This document shows positions 1 through 64,000 of a stretch of DNA of 64,000 nucleotides, in pieces. Under the pieces are notes generated by a model. It ran no database searches. It was given only the letters and a program-made list of their open reading frames with translations, and was not told where the DNA came from. The DNA is from Membranipora membranacea. Its lineage: Eukaryota; Bryozoa; Gymnolaemata; Cheilostomatida; Membraniporidae. Made by a program: the position numbers and the translations under genes. The DNA lies in NCBI GenBank assembly GCA_914767715.1, contig OU612068.1, positions 26,970,001-27,034,000 of the forward strand. The letters run 5' to 3'. Each line of letters opens with the position of its first letter. The first letter of the stretch is position 1.

Positions 1-547
1 GCTAGAAGTAGACCTAAGGCTATGTTCTATGTCGCGACAGAGATTGTCTTCTCTTTTCCCCCATCCTGAGCGCTTTTAAGGGCTGGCTGTGAACGGACCA
101 TGACCTGTGATAGTATTTACAAGATATGACAGAAGTGGCCTTCTGAGTTGTAATTGTGCACTGTTATTAATGAAAGTGTTGTAGCTGGTGGTGTAACCTT
201 TTGAAAATATTTATGTGGATTGAAATATTTTCAAATGGGCATAAAACTAGTTTATCACAAGAAAATGTGTAGCAACCCATTTATCTTTCCTCAGTTGTTA
301 TTAGCGATATTAATCATTGAAATGACCCATTCACCTTTTCATAGAGAGTTTGCTCCATCTCAGAGTTATTTTCTCCTGTGACGTATAGATGCCGCTACTA
401 TTTTGGGTTTATTTGGTTGCTGTACCAATTAAATTCAGAATGTAATGTTTCCCTATTTCAGGTTCTGCACAGTTTTTTTAACCAGACTATAATGGCTGAA
501 ATTACTCTGTATTTTTTATTAAACCTGCTTGCTATGAACTATTTCAG
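1..547. other. Upstream flank or intron of PARP14-like gene 1
   Basis: I see no convincing coding exon, RNA gene or repeat here. The first exon I recognise (from 548) starts in phase 1, so at least one earlier exon must exist, probably before base 1. A short open frame at 378-596 runs into that exon out of phase with the protein-like frame and is not considered real. Confidence 0.5.
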
Positions 548-3500
548 GGAGTACCATTGGAATCAGCCAACAGTCAGGCGGAAAATCTCGTCTTAGCAAG
601 ACACAGCTCAAAGCATATCTCGGACCTAATAGCGAGAAGAAATCTGAATATAAGATTGTGACATACTCTGACCACTACGCAGTTGTAGAGCTAGAAACAT
701 GCTCAGGTCAGGTGTCCACTAAAAATATTGATGCTCGATGATAAATTTTAAGTTTCCTATAGCTGCTATATGATAAGAACAGTTGTCCAATCACAATACA
801 AATAGACGACCTGCTTATGAACCTAGCATGTTATATTGTAGCGGAAGACATAGCCTTCTGTGTTGAGTTTCCTAATTTTTCGTTGAGGTAATAGTATTCA
901 TGCTTAGGAGTAATTGCTATGGTTATAAACAGAGCAAATGGAAGGTGTCTAGTTGAAGCTCATTAGACATGCAAATGTAAATTACATTCTATTATATTGC
1001 ATATTCACTCTTAACTCTGCATTTAGTCGCCAGTCTGTTGGTGTCAATAAAGAATCATGAGCTGAAAAATGGACAGCATGTGAAAATATCCTTTCCTCGC
1101 AATAATGAAAACTCAGACTCAGACTCGGAGGCTAGCGAAGGGGATGAAAGTGTGCCTGAGTCACCACCAGGTGAGGCTCTTTATAAATCACAAATAATGT
1201 CAGTTCAAATGCTCAGAAGATCACTTTGCTATATTAAAATGACAATAGTGAGGACCCTGTCAATGGAAATTGTAATAGTAACGGCTTAGAATATTAATTG
1301 TCTTTCAAACTTCTCGGTTCTTCGGTACATCAATGACTAAAATACACTGTTGTATATGTTACAACCTTTGTATGTGTTACAACTGTTGTATGTGTAGTCT
1401 TCACCGTACTTATTTTGTAATCCATTCATAGACATTGAGTGGTAAGACTAAAGGCTACGCATGACAAAAATTATTACACTTTTATAGTCACCCGTAAAAA
1501 AACTCATTCTGCTGGACCATCAAAGGGAAAAATGAGAAAGTACTCAGAGCATGATGATAAGCTAGCAAGTCGGGACACCGTTGACAGCGACCTATCAGTA
1601 GATGACAGTAGCCCGTCTAAGGAAGAGTCAAGCAATGTTACATTGGTTATACACAACCTGGATGATGTTGATGAAGAAATGCTGAAGAACTGGATGAAAA
1701 CTGTCACAGGGTTCTGGCCTCTCAGTATTCACATGTCCGAGAATGAAGATAAAGCGATTGTGAAAGTTGTCGCCGACGGAGAAAGTTTTAGTGAGTTTCA
1801 TCCTATCTAGATTGAATTGCAGTCCCACTCTAATCAATTACCAACACAAAAACACAGTTTCTGCTATTGTTTGCTAACTTTAATATTAGGGAAGCTTTAA
1901 ATCCCAAAAAGAAAATTTGCTTGCAAGATTAAAAGTTAGGTAAACCATTGAACATGTGCCATGAGACAAGATTTTCTCAATGAAATTTTCAATGCCACAT
2001 GTCAATGAGGTAAAAATGAAATCCATTATTACAAGAAACTGAGAATATTTCTTAAATTTTCCTCCTGACTGACTTTCTATTATTTTTCACCTTTCGTCTT
2101 TCTGTGCAGTTTGTTATTGCTGATTTAATCTCTATAATAATATATTGATAATGACTTGACACCCAGTGTATAATATTATTGCCCTAAATTTTTGACAGGA
2201 GTCCTTTTATATTGTCGAACATTGATTGTTATTCCCAATCTGTGTATCCTCAGATGTGAAAGACATTAAGAGAAGGGCAGTTCTGAAAGAACACCGCTTA
2301 CACGGAGAAACTCTAAAGATTGAGACTGCGCAGCCCTCAACTTCCTTACTAGTAATGGTGTCTTCTAAATGTGAAAACAATCCAATACATCAAGAAATGC
2401 TGGAGGGATATTTTGGTAACCCAAAGCTCACCGGTGTCAGTGCTTCAGGGAGCTTGACTGTGGAGGCATATCATAACAAACAGGATATGTTCATTGTGGC
2501 ATTCACCTCAGACGCAGGTTAGAGATTGTTATTCACAATAAATTTAAGGTAAAAAGGTAGTGAATCTCAACAAAAATGGCAAGCTCCCACAGCCCCCACA
2601 ACTGTGTCTGTGAATAAAAAGCGCCTCATCAGAAACAAAAGTCTGGCGCTAGGAATAACGCTGGGTCATTTTCAAAACACAAGAATTTCCCTGTGAACCC
2701 ACAGTCAACCTGGAAATTCTGAATAGACTTTATTGACTGACATTGCTGTTTGAAAGTCTACTACTTTTCATGTACCCTTATCTCAATCTGGAGCAAAGTT
2801 TAATAGCTCTGTTTTCTCCAAATGGTTTGTCCAAATTAAACACTGTCAGAGATGGGCAGGAGTGCCAGTATCATTTTAATGGTTATTAAATTTGTCCAAA
2901 CAAGCTGTTCAATCTTAATCTTTCTGTTCCAGTGATCTGATAAAATTTGATCTGTATTTTAGATGTAGAAGCTGTACTCAAAAAGGTATCTCATAATTAT
3001 GCCAACTACGAGTTTGATGTCGCTGAATATTGCAGGGAAGTTGGACCATGCAAACCAAATGGACTTGTACAATACCCTTCCAAGACAGTCAGTAAGTTTA
3101 TAGAAAAATCTGAGACTAAATCTTCCTCTCATAACTGTATTTTCTTTTGGAACCATGATTCTAAAGTCTCAAACAAATTCATTTTCCTTTTTTATGATAT
3201 CTGTGTGGGCTTCGGGCTGGGTAAACAAAAGTTATATTTTTTATTTCAAATTCGAACAATTACCAATTAATTCAGAGATGTGTTGCTTTGTGTCTGAAAG
3301 TGGATGATTGCCTACAAAATAACATGTCCTGCATTACTTTCAGATACCTGTGAAATGGACATTAAGACTTCCTTATCTGTGACCAATGTACCAACCAAGG
3401 ATGTTAGTACACTAAAGCTGAAAATGGCCGACAAGAAACGGGTCCACGGTGATGAGATTGCTAACTACACTCACAAACCATGTCGAGGCTCAGGAGGGAT

Positions 3501-5235
3501 CTCAAAAGTAACCATTGTCTACAAGGAAGAGAAAGGTGAGGCTAAGGCTAATTCTTCTGTTACTAGTCTAAATATCTGAAAATCTAGGAAAGATTTGTAG
3601 CTTTACAGGGTGTTCCTGGCTGGTATTGGGAATCTGGAAGAATTTTTTTACGCAAAATCTTAAAAAAATCCTGCTATTTATCTACCATAGCAATATACGG
3701 TACTAAATTCTAAAATCTAAATTTTTGTATCAAAGTCTGATTTGTCAAGGTGGCTGGAGGCTGCAAAAATCAACCTTTTAATCCTTCCCTCTTCCCAAAT
3801 GGAACTCGAATCCAAATCTCCTGTACCACCAAGCGCCAGCCAAAAGATAGCAGTTGCACTAAGCCAATGTATGTCTTATCATTCTAAAGGTAGATCATCC
3901 CCCCCCCCATATTAAAGCCAATAATACAAGTTAAATCGAAACCAGCTGATTTCATCACTTGCTTTTCATAGCTATAGAAATCATAGGTTACATGATTTGA
4001 CAGCTTTCTCACAACAGGTTAGCACTAATTTGTTCACTGTTGACAATGAAAATAAGAGTTGAATCCGTAGCACAACCATTAGACAATTGTCTTGACATGC
4101 CTTGACATTTGATCCAACCTAATTTTCTTATTTAGTGGCAGAGAGAGTGTATAAGATGCATCGAAAGCGTCCAATTGTGATAAACCAGACAGAACTCGAC
4201 ATCGAGTTGGTGTCCCCTACTCTCTTAGATTGTCATGATAATCAATCTGTGAGAGTATCAGAGATAACTCCTGACCTTGACCCAGAGAAGCTCAGGTTCT
4301 ATCTATCTGCTGTTGCTTGTCAATCTGTATTAGATCTGCAGTTTGATGAAACCCGAACCAAAGCTGTAGCTCAGTTCAAAGATATTATAGGTTTGTCTCT
4401 ATAAATGTTTTCTTGATGATGGATTTAATTTGCTTCTCATATTGCTTTGATAAACTTGGTTAATAGTAGCCTATGGATTATGAATTTGTGAATCTAACAT
4501 AGCATGATGGAGGCATTTTTAGAAAAAGTCTCATGCAGTTTTCCCCTTGATGCAGGAATATAGCCTTGTCATATGGCCACTTGTTTCTGTATTCCTTAGT
4601 GGCCACGTGACAAGTTTAAGGAATATATACATTAAATAAAGGGTGATAGGGACGGGAAAAATCCATCATAAAACGGGACTTGCACCTCAGGATACTGCGG
4701 TACTTATTGACTTGCCTGCGGTGCAATTGCATTTCATACAACTTGTATCTTTCTATCACTGTTGTTGAGAATGTGTACATAGGGTGTCAAAATTTGTGGC
4801 AAAGGTAGAATCTAATGCGCTGTTAATGATTCTTTAGAAGGTGATAAACCAAGGACGGTTACAGCTCATAAGGCTCTTTATTTAACAAAAAATAATATAA
4901 AATTATATCTAAATCAGATAGTTGAGTTGAGGTCGGGTCAACTATAGATTGTCAATGCATGAGATGTATTTACCTATAACCATGTACCATTTTAGATTTT
5001 GGGGTTTTGCTCTCTCTCCACTACACTCACAGTCTCGAAGACTGCCCAGAAATCAAAATCCATCAAGAAAACAAGCCAGGATTTGTGTTAGCAGAGGGGG
5101 ATTTTGATCAAGATGACATTGAACTACAGCTTGAAAATCTACTGAAAGAAATGGTTCAAGATACTGATTTGACAGTGTCAGCTGAGAAAGTAGATGAGAC
5201 CACCAACAGATGGAAAATTGATGTTGGTTACAAAG
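548..5235 (+). CDS. Gene 1 N-terminal RRM-like repeat exons (8 exons)
   Basis: Eight mostly phase-1 exons encode tandem RRM-like units, as in the N-terminus of PARP10/PARP14 proteins. Typical pieces are a 'VLKEHRLHGETLKIE' strand pair at about 2281-2330, a 'VTLVIHNLDDVDEE' strand-loop at about 1636-1680, and 'HELKNGQHVKISF' at about 1057-1095. An acidic serine-rich linker (SDSDSEASEGDE) lies at about 1110-1150. These units probably bind nucleic acid or proteins. The RRM call is from pattern only, since RRM repeats in this family are very divergent. Confidence 0.75.
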
Positions 5236-8200
5236 GTTAGTTCCAATTAACTGTTTTTGCATCTTGATGGCTTCTGCCAATACAGAATGCAAGAAATGAA
5301 ATATCGTATACGATCCGCATTTTAAAATCTTAAAGACTCTGCAAGGACCACAGCAATATATAGTCTGGCAGCTAGTTCCGCAGTAGTTACGCAATATATT
5401 TACACTGTGAACATTCAGGGCACTTCTAGGTAAAAATTATGTATATAATAGAAGTTGTCCTCCCTTCTCATCTATGTGCTATGAGGTATCCATGGGGCCT
5501 AGTGCTGTACCAGCCCAATATACTATCACTTCTATCTACTTGATAGAACTGTTTTAATTAATAAATGAAGTTATCTACTATTGTTAAAAGTCTCCTGACA
5601 ATTGAACTATATTTATTTTGAATTTATGTGGAAAAGAATGGTAATTAAAAGTCTTTTGAAGTGGTATTTGGTTGGTACAGCACTAGGCCCCATGAATACC
5701 TCATAGCTTATAGATGAGAACGGGGAACAATTTATAACACTATACATAATTTTTACCCAATAGTGCTCTGAATTTTCTTAATGTGGAAATATTGCATCCC
5801 ACGCTTCACCCCAAGCAGGGTTCACCATACAGGACAAATCATTAACACCATGTCATGTGATAGAGTATTTTACATATCTGTACTAATTTTCATTGAATTT
5901 GAACAATTATGGGCCCCTTTGTAGCTTCTCAAATACTCCAGACAGCATTGAAGCAAACTCAAAAACATGCCTCAGTTGATGAAGGCTAATGATGACACCA
6001 GGGTTGCCAACATTTAGAAGTTAAAAAGTCTGAGTTTTGCGACACTGTGCCGCGGAGCAACGCCTCGAGGGTTTTTGAGCCTGCAGCTAGACATGTTAAA
6101 GACTCTAGCGCACGACGTGGGGGTGATGATTTGTCCTAAATAGTGAACCCTGCTCGGGGAGCTAAAGCGGAGTTGAAAAAAATCAAGCTTGTAAATTTTA
6201 TGGCGGCATCTTTTTAATAAGCCTTTTTGCTAAGCCTATTCCATGATGTTGAAAAATGTATGGTCTGTAGTGTACCATGCTGTTTGTCGGAGGACTTGAA
6301 AAATGTGGTGTCAACAGGATATTTAACTGTTATAAAACTGTTCAATTATTACCTGTTCTAGCTCTCTGTGAGGTTAAAGTTGGGGACTTGCAGCAGAGGC
6401 TAGAGGGATGTACCAAGATTGCAGTGTTCTCTGAGCACCTTGGTCTAAATGTGACAACCGGAGAGTACAGGAAGATCAGACAACTATCAGAAATTGTGGC
6501 AGATCCGAGAAAGCTATCATATCTGAAGAACAAGAAAATGTCTGCAAACAAAAATCTGATACAATATCTGCAAGGCTTTGGGTTCACAATGACAGCCGAG
6601 GGATCCATAACCACAACGCCTAAGACTCATAGACAATCTAACAGGTATTTGCTAACTGCCAGTCATTGTTCCATGTTTCTATGTGAATTGTTAGGTTACC
6701 CTGACGCTATTTTCAGGGCATTTCGAGCCATGGAAATGACTCCCAGGTCGCACTGAGTCCCAAAGATAAGTGCACTAAGCTGCTCACGTTAGGTTTAGCT
6801 GACGTGGCTGAACGGTTAGCCTCTTTAATTATAGTGTGGTAGGCCCGAGTTTAAATTCTGGTGCCGGCAGATTCTTTTTTCTCAGCTCTATCCATGGAAA
6901 TGGATGCATATTTTGAGTTTGAGCCAAGAGGTGACAACTCAACTCAATCTAGGCTGACCTCAAAATCCACATGGAAAGATGGTTATTCGCAAACAGCGAC
7001 CATATTTTCAAAAATATAATCCCGGTTAGCACAAATTTTAGAATAAGTCTATCAAACACACAGATTTAATGCAGAAGCGAATTAACTTATCGAACAATTT
7101 TGGTAGAGCTACGACCAGGGGAGTTTTGTAACAAAAAGATGATAGAAAATTGAAAAGACATCTGCAGTGCACTTCCCTGAAAATTATTGCAAAAAATTCA
7201 ACCTATAAATTAAAAAAAAAGTATTCAAAAATATGGTGCATTATATTTTTTGGATTTTTATTGATTTTGTGAATTCACTCAAAACCTTTCAATCACTGTG
7301 AATCACAATCGCAGCACAGTATTTGATTATTCTTTTTACAGAATTTGACACAATGATCTTGTAATTTATAGGGATGGTGTTGCTAAATGGAGCGCCGTGA
7401 ACGAGTGCATAGACAACTTTGTTGCTACACATTGCCGCGAATTTGAGACCGAAACTCTAACTGAGCAAGTATACAGTCATTTGCGAGATAAGTTGATAGG
7501 ACTTATTAGGGGTCTCGAAGTTGTGAGTAATGTTGATGCTGACTGCGAAAGCAATCAGCATGGGCTCAACAAAATATTCGTTCTTGGAGATAAATCAGTT
7601 GTTGAAAATCTCAAACCAAAGATTTTGCAGCAGATCAAAGAAAAGGAAAAGGAAATCCAAGATGAACACAATACCAAGTCACGTACAATCCCTAATGTCA
7701 CAGAGTACCAAATCAGCTACCTTGAGAGGATAGATTTCTTCGATGCGATGAAATCTAAATACAAACTTCTGTCCTTCGCGCCTGTCAAAGCAAAGCAACT
7801 GGTGGAAATAACAGGTCTTCCATCCGCTATTGAGGAGGTTCAGAAAAAGATGCTCGAGATATTACCCGCAGTTACCCAATCCCGGTGTTCTGACACAAAG
7901 AAACCGCTCTTTCTTAAAGTGTTTAGCACATCTCTCGCTCAAGAGTCGCTAAAAAAAGAACTCCTGACTCGAAACATAGTTGCGGTTTGGTTCGTAGAAG
8001 GGAAAACAATCTCCATGTTTTCGGAAAACAAAGGAAAGGCAAAACTCGCGTTAGACTGTGTTAATGATTTGGTCTGGGAAGCTCAGTACCCTTCCGGTAG
8101 ACCATTTGATGGTTTGGAACGAGAGCTGTTGATGACTCAGGCGTGGCGTGACAAAAAGTCTGAGTTAGAGCGTATTGGGGATCCTCTTCAGATAGTGCAG

Positions 8201-11200
8201 TTAGGTGACAAACCTGCCCTTAGCATGGTTGGCCTCAAGTACCAGAAAGGCCAGATATTAGAGGAAGTTCCATCTTTTTTTGAGCAAAATATCCGGCGTA
8301 CGGACAAATTTGTTGGTCAAGGAAAAAAAGTATCCTTCTTGGATAAATTCTACCCATCCCAAATAAAAGAGCTGGCTCAAAAGTTTGCTGTGGAGATAAA
8401 ACATGGGGAAGGTGCTGAAGAATTGAGTGTTGACGGCACACGCAATGACATTGCAAACTGTATGAGGGAACTCAGTAAGCTTCATGACAGTGTAAATAAA
8501 GACATATATGAAGTTGACAGTCCTGCAATGGTGCAACACATCATGGAAGACAAAGAGTTACTCACAAATGTCGGTCTAAGAAGCAACTGTTTAGTAGCAA
8601 TCCACCAGGATGATGCCAAGCTTGCACCTTCTTCAAACAAGACGAGCACAGGCAGTCATGAATCTGACGCAAACTACTATAGCACCGAGCTTCCATTCGG
8701 CGTAACATGCGTTGTGATGAAGGGAGACATCACTAAACAAACATGCGGTGCCATCGTTAATCCTGCAAATGAGAATCTCCAACATGTCGGTGGTCTTGCC
8801 CAGGCAATTGTGCGTGCAGGTGGGTCTAGATTAAAAATAATTTTACAGTGCTACTGGAGTTGTTCTGTTTCCTCAAATGAGATAGTTATACCGACCATAC
8901 TATTTGCTATTTGCTCCCTAATTCTATAGTTTGAGATTTTTCAAAGGTGGAGATGCTATACAGCAGATATGTCAAGATTACATACGAAGGAACTCATCAC
9001 TTATGGTCAGTGAGGTATATACGTCTCATCCTGGACGTCTGCCTTGCAAAAAGATCATTCATGCAGTTGGGCCTCGTTGGGAGGATGGCCACTCCGACGA
9101 GGAGTGGTATCTGCGTACCTGTATAGAGAACTGCTTTGAGGAGCTGGCATCACTCAAACTTGACAGCATTGCTATACCACCTATCAGCACTGGGATTTTT
9201 GGCTTTCCAATCCCAAGGGCTGTGAAGGTTATTGTGGAAACCATCTTCGATCTATCCAAAGTGGGAAAGCTACCATCCAAGATAGTTCTCATTGACAACA
9301 AAGATGACAGCTTGTCGTTATTCAAGGATGAAATCAGTGCTAGAGTGGCTAAACCTATGACAGACGAGAGCCTTGCAGGCCAGAACGGTAAAATCTAGAT
9401 TTATTTCTATTGAAATATCTCCAAGTGAATTACAGTTTTTTAGTACTTACTATCTCAAAGAATCCCAGATGATGTATGGGGTATTGATAAACACCCCTTG
9501 TGAGTGACACCTAAAAAAGCAGTTTTTTTTGTGAATAGCGTAACAGAATAGAAAGCATTGATAATTATACTTTCGTAAAATAAGTCAGCCATTCCCATGT
9601 TCCCATGTTTATTTCCAATATGAGGTATTGCCTCATTATTCTATTTGACCTATTATCACTATATGTTTACTTTTCTCGACAGCCTAACAATGTTGTCAAG
9701 CACTCTCCACCGCAGAAAAAAGGAACAAATCATCTTACCCCTAATTATCAGGGAGTCAGATATCACTATTCGACAAAGAGCAGGAAAGTTAATCATATTT
9801 TTTTCATTGTTACAGATCCTCTACCTACCAAGACTCGGAATTTTACGATCAGTGGCCAGGTGATAACTGTTCATGGCAAGTTGAAAATAGAAATTATTGC
9901 AGGAGATATCACCTCACAAAAGGTATCATTATGAGCAGGTTATGTAATGTTATGTAATCCGATGTTAGTTATATCTGTCATTTTTCTCACTGATTAATTG
10001 TTCCGTCCTGTCAGGCGCAGAGCTATGGGTAAATACTAGCTAGGGACAAACTAGTCAGTTACAAATTTGGGAAAGAAAGGCAAAACGAGCCTATATATTA
10101 CCTCTGTGCTTGACACAGCTCTTGCATTTGACAGGAAGAGGAGTAAGAGCTTGTCACAAATGTTTTCGCATACATTTCTCAGTGATCGGCAAAAAATTTA
10201 CAATTTCGTTCACACCTTGTGACTGCCTAATGCAAAACATACACTCAATAACATCTTGATTAGGTGTAGATGGAAGTAGGCATTCATGTTCCTTCAAACT
10301 CATTTAGTCAGTTAACTCGGCCAAGTGGGTTTAAAGCCCATCAAGTGTCAGCGCTCTGGATCGACCTGTATTGCTCAGTGCACAATCGCAAGTGTCGATC
10401 ATCAGTACCCATGCAACTCATAGTGTAATGTCGGTGTGAGTTCTGATGGCCAAATAGAACTCAAAAAATTTGATCTACTTTTTTCCAACATATTTACCTT
10501 GAGCCTATTTTTCACAGGAAGAGGCACTGGTTAATTCTGTTGGTACAGACATGAACCTAGCTAATGGAGCAGTTGCACCAGTCATAGCCAAAATTGCCGG
10601 ACCTGACTTGCAAAAGGAATGCACTAGCATCGCTCCTATTCAACCTGGCGAAGTGAAAGTCACAGATGGATACAAAATGTGCAAGAGAATCCTACACTGC
10701 TGCTTACCCGAATATAAGGGGCCTCAGAATACAGTGGTAATTATACACTGACATAAAACATCATATTGTATTGAACTCGATGGCTGTAGATTAGAATGTT
10801 TCCAGTAACATCATTGTTATTAGTAAGGGTGTGATGTCAGGGACTGAGTATACCTTTGGCAATAGAAATTCCATTGTTCACTAACTGCTTACACGCTGTG
10901 GTCCTTCATTGTAGATACTGAAAAACATAGTTGACAACTGCCTTGTGAAAGCCACGCTTGAGGAGCTTTCAACAATAGCGTTTCCTGCCCTTGGCACCGG
11001 GAACCTGAATTATCCCGAGAAGGACGTGGCTAGATGTATGATAGAAGCAGTGATTGAGCACACTGAGAAGAATCCTACTGGTAGTCTACAAGAAGTGAAA
11101 ATAGTCATCTTCCATAAAGATGACAAAACGAAAAAGGTAACACTTTTGATTTTAGTAGAATCTGATTTGATTGTTCATCGAAACAGGCCGAGTTGAGTTG

Positions 11201-14200
11201 ATGATTAACTCCATGGAAACACTCATAGCATCGTGCTCACTGTGAAAGCTGAGCTCGCACTTATGAAATTGCAAACTGATAAATTTTCAGCGATCAGCCT
11301 GGATGGTTGTGCGGTATGATCCAAGGAGATTCAACCATGAGATCCTAGTACAAGTTTGACTGGTAGCTGGTTTTTAAGTTTTCATCTCGATCCCTGACCT
11401 TGATTTTAGATGCAAATATCTAAGACAAACCGAGAGGTAACAATTCAGATTGATCTAAATCTAGATCACACATAAAATGCCCAAGGAAATGAAGTGAAGG
11501 TTATATTTCCTTCAATGTTTTGTTTTTCTTGCCATTGCTGTTTTTGGGCGTAAGCTAGGATGAATGGCCCACAGAGGTGGCCCCTTACAATTTCATTTGA
11601 CGGTGTTCAATTTATTTTTTAAGAGGTGGAGCGCTGTCACGACCTAGGTAATTTTGTGGAACTGTGTTGCAGCGGAGGCCATTTGTGTTTCAAATGAGAA
11701 AATATATAAAGATAGCTAACACATGTTGTTTAGTGAACTCTCTTCTCTGATTATAGGGTTTTGACGCTGTTCTTGCTCACATGCTCAATCCCAATCCAAC
11801 CCCAAAAGCCAAAGTCAACACAAGAAAAAAACTCAACTTAACCTCACGAGCAACAAAAGGTAATGAAAGTGCCATTTTATAATGATCAAAACCTGGATGA
11901 TATATATGGCTCTTAAAGCTTACCTTACCATTTGTCTTGAATTGTCCAAAAGGTAAGCAGGATGGGATTTCTCTAACGAATGAGACATTTTTAACTAGTG
12001 CCTCAGTTCAACTCTGAGTTATCTAGTTGAGACAGAATGACATGATGGATTTGCAAAGCATTAATAACAGGACCAAATTTTACCAGAACAGACAGGTTTT
12101 ATGACTGGATTTTGCTATAAATGCGGCGTCTGAGGGTTGAAAAAAAACCCCATGCAAAAGTGGCAGTGGGTTTCGTGTTACTTCTCACAACAGTCAAGTT
12201 TTTTAACAAAGCTTTATAGATTGCTCTGCTTGGCCAAGGTAGAGATTGGAAACATTTAGACTAATTTTTCTAATCTTTTTTAGGTTTCAAGTAAATAAAG
12301 GTCTTTAAATAGTTGTAGGCCTGTTGGTACATCCCAAAAGATTTTCCCACAAGTTTTTGGCTCCTTGCATGTATGAAATGTCCAATTTATCATATTTTTT
12401 TAACAACCGTAGATATCGAACCTTCAGATAAGATAGACATATTCATTCATGGTGTGACCCTCACAAGAAGTGCCCATATGAAATTTCAAATAAATTAAAT
12501 CAATTGAAAGCCAATTGAAATGAGTGTTTTCAAAAATCTGATTACATATCAACATACATTTTGATATGGTGCATCAGTTTCAAAATTTTTGTAGGTGACG
12601 AGAGTTTAACGAGAAAGTCAACTGCCAATGTTGCCGGACATGTCATGGTCAAGGATACAGTTTTGCGAGTCGTGAAAGGAAGCTTGGCTGAACACGATGA
12701 TTCTGAAGTCATTGTCAATAGTACAGATCAAAAGCTGAATATGGGAGGTAAGTAACCGAACTAACATTGGACTGCTTAATTTCTCAATTATGTACCCTCA
12801 ATATGGGTGGAGTGGGTGATTGAGGGGTGGGGTAAAGTGGATGGAAACTCTCCTAGTTGATGACTAGAACCCATAGCAATATTAACACATCAATTGCGAA
12901 ACCTTCCATCCAATGAAGTTCAGAAATATGGCTGTCCTATGCTTAGGTAAGTTTCACCAGCATGAAGTTTCACGGTAACCAATCTAGGATCGGATGGTTT
13001 TTGATATCAGCTATTGGTGTTGTAAATATCTGATTCATATTTTCTTATCTTTCGCAGTGGGAACGAGCTAGCTCCCATCATTAGTTTTTCCCAGTGAAAT
13101 GTTACGATTGCAATTTAACATGCAAACAATCCTTATTTGATGCAAACAAGCTCTCTTTACTCTCCGTACTTGACTTAGTTTTTGCCGACCAGATTCACAG
13201 GGACATCAACTACTTAATTACTATACTCCAAACCACAGTGTAACTATCACTCGAGTGTACCTTCTGAATATCTTTCCCCTGTCATGACTTGATGCACAAT
13301 ATTCCCAATATGTTTTAACAAATTAAAATTCGTATTTTAAAAGTCTTACAAATTATTCATTAAAGGAACGAAATTAAAATTACAAATTAAAATTACAAAA
13401 TCTTCTTAAAAAATTACTCAATATCGAGAAACATAATCACATAACTCTACACCCTTGCAATGTACCTGCATTTGTATTCAGGGCAGGTTGCAAAAGCCCT
13501 ACTGGAAAAAGGTGGACCAACAGTGAGAGAGGAAGTCCTAAAACAATCTCGAAGTAAGTAACTAGGAGAACCAAGTGCTCGATTCAATATGTCAGCAGAA
13601 AACTTGCTGCTATATATTTATTGTTTTATTGCATCAAAATACTTTACCTGGTCCTCTGATGAAACAAATATTAATTAGCCACTATGTGTTGGCTACTTCG
13701 GTCAAAATGTCCGATTTTGCTCAGATTGAAGTAACCAATATTACTCCATATAATATGCCTGAGTGATAATTTTGTGCCCTAAATGTACATTCTTGACATA
13801 ATTTAAAATTGTAATTTTTGGTGCGAGCGTAGACCGAATAATCTTTTGATCATAATCTTTTGATCATATCATCCTTTACACATTGGAACAAAATGTAGTG
13901 ACTTTGCTGCAATATTTCTATTGGTCGTACCCTTAATAATTCTTTGACATGATTTGTAGCCCCATCTAAACAAGGCATTTGGGTAACTGCTGCTGGAAAC
14001 CTGAATGCCAAGCATATCATTCATCTGGACTCTAAATCACTGAGTAGCTCCGTCCCGAAATGGACAAAGGCTATTGCCGGATGCCTGGCTGAGTGCGACA
14101 GAAGGAAGGCTTCCTCTATTGCATTCCCAGCTTTGGGAACAGGTGATTGAATCTACAACTTTACTGGGTCTTAGTTTTTATTTCTCAGAATGATCATCTG

Positions 14201-17200
14201 CAGCCAATATACCACGTTTGCTAAAAAGCTGTGCATATCAGGTTTTTTCTTAGTTTTTGCGCTGCCCGATCTTATCTGTATATCATTTAAACACCACAGC
14301 TACCTTCACATCGTAATGAAGGTTCAAGGTAAAACCTATAGCATCTTATGTGTCAACAATGCAGTCATATATAGGGAGAGTAAGCCATACTTAATATATA
14401 GACCGGGCAATAGTCCAAATTCGCATCACACCTAATTTTGTGACATTGCAGTGATTTGCAGTTTGCCTGCTCAATAGTACATTTACTAGCTCCTAACGCA
14501 AATATTCTTGTTGCTTGTTTCAGGAGTTCTGAAGATACCTCCTAGTGTAATGTCCAAATGCATTCTTGAGGCATTTGGCTCATACTTGAATCAGAATCCC
14601 AACACTACCCTGCATCTGATCGACATTGTTATATACGATGACAAGATGGTCCAGGACTTTGAGTCAGCTATGAAATCAACTCTCAGAGATAAAGGAAAGA
14701 GTATTTTCTCTACTATGTCTGGTTGGGTTTCCGGCGCCGTCAACATTGTCAGATACGCTTTGACAGGTGAGATTGGCAATTCAAGGTAATTTGAGCATCC
14801 CAGATCAAAGATGTGATTTAGTGGTTTAGTCTCCTAAGTTCTCTATCTTATATCTTTTACTAGTTCTCCTCTATCTCCAGAGTATTCTAATGAGTTCCCT
14901 CTCCGCGCATCCAGATAAAGTCCGAGTCTCTATCCCTTGCTAATCCTTGTCACCTGCTGTCTGGAAACCTTATGCCAATATCCGGTTCCACCACAATATA
15001 TGCTAAGATAAATTCGTTTATGCTTATCAAGATATGGATGGCTATGACATGTCGTACCCATCGCAGAATAGAACGTTAGGCCCAAGTATAAAACATCTAA
15101 TTCAGGTAACTTGCGTTATAAAAGTTCTAACAAGTGGCCGATGCAGCTTTACTGAACCAAACAATTAGTAGTAAAATATTGTTACAACAATTATAGATAG
15201 AAAGCCAGATAGAAAGATAGAAAGCCATTGCTTGTGGAGAGTCAGATATGTTCCCCTCATACATGAATCTATTTCAGTGGATGTTGTTTTACACTTTGAG
15301 CAAAGCCTGAATTATAATATTGAATGGAATTCTGGCTTTTGGATGCTCTATGTTTTACATAGCCAATTTCGCAAACAAACTACAATCATCCATTTTATTT
15401 ATCTCAAGAATTGATGGTTCACTAGATACTACTTATTTATTCTGTTTTCAGGAGGTCAAAGTAGGGCAGCTCGTTTAGGTGGTAGTGCGGCAGACACATC
15501 TTCAGCATTGGAGATCTTCAACCAAGGGCTTGTCATACTAGATATTTATGGTGTATCTAAGTCCGATATTGCTGAGTGCAAGAGAATGCTAGAGAAAAAT
15601 CTTACCAAGGCTATGGTAACCATTCAATGGAAAGACAAGCCTTCCTATGATAGTGAAAAGGGCCTCATAAAAAAACTGGGCAAGGACAGGGTGAGTTGAG
15701 CTGAAAACATCAACAACAAACATATTGATGTAACTAAGATCAAAAGGACAATAATGGTATTGTTTTGAAACTCTCTCAATATAGCAAAGCAACCTTTTGG
15801 AACTTGGGCACTTCATTGTGTAGAAGAAAGTTGGGAAACATAATGTAGATCGTTTTGGTTCATTTTTGCCCAAGTATAAACCAACATTACGCTAATTCAT
15901 ACAGGGATAACATTGATAAATTTTCAAGGAACTAGCTGCTGGTTGTCTTATTTAAATGGCAACCAAGGAGGTGGCTCAGTTGGTTAGAGCGCCGGACTTC
16001 AACACGCAAGTGTTGCAGGTCGTGGGTTCGAATCCCACTGCAGTCCATCTTCTACTGGGGATAGGTTGGCCCTCAGGTGTGCTCCGACCTGCCTGAAAAC
16101 AGAGAGCAAATTGGCGCAGATATTGCGGCCTCGCCAATAAGGCACTAATATTTCGCCGCCCATGCCTCGGGATGGGCAAGTGACAAGACATCCGATTTTT
16201 TAATCAACCAGACTGCATCTTATGCATCTTCAGAAAATTTATACATATAATGTCTATTATCTGGAAAGTATGGCATCAGCCATAAAATGTAGTATAACTG
16301 CTCTCTTAATTTGATCATAAACTGACAATTATTCAGTGAGGTATTTTAAATAACATTGCACAAATCAGCTAAATGCTGCTCAAACTCAGCAAAAAAAGGC
16401 TCTCTGTTTCCTTTAGATTTTCTCCTATTCTCTCTCATTAATTATGCATTGTCATTGAGCTTTCCTGACACTGAAAACTAGTCTTGTTTTGTCTGAAACC
16501 CTGGTTGTCATTTAAGCTGACAGTTTATTAGGAAGCTTTGTATGTCAAACTTACAAAAAAACAGGAATGGTCCACTATGACATATCTCTGTAGAGAGCTT
16601 GCGTATCACCATGCGCTATCATTTAGTAGAACAAGTTCAATCCCTCTAAACTGATTTTCAAGGATATAAGTTTGGTTTTTTCCCCAAATATAAAAGGGGC
16701 AGTTTTGAAAACCATCCTTTGATTTCAATTATATAGAAAAAAGCTGTTGTTGCTGTATTTGTATTGATGAGGGTTTGTTAACCTTTAGATCACTCTCCTG
16801 AGAGAAGAAGCTAAGATGCTCCATGTCAATTTGGAAATAATACCTATACAACAGAACATAAAGATTACTGGACGACCAACTGATGCCTCTCGCATGTCGG
16901 ACCTCATAGCAAAAGAGCTCAAAGATATTAGTCAAGGCCTTTTCCAAGAAAAAGAGGAACAGCTTCTGGCTCGCGCCGTCCAATGGAGATATTCATTTGA
17001 AGAGGACGTATATGAAGAGTTTGACCGTGCCACAAACAAAGTATGTGAATCTGTGCTTGCAATATAATTTGTATTTTTGCAGAATCGCATTGTTACTCAA
17101 AGCAATTGATGCGTTATCTCCTCTTGACTGTGACTGGCAAGTAAAGGAACCTGCCGGTCAGTTTTCTGCATGTTAATCACCTTTTTTATTGATTTCTTTT

Positions 17201-19019
17201 TGTACCTAAACAGCAACTTGAAGAGCAATACTCTAGAAATCCCAAAGCAATATATAAGTTCACATCTGAGGATGGAAATACAGTGATAGACATGAATACG
17301 ATGACTGGAGACTGCGAGGGAGATCAGTTCTCAGTTATCAGGGATGATCATACCAAGCCAAAGGGTGAGCTGAAAAAAGAATGTGCTGCTGCTGCTAAAG
17401 TCGCCTCTGTTATATTTTATATTTTAAAAGCTGTTTTTCCATGTAAAAATTAGATTTGGTAGGGAAGGAGCATGAAATGTCTAGAAGCTTCCAATATAAA
17501 CTTTCATAATTTATGGTTAAACCTATCAAACAACGTTAGAATGAAGCCTGAAAATATGTATAAGAAATGTTGTTACCTACTCCGACCTGCAAAGCAGTTG
17601 TGCCTGCCAATGCTCCTACTAGATGCCACATTCTATTCAGTTTATAATCTTGAAGTTAGTGATGAAAATTCTGTTTGCAGTGGTTGGTGTAGACTTTCCT
17701 AAGACTTGGACTGCTCCTCTAGATACGTACCAAGAAGTTATAGTGACTCCAGGTTCGCCAGAGTTCAAGGAAGTTGAAAGCAATTTCATGAAAACAATCG
17801 GGGCCAATAAAACTAATTTGCTAGAGGTGAGGTTTGAGGTATTGGTCAGAAGTGATTTTATTGACTCACATGTTGTTCGGAAGATTCACATTTTGAACTA
17901 GATATAATAGCTAAATTTTAGTGATATATGTAGTGGAATCTCATTGTTTTGGCGTGGTAGATTTCACTGATTTATATTGAAGAATGAAGCCTAGAAGCTC
18001 TGCTTTTAATCATCATATTGGGGCACCTGATATGACACTGTTATGCACATGCAAGGTGCTAGGTCAGGTGGTAGTGTGTACTCAGGGGGACTTTCAATAA
18101 GAATGAGCGATGCTTTGCTATAAAGCATTGCTCATTCTTTTTGCATCACTATCACATGGCTGAAAATCATCACTCACTTGGACTTTCAATTGGACGAAAT
18201 CACTACCGAATCGCTCACTCAGAATGTATACAGTTCCATCAATGACTGACCGATTCGAAAGCAAGAGCCTAGCAGATATTGCTCACGTATCGCTCACTCA
18301 CTGAGTGAGCGATCAGATTGCAATTTTGGCTGTTTCTAATTGAATGGTAGTTTCCTACAGCTGGGCTTAACACTATTACATGCATTTCTATTATTTAGGT
18401 ACAGAGAGTCCAAAATCCTACACTATACCAACAGTACGCGATATTGAGAAAAGCTGTGGCAAAGAAGTTGAACAGAACAGAAGCCAATGTCGAAACAGTT
18501 CCATTATGGCATGGTACTTCCAGTGATACTGTCACAAAGATCACAAAAGGAAAATTTGACAGAGCGTTGGCAGGGAAAAATGGTACGGACTTAGATAATG
18601 CCAAGGAAGGTTTTGCTCATGTTAACAGGCTGATTGCTAATATTCACAGGTGTTTACCATGTGTCAGTGAAAAGAGAAAATCCAGAGACGGTATTGATCA
18701 ACACCAATTCAGATGCCTTTGTTTTCATTAGTTGTTGTTTTTTTCAGCCACAGTGTATGGAGTGGGATCATACTTTGCTGTCCATAGCAGCTACTCTTAC
18801 AACTATTCACAACCAAATGGCAGTGGAGACAGATATATGATGCAGACCAGAGTTATAACTGGGGATTGGACTAAAGGTGATTCTTCAATGAAAGCTGCCC
18901 CTCCGAAAAATGCCTCAGAAAACTATGACTCTGTGGTTAATGATGTTGCAAATCCGACCATCTATGTTGCGTTCCACGATGTTGCTGCCTACCCAGATTA
19001 TATCATTAAGTACAGATAG
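548..19019 (+). CDS. PARP14-like macro-domain ADP-ribosyltransferase, gene 1 (5' partial, 25 exons)
   Basis: Multi-domain mono-ADP-ribosyltransferase of the PARP14 type; this family acts in innate immune and stress signalling. Exons by eye: 548-706, 1027-1170, 1488-1790, 2254-2517, 2963-3091, 3344-3535, 4136-4390, 4996-5235, 6362-6644, 7372-8819, 8947-9387, 9816-9922, 10518-10736, 10915-11136, 11757-11859, 12595-12747, 13482-13553, 13960-14142, 14524-14766, 15452-15690, 16789-17040, 17214-17364, 17681-17826, 18399-18582, 18748-19019. They total 6404 nt; with one carried-in base this is 2134 codons plus TAG. Every junction is GT-AG and keeps phase, which strongly supports the model. Order: RRM-like repeats, long middle region, macro 1-3, WWE, PARP catalytic domain. 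No lesion was seen, unlike gene 2. The true start lies upstream. The match to PARP14 rather than PARP15 or another macro-PARP rests on domain order. Confidence 0.88.
5413..5773. repeat. Foldback MITE-like element in a gene 1 intron
   Basis: The ends form imperfect inverted repeats of about 110 bp. The left end starts ATTCAGGGCACTTCTAGGTA and the right end is the reverse complement of ATTCAGAGCACTATTGGGTA. Both continue into matching TTATGTATA blocks and 'GTACAGCACTAGGCCC'-type segments. There is no coding potential. The superfamily is unknown and I found no clear target-site duplication. Confidence 0.6.
6362..8690 (+). CDS. Gene 1 middle region (exon 9 and most of the 1448-nt exon 10)
   Basis: Exon 9 (6362-6644) and the largest exon (7372-8819) encode about 530 residues between the RRM-like units and the first macro domain. 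In mammalian PARP14 this interval contains KH-like modules. Here segments such as 'AKQLVEITGLPSAIEEVQKKM' (about 7789-7850) look like a KH helix-turn-strand, but no clean GXXG loop is visible, so I leave the domain unassigned. Lysine/glutamate-rich helices (KEKEKEIQDEH) are also present. The exon is in phase with both neighbours. Confidence 0.7.
6795..6885 (+). repeat. tRNA-like SINE head in a gene 1 intron
   Basis: The segment has an A-box-like TGGCTGAACGGTTAGC and, about 45 bases on, a B-box-like GAGTTTAAATTCTGG followed by GCCGGCA. It lies in the intron between exons 9 and 10. The B box is degenerate and no CCA-compatible mature acceptor is evident, so a decayed SINE head or tRNA pseudogene is more likely than a functional tRNA. 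Confidence 0.45.
8691..9387 (+). CDS. Gene 1 macro domain 1
   Basis: Macro domain encoded by the end of exon 10 and by exon 11 (8947-9387). The start is the classic 'MKGDITKQTCGAIVNPANE' followed by a glycine-rich GGLAQAIVRAGG turn across the intron. The end includes a phosphate loop 'PPISTGIFGFPIP' (about 9178-9215). The GDI, NPAN and STGIFGFP motifs that contact ADP-ribose are all present, so this domain could bind ADP-ribose and might hydrolyse it. It joins macro 2 through a linker with DKNG/NKDDS-like loops. Confidence 0.88.
9816..11136 (+). CDS. Gene 1 macro domain 2
   Basis: Exons 9816-9922, 10518-10736 and 10915-11136, all joined in phase 0. Motifs: 'LKIEIIAGDITSQK' at the start, then 'EEALVNSVGTDMNLANGAVA' and the phosphate loop 'FPALGTGNLNYPEKDVAR'. 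The NPAN-type asparagine is replaced by VNSVGTD, as in the later, probably non-hydrolytic macro domains of PARP14. Ligand binding remains plausible because the GDI and ALGTG motifs are kept. A basic linker exon (11757-11859, TRKKLNLTSRATK) follows. Confidence 0.87.
12595..14766 (+). CDS. Gene 1 macro domain 3
   Basis: Exons 12595-12747, 13482-13553, 13960-14142 and 14524-14766. Motifs: 'SEVIVNSTDQKLNMGG' then GQVAKALLEKGGPTVREE, and the loop 'IAFPALGTGVLKIPPSVMS' split by the intron after 14142. A short extra helix (MSGWVSGAVNIVRYAL) closes exon 14524-14766. This is the most upstream part of the gene whose copy (gene 2) lies inside the window, so it allows a direct intact-versus-broken comparison. 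Confidence 0.87.
15452..15690 (+). CDS. Gene 1 linker exon between macro 3 and WWE
   Basis: In-phase exon with a strong acceptor (TTTTCAG) and donor (GTGAGT). It encodes about 80 residues beginning GGQSRAARLGGSAADTSSAL and then an alpha-beta segment with 'VILDIYGVSKSDIAECKRML'. That segment resembles the KH-like module before WWE in PARP14. The fold assignment is inference; the coding status is well supported by conservation of frame in the gene 2 copy at 60348-60586. Confidence 0.8.
15963..16200 (+). mobile_element. tRNA-derived SINE (full tRNA head) in a gene 1 intron
   Basis: The head reads like a tRNA: GGAGGTGGCTCAGTTGGTTA (A box) and GGTTCGAATCCCAC (B box). A tRNA-unrelated body follows with 'CTGCCTGAAAACAGAGAGCA' and 'GGCGCAGATATTGC'. 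The same body is in the reverse-oriented copy at about 27212-27448, which shows this is a repeat family. In the right arm of the inverted duplication the matching site keeps only part of the head (about 60036-60100). Confidence 0.8.
16789..17364 (+). CDS. Gene 1 WWE domain exons
   Basis: Exons 16789-17040 and 17214-17364 encode a WWE domain, a module that binds iso-ADP-ribose or ADP-ribose chain ends in several PARPs and E3 ligases. Visible elements: 'AVQWRYSFEEDVYEEFD' with the tryptophan of the first WWE strand, then 'NPKAIYKFTSEDGNTVIDMN' and TGDCEGDQFSVIRDD. The second W/E positions are not obvious. The sequence CAAAGATATTAG at 16920-16931 is the uninterrupted counterpart of the insertion site used by the 26.9-kb transposon in gene 2. 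Confidence 0.85.
17681..19019 (+). CDS. Gene 1 PARP catalytic domain (C-terminus)
   Basis: Exons 17681-17826, 18399-18582 and 18748-19019 (stop TAG 19017-19019). Motifs in order: 'FPKTWTAPLDTYQEVIV', 'VPLWHGTSSDTVTKI' with the triad histidine, 'YGVGSYFAVHSSYSYNY' with the triad tyrosine, and a final 'AFHDVAAYPDYIIKYR'. By alignment with the 'AYPEYLITF'-type end of PARP14 relatives, the third triad position is isoleucine rather than glutamate. That predicts mono- rather than poly-ADP-ribosylation. The alignment was made by eye. Confidence 0.92.
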
Positions 19020-21220
19020 ATTGTTGCTACATGCCAACCTGCTTTATTGAGTTCATCTTTTCATTTGACATCAAGGTCATGGAGGGAAGGTGGGGGAGGG
19101 GTTTTCTGTTGAAAAATGAAAATATCTTCAGTTAATACAAGAGGAATACGATCAAAAATTTCCAGCTTTAGTTGAAATTCATTGTCAATTTATAAAGCAA
19201 GGGTCACAGTGACTCTTTTGGCACACCTTGATGACTAATATGGTCGAGATAATCTGTCTCCTCCGATTCAGGGGCAGATGAAAGTGAGATGAGATTGCAT
19301 GTAGATAAATTTCTGGTTAAATCTACTCTTTTTGAATTTGAATTATAGACCTAATAATAATGGATTATTGTTGAGTCTATAAAAAATTGAACCATTAATT
19401 AATTGGGACTGAGAGAGTGATGACGGTGACACTGCCTGTTAGATCAGGTTGATTGGCGCTCGAACTCTTGGCTTGAAAGTTTCCAAAACAGGCTACAGCA
19501 ACGTGTGAAGATTTATAACTTAGGAAGATTGGTTCTGCCCTCACCTCCCAAGTTTCCCCTCTGGTTTCTATTTTCAATCTGACTATCAATTTCTTTATCA
19601 CAAACTATTCGAAACAAAAATTTGTATTTACACGATTATATTTTACCTAGCTTAGTTACAACTGCTTTGCTATCCAAATTTATGTCAAACCCATCGCCAT
19701 GCTGATTGTAAAAAGAAATTTATGTATGTGTACCTTGTTTTTGACGTACAGTGGATGTTTTAGAAATAACTGCAAGAGCACTAACGAATTACCTTAAGAA
19801 CAAACTCCGCCATTAGATGATGAATGCTTTTGTTGTATGGTATTTGGCAAACATGTGAGGGAGAAAAGATGTTGGTAATTCATTTTGTGATGGACTGATA
19901 ATGTAGAGGGACCAAATATTCTGATAGATCAGTCATCAGCATTTCTGATGCCATAGGTTTATAAAAGTTGCTTTTTCACCCTGCTGTTTAATTGCTTTCT
20001 ATTTTAGTTTAGTAATAAATATGTAATCAAAATCCAATTACTTATCACATAATTTTCTTTGCTTTATAAATTCAAGGAAACAAGGATTTCACACCCCGCC
20101 ACCAAGGCTAGGCCCCCACAAAAGCGTTGTTGATATCAAACCGTAAACATATTGATACTAAATATTATGATTACTGGTCAATCAAACGGGAACAGAGATA
20201 TCAACTGCGTGGAACTGATTTAGCAGCTTTGCTTTTCTAAATGAGTGAGGAGCTTCCAATTATTTTGAACAAACAGTCACATAACAGTAAATAGACTAAT
20301 TTCTTACATTATTGGGAGCTTACATTTCATTGCGGAAATGCAAATGTTTGTGCCGTCCTAGGTGCAATATGAGTCAAGGAAAATGGTTAAAAGACAATTA
20401 AGAAGCACAATTAGCGCAGCTGTCACTTATTTTCATGAATGCACTATCAAAAACAACAATGACAGATTTACATTTAACAATATTTCTAAATATTATAGTA
20501 ATGTTTGTTGTAAATTGACAATGTTTAGGGATGATCATAAGCTAAATTTTTCTTTAAAATAATAAATATAATAAAAGACTGTGCGGGGGGGGGGGGGTTG
20601 GGGAGGGCTCTGATGGATCATATATCATCATGCTGTCCGGTCAAAATATGCTTGTTGAGAATGGAATTCCCTGCATTGTTTGCACTCATTATGTGATGTC
20701 ATGGTTATTTGTGGGAGAAATTTGAGCATGGTAAATGGATAGAATGCGTCAAATGGCTTCAACAAATCATAAATCCTTTTATATATCATTGGAAAGGTCT
20801 CATCAACCAATGAACTCATCAACTCATCAACAGAATCACAAAAAAAACTTACGTCATCTTCACAAGGTGTGATAAATCCTGGATATCCAATCTTGTTGTG
20901 TTATGTAGTTAAGAGTTATGTACCCTTTGATGTTACTGAGACAACTCCTTAGACACGTATTGGGCACTCATCTTAGCCAAGTCAGATGATGGCCAGTTAT
21001 GGATAAGACAATACAATATTTCTCAACACAATCCAGTGGCTTGTACATACAGAATATTATCATAATAACTTTAGACCCGGTGGTGATAGAAACAAAGCTT
21101 TACAGCTTTCAGACTTATTACTTTTGATCTAGATAACATTGACTACAATGGGTATATTCTTTTTGATCTAGTGACATTGGGATATAAAACATTATATTCT
21201 TTTGATATAACTGGTATGCA
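19020..21220. other. Gene 1 3' flank inside the left arm
   Basis: No coding exon recognised. It holds the end of the inverted arm: an AT-rich short inverted motif at about 19346-19382 (TATAGACCT...AGTCTATA) and a poly-G tract at about 20584-20597. The short ORFs here recur in the right arm with frame changes, as expected of non-coding DNA. Confidence 0.7.
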
Positions 21221-21503
21221 ATTAGGGGTAGAACGGATCAGGGTTAGGCAACCTCGGATCGGATATCGGATCGGATCTGGATTACGCGTAATGATGCTAA
21301 ATTGACCAGTCACAGCAGTCACAGCATCAGCTTTGTGCATTACGCGATGCAAAACTCAAAGGAGTTGCTGATTCAAAGCTGGGTAACACTTCAGGTTAGA
21401 GGAGGTTCCAAGACTTTGCTGTAATAATTACAGAGCACAGGCTAAATAATAACAGGAACAGGAAACTGCTATGTGGTATTCTCTTTTAGCTGAGTTTGAG
21501 TAC
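21221..21503. other. Start of spacer, no feature seen
   Basis: Unique sequence between the end of the left arm and the first 471-bp direct repeat. I see no gene, RNA or repeat here. Confidence 0.5.
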
Positions 21504-21974
21504 GGTAATACACCTGTAATTGGGTGAAGGTGAACTTGTTGCACCCATCCTCCAAAATAAAATTATTAGTATGCTGATGACAAATGAGGGTGTAGCCAAT
21601 TCAAAAGCACTGCTATCAGTGATATTGAACCCTGTTAATATTTTCAGGTGTATTTGCAATAGAAATTTATTGAATTAAATTATGAAATTTCTTTTTGCAA
21701 AATCATTTTAGGAAGATCAATGCATAGGGTTTGGCTAATGAAAATTAGACCGGAAATGTGTGATAAGTGCAATGGTCTTACATATGGGGCCACTGAAAAA
21801 TTCTGACAACGAATTTTCAACCCATAGTCACCAATATTGAAGAGCAGAAGTATACCATCATTTTGAGTGGTATGGTTAAAGAATTGAAAGAACCTGAAGC
21901 AGGCCTATTGGGGTGACAAGTCGACATAGTTTGCATGTAAAGCAATGGGGAAATAAATAGAGGTGTTGGACCTA
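21504..21974 (+). repeat. 471-bp direct repeat, copy 1
   Basis: Starts GGTAATACACCTGTAATTGG and ends GTTGGACCTA. It is nearly identical in sequence and identical in length to 23320-23790, in the same orientation, with about 1.35 kb between the copies. It does not begin TG or end CA, and no primer-binding site is evident next to it, so an LTR pair is possible but not supported. Confidence 0.85.
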
Positions 21975-22252
21975 ATAGTAGCACTAGCAGACAAATTGCA
22001 CAATCAGCTGATTGCAGTAATTATAGCAACTTCAAAGGAAAAAAATTATTCAGTGACCTGGCTGGGTAGGTTATGGAACATTTAAAGGTTGGTGACACTG
22101 GTGGGCACAGGTAGGGTTGGGTGGGGGGGGGGGGGGTGGCTGGTGTCTTGTTCTGTATGAACTAGGTTAACATAATCATATTGGTGCTAAGAAGATATTT
22201 GTTGGAAAAGAGTGCTGGGTTAGCTGAGCAACATGTCGTCGTGTTGAACCCC

Positions 22253-22715
22253 AACTGTTGACCCCTGAATCCGCTTTTGATCCCAAAAACCCAAAACTGC
22301 CAGCTGTTAACCCAAAACTTCAAGCTACAAACCCCAAAATGCGAGCTGCAAACCCCAAACTTCATTCATGCTGCAAACCCAGAACTGTGAGCTGCAAACC
22401 CAAAAGTGCGAATTGCAAACCCCAAATATTGACCCTCAAACCCCAAAAAATGACCCCCAAACCCCAAAAATCTGACCCCCAAACCCCAAAAACTGACCCC
22501 TAAACCCCAAACCCTCGTTTATGACCCCCAAACCCCAGAAAGTAGGCCGTGAACCCCAAAGTGTAGGCTGCAAACCCCAAACTGTGAACTGCAAACCCCA
22601 AATATTGACCCCGAACCTGACCCCTAAACCCCCAAAGCTGACCCCAAAACCCCAAATTTGGCTCACATACCTCAGGCTGCCAACCCCAAACCCCAATATT
22701 ACACCCCAATCCTCA
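22253..22715. repeat. C-rich minisatellite (AACCCCAAA units)
   Basis: About 460 bases of irregular tandem units built on (G)CAAACCCCAAA with variable spacers such as CTGTGAACT, TATTGACCC and AATGACCCC; unit size is roughly 18-28. The C-run/A-run alternation keeps frames open on both strands and gives low-complexity peptides (PKPQK on +, GFGG/FWGLGV on -). I do not treat these as genes. The strand has many runs of four C, so the complement could form G-quadruplexes. Confidence 0.85.
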
Positions 22716-23319
22716 ATCAATATGACTATACTATCTCATAACCTCAAAAAACACTTCGTCTGGTGCTTACAGCACATGAATTTGCACCTGTCGGGCAAGT
22801 CCGGACTTGTTCTCTCTTCTTCTTTATAAGACTCTAACTAGATTTAAGTGTGTTGAATTAATGAGTGTCTCCTTGAATGCATTTCTGAAGGTCAAAACCC
22901 CACCCCATTACTCAATAAACACCTATATCTTCAGTCAATGGGCCATTATTTGAAGTTATCTCCCCGCTTGACAAGGAAAAGTTACTTCCAAATGACATGT
23001 ATACGTCACACTTTAGCTTAACATCTCTTCTGTCTTATGTCTGTAGACAGCCTGAGCCGTCACTGCAGACTTTGCCGATGATTGTCATGAACATTGTATA
23101 TCTGTAAGCTGCAACCTAAGCAAGATACCATTTTAGATACCAATAAGGGAGCAAAGCCTGACAAGGTGAGTTTTGAGGGCAACGGTCTTATGGTCAAATG
23201 GCCGTGGCCAGTCACGCTATGGATGGATCGCCTCCGAACTTCGCGCCATGCTAGCGTACCAACAGAGGTTTTATATGACCAACTTTGAAGACCCGTTACT
23301 GTCAGTCCGGTCACTATTA

Positions 23320-23790
23320 GGTAATACACCTGTAATTGGGTGAAGGTGAACTTGTTGCACCCATCCTCCAAAATAAAATGATTAGTATGCTGATGACAAA
23401 TGAGGGTGTAGCCAATTCAAAAGCACTGCTATCAGTGATATTGAACCCTGTTAATATTTTCAGGTGTATTTGCAATAGAAATTTATTGAATTAAATTATG
23501 AAATTTCTTTTTGCAAAATCATTTTAGGAAGATCAATGCATAGGGTTTGGCTAATGAAAATTAGACCGGAAATGTGTGATAAATGCAATGGTCTTACATA
23601 TGGGGCCACTGAAAAATTCTGACAACGAATTTTCAACCCATAGTCACCAATATTGAAGAGCAGAAGTATACCATCATTTTGAGTGGTATGGTCAAAGAAT
23701 TGAAAGAACCTGAAGCAGGCCTATTGGGCTGACAAGTCGACATAGTTTGCATGTAAAGCAATGGGGAAATAAATAGAGGTGTTGGACCTA
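23320..23790 (+). repeat. 471-bp direct repeat, copy 2
   Basis: Second copy of the repeat at 21504-21974, with only a few substitutions. The two flank the minisatellite and about 0.9 kb of other non-coding DNA. The flanking bases differ (CACTATTA before, CCTGATGG after), so the copies could result from a local tandem duplication or from two insertions of one repeat. Confidence 0.85.
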
Positions 23791-24259
23791 CCTGATGGAA
23801 GAAATGTTTCACAAGAATTCTGGCTGAATAATCATCCGAAATATATTTTGTCTTTTTCCCCATGCAGAAGGTGCAATCTGCTATTAATCAATGGCCATCA
23901 ATGAGAAGTTGTTTGAAACCTTGGTTGGCCTTTAAGTACCAAAATATACAATTAAGGTTATTGAATACATGGATGAGCACCGTCAACAGTCTACTCGCTG
24001 AACCTATACCATAATTTAAATGTGGTGATATCTGCTTGGATATAATAATTGCAAGCATCACCTTATCACTCGAACACCTCAAAGATCGCATAAACAGAGT
24101 ATTTGCGATGATCATTTGACTACGAGCATTATTGTACGTAGTCACTTAATTTTCCATGATCACTCAAACCCAGGTTACTAATCACTGAGTTGGAACAAAA
24201 TCCCTGCTCCTATGTCCCAAACATAGGCATCTGGAGTATCAAGCATGATACACTGCCAA
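23791..24259. other. Spacer, no feature seen
   Basis: AT-rich unique sequence between the second direct repeat and a foldback element. I see no gene or structured repeat. Confidence 0.4.
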
Positions 24260-24655
24260 CAGTGGTGGAAATGGAAATAAATAAGTGCCTATACACCAAA
24301 CATTGAGATCAATCCAAGCCAATCCGGCCGAGCAGCGGATCCGGGAGGGGCGCAGCGCCCTCCCGGGGGGGGGTTCTCTCCCATGAATTTTTTTGATATT
24401 TGTGCCCTAATTACAGTGTTTCTGGTGTATCTTTTTTGAATTTTTGAGCCTAAATCTAAGAGCATGTTTTGACTGAAGCAAACAGTAAAGTAAAAATAAA
24501 CAAACCCTACATACAACATAAACAAACTTATCCAAGCATCTAAGTGCACAGCAGTGATAGGTTATAAGTGCCTATACACTTATTGAAGGTGTATAGGCAT
24601 TGATGTGAACTTCCTATACACCGTATAGGCCCGTATAGGCCCATTTCCACCACTG
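24260..24655. mobile_element. MITE-like foldback with CAGTGGTGG termini
   Basis: The termini are perfect inverted repeats: CAGTGGTGGAAATGG at the left and CCATTTCCACCACTG at the right. Internal hairpins repeat 'GTGCCTATACACC' in both orientations. A GC-rich palindrome, GGGAGGG-GCGCAGCGC-CCTCCC (about 24341-24364), precedes a poly-G run. CAG-type ends would fit a hAT-like element, but no 8-bp target duplication is seen. Non-autonomous, no ORF of interest. Confidence 0.65.
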
Positions 24656-24962
24656 TGTCTCAGAAATGTGAGGTATTTATGCAATAATTACCAGTTAACA
24701 TTTAGTTATAATTAGTTTATATGTCGATTTCTTGCGCTAATGAGCACCGCCCTCTGGTTCCAGGGATCTTTTTATCTGGGAACACTTCCAAATAAAAACT
24801 GCCGAAATCACTATCTGATCCCTACTAACTGGGTGAGTGCGAACCGGTATAGTTCTTGTTCCCAAATCGCTCGCTGATTAAATGAACTGCATGTGTGATT
24901 TGGGAACTAATTTGCCATTTTGAAAGACCAAGTGAGCAGTGAAAGCATGGCTCATCCCAATA

Positions 24963-25471
24963 GACAGTTTTCTGAGCTCTGATTTAGGCCTCAATTCGGA
25001 GTTGTCCTCTCTCCAGTTTGGTACTTTTAACCCACGCCGCATAGGAGAAACATGCTGAAAAGAGGGTTATCTCGAAAACTGCTTATAAAAGGATAAACAT
25101 TATTTTTGATTCAGAATCTGAAACATTGAAAACTCATATGGACATAGTTTGGGAAATAATTTTAGTAATTGGATAGTCAATTATAGCATTTTCTGCCTGT
25201 TTTGCGGACAATTTGGCAGAATTTTTCATGATCTTTGTCACTAAAATTAAGATTTATCAACATTCAAGCCTCCAATGATTTGACAACCCTGTCTCACAGA
25301 GTTTTCAATGGTGCAGACTCTGAATCAAAAATCAGTTTCATCCTATCATAAGCGGTTTTCAAGATAACCCTGTTTCAACAGGTTTTTCCTATGCGTCGTG
25401 GGTTAAAAAGTACCAAACTGGAGAGAGGACAACTCCGAATCGAGGTATAAATAAGAGATCAGAAAACTGTC
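24963..25471. mobile_element. Foldback MITE flanked by TA (Tc1/mariner-like)
   Basis: The ends are long inverted repeats of about 165 bp starting GACAGTTTTCTGA. They include matching 'GGAGTTGTCCTCTCTCCAG' and TTAACCCACG blocks on both sides. A TA dinucleotide flanks each end (24961-24962 and 25472-25473), as expected for Tc1/mariner-type insertion. There is no transposase, so this is a non-autonomous element sitting just upstream of the broken PARP fragment. Confidence 0.75.
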
Positions 25472-25562
25472 TATAAAAAGACCCCCTGGATAGCACAATC
25501 CTTCAATACAAAATGCAGTCATAAGTTTATGACGGGTGTTTGCAATTTGATACTTTTTCCGA

Positions 25563-27680
25563 GTTCAGAACCCGAGATAGTACCAGCAGTATGTTAATTG
25601 GAGAACTGATGTTGCTAAGAAGTGGAAAAATAAATGGGAGAATGAGGTAGAGAAGTTTCCAGTGTGGCATGGAACAAATCGAGACACGGTGTCAAAGATA
25701 ACTGCTGGAAACTTTGACAGATGTTTAGCTGGGAGGAATGGTGAGTCTGGCACTTCCATATATATATATTAGTTGGAACATCATCCTTGTGAAAAGATTG
25801 TTTTTGGAATGCAGCAAGAGCATTGGAAGCAGTGTTTAAATCAATAACCCATTTGAGGATCGGAGCCATGTGTTTTGTCTATGATCGGAGCCATTGAAAG
25901 TGGCCACAGTTCATGATAATTTCTATATAAAGACTAACCACAGACCATACAGTTTTATTGAGACACTCTACTTTGGTGTAAGACCATTGAATTGGGTTGA
26001 AGCAATGGTTCTAACATTGATTTGAATTTCATAGTCATTTCATAGATTTTTTGCTGGTAACTCAATCAATTTCGATGGAATTATGAGTTTGAAGATTGCC
26101 AGCATTGCGTATGGCGGCTCATCGCGCAGTTCGTACATCCTGAGTTGAATATGGACAACTTGAGATAAGCCAATGCTTTGGCTCTGATTGGCTGGTTGGT
26201 CTCTCCCTCCCAACAGCCAACCATTGATGGTCTGTGCTGATCTTGATAAATTTTTTAAGCTGCTGAAAATTGGGGTGTGTGTAAACAGCACTTCCGTGGA
26301 AAAAAGCAAAAAATTTGGCTCTTACTTGCTCAATCTATCTCAAATCGTTATATCATCAAATTTCAAAATTCACACGTTATGGCGTGATGTAAAACGCCAC
26401 TTTGGCTCATCACATATTGTTTTCAACCAAAAAGTAGGGTGAACTATTTATCTCAAAGAATTAATATAACCTGTTTTGAAATTCCTTGCCATCAAATTAG
26501 CTCGGCCATCCACTTTTTGGCCTGATTTCCTCGATAAATTGACGCAACGCCATCAAATCACATTGTTGATGAGCTGTTAGCGATCAGGTAGCTGGACAGC
26601 TTTCCAACGGTGTATAGAAAGTTGATATTTGCTGACCCCCCCCCCCCCCCCGTGTCTCTACCTTAAGGCCACAGTATTATGTTGTGTTGCCATCGAGTTG
26701 TCATTGAGTAGCTGTTATATTTTACACAGTATTAAATAGTGCGAACTCCATAAAATAGAATAGGAGAAGTATAGGTATAAAGTTAAAGTTTTATTCTTTG
26801 TTCAGCGATGTGTTGGGGTGGCAACTCAAAATGACACTAGTGTTTGTCAAAATGTTTTAACGATCTGAGTGTTTAAATCTATTGTGATGCAAGTGAATGG
26901 TTGGTTATTATAAGCGGTATTTGGAGCAATTATAAGATTAGAGCAATGAGAGATGTATAATTTGAAATAGGGCACTTTCTCATACCAAAACAATGATTGT
27001 TTATTCCCTTACTTGCTGCGATTTTGAAAAGCTATTTGTTTTATGGAGGGCTTGAGTTCTATCTGTAATACAACTCAGGCTCGCAAAAAAACAAGATGTT
27101 TCTAGGGTTTGCCATCTGGCTCAAAGTCTGTTCTGTTCACCAAAATTGTTCTAAAATAGTTCCTCTTTTCAACCTTGCAGCTACAGCTTATGGACATGGC
27201 TCATACTTTTAAATGTTGGTTAAAATCCCAATGGTTAGTCACTCACCACATTGTGACAGCGAAATTGTGTGTGCCAGGCTGCTGCAATGTCTGCGCCAAT
27301 TTGTTCTCAGTTTTTAGGCAGGGTTGGAGCTCAGCTGGGGGTCCAACAACTCCCAGTAGTTAGTAGACTGCAGTGGGATTCGATCCCACGACCTTCAACA
27401 CTTGCTTGCTGAAGGACCGGCGCTCTAACCACTGAGTCACCTCCTACTTCCTGTGACTCAAGTTATTCATACAACTACGCCAAGCCTAATGCTAACGGAG
27501 AGGTACATGATGCAGACCCGTGTAGTAGCAGGTGAAGGCAATTCAGCCTATAAGGCAGCACCTTACAAGAATCCAGTTATTCAGTATGATTCAGTAGTTA
27601 ATAACGTTAACGACCCTTTCATGTTTATCGTGTTCCATGATGTAGCGGCCTACCCTGAGTACATCATAAAACTGAGATGA
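25563..27680 (+). pseudogene. Third PARP catalytic-domain fragment, disrupted
   Basis: Two exons match the last two of gene 1. The first (25563-25740) encodes YQQYVNWRTDVAKKW... and 'FPVWHGTNRDTVSKITAGNF' with the HGT motif and a good donor. The second (27181-27680) encodes 'ATAYGHGSYF', is broken by a SINE, then resumes with SYSYNYAKP, 'ERYMMQTRVVAGEGNS' and 'VFHDVAAYPEYIIKLR'. Lesions: in-frame TAG at 25578-25580 (unless the acceptor moved to just after it), SINE insertion, and a 2-nt loss at about 27500-27505. It is clearly more diverged from gene 1 than gene 2 is, so it is an older or different paralogue. No upstream exons were found. Confidence 0.85.
27212..27448 (-). mobile_element. tRNA-derived SINE inserted in the PARP fragment exon
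   Basis: Reverse-oriented member of the SINE family at 15963-16200. The tRNA head lies at its right end (reverse complement of GGGTTCGAATCCCAC-like and CTCAGTGGTTAGAGCGCCGG). The body carries the reverse complements of 'CTGCCTAAAAACTGAGAAC' and 'GGCGCAGACATTGC'. It splits the exon between the GSYF motif and SYSYNY. TACTT occurs on both sides and may be a short target duplication. Confidence 0.8.
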
Positions 27681-28083
27681 GAAGCAGTAAGAGGTGCTGG
27701 GGTAGCATAGTTCTTGTCATTCGGAAATTGATTCGCATTAATTATCTTTGCCTGAAGCTCATTGACACCTAAACGTCTACTCTGCTTCTTGTATATATGT
27801 GTATACCCCCTTGTTGGTAATCAAGTATTTTTTATTCTTACCTTGATAGTCTTAATGGCTATTGGGTACAGCTGGATTCGCTGTAGAAATAAGAAACCCA
27901 ATCTTCTTCCTTTAAGAAACTGCCTCTCGTGTCGGAGGAACAAATATGGCATATTTTCTACCTTAAAAGACAAGTCCTAAGTAGTCTATTTGTTAGACAT
28001 GGTATCCAGGTGGTTTATAAGATGCATAATCTTACCCATTTTAAGTAGTTCCATGAGCCAATTTCAGCTTATTAGTGATTGCA
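27681..28083. other. 3' flank of the PARP fragment, no feature seen
   Basis: Non-coding sequence from the stop of the third PARP fragment to the inner edge of the right inverted arm. No RNA gene or repeat recognised. Confidence 0.5.
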
Positions 28084-30434
28084 TGCATACCAGTTATACC
28101 AAAATATAATGTTTTATATCCCAATGTCACTAGATCAAAAAGAATATACCCATTGTAGTCAAATGTGATCTAGATCAAAAGTAATAAGTCTGAAAGCTGT
28201 AAAGCTTTGTTTCTATCACCACCGGGTCTAAAGTTATTATGATAATATTGTGTATGTACAAGCCACTGGATTGTGTTGAGAAATATTGTATTGTCTTATC
28301 CATAACTGGCCATCATCTGACTTGTCTAAGATGAGTGCCCAACACGTGTCTAAGAAGTTGTCTCAGTAACATCAAAGGGTACATAACTCTTAACTACATA
28401 ACACAACAAGATTGGATATCCAGGATCTATCACACCTTGTGAAGAATGAAGATGACGTAAGTTTTTTTTGTGATTCTGTTGATGAGACCTTTCCAATGAT
28501 ATATAAAAGGATTTATGATTTGTTGAAGCCGTTTGACGCATTTAGTTCAGATCAAGCATTGATTATATAGGGATGCCTTATAGTCATTACAGGGCTTTCG
28601 TGTCTGTGGAGTAATTCTGTGGTCAACAAGAAATGTATGTGATTTACTTCTATCCATTTACCATGCTCAAATTTCTCCCACAAATAACTATGACATCACA
28701 TAATGAGTGCAAACAATGCAGGTAATTCTATTCTCAACAAGCATATTTTGACCGGACAGCATGATGTTATATGATCCATCAGTGTCCTCCCCCAACCCCC
28801 CCTCCCCCCCCCCGCACAGCCTTTTATTATATTTATTATTTTAAAGAAATATTTAGCTTATGATCATCCCTAAGCACTGTCAATTATAGCTCAGGAATGT
28901 GTCACAACAAAGATTTACAACAAACATTACTATATATTGAGAAATATTGTTAAATGTAAATCTGTCATTGTTGTTGTTGATAGTGCATTCATAAAAATAA
29001 GTGACAGCTGCGCTAATTGCGCTTCTTAATTGTCTTTTAACCATTTTACTTGACTCATATTGCACCTAGGAAGGCACAAACAATAGCATTTCCGCAATGA
29101 AAAGTAAGCTCCCCATATCGTAAGAATTTAGTCTATTTACTGTTATGTGACTGTTTGTTCAAGATAATTGAAAGCTCCTCACTCATTTAGAAAAGCAGTG
29201 CTGCTAAATCAGTTCCACGCAGTTGATATCTCTGTTCCCGTTTGATTGACCAGTAATCATAATATTTAGTATCAATATGTTTACGGTTTGATATCAACAA
29301 CGCTTTTGTGGGGGCCTAGCCTTGGTGGCGCGGGTGTGAAATCCTTGTTTCCTTGAATTTATAAAGCAAAGAAAATTATGTGATAAGTAATTGGATTTTG
29401 ATTACATATTTATTTCTAAGCTAAAATAGAAAGCATTTAAACAGCAGGGTGAAAAAACAACTCAATTTTTTGTAAACCTATGGCATCAGAAATGCTGATG
29501 ACTGATCTATCAGAATATTTGGTCCCTTTACATTATCAGTCCATCACAAAATGAATTACCAACATCTTTTCTGCCTCACATGTTTGTCAAATCCCATACA
29601 GCAAAAGCATTGATCATCTAATGGCGGAGTTTGTTCTAAGGTAATTCGTTAGTGCTCTTGCCTTATGCAGCATCATGCGAAAAAGTTTTTCTAAAACATC
29701 CACTGTACGTCAAAAACAAGATACACATACATAAATTTCTTTTTACAATCAGCATGGCGATCGGTTTGACATAAATTTGGATAGCAAAGCAGTTGTAACT
29801 AAGCTAGGTAAAATATAATCATGTAAATACAAATTTTTGTTTCGAATAGTTTGTGATAAAGAAATTAATAGTCAGATTGAAAATAGAAACCAGAGGGGAA
29901 ACTTGGGAGGTGAGGGCAGAAACAATCTTCCTAATTTATAAATCTTCACACGTTGCTGTAGCCTGTTTTGGAAACTTTCAAGCCAAGAGTTTGAGCGCCA
30001 ATCAACCTGATCTAACAGGCAGTGTCACCGTCATCACTCTCTCATTCCCACATAATTAATGGTTCAATTTTTTATAGACTCAACAATAATCCATTATTAT
30101 TAGGTCTATAATTCAAATTCAAAATGAGTAGATTTAACCAAAAATTTATCTACATGCGATCCCATCTCACTTTCATCCGCCCCTGAACCGGAGGAGACAG
30201 AATATCTCGACCATATTAGTCATCAAGGTGTGCCAAAAGAGTCACTGTGACTCTTGCTTTATATATTGTCAATGAATTTCAACTAAAGCTGGAAATTTTT
30301 AATCGAATCCCTCTTGTATTAACTGAAGATTTTTTCATATTTCAACAGAAAACCCGTCCCCCACCTTCTCTCCATGACCTTGATGTCAAATGACAAGATG
30401 AACTCAATAGAGCAGGTTGGCATGTAGCAACAAT
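28084..30434. other. Gene 2 3' flank inside the right arm
   Basis: Mirror image of 19020-21220: no coding exon, a C/T-rich run at about 28786-28815 opposite the left-arm poly-G, and scattered indels. A small insertion at about 28545-28640 relative to the left arm is the main length difference I noticed. Confidence 0.7.
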
Positions 30435-31783
30435 CTATCTGTACTTAATGATATAATCTGGGTAGGCAGCACATCATGGAACGCAACATATATGGTCGGA
30501 TTTGCAACATCATCAACCACAGAGTCGTAGTTTTCTGAAGCATTTTTTGGAGGGGCAGCTTTCATTGAAGGATCACATTTAGTCCAATCCCCAGTTACAA
30601 CTCTGGTCTGCATCATATATCTGTCTCCACTGCCATTTGGCTGTGAATAGTTGTAAGAGTAGCTGCTATGGACAGCAAAGTATGATCCCACTCCATACAC
30701 TGTGGCTGAAAAAAACAGCAACTAATGAAAACAAAGGCATCTGAATTGGTGTTGATCAATACCGTCTCTGGATTTTCTCTTTTCACTGACACATGGTAAA
30801 CAACTGTGAATATTAGCAATCAGCCTGTTAACATGAGCAAAACCTTCCTTGGCATTATCTAAGTCCGTACCATTTTTCCCTGCCAACGCTCTGTCAAATT
30901 TTCCTTTTGTGATCTTTATGACAGTATCACTGGAAGTACCATGCCATAATGGAACTGTTTCGACATTGGCTTCTGTTCTGTTCAACTTCTTTGCCACAGC
31001 TTTTCTCAATATCGCGTACTGTTGGGATAGTGTAGGATTTTGGACTCTCTGTACCTGAATAATAGAAATGTATGTAATAGTGTTAAGCCCAGCTGTAGGA
31101 AACTACCATTCAATTAGAAACAGCCAAAATTACAATCTGATCGTTCACTCAGTGAGTGAGCGATACGTGAGCGATACGTGAGCAATATCTGCTAGGCTCT
31201 TGCTTTCAAATCGGTCAGTCATTGATGGAACTGTATATATTCTGAGTGAGCGATTCGGTAGTGATTTCCTCCGATTGAAAGTCCAAGTGAGTGATGATTT
31301 TGAGCGATGTGATAGTGATGCAAAAAGAATGAGCAATGCTTTATAGCAAAGCATCGCTCATTCTTATTGAAAGTCCCCCTGAGTACACACTACCACCTGA
31401 CCTAGCACCTTGCATGTGCATAACAGTGTCATATCAGGTGCTCCAATATGATGATTAAAAGCAGAGCTTCTAGGCTTCATTCTTCAATATAAATCAGTGA
31501 AATCTACCATGCCAAAACAATAAGATTCCACTACATATATCACTAAAATTTAGCTATTATATCTAGTTCAAAATGTGAATCTTCCGAACAACATGTGAGT
31601 CAATAAAATCAGTTCTGACCAATACCTCAAACCTCACCTCTAGCAAGTTAGTTTTATTGGCCCCGATTGTTTTCATGAAATTGCTTTCAACTTCGTTGAA
31701 CTCTGGCGAACCTGGCGTCACTATAACTTCTTGGTATGTATCTAGAGGAGCAGTCCAAGTCTTCGGAAAGCCTACACCAACCA
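30435..31783 (-). pseudogene. Gene 2 PARP catalytic exons with 1-nt frameshift
   Basis: Exons 31638-31783, 30871-31054 and 30435-30705 correspond to the gene 1 catalytic domain. The 'VPLWHGTSSDTVIKI' histidine motif and 'YGVGSYFAVHSSYS' tyrosine motif are unchanged. One T is missing in the run that gives FHDVAAYPDY in gene 1, so the frame shifts to FHDVLPTQIISL and the final strand with the third triad position is lost. The shift is near 30470. Confidence 0.88.
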
Positions 31784-32072
31784 CTGCAAACAGAATTTTC
31801 ATCACTAACTTCAAGATTATAAACTGAATAGAATGTGGCATCTAGTAGGAGCATTGGCAGGCACAACTGCTTTGCAGGTCGGAGTAGGTAACAACATTTC
31901 TTATACATATGTTCAGGCTTAATTCTAACGTTGTTTGATAGGTTTAACCATAAATTATGAAAGTTTATATGGGAAGCTTCTAGACATTTCATGCTCCTTC
32001 CCTACCAAATCTAATTTTTACATGGAAAAACAGCTTTTCAAATATAAAATACACATTCTTTTTTCAGCTCAC

Positions 32073-32517
32073 CCTTTGGCTTGGTATGATCATCCCTGAT
32101 AACTGAGAACTGATCTCCCTCGCAGTCTCCAGTCATCGTATTCATGTCTATCACTGTATTTCCATCCTCAGATGTAAACTTATATATTGCTTTGGGATTT
32201 CTAGAGTATTGCTCTTCAAGTTGCTGTTTAGGTACAAAAAGAAATCAATAAAAAAGGTGATTAACATGCAGAAAACTGACCGGCAGGTTCCTTTACTTGC
32301 CAGTCACAGTCAAGAGGAGATAACGCATCAATTGCTTTGAGTAACAATGCGATTCTGCAAAAATACAAATTATATTGCAAGCACAGATTCACATACTTTG
32401 TTTGTGGCACGGTCAAACTCTTCATACACGTCCTCTTCAAATGAATATCTCCATTGGACGGCCCCAGCCAGAAGCTGTTCCTCTTTTTCTTGGAAAAGGC
32501 CTTGACTAATATCTTAG
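32073..32517 (-). pseudogene. Gene 2 WWE exons, 3' part, up to the transposon
   Basis: Exon 32073-32223 (second WWE exon, 151 nt as in gene 1) and the 3' part of the preceding exon, 32397-32511, followed by target duplication 32512-32517 (TCTTAG on +). The reading frame runs straight into the transposon end, so a normal WWE-PARP protein cannot be made from this copy without removing the insertion. Confidence 0.88.
32512..32517. repeat. Target-site duplication, left
   Basis: TCTTAG immediately outside the TAT terminus. It matches TCTTTG at the other end in five of six bases; the empty site in the left arm (CAAAGA at 16920-16925, opposite strand) shows TCTTTG to be ancestral. Confidence 0.85.
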
Positions 32518-33438
32518 TATGGGGAGCCCTTTGTAAAAATTTGTCATGTCAATTAGAGCATTGCATATGTGATATGCCAAGTTTTATACATGGCATACCA
32601 ACTTTTATATGTTGCATGTCATAATTTATATATTTATGCCCATTTTTCCATGTTATATGCCAATTCTAATGTCTGTTGCATCATCATACATATGCGATAT
32701 GCTGACATTCATGCATGCTATTCCAACATACATCCATGATATGCCACCTTTCATACATGACATGTAATAATTTGTGTGTGATATGTTGAAATTCATGCAT
32801 GTCACATCAATATTCATGTTTGCTATGCCAAGATTTCTATTTTTGTTGATTCATGTATCCCACTTGCTAGTTGTCTTCTCTCATTTATGTTATACCAACA
32901 TTTATATGTGATATGTCAACACAAAAATTTATGTGGCATCAAGAATTGTCAGCGAGTCAACATGACAGACAATGAGAAGTTATCCTCACTTAGCAGTAGC
33001 CTGTGCTCCCACTATAATGTATAATAGAGAGAACGTTAGGTGTGCATTTCCTCGTTCAGTCTCAGCACGGATAGTGTCACCCATTCATCAATTTCCTGCA
33101 GTGCCAATCAACAACTCCTTGCTTTGATAAGGCCATGACAAATCACTTTTAGGTTTGTGTCAGGTCCCTTGTGGTCTTTCTCATTTACCCATGATTTTTG
33201 TGTCAATTTTATCACCTTCCTGGTCAGAGTCCAATATGGTTGGTGTGATACATATTTAATATTGTACTGTAACTACTGTTACTTACTGAGTTACTGTACT
33301 GGTATGATTTTTTTTAGTTGTTAACTCAGCTACCTCCCAGCTACCTAAAGTGTGACTGTCATGGCCTAATGACATTACCACATATACCCCGCCACAGGCC
33401 CCCTGCAGCCCTGCCACACTCCCTATATGGCCACAGTC
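32518..33438 (+). repeat. Left terminal inverted repeat of the transposon
   Basis: Pairs with 58510-59394 from TATGGGGAGCCC inwards, with small indels; the inner limit is where the block CTACCTAAAGTGTGAC...CCACAG ends. About 921 bp here against 885 in the partner; the extra bases are a short insertion near 33340-33390. A short segment of its inner edge is repeated in inverted orientation at about 33543-33590, making a local hairpin. Confidence 0.88.
32560..32850. repeat. Subterminal tandem degenerate repeats in the left TIR
   Basis: About ten degenerate units of about 30-31 bases around the core CAT(A/G)TG.(G/T)ATATGCCA.(N)TTT.ATA. Examples are ATATGTGATATGCCAAG, ATGTTATATGCCAATT and ATGCGATATGCTGAC. 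The same array occurs in reverse in the right repeat (about 59060-59350). Such arrays often bind the transposase; that role here is inference. Confidence 0.7.
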
Positions 33439-33942
33439 CACAGACAGCATTGATTTGATGAGTTGCAGCCTTGTGTGTGTGTGTGTGTGGCAAATCAAAT
33501 CAAATGTCAGTGACCTGCTGTCTGTGCACAGTTGCTGTTGGAATGTGGGCATCTAGGGAGCGTGGCAGGGCTGCAGGGGGCCTGTGAGTCTTGCCGTGTC
33601 AATCGATAATATAATTATATTATAATTATATACCGCATATCACAATGTTATCTTTTGCAAGAATCAATTAATAAATGTATCAAACTCACTCAATATGTCT
33701 CATCACTGTATCATAATAGATTAGATCTATGATTTCTGGAATTCTATTGGGAAAACCTTTAACAGTATTGGGCAGAGTTGAAGTGCTCATCACTTTTGTG
33801 TGCGATTATCTCATCAGCAAGTAATACAATCTTCACTTACCCCAATCCTATAAAACTGCACACATTTACAGTTGGAGTTATAGACCATAGTGTATCTAAC
33901 TAAACCCAATAATCCTTGTTTTGATGGCTCCCTCAGGTCCCG
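33439..33942. other. Upstream region of the transposase gene
   Basis: Between the left inverted repeat and the first recognised transposase exon. It holds a (GT)n run at about 33474-33488, the hairpin partner at about 33543-33590 and AT-rich DNA (33600-33640). The promoter and any untranslated exon probably lie here or in the inverted repeat, but I see no clear TATA box placement. Confidence 0.4.
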
Positions 33943-36900
33943 ATGGCTGGTGCGTATAAGATTGATGTCAGCTATGATCAGTTGCTGCAGTTGCTTGACT
34001 GTCACACTACAAAGACGGAGATAGCCTGTTATTTTCAAATAAGTCGCCCCACACTGAACAGTATCATCACCGATTACGAGCTTCAAGATCTCAGGCAATG
34101 GTAAGTTACTTCACTTTGTTAAATTCAGCTCTGTGACTTTGGTGTGTCAGTTGTAACCACAGCCACTCCTTTCAAGCTTGTTCGGAGGTTATCGTGTCTG
34201 TAGGCGGTCATTTAGGGATGGCTGTAGTTTGAATTGGCCTCTTCTAACCTTACCAAAAAACTTACCCAAAGCGACAAAAGCCAGCAAACATTGGGAATAA
34301 CCTCAAAAAGGGTTTTTTTCAACAGAAAAGAATTGAAATGCTTTTATTTTTCCTGTTGCAACTATGGAAATAATAAAAATAGCTTGAAAGTAGCCTACGG
34401 TATTAGAATCTATAGGTTGTACATTCGGGACTGACAGTTTGGTAATTTATAATGTACAGTGTAGTACAGTAGTTCAAATCCTGATAATCCAAAAACCCTG
34501 ATATTTAGAACAAACATAGTCAGTCCAGGCCATAGACCTAATATAAAAATTATTTTATTTATTTATATTATATAATATACTAGCATAAATATATATAATA
34601 TAAATAATAATTTAATTCATATAAGGTCTATTGTCTCGGCTGAGCACACTGTAATTACCATCGCTTAAGTAAAACTTTCACCCATACTTTGAACATTTGA
34701 CAGCTGTCTTTTCAAAAACTAGCGAACAATTTCACATTTCTCTGAACAATCTTTCTCACCAGTCGGTAGTTGGCCCAGGGGGTCAACTCTCAAACAATCA
34801 CACACCATGATCATGTTTATAATTCTTTTTATCCCCTACAACGTTTATGTGCTTCTGAAATCTACCCCCTTTAAGAAGAGTTGAGAGTCGTGATTGAACC
34901 CCTAAGAGGATGATTGACGATCTACGCAAATTTTGACCAATTATTTTCAATTTTCTTCTTGGCGAGGTTAGTGTATTGTATGGAAATTCAAAGACCAACA
35001 ACAACTTCATGAAAAATTTGTCACTAGGCATTTGAAGTTACATACTTTATACAGAAGAGAAGACAAGAACTGAAAGGTATATTGATTACTGCAGTGATTC
35101 GATCATGGATCCTGATCACTGGTTGCCATGACAGGGTAAGAAACCTAGGGAAATCTGGGATTGAATACAGCACCAACAATCAGAAAAACTATGGTAGTTT
35201 TTGCAGGTTATCGTTGTATTAAGTCCCAGAATTCCCTGTTTTTTACTCACCAGTAATCGTTAGTAATCGATTATGTAAAAATCTGCATCTCCCTTATCAA
35301 TCAGTACAGTTAGGATATCTTTGAGCCCTTCATTGTGCCCATTCATATAGCCACAGAACTTAATCGCATTAGCGGATCTGGACATTGAGCTAGTGGTAGA
35401 AATATTCTGTTTTCCATGACAATGCGCGATCCTCCCACATGAATTACTATCCCCAATATCATGGCCTTCTGTTGTAAATTGGGAAGCATGTTGATTCTGA
35501 GCCATTTATGGTTTTCCAGCTTTTTCCCAGCAGCCTACCGCCGTAGTTGATTCTGCTTAAGTGATAACTCTTAGCAACAGAAGCAGTAAACCTGTAAAAC
35601 TGTTCCATTGTTTCAGTAAAATCCCTGTGTAGATAAATTGCATTTTTTCATGTTTTCTGGCAGTTATCCCTTCAATATGATTGAGGGGATAATTCCTACA
35701 GAAAATCGGTTTCATGATTTTTTGAGTCCCCCTCTGGCCCCGAGGGAAGAGAGAGTCTATGCTCCTTAAATCTCAACCCCAAATACACCACTAGTTGAAC
35801 ATATAGCATAACTCTAAAGAGAAATTTCGATTTGAAGTGGAAAAATACCCCCTACAAGTCAGCTATATGTGAATTACAACATTTTTACTTGTGAGTATTC
35901 TGAAAACTTACCCTCTACAACTCCTGCTAAGAGGAGTTCCAAAACGTTTTAGGGGGGTCCCCCCCAAAACGATCATAATAACATGATGATGGTGTATGAT
36001 TGTTTTAGAGTTGACCCCCTGGGGTAGTTGGGTTCCTGGGCCATCCTACATGTAAAGTTTGCACTGCATTTGGATGGCAGGTTTATGAGTTAAATTGTTG
36101 GGTAATATGGCTGCGTGATTTTCTTTTACTTTGTTACCATGACAACAGATCTATCAGAGCATAAAAAATTTTTGTCTGTTGGATTATGTAAAAAAGCTCC
36201 CAGTGGGGATGCCTCTGCTCCTAACACACTTTCAACCACTGTTACACTGATCCTGTGCAAATGTTCATCTTTTATTATTCCATCTACCTGTAAGCATGGT
36301 TTGTTCGCAAAAAATACCAAGCATCATTGATATAGCTCAATTTTTAATCACTGGCTGGAAGCATTCTTCACTCACAGGATGTTTATAAATTAAGCTCCAC
36401 TTTCCTAATGAGTGAAAGTCTAGGGTCATGTTGTTGCGTCACGCGCATTGATGTCATGTTAAATTCTGCTAAATTGACAATACTTTTTCACAGACGTTGC
36501 TATACCTTAATGTGTGGTTATGTTCCAGCTAGCATCAGAAGAGACTTAGACGCAAAGACTAGGCACCTGGTACCAAGTCTCCGTGCTCTCATTGTGATAT
36601 CTTGTTCATCGCACCAGCATTTAGGTGCGCGTGTGGTATAAAAGTTATCATAATGTGAACGCAGAGACTTCGCACTATACGCATTATGTCTCTGAGCCTA
36701 AATCTGTACAGACTAGGTGGAAAACAAATCAATCAAACATATCCATCCTTATGAAAATCGATATCTACACTGACACTCTCCAAAAGAGGAAGTGTAGTGC
36801 TAATTCTTATCAACTTTGACCCGGTGTGAGACAGACTAACAAAACACCTGGATTAGTTGAAATGTGTGGAACTATTGGAACGTCTTGCTGGAACAGATAT

Positions 36901-38286
36901 CATCAGCTGCATTCCAATGACACGCTAATTGATGATTTTCAGATAATTGTTTGAGTTCTCTAGGCTCCCCATTGTGCTCTCTATAAACTTGAGTGGAGGG
37001 CAGAAACTTGTCTGTTTTACTTAAATTGCAAGTTTCTCTCGCACAGTGTTAATTTTGGTTGAGTATCACCAACATTTTATTGTCATATGGAAACCCTGTA
37101 GATTCCCAAATTTGCAACAAATTAATTTTTAAGCAGCATTTTTCAGTATGACTGTTGAACTGTACCTCTCATTGCCCGGAAAAGTGTCAAATTCAATATT
37201 TTACATTTTCATGTGCGATCGTAAGAGCACTAACCACATGCACATTCAAAACTCCCGGTTCTGTTATGGCATGTTATACCATAGACTATTTTCACATACT
37301 ATTCACAACAATTTTGTTGCAGGGCAAGGCTAACTGATGCGGAACTAGACGACATTACTGAGAAAGCATTGGTGAAATTGCCGGGCATCGGAGAACGCAT
37401 GCTTATGGGCCACTTCAGGTCATTAGGTCACAGAGTGCAACGGCGCCGACTCAGGGAGTCAATTAAACGTGTTGATCCGATTGGTGTTGTGCAGCGCCGT
37501 GAGAATTTACAACACAGGATCACCGGGCGTGTTTACAATGTCCCACATCCTCACTATATCTGGCACATTGACGGCAACCACAAGATGAATCGCTGGGGCT
37601 TATATATCCATGGGGCTATAGATGGTTATTCGCGAAGCTGCCTTTACTTGGAGTGTCATAGCAATAACCTGGCTGAAACTGTGTACCAGCTATTTGCAGA
37701 GGCTGTTGAAAGATTTAATATCATTCCTACACATGTAAGATCTGATTACGGAACTGAGAATGTTCGAGTTTGGGATTTTATGAATGATATCTCAGATTTA
37801 ACCGGGAGTCCAGCAGTCTTCCTCGGATCTTCTGTACATAATCAAAGAATAGAGCGGTTCAATCGCGAAATCAATAAAAACATACGTGACAAGTTTGGTG
37901 TGTTGTTCAGAATGTTGGAAAGTCGAGGAATTCTAAATGTTGAAGACTCGCTGGACATTTTCGCCCTCCACTATGTCTTCCTACCCCGAATAAACGAGTC
38001 ACTCAGAATACTTATGAATTCTCACAACAACCACCCAGTCAGCTCGGAGGGAAACAAGACTCCTTATCAAATGCTTGCAACAGGAGGATTCGAAGTGCCA
38101 TACAACAAAGAAAGTGTTGATATGACACAGACATTTCGAAATAAAAATGAAATAGAGGAGCTTATTCCTCCTGAATACTTAGAACACATGATTAATACAG
38201 TACCATCATTTACAGCTGATAATGATCATGGTTGTACCGTTTACGAGGCGATCAGGGAATTTCTACACGCATATTGTTATGAATAA
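33943..38286 (+). CDS. DDE transposase/integrase with N-terminal HTH (two exons)
   Basis: Exons 33943-34100 and 37323-38286 join GT-AG (phase 2, forming a TGG codon) to give 373 residues. Exon 1 starts with ATG (MAGAYKIDVSYDQLLQLLDC) and ends in a helix-turn-helix-like 'KTEIACYFQISRPTLNSII'. Exon 2 holds an integrase core with 'WHIDGNHKMNRWGLYIHGA' (D136), 'VRSDYGTENVRVW' (D194) and 'VHNQRIERFNREI' (E230). The D194-E230 spacing is 35 residues, the D,D(35)E spacing of retroviral and IS3-type integrases. Proteins with this WHIDGNHK core are abundant in fish, corals and lancelets and are often labelled only 'integrase core domain'. No stop or frameshift seen: it may be active. The + strand has no ATG near the start of exon 2, so the short exon is needed. 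The C-terminus has no recognised domain. Confidence 0.9.
34531..34632. mobile_element. MITE with CATAGACCT termini (copy 1)
   Basis: AT-rich palindrome starting CATAGACCTAATATAAA and ending AAGGTCTAT(T). The flanking octamers GTCCAGGC and GTCTCGGC agree in six of eight positions. It lies in the transposase intron. Two better-preserved relatives are at 44565 and 53162. Confidence 0.6.
34773..36024. mobile_element. 1.25-kb element with CCCCAGGGGGT termini
   Basis: Inverted termini (G)CCCAGGGGGTCAACTCT and AGAGTTGACCCCCTGGGG, extending about 45 bp with matching ACAATCA.ACACCAT blocks. Flanked by TAGTTG on both sides (34767-34772 and 36025-36030), a 6-bp duplication. It lies in the transposase intron. 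It holds one 81-codon frame on the - strand (35260-35505) with no recognised domain. The family also occurs at 52700-52986. Confidence 0.75.
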
Positions 38287-38940
38287 TTTTTTTTCAAGAG
38301 ACTGACATGAATATACCTCAGTGTTTTACGACTGTGTGACCTCTGATGCTCTGACAAGGCTTTTCTTACCACCTGCTAAATGCTTTTCACTCTCAGGTAA
38401 TATATACATATATAAATTGAATTGATACATCCAATTTAAGCAGTAACATTAGTGAATACACTTGCAACGCGCTTCATATCCGTTGTGGAATATTATTTAT
38501 TGCATGTACAATGTTTGCAATATTTCAGATCTATGGAATTTAAATATCTGCCAGCATAACACAACCTTTATCTACAAACGCCCATGTAGAAAGCATAAAA
38601 TAAAAATACAACATTAGCAAAATACATACCATGCATAGGCTTACAACAGAAGTTCCCGTTTAAAAGCCACAATTTTGAAATAATACGACAAGGTGTAATA
38701 ACTATTTCTGAAACTTGAAAATCCTTATATTGTCCTAGCCAACTTAGACATACAAGTACGGTAGAGACTTTTTTGACGTACAGGTCAACAGTCATCAATA
38801 CAACGGTAATTAGACATGGTATTTAAAATTGGTTTACAGAGATAATTGCATCCTATCAGCAGTGGTGCTGCAGTATGAAGGATATTAAACTTCAGACTAA
38901 TTATGTGCCGGTAACACACAATGTTTAGTTGGGTAATATT
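38287..38940. other. Gap between convergent transposase and HECT genes
   Basis: AT-rich 3' ends of two convergent genes. I see no exon, hairpin terminator or repeat. A possible AATAAA-like polyadenylation signal for the + gene lies in the AT-rich stretch near 38597. Confidence 0.4.
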
Positions 38941-41420
38941 TTACATTGTTCCAAAGAGTTTTGTGCTGAATGCTGTGTCCATCAGCGCCATCAGCCTGGA
39001 TTCAGCAGGATAACGAGTAGTCGAATCTGGTGGGATCGGCAAATACATCTGGTTAGCACATGTAGATGCTGTAGGCATCCAGTGCTCATGAGGACGGAAG
39101 GTTATAGTAGGCTTCATCTTGAAACCAAGCACGGGTTCATATCTGCTGCCAGTGGCGAATTCCAGAATATCTTCTGGGGTTATTTTTCCGTTAACTCCTT
39201 TTCGATTTCCACCTGAAAGCAATGACACTATTGAACAACATGTATGTTTTTGCATTAACCAAGGTTAGATTGCCTGAGGGAGGATTTCTCCGCTGTGACA
39301 ATACTGCTAAGATAGGTCTTCTCATGGTTTCCACTAACAATTAAGAAAGAAAACTCAAGTTAAAGGTTTATAAAAGTGACAAGCTGAAACCTATAGAGCG
39401 CTCTTGTTCAGTTTTGAATTTTTAGCTATGTTGACTGCATTTCACTAAGAAATAATGTGAAATAGCTGCATTTTACTTGATCTACCAAAGACAATTTATC
39501 AGCTAATTTGTGTATGTCACTTTGCTAGTGTTTTAGGCTTGTAGCGGAGGGCCTGAAAAGTGACTTTGTAGCTATGAACTGTAAAGCTAAACTTATTTTT
39601 GCGCAGGAGTGTTCATCGACACCATGACTAACAAGACATAATTATAACATGATTCTCGCTTACCGAAGACGTCTCTGACATATTTATTGAACAGCCCGTA
39701 AGCTTGATCATGTCGTTTTCTCAAATTACTACTCTGGGGAGCATCAGATTGTGTGGTGAATATTCTGAGAAAACGGGATGGCGTTTCGTGTTTTTGTTTG
39801 TGTGTCATCATCAGCTGTTCCACTTCTTTTATCTTCATCAGCTACAATATTACATTGGCATTAATCCAGGGGCGATTATGACCACTACGGAGATATTGGC
39901 AATGGGAGTTATCCTCCCATGAAAAAGAGGCAGACAATTAACATGTCTGAAAAATTGAAAACGGTCAAGTATGTCAAAACGGTTGAACATAGAGTTGATA
40001 TAGGGGTTTTTTGGCACGTTTTATTCAAATTTCCCAGCTATATCTTTCTGTTTTCTCTACTCCTTCAACGTGTTTTGAGCCCTTTCGGGTTGGATGAGGC
40101 AACAGAAAGCTAGACTAGGCAGTAAACTTTTTTTTGCAATATACACCCCCTGCATCAATCTCACCTCACGTCTTTTTCAGTAGGGTATGGGAATGATGCC
40201 AGCATTCAACTAAAACAGCAGATTAAAACCTACCAGTTATTTCAAACTTGGTACCTACTACCCACCTTCCAAATGCCTGAGCGCTTCAGTCCACTCTTAT
40301 ATTGCTCGTAATGCTCTCCGTCCTTCAATGGCGGTACCGTACATACAGGCCCTCCCTGTATCACACTCATTCCTATTAAACGAGAATAAGATACTTACAC
40401 CTCAATTTGAATACAGTTCATGTCTACTACAGGGTAAAAGTTTATGCGGAGTTACGATAGGAAGCATTGCTGCAATGTTGACAATGTACCAATATTTCCA
40501 TCAGGGGATGTGACAATAAGGAAGTACCGTGATATCTCGCCTATAAGACACAGGCCTTTTAAGTGAATCGTCAAATCTGTCAAATTTTCAGGCTTTATCT
40601 CGTCCTAGAGTAAACGTTGAAATTAGATTGATTGATTGAGGGAAATATCCAGCTCTCGCTGTGGCAATTCATGGGAATGTTAAAGCGTTAGACTTAGTAC
40701 TACGTGCATGGTGGGGGTGAATCACAATTTTCCCTATAGATAAAGACATAGACAAAGAAGGCTTTGATAGGAGTTGGTCTAATGCGGGCAAGTCTTGATG
40801 TAATGTCATGGCCCTAAAAAGATGTTTGCGCATTTAAGATTAAGAAACCATTTGGGAAAACCCGGTAATAGGTCACAGAAGATAACGATTTTTTGTGCAT
40901 GCAGAAGATATAGCTGGCTGGCTGTTGATGAATTTTGCCGCCGAATCTTTATCTGTAAAGAGTGCCGACATTAGGTCTAATGAGAATATGCATTGCCTTC
41001 AATGACACTTGCTTTAACCAGTCAATTGTAGGATGAGGAATGTTTAGCAACAACTGCTTGCTCTTGACAACTTTTGCATTACCCAGAGTGGCTCGGCTCT
41101 GTATTATCCAATATTTGCAAATGTGGCCTGGCCCTGTAAATATCTGGTCCATAGCTAATAAAGTGTACGACAAGACAGTCATGAAAGACCCAAAACTTCA
41201 TCAACCAATCATTTTAAATATGTATTGTGGACCTATACGTTGAAAGCCTCCTCATTTTAAACTTCAGTACCTGTGATAAGGCCGTAAACATAGTAGAGCT
41301 GACTGTCAAAATGTCCCTTAATATACACTAGCTCGTTATCATCCTCTGTAAGCATCTCCCTCACTTCTGTGAGAAAAAGGTTGAAAAATTCCTTGCGTGG
41401 ACCTCCATAATCCTCTGCAT
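38941..41420 (-). CDS. HECT catalytic region
   Basis: Exons 41271-41420 (GPRKEFF block, ends LITG), 39664-39841 and 38941-39212. The last exon gives the C-lobe with the thioester cysteine, the flanking ASTC.NQMYLP motif, and a C-terminus ending FSTKLFGTM. Between 41271 and 39841 a piece reading 'LLAMDQIFTGPGHICKYWI' and 'NIPHPTIDWLKQ' (minus, about 41110-40990) resembles the middle of HECT N-lobes, but I cannot place its splice sites with confidence. Confidence 0.85.
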
Positions 41421-44400
41421 CTGAATAATAAACAATAATTATGATTAATGAGTGTACAAGAAACCTACAAGTATGGTAAAGATGTGAGAGATTAATCCTA
41501 GACTCTACGCAGGACTCGGGGGATGGGCCAGCAGAGGACAGGCTCCCTTCTCCCTTATGCACCAAGGAAGACCTAACCCTAAGTAATATAAACAATTTCC
41601 TCGTGATATTGAGGAGTTGTTCCCCCATTTACACTGAGAGAATAACTGCCATTATATTTGGTTTAACACAAATCTAACCAGCAATTTTTTTCCACCAAGG
41701 AATCGTTACTACATACATGAACTATTTTACTGTTTCATCTTCACATAGATTACTAGATCAGACAAATGATTTGTAAATAAGAACTCAGATATTTGCTGTC
41801 CAAACATCTCGGATCTGAATGCCCACTTGAGACAGTGAAGTATCTGATCGGACAGTGAGTTAATATTCTCTACCTTCCAACCGGAACGAGACCTCTAGAG
41901 GTACCCTCGTGTCTAAACACTCTGTTACTCGATGTTGATCTGCATCGATTATCTCATCAACAGTTGAGCTCACTATATTGCTCCTAGAGATCATGATTGG
42001 TACTGTTGCGCCCTCTATTACTTCAAATGTTGAAGTCAGATCAAGCGGTCTAGCATCTGGACGCCATGCAGCCTCCCTGTAAGCTCGGAGAACCTTCACC
42101 GCATCAGGTCTTGTGCAGCGACTGCTCACTCTAAAAACAAAGAGAAGACATTGGCGTAACTTGACAGAAACTACTACATGTCAGAAGTCATCTTTAAGCT
42201 GGTATTGATAAATTCTAAAGATCAAAAGCTTTCATGTGAGCTGATGTTCAATTCTCAAAACTCAAGTCCTAAGCGTTAGCCTGGCAGTGAAAAGTGGTCA
42301 TGTTGGCAGTATTGTACATCAGGTCAGGACTTTTTTTTATATACGTCCACCATTGAAATATTCGAAGAGCCCCTATATCAGACGGCTAAGTTCAAAATTT
42401 CTTATTTTAGTAAGCATAGGCCTAATTTGAGACTGCCCACTACTGTTTTATTAGATATAATTTTAGGCCTAAATGAATTTGGGCCAGGTTTTATCCTGGA
42501 ACGAGCCTCTTGGTTTTGGCTAGCAAAGGGCTGTCCTAGGTCAATATGTTGACTGCAAATGGATGGGATACTGGACAACCTGATAGTACTGACTAGTAAG
42601 TTTTGGGAGGGGACAGATTTCTGGTTTGGTGACGTGGATAAGTTGATCGATCTGCTTACAGCACTGGTTTCCATCAGAGGGATTTGTTAATGGTATTCAC
42701 TTGTAACAAGCCCCATTTGCAACATAATTTTTTGGTCGGGAGGGCATAACTTTATCAGTGATCTACATCTCTGAGTATATTACGAGTGTAGTATTTAATA
42801 AGTACTGACTTTTCATTGTGTTGATTACGACAGGCAAATAGCAAAGCTGGCAGCATGTACCTACATGTAGCTCTCACAATTAGCCACCATTGACAAGTTA
42901 ATTCCAATCCATATAAATCGTACTAATGGGTGGGAAGAAATGTTCACAAGCCTGGGTGAATCGTCGCCGAGGACGACGACCAGCCAGTATTCTATTACAA
43001 GACAGAGTTTTCAATTGTGGTCTTATCATGCTGAAACCAACCCTAACCTGACCAAACTGCTATGTTTTTTGGCGACTCTATCTCGCATTGTGTTTGTGTT
43101 TCTAAGGCAGATACCAAATGTAGAATTATTGTAAAGTGTTTTCCATGACTTTAAATTAAAAATTTAATATACATACAGAATATCAATCTTAACTCCTTTG
43201 CTAATTTCTTGATTATACAAAATACAGCTGTGCCCCTTATAATGAGCTGAGTTTCTCTTGTCTATTTATTAGCTATTATGGCTAGGAGGGTAATCATTTT
43301 CAGTTTCATGCAGGTTGATGTTTACATTCATGGTCATCATTATGGCAGTAAAATTTTAGCTTTTGGCACAGTGGGGGATGTGCAAGTCTGCATTTGGTTG
43401 TATTAATGAAAAAAAATAACAACGCCAATTAGTACCGAAATGGTACCCGAATACCTAACGTTCATCATGGAACAGTTTAATATTGGTTAACGTACATGTG
43501 CTACCAGTTTTCAAACTAGCCTTTTCTTAGTTAGACTTAGAGCTTCAAAATGATGGGAAATAATCTATTTACACGAAAAACATCTTAACAGGGCACGGTT
43601 TAACAATAGAACATACCACGCAACACTACCCAAGTCCCCTGTTTCCGCTGCTAGTAAATCGATGGTGTGAACAAGCTTGGGCCTATTAAATCACACATAT
43701 TTTGCTGCAAAAGGTAAGTAGTACCTTTTGGCCTCATTGAAAGCTATGAGAATTGATTTTTCCTCATTTGACAAATCTTCACTATCAGCTGATGGCGCTT
43801 GAAGAGACAGATTGGCAGTGACTTGTGTAGGAGGATCCGAGTTGCCAGATGTAGTGGCCGCTTGGTTGGAGACTTCAGTTTCTTGGACTTCACGAGCTGT
43901 AAAACCATGGACACTGAGAGTGCCGGTACCAGAAGAGACTCTTGATCTGGTTGCGGCTGGTCTCCTCGCTGTGCCGGTAGCTGCCGGTCGATTGCTGCTC
44001 CCTACCAGCTGCTCAGATACGACCTCTATATCCTCGTCACTATCAGCAGTACCTCTAACAAATAATAAATCAAGCATAAATCCAGCCAAATCTTGGGCGA
44101 ATGAAGAGTGACACCAATAAAACTGCTGCCGATGTCGCAACATCTCGGCATTTTGGTCAAAGCACACTCATCAATTCATCATGAGCCAGTTGACATCAAC
44201 GCCACTGCACACCAATACTAAATGTTTGGGAACAAAGCTGAAGCCCTTTTGATTTGACAGCAAATTAACACTTCAATCGACTCAGGGAATATGCCAGCAC
44301 CATAAAAGCAATGAGTAAAAGTATGTGATTCTCTCAACACTAGTAGTTAATAATGGAATGTCAATGTTGAAACTGATTATTGATCCTGATTTTTTTACAT

Positions 44401-47400
44401 GTGTTTCCAAGGTTGTTGCTAAAAATAGCACCGTTGCTCCATTTTTTTATTAAAATTACAATAATTTCTCCAAAACTACCCAGCAACCTATTTGCCCCAG
44501 GGGGCAGCTCTGAACAAAGCATACACTATGCTCAAGTCTTTCTTGATTTTTTACCACCTACAACCATAGACCTAATATAAATATTTATTTATATTAGGTC
44601 TATGCCTACAACACATTCTCTGACTTCTGACAAAAGACCCCATACAAAGACTCAAATTCTGAGGACTGAAATATACCCCCAACAAGTCACCATAACGCAT
44701 AATAATACCTAGAAAGGCAATTCGTTGTCAGTTACTCAAGCAACAATTATTAAAAGTCTTTATATGGCCTATAATATACATAGAAAACCATAATTTGATT
44801 AGGAGTCTTCTACACAATCATATTGTGGAGACAACTCTTTGAAAACCCTAGAACTCCAATTGCTCTAGCAAATGTTGAGAGGCTCCTGAGAACAACTCCC
44901 TACAAAGATGACTTTGGAAGTGTATAGAACCTCCCTTAACATTGAGAAAGACCTGTGCGTAGTGTAGCTTCATTTGGAAGATGACCCTCGGGACTATTTT
45001 CTAAAATTCTCACCAAATTTTGTTAAGTTCGGAAAGGATTATGGAAATGGCAGCTGTTCAAAATTAATTATGATAGACACAAAATGTATCATCACTCAAG
45101 TCAACCCTGTTAATTCTGAGTTGGTTGCCTATGATGGTGACTTCATACAGGCCTTCATCCCCTTGCTTCTCACTGAAAGAGAAACTTGACCCATATACAA
45201 TAGTGGTATAAATAATATCGGTCAACAATACAATTGGTCAGGAATAGTACACAAGTCATTGAAAATGGAACATGGGGCTGGGACACACATGACATACGGT
45301 ACACACAACACAGTTTTGATATGGAGCGAGATCCAATGGGTTTTTTTTTTACAATACTTAGGTAAAAGCCAGTGTTTACGTTACCTAAAAATTAAATATG
45401 AAAATCTGACAGGGTACGTTCACAACGGATTTGTAAAATTTATAGCCATACGGTATGTCTATCAATAAGGGGAATAAATGATACTGTATACCACAGGTAA
45501 TAAAATACGATGTCAATCAATCATTGACTTGTAATACATGTCCCTATGCAGCTTGAACACTCAATAAAATATCCTGAGACTGCCCCCAGCGGATGGTCAG
45601 CTAAAAATGATCACCAGGAAAGTGTAAGAGCTCCTCCCCACTAATTCCACCAGCTTGAGTTAAAAGTGTCACCCTTTCCACTAACTAGTTGTACATACAT
45701 GCTACCTTTGACACGATATCCCTCCCACAGCTGTTATCATTACTTGAGAATTTTCTTGGCATTATCTGCTTGTCCTTAAGATGATAGCACCGATGGTCTC
45801 AAAAGCTCTTTTGTGTATTTGTTTTGTTGAATCAAACAAGAGCACGACTCCAAATCAAATATATACTTTTGCATAATCCAATGCCAGTTTGAGTTCTTTA
45901 CTGAAGTGTACACTGCACCACACCATTGTTGGTTTGGTAGACCAGACTAGGTGAACGCCTTAGAGCAACATCAGCTTCAATTAGAATATCAGAGAATACA
46001 TTTATATAGGGCATGCCGATATCAATGTGAGACAACTCAAAATTTCACACACCTGGTATTTGTGGACTCTTCATTACCACTCTCATTCAAGGAGATAGCT
46101 GGTAGGTCATCTCCTTCATCTTTTTCCTCACTGTAAAACATACAATTATACTGATGATACTGATGATACTAATGACTTTATCAGCTTTGAATGTTACCAC
46201 CATATCAGCAAACTCATGGGCTCCTACCTATCGGCAGCTTTGGTTCGTTGGTCTGTCCTGGGTCTTCAAACATCGGTTATAATTAGTGTCGCAATCGATG
46301 CCACTGGCTGAACCAGGCACTTGCATTCAGGTCGCTAATAAATCCTATTGAATAACTGCTTATACAATGAGCAGGTTTGCAAAGTATCTGATGACAGTCA
46401 ACTCATCAGAGCTTTTCTAATATGCTAAAATTGGAATGTTCAGGTATATGACTAGGTAGATAGATATAATAATCTCCAATCAGTTTGATATTCTAATAAG
46501 TTCAATTCAATACAAAATTTCCATACTATCCTTTGCAATTCGACTTCTCTAAATTTTAAGTAAAAGTACAATAAATCTTCCATATACATTGTACGTCATT
46601 ATCTCATTTTGACAATGAAAGTAATGTCATGTTTGGAATCAGCATGCTCAAAAATGTCTAAGACCAGTATTCAATTATCACTTCCTGGTTGGGTCTACTG
46701 TGAGTTGTCCACCCCTGCACATGCAGAGATAAAAGAGGACAGCTGACATTTTTTACTAAAAAAATTTTCTGATTCATGATCGAAATTTCAACTGTTTATC
46801 ATGTTTTATTCAACTCGATACCTCTAAAGCCTCATATTGATTCCTTGGATATTTTTAAGTCCTTACATGCAAACCCATCAACATACATTGAATCAAGAGG
46901 AGAGCCTAACAAACAAACAGTTTATGAGTCAAAGTGACAAGTAAATTGTATGTGCCATGTGTAACTGAAAGCTGCATGTTAGGCATTGACCTGTTCACTA
47001 CATTTCAGACATGCCTATGCCTATCGAATCGATTGAAAATACGAACAATGCAAACATGAGAACAAGAAACACTTTGCCAACTGAAAACTTTGACAACCAA
47101 CCTTTTTGTGTCCTGTAAATATCATAAATGTTTATAATTACACAAAGGTCCTGCATGTACACTAATGTACATTTTTACTATCTTTATAAGATCATCGGAA
47201 ATTAATGATCATAGTGACCAGGGTTTTCCTGGTGAATGCTAGACAAGTGGAGTGAATTGCCCAGAATTGATAATTATGCATTTTTCCAATAAGAACCTCT
47301 TTTCAAGGGTGATAAAGCTTGGGGGTTTGCCTTGGAATTTATAAAGCAAGTTATCAAAATGCACAAAGCATGCTTACATCAAATAGTGATACCGGATTCA

Positions 47401-50400
47401 AGTTTTAAACTAGGCCTATGTAAGATTCGAACAGCAATGATCGGATATACATTAAGGGCCAGTGATTATTTTCATGATTTCAATATCCAATGAGGTGCTA
47501 TCAGCATAAAACCTTGATAAAAAAAGCTAAGGTATGCAAAGCATTTAACTAGCCGACTCCTACTCAGCCAACAAGCTGTCATTCAAGTATAATGCATTTT
47601 TTCTCAGTCATTGCTTAATTGATTGGTAGCTGGTAGTTTTCTATCTGAACAGATAGCTCACCTGCACAAAGTAGCTGTCAGGTAGAGTCACTGCGTCGAG
47701 CTCTCTGCTGGGTAAGAGGTATATGTACTTAGACTGTCCGAGAACCTTTTTGAGGTTAAGAGCATTCAATGTCTGATCTGGTGGCAGATTCGGAGGTACT
47801 AGGTTTCGAGAGACATCTATCATAATCTGGGTAACACTAAAAATGAAATAAGGATGTCATTTAGTACGGAAATAATACTTTTTATAACTATCTGACTTTA
47901 AATGGAGTTACCAAGGCAGCTCATGTGTAGGCTACCGAGGCATGGTATAATAATATTTTGCAACTATTACATTACGTCTATGGTAGGATACAATTAATAT
48001 ACCAGACAAGGATTGCTTGCCCTGGATGGAATGCTAATTCAGCATTAAAAAACCCCTCACTTCATGTGTGACGTGACATGTCGTCTCCAAAGATACTCAG
48101 TAATTTCTGTACATGTATAATCAGTGTTATATTGGAATGCATCATTAAATTTATATTTCATCTTAGCTAGGTGTAATAAAGGCAAAAGGTATATGCCACA
48201 ACATGCAGCCGTAAGCCTTCTTCAATGTATCGCCAAGATAGTCATTTAATTATTTCAGCTCACATGACACAAACGATTCTACAGGGTGTTGTTGAGAGAA
48301 ATTGCGAATGGAAATAAAAATTCGGGCCACATACGCTACTAGTATAATAGATAAGGCATAGAGCTATTGATTGCGGGAATCTAACGAATTGCTAATAATA
48401 TCTGACGGGCAGGTTTGAAGCTGTATTTGTGTAAAATAAGGTGAGAAAGACCTATTTTTGACCAATTTTCTCTGCTTCAATTCCCGCCCAACAGATATTA
48501 TTGGCAGTGTTGACTGTACCCCACATTTAATAACTCCACGCTTTATCTAGTAGCACATACAGCCCAAATTTTTTAACTCCCCACCCAAAATTTGCTCCAA
48601 AAGGATCATTACTGTGCTAACAAGCTTCATACTGAAATGTCCCGTGTATGCAATTTGAGTAGGGCTGTGGAGAAAAATTGAGAAAGAAATATGTGATATC
48701 CTCCGTGTGTGGTATCCATCATTCCAGATTTCATTTCTATGTTGTTGTGACCCATAGACTTAAAGGGGAACACAACAAAGAAAATTGATGTTGACTGAAA
48801 ATGAAGAGTTTCTCAGCAGCTTTACCGGATCGGAAACATAATTTGTCTATCATGCTTAGTTTCCAAGCAAATTGAATTTGTATTATGCTTGGGATTTCCC
48901 AAAGGATTCCAAGGTTGAGAAAACCAGCAATGAAGCCTCAAAAAATCTTGCTTTCTATGTACAGTAGAGCTCTGAATTCAGTGTCACATAGTTTATTAAT
49001 AATTGCAGAAGCATAAAACAAGAGCTCGCGTCTTATGCCCTGCTCAGTCCAAAGATAGCATTTAATCGAGATTATAAACAAATCAACTTCCTTTTTGTTG
49101 ACGTCAAATCAAAAATTTCACACTGCTGTAAAATTGAATCCGGCGCACCTAAACAAGTCAAATTTTGATTCTGTGCTCAACTACAGTTCCTCCATGAGAT
49201 ATGAGCATTTCAGCAAAATCTATTTTTCACTCCCCCTGTGTTGTGTTTAGCTTTAATTTAATATAATAAACATGGCATCAGTGTCTGTTCTGCTGAACAA
49301 TTAATTCTATGTCGCAATGTCACAGAAATTCCAACAATATATGTCCCACTTTGGACTGTATAGTCTAAGTGAGGCACATATCAAGTCCATGATGTGACCA
49401 AATCTGACAAAAGGAACCCTTGTACAGTCCCCAGATTTGGAGACTCTCATTAAAGACACCCCCTCTGCCTCTTTGTGAAGAGGAGCCGGGTTAGCGGCGG
49501 GCATGGGTATAAGGCTACAGCAGAAACAAGAGCTTTGGCCAACTTTGTGAGGACTGCATTTCTATGAGTGCATACAGGGTACTACTAACCTTGCACCTTT
49601 CAAAACACCCACAAACAGTTCATTAAACATCCTTATCATGTCCTGCTTGGTATATGAAAGGGTAATTTCAACATTTCCATATGTATGCGCTTGAAGATAA
49701 AGTGCAAGTTTTTCCGCCCCCATGGGTACTTTCCTAGCAGACGGGGATGTCATCAGTGTGACTGTTTTTGCGAACGTGCGACCTTGCATCATCCTTCCCC
49801 CACTCTGATCACTAGCCCTGTAATAGAAAAAAGTTGTTTATGCTTGGGGCCAGGATCAAGTTGTACAATGGCCAATTGGGAAACCTAAGGCTGGTCTGAT
49901 GATTATAATCAAATTGTAGTTGCTGGAATAGCTGAGTACCAGTAGTAACAAATGGCATGTATTTAAATATTTGAGCCTTGAACATCTGTCAACATGGTGA
50001 AATACACTGTTACATACCATTAGGCCATTCAAAATTAATGTGTTGGTCCAGATATACACTTTGGGATCTGCCCTGGTGAGGGAGGAGGACTTTTATTTTA
50101 GGATTTTTGAGTATTTTTACGCAAATTGAGGCATAAAATTGATAACATCCTCTATAATTTGGATATCTGACTTCTTTTTCAAGAAAAAAAGAATCAAATG
50201 TGCTCAATGTGAGAAGAAGGAAGGTGAGAGATGAGGTATTTTGTTTCATCAGACCCCATTTCCTGTGGAGCTGGAAACTGCTAACTTACCCCCTTGTTAA
50301 CTGGACCAACACATTAATTTGGAGTAGCCTTACGACGAATGGACACTCATCATAGGCCTACATAATGTTCACTTGTTTGAGATAGAACAAAATGACCAAA

Positions 50401-51470
50401 TGTATATACAAGTATTTTAAAACACTTGGGGGACCTGTGCCCACAGGACGCTTCACCCAGGGGCGTATTAAGCCACCCACGAGTCACATGTTTTCAGCGG
50501 GTGTCTCCCCAAAAGGGGATAACTCCCAAAGTGAAAATTCAACAGATATGGACAGACACTAGGGGTGAATGACCCTTCTGAGAAAAAAATCTGGCCTTAT
50601 TTTTGCGCTAGGTCTACTCCTTACCTGTTATTTCAGCTTTTTGTTGTTGAAAACCATGAAAAAATCAGTAGAACTAGTGGGTGGGATCATCAGTCAATGA
50701 CACCCCTGGCGTCATTCGTCTGACTGGTTAATTTGGAGGTACAAAAACACATAGATAGTAGATTCTTCAATAAAGGTTGCTTGTTATAAGCTGGATTATA
50801 CAATTCAAACTCAGGGCTTGTCCTGCGGCAGTCAATAACTTCCTTACCATGGAGGAAATGATGAATTACAGTTACCGTAACACTATGACATGAATGTCGA
50901 TGCATCAACGCAAGGCAACTATATATTGCCTTTGGAAATCAATTACAATCAATCAATTACAAATCGATTACAATTACAATCAATCTTACATTGATGTTGT
51001 TGCTGTTACTGTGCGGGTCGTGCAATGGTTGAAAACCAATATACATGTAAGACTATTAGTTGCCATAATCTTCATAAGCCAGTGTGTAACAAGAACTAGC
51101 TGAGGATAGAATGTTTGCTGTATGACGTTACCCTCATTGAGAGATCTTCCATGAAATGGCTGGAAATCTACCCATATTCTAGACCGTCAACACCAAGCTT
51201 AGGTCTAACTTCGACCAATCCATTTGCCTTTTTTTATTTGGGAAGAGGAACATCCCAAAAAAAAGGAAGAGACCAATGGATTTTGTCTAGTCTTACTGAA
51301 CCGAATTTCCTATTTTGGGACCCTATTATTGCATGCTAATTGACAGGGAAATCAATTTTGGAGAAGCATGGTGTTCAAATGATAAAATCATATTCATACC
51401 TTCTTCGGGTAGCTCTCCGTTGTGAGGACGGGGGAATTAGCCGGTTACGTAGGTCATTTAAGTCTGACAT
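38941..51470 (-). CDS. HECT-domain E3 ubiquitin ligase-like gene, transposon cargo
   Basis: Exons in transcription order: 51400-51470 (ATG at 51468-51470), 49590-49817, 47662-47836, a gap I could not resolve, 46053-46130, 43725-44054, 41874-42130, 41271-41420, an uncertain exon near 40960-41150, 39664-39841, 38941-39212 (stop). Nearly all joins keep phase. The C-terminus is a HECT lobe: 'YGGPRKEFFNLFLTEV', then DVFGGNRKGVNGKITPEDIL, 'FATGSRYEPVLGF' and the catalytic cysteine in 'MPTASTCANQMYLPI' (codon 39058-39060). This resembles proteins labelled G2E3-like in fish and invertebrates. The N-terminus (MSDLNDLRNRLIPPSSQRR) and the acidic, Thr/Ser-rich middle (SEEKDEGDDLPA, TSGNSDPPTQVT) match nothing I know. 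The gap between 47662 and 46130 may hide a small exon or mean decay. Confidence 0.8.
41874..51470 (-). CDS. N-terminal and central exons of the HECT-like gene
   Basis: Exons 51400-51470, 49590-49817, 47662-47836, 46053-46130, 43725-44054 and 41874-42130. The N-terminal ~150 residues include 'VEITLSYTKQDMIRMFNELF' and 'DQTLNALNLKKVLGQSKYIY', possibly one folded domain. Then comes a low-complexity linker (PAATGTARRPAATRSR), followed by 'SRCTRPDAVKVLRAYREAAW' and TFEVIEGATVPIMISRS, just before the HECT lobe. No PHD/RING of classical G2E3 was found, so this is not a plain G2E3 orthologue. Confidence 0.75.
44494..44860. repeat. Truncated copy of the CCCCAGGGGG element family
   Basis: The left end CCCCAGGGGGCAGCTCTGAAC and downstream blocks resemble the left part of 34773-36024. 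No right terminus was found. The CATAGACCT hairpin at 44565-44604 is inserted in it. Confidence 0.5.
44565..44604. mobile_element. 40-bp palindromic MITE with 8-bp TSD (copy 2)
   Basis: A near-perfect palindrome beginning CATAGACCTAATATAAATAT and ending AGGTCTATG. It is flanked by exact 8-bp repeats CCTACAAC (44557-44564 and 44605-44612). The 8-bp duplication suggests a hAT-like origin. At 40 bp it is a minimal element, all TIR. Confidence 0.85.
48771..49258. mobile_element. Possible TTAA-flanked MITE
   Basis: The left end reads TTAAAGGGGAACACAACA. The right end, GTTGTGTTTAGCTTTAA, is an imperfect inverse. TTAA-type ends would fit piggyBac or Kolobok, but the termini are too degraded to be sure. 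It lies in a HECT-gene intron. Confidence 0.4.
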
Positions 51471-51475
51471 CGTCT

Positions 51476-52560
51476 GTAAAGTAAGATCACAATGAATGGA
51501 TTAGCCTGCACGATGTTCAATTGATCTTATGGGAGCCTAATGGCTAGCATCCACGATCCTGGTTCCTTCTCTGGTATTGAATGTGTTTAGAACAAAAGCC
51601 TTTAGTTTGAAATGCCATGAGCAATGTTTGCTTGATAGTTAGCCTAATTGATATATAAAAACCATGGTGAAATAAAGACAGCAGCACCGATTCGTCCCAA
51701 TCTAGGCTGTTATGTGTCAAAAAGCATGAAAGTACATTGTTGTGCATCTATCTTTCAATGCCATTTCCCCAAATTCTCAGTCCCAGATGTAGCTAGGATA
51801 AAAAGTGAAAACAGTTTTTGAAATGGGACAGTTTGGGTCATCCAATCAGCTGGCTTTTGTGACCAAAATTCTTCTACTTTCAGAAACGCATAATAGTGCC
51901 TAAAATCCTAACTCGGTTGACAGTCCCTCATATGGCTAAATACACTTCTGCAGGTCAAACTCCACTTTCTACACCAGAGAGACACACCGTCCTGTGTTTT
52001 GAAGGCTTGGTTAAGCATAATATACTAGGCATAATGCATGTAGGCGTAAACAAAATGATCCCAGTTGGTTTGATCAGCAAAGAACAAACAAGCAAAGCAA
52101 AGCTGCTGTGTTGGTCAAACATTAACGGGTGACAACAAGGGTTGAATTGACTACCATAACCAAAGCAAAGTCACTGGCAATAAACTATAATTAGTATAGT
52201 ATTTTATAGTGTACCCTGTCACCTTGACACCTTGGGCTCACACCTGCTAGCCTCGGTTGAAGGGGTGGGGGCAATGGAGTAATATTTGGGGCAATTCAAT
52301 TGGATGGCGAGTGACATACGTAATATAACATTCTTTTACATACATGTATATGAAATCAGGTGTGAGAAGCGTGTTCCTTTAAAGTGGGGCAATAAGTAGT
52401 CTCACTCATTCACACTCATCATAGCCCCATCTCATAGCATATCCTATTGTTTGAAGGGGCATCCACTCAACAAATAAGTCAGAGAGAGTTGGCAAGCCTG
52501 CAGCCTGCCTAGCTCAGGCAGGCTGTTTCTCGTCTGGTCTGCAAAGTGGACTTTGCCCGG
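51476..52560. other. Upstream of the HECT-like gene
   Basis: The first coding exon is preceded by an acceptor-like CTTTACAG (minus), so a 5' untranslated exon probably lies in this region. I cannot place it. No repeat or RNA gene recognised. Confidence 0.4.
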
Positions 52561-52666
52561 CAGGAGATTGTGCAAAGGGTCTACTTTGGCCCCATTGGAC
52601 AGGCGAAAGTGCTTTTCCAGTGAACCAGTCCCGTTGTGGCAAAGTAGACATTTGCATTATCTCCTG
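52561..52666. repeat. Imperfect hairpin of about 105 bp
   Basis: CAGGAGATTGTGCAAAGGGTC at the left and, inverted, GACATTTGCATTATCTCCTG at the right, with matching CTACTTTG/CAAAGTAG blocks. It looks like a short foldback repeat. A 23-base palindrome (GCCTGCC...GGCAGGC) lies just before it at about 52504-52523. Confidence 0.6.
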
Positions 52667-52699
52667 CAGCGCAAACTCTACTTTTGTGACCGGATAAAG

Positions 52700-52986
52700 C
52701 CCCAGGGGGTTCACTCTCCAGAAACCCCCATAGCACTCTGTAAAAGAATTTCAGGGAGGTACCCTTTTCACATTCAACCTATATGAAACCAGTACCCTTT
52801 TTGTGAGTCTTTTGAGACAGCACAATGATGATAGATATTCATACCTATTATACTCTGTCCACCTAGGAAAAAGCACCCTATTTCTTTAAATCACTCTAGA
52901 GCACCTGTGAGCTTATAAAGTGCCCCTAAAACGTGGATTTCCTGTTGAGCCGTGTGGGTCATTTTGGTCAAGTGAACCCCCTGGGG
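52700..52986. mobile_element. 287-bp MITE with CCCCAGGGGGTTCACT termini
   Basis: Perfect 16-bp inverted termini (CCCCAGGGGGTTCACT). Exact 6-bp duplication ATAAAG on each side (52694-52699 and 52987-52992). It matches the termini and duplication length of the 34773-36024 element. No ORF of interest. Confidence 0.85.
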
Positions 52987-53161
52987 ATAAAGCCTGCCTG
53001 TGCTGCCTGGATCCCACTTCAATGTTGCTTTCCTAGCAGCACCCAACTACATGTATTTTCCCTAGGGCAGCACACTGATTTTGGGAAGCACTACCATAAA
53101 TCAACTCAATCTTGTAATCAGTGAGCTAGGGTAGCAAAGATTTAATTCTATGAGGGTGGCC

Positions 53162-53221
53162 CATAGACCTACTAATAATATAAATAAAATATATATATGT
53201 ATAGATTATAGAAGGTCTATG
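53162..53221. mobile_element. 60-bp palindromic MITE with 8-bp TSD (copy 3)
   Basis: Starts CATAGACCTACTAATAATAT and ends AGAAGGTCTATG. Flanked by GGGTGGCC (53154-53161) and GGGTGGCT (53222-53229), an 8-bp duplication with one mismatch. It lies immediately next to the 3' tail of the LINE. Confidence 0.8.
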
Positions 53222-53252
53222 GGGTGGCTATTGCAAAAACAGCGCAGTAGAG

Positions 53253-53272
53253 TTACCTTACCTTACCTTACC
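53253..53272 (-). repeat. LINE 3' microsatellite tail (TTACC)4
   Basis: Four exact copies of TTACC, directly before the LINE 3' UTR. Short-repeat tails of this kind mark CR1/L2-like elements. The tail is preceded, across a 23-base stretch, by the 8-bp-TSD MITE at 53162-53221. Confidence 0.85.
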
Positions 53273-53552
53273 TTCAACTTAATCCAAACCGTCCACATCA
53301 CGGGCACATTTGGATAAATATACCTTCAGTGTGTTCGGAGGGGTATTGCGTACTGGTATTGCAGGTGATTAATTTACAGAAAAAATGTTAAAAATACACC
53401 AATAATTGAACATTAATAAATTGCCTGCCCAGTTATGAAGAGAAAGGATTTATAGTAAACAAGTTGACCATAGTTAATCGATGTCTATCGGCATGTACTT
53501 GATATGTACATGTAATGCTAAGATGTTAGTTAATTGTTAGAAGGTTGTCAGG

Positions 53553-56336
53553 TTAATTTGGAGGAAAATATACCTTTACCTCTGGCCTCATTCTATTATA
53601 GTAGCTATGTGACCATGCATCACAACTATGCTGCCAACTAATTGTTTTACCTCTGGTGTCGTGGGTAGATGAAACAAAGCGTATATAGGTATTCAATTTT
53701 ATGTCGAACAGTCCTCCTTCCACTTTTCTAAGAAATGTAATATCTATTGCTTCTCTCCTGTCAGACAAAAGGGGAATAGCATGGTTATTCATACATTCAG
53801 TTACGCTGTCAGTTTTATTTAAATGATATATCCATTTTACTGCATTTCTCTGAACTTTTTCCAAGCTATTATTCAGACCAATGTTATGTGGCGACCACAC
53901 CTGACATGTATATTCTAAGATGGGTTTAACCATGGTTTTGTAAGCTAGAAGTTTGGTTTTAACCGGGGCCTCTTTGAGTCCTCGTTTTATGAGACCGAGT
54001 GAACGATTCGCCTTCTTTACTACATTCGATATATGTACATTCCATTTCAGGTTGGAATGGATGGTCACACCAAGGTACTTGACAGAGTCTGAGTGTGGTA
54101 TGACATTGTCACCAAGCTTCAGACTTATATCTGGCTGATCACTTCCTACTTTCACATGTACACATTTCTTATGGTTGAAAATCATACCCCATTTATCAGC
54201 CCAACTTTTCAATTCATTTATATCATCTTGAAGAGATTTAGCATCATTTATGATTTCTGAACATAAGATGGTGTCATCTGCATATAACCTGCAGTCAGAG
54301 TTTTGGATTGACTGTGAGATGTCATTAACGTATATCAGAAACAAAAGTGGTCCTAAGACCGATCCCTGTGGAACACCAGATGAAGCATGAAATATACTAG
54401 ATTTATTGCCATTAACGTTAACAGTACATGTCCTATCAGTCAGCCAGCTTTCAATCCATTCAATGCATTTACTATCAAACTTATAATGTTTCAATTTATG
54501 AATAAGCAGCGCATGAGGCACCTTATCGAAGGCTTTTGAAAAATCGAAGCTAATAATATGGTAATCTTTGTGCTGATCAAGGGATTGGGTTGCAAAATGA
54601 ATGACATGTAATAGTTGAGTTGTAGTATTCAGCCCTCTCCTGAATCCATGTTGCCTGTCACTCACAATATCATGCTCCTCTATATGACTCCACATGTTAG
54701 AGCAGAGTATGTGTTCAGTGAGCTTGGATATAATACATGTGAGACTGATCGGACGGTAGTTGTTGCTATCGGAACGGTCACCACCTTTATACACTGGAGT
54801 GACATTTGCATGGCGCCATATCTTCGGTACTTTACCAGCCTTCACACTAGCCTGAATCACATGTTGAACACAATCTATAAAAGATGGTACATTGTTGGCA
54901 AACATCTTCAGGGTCATAGCAGAAATGTTGTCTGGTCCGCAAGATTTTCTAGAGTCAAGTTTCTTGAGCATGACTTCTATGCCAGATTTACTGACATGTA
55001 TTTTATCCATAACTGATATATGCGTTTCTGCCATCTTAGGCTTATTATATTGCTTTGCAGTGTAGACTGAGGCAAAATGCTCAGCTAACCTATCAGGTAC
55101 CTGGTCAGATGGAGTATCTTTGAGCCCAGTGATACTATTGGATCGACCACTGGTTTTCTTCAGATAGTTGAACAAAGGTTTAGAATTGCCATCTTCCAAC
55201 TGCTTGGTAAGATGGTCTTTGAGGTAAGAGCTCTTAGCATTCTTAACTTTCATTTTGATCTCAGAGCATATATCATCATACTCATTTTCATGGGCTATGC
55301 TAGGGAATCGTTCATTCCGGTCAAATAGCCGATCTCTTTTACTAATGAGGCGTTTAATTTCACGTTTAATCCATGGATGTCCCTTAGGCCTATTTAGCTT
55401 ACCTGGTATAGTTGCTGTAGCTTCTTTAGTTGCAGATTCAAATTTATTCCAGATGTTTTCAACTGAGAGGTTGTCCGTTTCAGTTTCTTTGTAGAATGTT
55501 TTTAGACTGGAGAAGTGTTCTTCGATTTTGGAGTAGTCTGCCTTGTTGAAATTGAGTCTTTTTTGCTGGGTTGTGTTGGTTTCACTCTTCTCAAAGCTTT
55601 GGATAGCAATCTCGGTGAGGATCATTTTATGATCCGAGATGTATGGTTTAATATTGCACGTAACAGTCAACTGATCCAATGCAGACTTATTAACCATAAC
55701 AAGATCAAGTGTATTACCGGCTATGTGAGTGGACTCAAGAACAAGTTGAACCAGATCAGCATCATTTATAATTTCAAGAGCTTTGTTGTGCAATGCTTTC
55801 TTATTAGATGAAGGCTTAACATAGGATGTATCACCATCTTTCCTCCAGACAATATCTGGCAGATTGAAGTCACCAAAATAAAGGCAGTTATCATGAACAT
55901 TTTCATCAATCAAGGCTTCTAAATTGTCTAGACAGTATTCATTTGGCGGTCGATAGTACACAACAAAGTTAATTTTGACTTTAGGATGCACCTGGATTTG
56001 TAAAGTGACAGACTCACCTGGTCCGTAGGAAGTATTGAGGATGACAAGTGATGATTCAGTAGACGTGGCGAAAAGGGTTCCCCCAGCGCCTTTATTTCTA
56101 TCATTTCTATATAAAGTATACTTATTTCCTAAGAATTCGTTATCATCAAAATTTTCACCAATTTTTGTTTCAGTGACTGCTATGAGATCTGGTTTATATG
56201 TTTCAACATTTGCTTTAATCAGGTCCAGTTTTCCTTTAATAGAGTTACAGTTCATACTGAGAACTTTAACTTTCCCCATTATCCTTGTTTGATTCTCCAG
56301 TGAGCTGTTTGTTGTTAGCACTGTCGTCTGCTTCAA
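53553..56336 (-). CDS. LINE ORF2: endonuclease and reverse transcriptase
   Basis: Up to 927 residues without a stop. Endonuclease motifs: 'VLSMNCNSIKGKLDLI' (N29), E56 in AVTETKIG, D156/N158 in 'YFGDFNLPDIVW', and 'YISDHKMIL' (D235, H236). Reverse transcriptase: 'NNYRPISLTCIISKL', D598 in 'IISFDFSKAFDKV', 'SGVPQGSVLGPLLFLIYV' and the YADD box (Y685-D688). Initiation is more likely at Met20 (56279), just inside the ORF1 end, giving 908 residues. All catalytic residues are intact, so the copy may be active or recently inserted. Confidence 0.93.
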   Translation of the reverse strand: MKQTTVLTTNSSLENQTRIMGKVKVLSMNCNSIKGKLDLIKANVETYKPDLIAVTETKIGENFDDNEFLGNKYTLYRNDRNKGAGGTLFATSTESSLVILNTSYGPGESVTLQIQVHPKVKINFVVYYRPPNEYCLDNLEALIDENVHDNCLYFGDFNLPDIVWRKDGDTSYVKPSSNKKALHNKALEIINDADLVQLVLESTHIAGNTLDLVMVNKSALDQLTVTCNIKPYISDHKMILTEIAIQSFEKSETNTTQQKRLNFNKADYSKIEEHFSSLKTFYKETETDNLSVENIWNKFESATKEATATIPGKLNRPKGHPWIKREIKRLISKRDRLFDRNERFPSIAHENEYDDICSEIKMKVKNAKSSYLKDHLTKQLEDGNSKPLFNYLKKTSGRSNSITGLKDTPSDQVPDRLAEHFASVYTAKQYNKPKMAETHISVMDKIHVSKSGIEVMLKKLDSRKSCGPDNISAMTLKMFANNVPSFIDCVQHVIQASVKAGKVPKIWRHANVTPVYKGGDRSDSNNYRPISLTCIISKLTEHILCSNMWSHIEEHDIVSDRQHGFRRGLNTTTQLLHVIHFATQSLDQHKDYHIISFDFSKAFDKVPHALLIHKLKHYKFDSKCIEWIESWLTDRTCTVNVNGNKSSIFHASSGVPQGSVLGPLLFLIYVNDISQSIQNSDCRLYADDTILCSEIINDAKSLQDDINELKSWADKWGMIFNHKKCVHVKVGSDQPDISLKLGDNVIPHSDSVKYLGVTIHSNLKWNVHISNVVKKANRSLGLIKRGLKEAPVKTKLLAYKTMVKPILEYTCQVWSPHNIGLNNSLEKVQRNAVKWIYHLNKTDSVTECMNNHAIPLLSDRREAIDITFLRKVEGGLFDIKLNTYIRFVSSTHDTRGKTISWQHSCDAWSHSYYNRMRPEVKVYFPPN

Positions 56337-57804
56337 GTTGTTGTGTTGCAGGTGCCTGAATGCTCATGGAGACATCACCGGTAACTTGTGGGCAAGCTGG
56401 TTCAGCATTAGTGACTAGCGGGTTAGCTTCTTTGGCTGGTGCTTGTACAGATTCTTCGTCTTCATCATCTTCAAGAGAAGTATGGTATTCCTCCTCTGCT
56501 ATATCATCTTCTTCTTTGTATAAGGATCTCTCACCGTTGGTGGTTTCATATATCTCACCTTTAAATATTTTAAATGATCTGTCTCCATGCTTAGCTCTGA
56601 TGTTTGTCAGTTTCCTCACAAGAGCACGGTCCTCCCTAAGCTGTTCCTCATCTAAAAATGGTCTTGCAAACACATTCTTGAATTCTTCTGCAGTATCAGT
56701 ATCAAATCGTAGCTTATTGACCTCTTTTATGAACATCCACTTTATAGCAGGGTTAATACATGTGATTGCAATGGGTGGATCTATTTTTCCATTTGAAGGT
56801 AAACGATCAGCCACTTGTATTTCAGTGGAATATATCTTACATAAGAAGTGTAACTGCTCAATAATGTTGTTGATATTTCTGTTACCTTTCATATTATAAA
56901 CTACTAATGTGAGATTAGGATCAGGGTTGAAACGGTGCTTCTTACTAGGCACTGTTGAGGGGTTCCTATTATTTACAAGTGGGTGACCACTTGAGTTTGT
57001 CATACCTCTACTCATATTATGGTTTCGTTGAAAAGGAGGCGGTGGTCTAGGATACCTGTTTTGTAGTGGGGGTCTGAGATACATATCTGGGGGTCTGGGA
57101 TACATGTCAGGGGGTGCCATAACAGATGGTGGAACCTTATCCCATACATTATCTGATAGTCTGTGTCTATTAGTCATAGTATCATGGTCATCATCCGACT
57201 CATACCATGATCGATTCTCTGTTCGACTGGGTCGACATGGGGACAACTCCTCAGCAATGGGTTTAGCACACTTCAAGTTGTGAATTATACTACTGATTTC
57301 AGCGCTATTATCATATAGAGATTTGCCATGATCGGACACTAGCTTATCAAGGGACGATCTATGATCATTAACCATTTTGTCTAAATCAACAAGTCTGGCT
57401 GATAAGTTATTCAATATCTGTTCAGAGAGCTTGACTCTCTTGGGAGGCTCATCCAACATCATCTCTACTTTTTTGATAATACCAGAGAATAGGTTTTCTG
57501 AGTGCTTAGGTAACACCATTGGCTTACATTTGAAGCATAGATATACTAGAGGATTATCTTCATGTTTGTTAAGCATTTCGTAAATCTCAAGCTTCATCTT
57601 GCCGTCACATCTTATGTGAGTATAGTGTTTGCAGAAGTCACAAGCTATTCCAGCATCGTTATCTTTCACTTCATTTGAGCATACCAGACAATTTTCATCA
57701 CATGTCCCATTGGTCTTTGGCTTACCTTTGTTTTTGGCGGAGGCTGATGCTTTCTTGCTTACGCTTGTCTTCGATTGGCTTAGTTGTTCTTGACTTGAGG
57801 CCAT
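56266..57804 (-). CDS. LINE ORF1 protein with PHD-type zinc finger
   Basis: 512 residues. A PHD-type C4HC3 motif is visible: C39-x2-C42-x12-C55-x2-C58-x4-H63-x2-C66-x23-C90-x2-C93. Then comes a coiled-coil-like hydrophobic repeat ('LVDLDKMVNDHRSSLDKLVS') and a proline-rich PPDMYPRPPDMYLRPP region. C-terminal parts are acidic. PHD fingers in ORF1 are known in the CR1 clade. The stop overlaps the probable ORF2 start: ATGGGGAAAGTTAA holds ATG at 56279 and the TAA ending at 56266, a 14-nt overlap. Confidence 0.88.
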   Translation of the reverse strand: MASSQEQLSQSKTSVSKKASASAKNKGKPKTNGTCDENCLVCSNEVKDNDAGIACDFCKHYTHIRCDGKMKLEIYEMLNKHEDNPLVYLCFKCKPMVLPKHSENLFSGIIKKVEMMLDEPPKRVKLSEQILNNLSARLVDLDKMVNDHRSSLDKLVSDHGKSLYDNSAEISSIIHNLKCAKPIAEELSPCRPSRTENRSWYESDDDHDTMTNRHRLSDNVWDKVPPSVMAPPDMYPRPPDMYLRPPLQNRYPRPPPPFQRNHNMSRGMTNSSGHPLVNNRNPSTVPSKKHRFNPDPNLTLVVYNMKGNRNINNIIEQLHFLCKIYSTEIQVADRLPSNGKIDPPIAITCINPAIKWMFIKEVNKLRFDTDTAEEFKNVFARPFLDEEQLREDRALVRKLTNIRAKHGDRSFKIFKGEIYETTNGERSLYKEEDDIAEEEYHTSLEDDEDEESVQAPAKEANPLVTNAEPACPQVTGDVSMSIQAPATQQLEADDSANNKQLTGESNKDNGES

Positions 57805-58509
57805 TTCTATAGCTACAATATGATTGGTAGGTTGGGGTAGGTTGTAAGAAAATGTGCATAAATTTTAGGAATAGTTATAATGACTCCTCAAATAATACAG
57901 TGCTATCCCTTAACCTTCAATTTAACTTATGTCACTAGATTTGGTGGGTATGAAGAAGTGGTTAGCCTAATTTAAGTGTATATGTTATCAGTTGTAAGAC
58001 CTACTTACAGCTGACAACATTGATGGTCAAGTCTTCAATCAATCCTTTCTCAACTTAGCCGGTCAAAAAAGGATAGACAGGAGGTTGATGACTGAATAAG
58101 AATAAGAATAAAAATGAACACTCCACAGACAACAGGCAATGTGAAAAAAATTGGTGTTGTTTGAAGTAGAAAAAGACCCTAACTGTGATGGTGAGATTTC
58201 CTTCTGACAGAAGATGATGCAGAACTGGTAGTTATATCAAACTACTTTGGTTGTTGTTCAGACCCCCGGTGGGGCCTAAGCCCCTGAGCAGTCAGGACAG
58301 GTAATTTATCCTGTACCCAACAGTGATGTTTATGGACGGTTGGTTTGGGTTGAGGTAAGTGTTGTTGCTTCAGTCTTGGTGGTAGATATCAATTCAGCAG
58401 GAGATACTAGGTTATACAATGAAAAGTTAATCTTTTCTTTCAGAGCAGCAAATTTTGCAGCTTGCCGCCATGAAACCGGAAACACATAGATAGGGCCTTT
58501 TGTAACTCC
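57805..58509 (-). promoter_or_regulatory. LINE 5' UTR / internal promoter region
   Basis: Between ORF1 and the right terminal repeat, with no ORF of interest. It includes a T/G-rich core and the motif 'CCTATCTATGTGTTTCCGG'-like start near 58495 on the minus strand. Promoter elements are assumed from LINE biology and not seen as defined motifs. Confidence 0.35.
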
Positions 58510-59394
58510 GACTGTGGGCATCTAGGGAGCGTGGCAGGGCTGCAGGGGGCCTGTGGTCACACTTTAGGTAGCTGAGTTAATAACTAAAAAAAATCATACC
58601 AGTACAGTAACTCAGTAAGTAACAGTACTCAGTACAAAATTAAACATGTATCACACCAACCATACTGGACTCTGACCAGGAAGGTGTTAAAATTGACACA
58701 AAAATCATGGGTAAATGAGGAAGACCACAAGGGACCTGACACAAACCTAAAGTGTGATTTGTCATGGCCTTATCAAAGCAAGGAGTTGTTGATTGGCACT
58801 GCAGGAAATTGATGAATGGGTGACACTATCCGTGCTGATACTGAACGAGGAAGATGCACACCTAACGTTCTCTCTATTATACATGTAATTATCTTTATAG
58901 TGGGAGCACAGGCTACTGCTAAGTGAGGATAACTTCTCATTGTCAGTCATGTTGACTCGCTGACAATTCTTGATGCCACATAAATTTTTGTGTTGACATA
59001 TCACATATAAATGTTGGTATAACATAAATGAGAGAAGACAACTAGCAAGTGGGATACATGAATCAACAAAAATAGAAATCTTGGCATAGCAAACATGAAT
59101 ATTGATGTGACATGCATGAATTTCAACATATCACACACAAATTATTACATGTCATGTATGAAAGGTGGCATATCATGGATGAATGTTGGAATAGCATGCA
59201 TGAATGTCAGCATATCACATATGAATGTTGATGCAACACACATTAGAATTGGCATATAACATGGAAAAATGGGCATAAATATATAAATTATGACATGCAA
59301 CATATAAAAGTTGGTATGCCATGTATAAAACTTGGCATATCACATATGCAATGCTCTAATTGACATGACAAATTTTTACAAAGGGCTCCCCATA
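58510..59394 (-). repeat. Right terminal inverted repeat of the transposon
   Basis: Reverse complement of 32518-33438. It ends GGGCTCCCCATA at 59394. The high similarity of the two repeats over nearly 0.9 kb argues that the insertion is not ancient. Confidence 0.88.
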
Positions 59395-59400
59395 TCTTTG
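59395..59400. repeat. Target-site duplication, right
   Basis: TCTTTG immediately outside the ATA terminus. It is identical to the empty site seen in the left arm once strands are aligned. Confidence 0.87.
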
Positions 59401-59531
59401 AGCTCTTTTGCTATGAGGTCCGACATGCGAGAGGCATCAGTTGGTCGTCCAGTAATCTTTATGTTCTGTTGTATAGGTATTATTTCCAAATTTACATGGA
59501 GCAACTTAGCTTCTTCTCTCAGGAGAGTGAT
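59395..59531 (-). pseudogene. Gene 2 WWE-start exon, 5' part, beyond the transposon
   Basis: First 137 nt of the exon equivalent to 16789-17040, with its acceptor (CCTTTAG) conserved at 59532-59538. It includes the target duplication TCTTTG (+ strand, 59395-59400). The 'IKITGRPTDASRMSDLIAKE' reading frame is still open up to the insertion. Confidence 0.87.
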
Positions 59532-60035
59532 CTAAAGGTTAACAAACCCTCATCAATACAAATACAGCAAGAACGGCTTTTTTCTATATAATTGAAATCA
59601 AAGGATGGTTTTTGAAACTGCCCCTTTTATATTTGGGGAAAAAACCAGACTTATATCTTTGAAAATCAGTTTAGAGGGATTGAATTTGTTCTACTAAATG
59701 ATAGCGCATGGTGATACGCAAGCTTCCTACAGAGATATGTCATAGTGGACCATTCCTGTTTTCTGTAAGTTTGACATACAAAGCTTCCTAATAAACAACA
59801 TCTTACAACTTGCCACTACTGTCAGCTTAAATGACAACCAGGGTTTCAGACAAAGCAAGACTAGTTTTCAGTGTCAGGAAAGCTCAATAACAATGCATAA
59901 TTAATGAGAGAGAATAGGAGAAAATCTAAAGGAAACAGAGAGCCTTTTTTGTGCAATGTTATTTAAAATACCCCACTGAATAATTGTCAGTTTATGATCA
60001 AATTAAGAGAGCAGTTATACTACATTTTATGGCTT

Positions 60036-60100
60036 CGAACCCAAGACCTTCAACACTTGTGTGTTGAAGTCCGGCGCTCTAACCAACTAAGACAACCAGC
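60036..60100 (-). repeat. SINE remnant in the right arm
   Basis: Keeps part of a tRNA-like head (reverse complement of TTGGTTAGAGCGCCGG and GGTCTTGGGTTCGAA). The 5' bases of the head and the whole SINE body present at 15963-16200 are missing. Flanking bases match the left arm, so the simplest reading is a deletion in the right arm after duplication. Confidence 0.7.
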
Positions 60101-60347
60101 AGCTAGTTCCTTGAAAATTTACCAATGTTGTCCCTGTATGAATTAGCGCAATGTTGGTTTATACTTGGGCAAAAATGAACCAAAACGATCTACATTATGT
60201 TTCCCAACTTTCTTCTACACAATGAAGTGCCCAAGTTCCAAAAGGTTGCTTTGCTATATTGAGAGAGTTTCAAAACAATACCATTATTGTCCTTTTGATC
60301 TTAGTTACATCAATATGTTTGTTGTTGATGTTTTCAGCTCAACTCAC

Positions 60348-60586
60348 CCTGTCCTTGCCCAGTTTTTTTATGAGGCCCTTTTCACTATCATAGGAAGGCT
60401 TCTCTCTCCATTGAATGGTTACCATAGCCTTGGTAAGATTTTTCTCTAGCATTCTCTTGCACTCTGCAATATCGCACTTAGATACACCATAAATATCTAG
60501 TATGACAAGCCCTTGGTTGAAGATCTCCAATGCTGAAGATGTGTCTGCCGCACTACCACCTGAACGAGCTGCCCTACTTTGACCTC
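60348..60586 (-). pseudogene. Gene 2 linker exon
   Basis: 239-nt exon identical in length and phase to gene 1 15452-15690, with only a few substitutions (for example SKSD to SKCD and KDKP to REKP). Its conserved frame supports the coding call for both copies. It belongs to the inactivated gene 2. Confidence 0.85.
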
Positions 60587-61302
60587 CTGAAAACAGAATG
60601 AATAAGTAGTATTTAGTGAACCATCAATTCTTGAGATAAATAAAATGGATGATTGTAGTTTGTTTGCGAAATTGGCTATGTAAAAAAATGGAGCATCCAA
60701 AGCCAGAATTCCATTCAATATTATGATTCAGGCTTTGCTCAAAGTGTAAAACAACATCCACTGAAATAGATTCATGTATGAGGGGATTTCTATCTTTCTA
60801 TCTAGCTTCCTATCTAGAATTGTTGAATATTGATTGGTTCATGAAAGCTGCATCTGGCCACTTGTTATAACTTTTATAATGCAAGTTACCTGAATTAGAT
60901 GTTTTATACTTGGGCCTAACGTTCTATTCTGCGATGGGTACGACATGTCATAGCCATCCATATCTTGATAAGCATAAACGAATTTATCTTAGCATATATT
61001 GTGGTGGAACCGGATATTGGCATAAGGTTTCCAGACAGCAGGTGGCAAGGATTAGCAAGGGATAGAGACTCGGACTTTATCTGGATGCGCAGAGAGGAAA
61101 CTCATTAGAATACTCTGGAGATAGAGGAGAACTAGTAAAAGATATAAGATAGAGAACTTAGGAGACTAAACCACTTTACCAAGAATACATGTAACTTAAA
61201 TACACGACAGATATTAAATAGGGCGAAGAGGCAAGACATTAAAAAATTGTAGTCACATCTTTGATCTGGGATGCTCAAATTACCTTGAATTGCCAATCTC
61301 AC

Positions 61303-63477
61303 CTGTCAAAGCGTATCTGACAATGTTGACAGCGCCGGACACCCAACCAGACATTGTAGAGAAAATACTCTTTCCTTCATCTCTGAGAGTTGATTTCATA
61401 GCTGACTCAAAGTCCTGGACCATCTTGTCATCGTATATAACAATGTCGATCAGATGCAGGGTTGTGTTGGGATTCTGATTCAAGTATGAGCCAAATGCCT
61501 CAAGAATGCATTTGGACATTACACTAGGAGGTATCTTCAGAACTCCTGAAACAAGCAACAAGAATATTTGCGTTAGGAGCCAGTAAATGTACTATTGAGC
61601 AGGCAAACAGCAAATCACTGCAATGTCACCAAAATAGGTGTGATGCGAATTTGGACTATTGCCCGGTCTATATATTAAGTACGGCTTACTCTCCCTATAT
61701 ATGACTGCTTTGTTGACACATAAGATGCTATAGGTTTTACCTTGAACCTTCATTACGATGTGAAGGTAGCTGTGGTGTTTATATGATATACAGATAAGAT
61801 CAGGCAGCGCAAAAATAAAAAAAAAACCTGATATGCACAGCTTTTTAGAAAATGTGGTATATTGGCTGCAGAGGATCATTCTGAGAAATAAAAACTAAGA
61901 CCCATTAAAGTTGTAGATTCAAACACCTGTTCCTAAAGCTGGGAATGCAATAGAGGAAGCCTTCCTTCTGTCGCACTCAGCCAGGCATCAAGCAATAGCC
62001 TTTGTCCATTTTGGGACTGAGTTATTCAGTGATTTAGAGTCCAGATGAATGATATGCTTGGCATTCAGGTTTCCAGCAGCAGTTACCCAAATGCCTTGTT
62101 TAGAACGGGCTACAAATCATGTAAAAGAGTTATTGAGGGTACGACCAACAGAAATATTACAGCTAAGTCACTACATTCTGTTCCAATGTGTAAAGGATGA
62201 TATGATCAAAAGATTTTCACTCTTGCACTTAATAATATTATTCGGTCTACGCTTGCACCAAAAATTACAATTTCAAATTATGTGAAGAATGTACATTTAG
62301 GGCACAAAACTATCACTCAGGCATATTATATGGAGTAATATTGGTTACTTCAATCTGAGCAAACGTTTTGACCGAAGTAGCCAACACATAGTGGCTAATT
62401 AATATTTGTTTCATCAGAGGACCAGGCAAAGTATTTTGATGCAATAAAACAATAAATATATAGCAGCAAGTTTTCTGCTGACATATTTAATCGAGCACTT
62501 GGTTCTCCTAGTTACTTACTTCGAGATTGTTTTAGGACTTCCTCTCTCACTGTCGGTCCACCTTTTTCCAGTAGGGCTTTTGCAACCTGCCCTGAATACA
62601 AATGCAGGTACATTACAAGGGTGTAGAGTTATGTGATTATGTTTCTCGATATTGAGTAATTTTTTAAGAAGATTTTGTAATTTTAATTTGTAATTTTTAT
62701 TTCGTTCCTTTAATGAATAATTTGTAAGACTTAAAATTTGTAATATAATTTGTCAAGACATATTGGGAATATTGTGCATCAAGTCATGACAGGGGAAGGA
62801 TATTCAGAAGTTACACTCAAGTGATAGTTACACTGTGGTTTGGAGTGTAGTAAGTAAGTAGTTGATGTCCCTGTGAATCTGGTCGGCAAAAACTAAGTCA
62901 AGTACGGAGAGTAAAGAGAGCTTGTTTGCATCAAATAAGGATTGCTTGCATGTTAAATTGCAATCGTAACATTTCACTGGGAAATAATAATGATGGGAGC
63001 TAGCTCGTTTCCACTGCGAAAGATAAGAAAATATGAATCAGATACTTACAAAAGCAATAGCTGATTTCTAAAACCATCCGATCCTAGATTGGTTACCGTG
63101 AAACTTCATGCTGGTGAAACTTACCTAAGCATAGGACAGCCATATTTCTGAACTTCATTGGATGAAAGGTTTCGCAATTGATGTGTTAATATTGCTATGG
63201 GTTCTAGTCATCAACTAGGAGAGTTTCCATCCACTTTACCCCACCCCTCAATCACCCACTCCACCCATATTGCAGAGTACATAATTGAGAAATTAAGCAG
63301 TCCAATGTTAGTTTGGTTACTTACCTCCCATATTCAGCTTTTGATCTGTACTATTGACAATGACTTCAGAATCATTGTGTTCAGCCAAGCTTCCTTTCAC
63401 GACTCGCAAAACTGTATCCTTGACCATGACGTGTCCGGAAACATTCGCAGTTGACTTTCTCGTTAAATTCTCGTCAC
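61303..63477 (-). pseudogene. Gene 2 macro domain 3 exons with nonsense codon
   Basis: Exons 63325-63477, 62520-62591, 61927-62109 and 61303-61545 match gene 1 exons one to one. In exon 61927-62109 the gene 1 codons for IAGC read ATT-GCT-TGA-TGC, an in-frame stop at 61988-61990. Its donor has also changed from GTGATT to GTGTTT, which still begins GT. The phosphate-loop motif FPALGTG is otherwise kept. Upstream exons for macro 1 and 2 would lie past base 64000. Confidence 0.88.
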
Positions 63478-64000
63478 CTACAAAAATTTTGAAGGTTAGA
63501 ACCTGATGCACCATATCAAAATGTATGTTGATATGTAATCAGATTTTTGAAAACACTCATTTCAATTGACATTCAATTGATTAAATTTATTTGAAATTTC
63601 ATATGGGCACTTCTTGTGAGGGTCACACCATGAATGAATATGTCTATCTTATCTGAAGGTTCAATATCTACGGTTGTTAAAAAAATATGATAAATTGGAC
63701 ATATTTTCATTGCATGCAAGGAGCCAAAAACTTGTGGGAAAATCTTTTGGGATGTACCAACAGGCCTACAACTATTTAAAGACCTTTATTTACTTGAAAC
63801 CTAAAAAGATTAGAAAAATTAGTCTAAATGTTTCCAATCTCTACCTTGGCCAAGCAGAGCAATCTATAAAGCTTTGTTAAAAAACTTGACTGTAGTGAGA
63901 AGTAACACGATACCCACTGCTACTTTTGCATGGGGTTTTTTTTCAACCCTCAGACGCCGCATTTATAGCAAAATCCAGTCATAAAACCTGTCTGTTCTGG

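Follow-up and report, generated by a model that had tools for sequence, protein, structure and literature searches.

The window analysed here is a stretch of 64,000 nucleotides from the bryozoan Membranipora membranacea (GenBank assembly GCA_914767715.1, contig OU612068.1, positions 26,970,001 to 27,034,000 of the forward strand). An inverted-repeat search together with BLAST delimits within it a DNA transposon at positions 32518-59394, which holds a two-exon transposase gene, a convergent nine-exon HECT-type gene about 655 bp away and a nested LINE. The features are listed below in window coordinates.

16920-16925, no strand: empty target site TCTTTG of the inverted paralogue, from the joined-flank alignment
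32512-32517, no strand: left target-site duplication TCTTAG (empty site TCTTTG)
32518-33335, plus: left terminal inverted repeat, starting TATGGGGAGCCC
33943-34100, plus: transposase exon 1, with ATG and donor TG/GTAAGTT; one segment matches fish relatives at their N-termini, with a best E of 1.8e-5
37323-38286, plus: transposase exon 2, DDE catalytic core with integrase fold
38941-39212, minus: HECT exon 9, C-lobe and stop codon (PF00632, E 3.1e-8)
39058-39060, minus: predicted catalytic cysteine codon (PTASTCANQ); motif kept in a second family (FPTSSTCAN) and a third (HTSTCAC)
39664-39841, minus: HECT exon 8
40266-40372, minus: HECT exon 7
41271-41420, minus: HECT exon 6, N-lobe motif EDYGGPRKEFF
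41874-42130, minus: HECT exon 5
43725-44054, minus: HECT exon 4, Ser/Thr/Ala-rich linker
46053-46126, minus: HECT exon 3, the least certain exon; the second of two close AGs is taken as acceptor, which keeps the frame open
47662-47836, minus: HECT exon 2
49590-49817, minus: HECT exon 1 of the model, with a possible start codon at 49792
53257-58491, minus: nested LINE, a later insertion foreign to the transposon, with a 936-aa endonuclease-reverse transcriptase ORF and a 532-aa ORF
58566-59394, minus: right terminal inverted repeat, ending GGGCTCCCCATA
59395-59400, no strand: right target-site duplication TCTTTG

The two arms of the terminal inverted repeat (TIR) are 96.4% identical over 831 columns. 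Their presence and their TAT...ATA ends had been recognised in a first-pass annotation of the sequence; the termini read TATGGGG...CCCCATA, and the length comes to about 0.82 kb rather than the 0.9 kb given there. Outside the arms lies a 6-bp target-site duplication (TSD), TCTTAG against TCTTTG, with one mismatch, the left copy being one base off the empty site. When the flanks are joined they match an inverted paralogue (17446-16442) at 93% and without a break, across a single TCTTTG at 16925-16920. Since this match to the empty site is uninterrupted, the element boundaries and the 6-bp duplication are exact, and the duplication and the paralogous empty site described earlier are both confirmed. 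The clean empty site and the TSDs rule out an assembly artefact. The size of 26.9 kb needs a qualification: the ends at 32518 and 59394 hold, but 5,235 bp between them are the later LINE insertion, which is missing from two other copies of the element (C7c and C3, see below), and the window element minus the LINE measures about 21.6 kb. The LINE itself terminates in a CTTAC-type repeat tail.

The spliced DDE transposase that had been proposed is recovered as a two-exon gene (33943-34100 and 37323-38286) for a 373-aa protein of the DD35E integrase type. Its exon-2 ORF matches the Pfam families rva_4 (PF24764, E 7.5e-59) and rve (PF00665, E 1e-8), and the acidic triad is D136, D194 and E230 of the 373 residues (D96, D154 and E190 when numbered along the ORF). 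In a 15-sequence alignment both aspartates are invariant, and the glutamate, 35 residues after the second of them, is at least 90% conserved. The predicted fold (pLDDT 79.6, pTM 0.83) finds its best matches in Rous sarcoma virus integrase and IstA, at E values of about 3e-4. The N-terminus aligns with the N-terminal segments of relatives; those named among the 120 matches listed of 1,563 include many from fish as well as crinoid, tunicate and nemertean sequences. Viral contigs scanned with the transposase alignment yielded no relative, and a plasmid search gave no match.

By all features examined, namely termini, 6-bp TSD and DDE core, the element is of the IS3EU/GingerRoot type. Its integrase-like core and 6-bp TSD are those of this group, and TATGGGG...CCCCATA agrees with the TA..TA termini, in fungi TAYGG..CCRTA. 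A Polinton/Maverick-like element would likewise fit a size of about 20 kb, long TIRs, a 6-bp TSD and an integrase fold. Polintons also encode a protein-primed DNA polymerase and capsid genes. Among the ORFs of at least 60 aa, however, none inside the element besides the LINE is of polymerase size, although a heavily spliced gene could escape such a count; in the 18 ORFs out of 109 that were compared with Pfam, the domains above the cut-off are all of transposase, HECT or LINE type, and TAT..ATA termini belong to IS3EU. We therefore give this assignment almost no credence. In the available text of PMC10045372, IS3EU/GingerRoot elements have TA..TA termini, usually a 6-bp TSD and an integrase-like DDE transposase; termini, TSD and transposase are thus alike, while the word 'hect' does not occur in that paper.

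The second gene runs on the minus strand from 49817 to 38941 and has a 589-aa open frame, with all modelled introns bounded by GT/AG. Its C-lobe matches PF00632 at E 3.1e-8 when taken alone and at 1.9e-7 within the nine-exon model, in agreement with the convergent, multi-exon HECT-type gene that had been read from the sequence. AREL1 is the best solved relative of exons 5-9 (E 4.1e-5): PTASTCANQ, which holds the predicted catalytic cysteine, aligns with its PTAHTCFNQ, and the EDYGGPRKEFF region aligns to it at a weak score, in a place where E6AP also matches and where Pfam, which sees the C-lobe only, is silent. The domain is hence divergent, with an N-lobe traced through weak PDB matches and motifs. 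None of the 7,995 candidates scored in a protein search with the HECT sequence reached E <= 0.001, and a single-sequence structure model of the C-lobe (pLDDT 39.5) was useless.

The genome searched for further copies comprises 339 Mb in 18 contigs; below, WIN denotes the window copy and C-numbers denote contigs. The left TIR has 34 matches, of which 14 fall in long copies and in places on C7 and the other 20 on C5, C6 and C11. Six long TIR-to-TIR copies were read: WIN, C7b (31.1 kb), C7c (23.8 kb), C3 (20.7 kb), C8a (15.7 kb) and C8b (16.6 kb). All six end in TATGGGG...CCCCATA and carry transposase and HECT convergently, the C8 pair in decayed form. Perfect TSDs are CACAAG, TTCAAT, CCGTAA (C8a) and AAAACA (a short C11 derivative), and C8b has CCGTAA/CCGTTG with two mismatches. 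The distinct duplications TCTT(A/T)G, CACAAG, TTCAAT and CCGTAA point to four independent insertions. Two further places on C7, each broken by an assembly gap, have the CACAAG flank of C7b and C7c: one at 6118252 keeps only the left TIR and the transposase start, the other, near 7.0 Mb, the remainder of the transposase, HECT and the right TIR. The C7 places look like segmental duplications, as do the two C8 copies, which have a common left flank.

Four of the six long copies (WIN, C3, C7b and C7c) have an unbroken HECT frame. On C7 this frame shows a 3-nt in-frame length change, and it is open in both C7b and C7c, whose transposase has lost 1 nt from exon 1. The C8 copies have lost HECT exons 1-3 and their frames are damaged.

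The 20 TIR matches on C5, C6 and C11 are distant from any transposase or HECT match of this first family; two of them were read at their ends. C11:2394771-2395986 is a 1,216-bp foldback derivative with the perfect TSD AAAACA, too short for a transposase or a HECT gene and presumably moved by an enzyme supplied in trans. Because this gene-less derivative has a perfect TSD, the two genes are not required in cis. C11:6826790-6827689 and C6:20389691-20390465 resemble it, by TIR matches only. An apparent 69-kb gene-less element at C5:27294757-27364143 was rejected: its flanks are reverse complements and a TSD is absent, so the pair represents one end duplicated in inverted orientation, about 69 kb across. 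The refuting conditions named in the first-pass annotation, when checked within this genome, do not overturn its reading: every long copy read carries both genes, and HECT also occurs next to other transposase lineages. The 1.2-kb C11 derivative, with no room for either gene, speaks against it.

Is the pairing a property of this one family? A transposase search of the genome gave 29 matches, and the Pfam family 25, which were grouped as 22 loci. Twelve of these cover 165 or more of the 194 profile positions, a threshold chosen post hoc, and are counted as near-complete; 11 of the 12 have a HECT C-lobe within 3 kb. Seven of the 12 belong to the window's family, and of the five others four have the C-lobe. 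The C-lobe was detected by PF00632 at nine of the 11 loci and by tblastn at C8a and C2, and it is convergent with the transposase at all but C5:26632819, where HECT follows 2.8 kb downstream on the strand of the transposase. At the near-complete locus C5:27171101 there is no HECT within 1.5 kb. The ten fragmentary loci lack a PF00632 match within 3 kb, and tblastn finds none within 1.5 kb at seven of them; this silence of PF00632 is weak evidence, because the profile also missed C8a and C2.

Two other families are informative here. The second is represented by C8:20758494 and C3:24727919, which share 96% identity across 4 kb; their transposases are 51% and 53% identical to that of the window. 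The convergent C-lobe of this family carries the motif FPTSSTCANILYLP and shares 33 of 79 residues with the window's (E 7.6e-13), with a stop inside the C-lobe of the C8 copy. In the third (C2:37450809) the transposase is 32% identical in one comparison and 88/307 in another; the C-lobe is again convergent and, with 26 of 77 residues identical, matches at E 8.7e-6 or better. A DDGGPRREFF motif gives a weak N-lobe match (E 0.01-0.03). Going by their position, the HECT genes of these other families would also lie within an element. The pairing that had been noted for a single element thus extends to other transposase lineages in the genome. Chance co-occurrence was rejected: with 70 HECT matches in 339 Mb and 3 kb on either side, about 0.015 loci are expected among the 12 and 0.006 among the five, against 11 and four seen. 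Capture at a single site is likewise ruled out, by the several insertions and the several families. Weak HECT C-lobe matches without a transposase nearby also occur, at C2:6456198, C5:26920123, C5:26304231, C5:27908128, C10:11570261 and C1:17988094, and may be relics of the same transposon HECT, or host genes.

Does the HECT frame bear traces of selection? The comparisons between intact copies overlap and involve small numbers, against a neutral expectation of 77% nonsynonymous changes. Within these limits there is a synonymous excess: nonsynonymous changes make up 10 of 20 between WIN and C3 (p 0.007), 8 of 19 between C3 and C7c (p 0.001) and 4 of 9 between WIN and C7c (p 0.035). No such excess is seen between WIN and the decayed C8 copies (33/42 and 34/46 nonsynonymous). 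The transposase gives 5/6 for WIN-C3 (p 0.76) and 25/40 for WIN-C8a (p 0.014). Overall divergence of the HECT exons is not below that of non-coding sequence for WIN-C3 (1.13%, 20/1,771 bases, versus 1.01%) and slightly below it for WIN-C7c (0.51%, 9/1,771, versus 0.68%).

These data bear on whether the HECT frame is a dead relic, found near transposases only through shared ancestry. A divergent domain, known here from sequence, the decayed C8 copies and the stop in one second-family C-lobe would all suit such a history. Against it stand the synonymous excess and a frame that is open in four copies and changes length on C7 by an in-frame 3 nt, and we regard it as quite improbable. A stronger competitor, though still an unlikely one, is that a host HECT was captured once by an ancestor of these elements and has been carried as a passenger that plays no part in transposition and would be under selection, if any, because it benefits the host. 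Such a passenger could explain why, between the first two families, the HECT C-lobe diverges more than the transposase core (pN 0.46 vs 0.31), why C5:27171101 is near-complete with no HECT within 1.5 kb, why exons 1-3 are gone from the C8 copies in the window's family, and why the gene-less C11 derivative could move. It accounts less well for the synonymous excess between intact HECT copies, and for a pair that is kept, usually convergent and with the catalytic-cysteine motif retained, across lineages that have diverged to saturation at synonymous sites (pS 0.7-0.9). Since the pair persists over such distances, a single recent capture is unlikely.

We consider it probable that the element represents an IS3EU/GingerRoot-type lineage that keeps a DD35E transposase together with a HECT ligase, usually in convergent orientation, and that the ligase helps the element in trans. 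Because the pair recurs beside distantly related transposases, HECT looks like a long-kept partner and not an accidental passenger; the sequences make a conserved accessory gene the most likely reading, rather than chance cargo. Evidence for the pair comes from the ends, the TSD, the empty site, the several insertions, and the cysteine motif and HECT frame that have been kept. The word 'cargo', used in the first-pass annotation, undersells a pairing that looks old and conserved. In the mechanism we propose, the HECT protein would be made as an active ligase and act in trans to help the element. We favour the idea that it would ubiquitinate silencing or repair factors, or similar host proteins by which transposition is restricted or processed; alternatively, it might regulate the transposase or its post-integration complex. 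Ubiquitination is a means by which many viruses counter the defences of their hosts. A cut-and-paste transposon with an E3 ligase of its own would offer a direct way to ask whether DNA transposons do likewise, or control their transposase by this means, and some of the HECT genes scattered in genomes could be transposon genes. Lineage-specific expansions of 'G2E3-like' HECT genes are known from fish and cnidarians. One could speculate further, although we think it doubtful, that animal IS3EU is a long-lived lineage with HECT as a second core gene, serving as a transposition or anti-silencing factor, and that its HECT genes may have seeded such expansions.

The closest parallel in print is fungal IS3EU, in which an alpha-kinase gene is oriented opposite to the transposase gene. 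In the sections available of PMC12730594, these TET+ elements resemble ours in their TAYGG..CCRTA termini, 6-bp TSD and second enzyme gene of opposite orientation; in contrast, that second gene is an alpha-kinase and a TET/JBP gene lies between. Styx of Zymoseptoria similarly combines an IS3EU-type transposase with further coding sequences, four in all, but has no HECT ligase in the accessible part of its description (PMC10853768), a paper in which the word HECT does not occur. Ginger1 also ties an integrase-type transposase to ubiquitin/SUMO chemistry; as far as the excerpted account goes (PMC2836005), it does so unlike here through modifier-removing OTU/Ulp1 proteases that are domains of the transposase, with no separate ligase gene. 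Its authors propose, in the same excerpts, that the ubiquitin pathway takes part in transposition, a proposal that a transposon-borne ligase, if real, would extend. The open-licence papers searched do not mention HECT and IS3EU together, and an earlier mention elsewhere is possible; the open-licence literature on the HECT domain and transposons has no title on a transposon-borne HECT, nor is one described in the portion of PMC8195603 at hand.

Several observations concern the surroundings of the element. The empty site derives from a large inverted duplication (12083-21220 versus 28084-64000), whose main pieces are about 90-96% identical. Inside it lies a fragment of a PARP catalytic domain (30722-31102; PARP E 3e-4, below the Pfam cut-off); an ORF at 18399-18731 resembles it. 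The first 3,000 nucleotides of the window, translated with stops read as X, gave no match in a Pfam scan. A macro domain (PF01661, E 3.8e-23) occupies 8922-9398, adjoining a 526-aa ORF that matches no Pfam family. Because this macro domain occurs together with the PARP fragment, the sequence suggests a PARP14-like host gene region. Finally, a tandem array of CAAACCCCAAAA-type units of about 21 bp spans 22287-22653.
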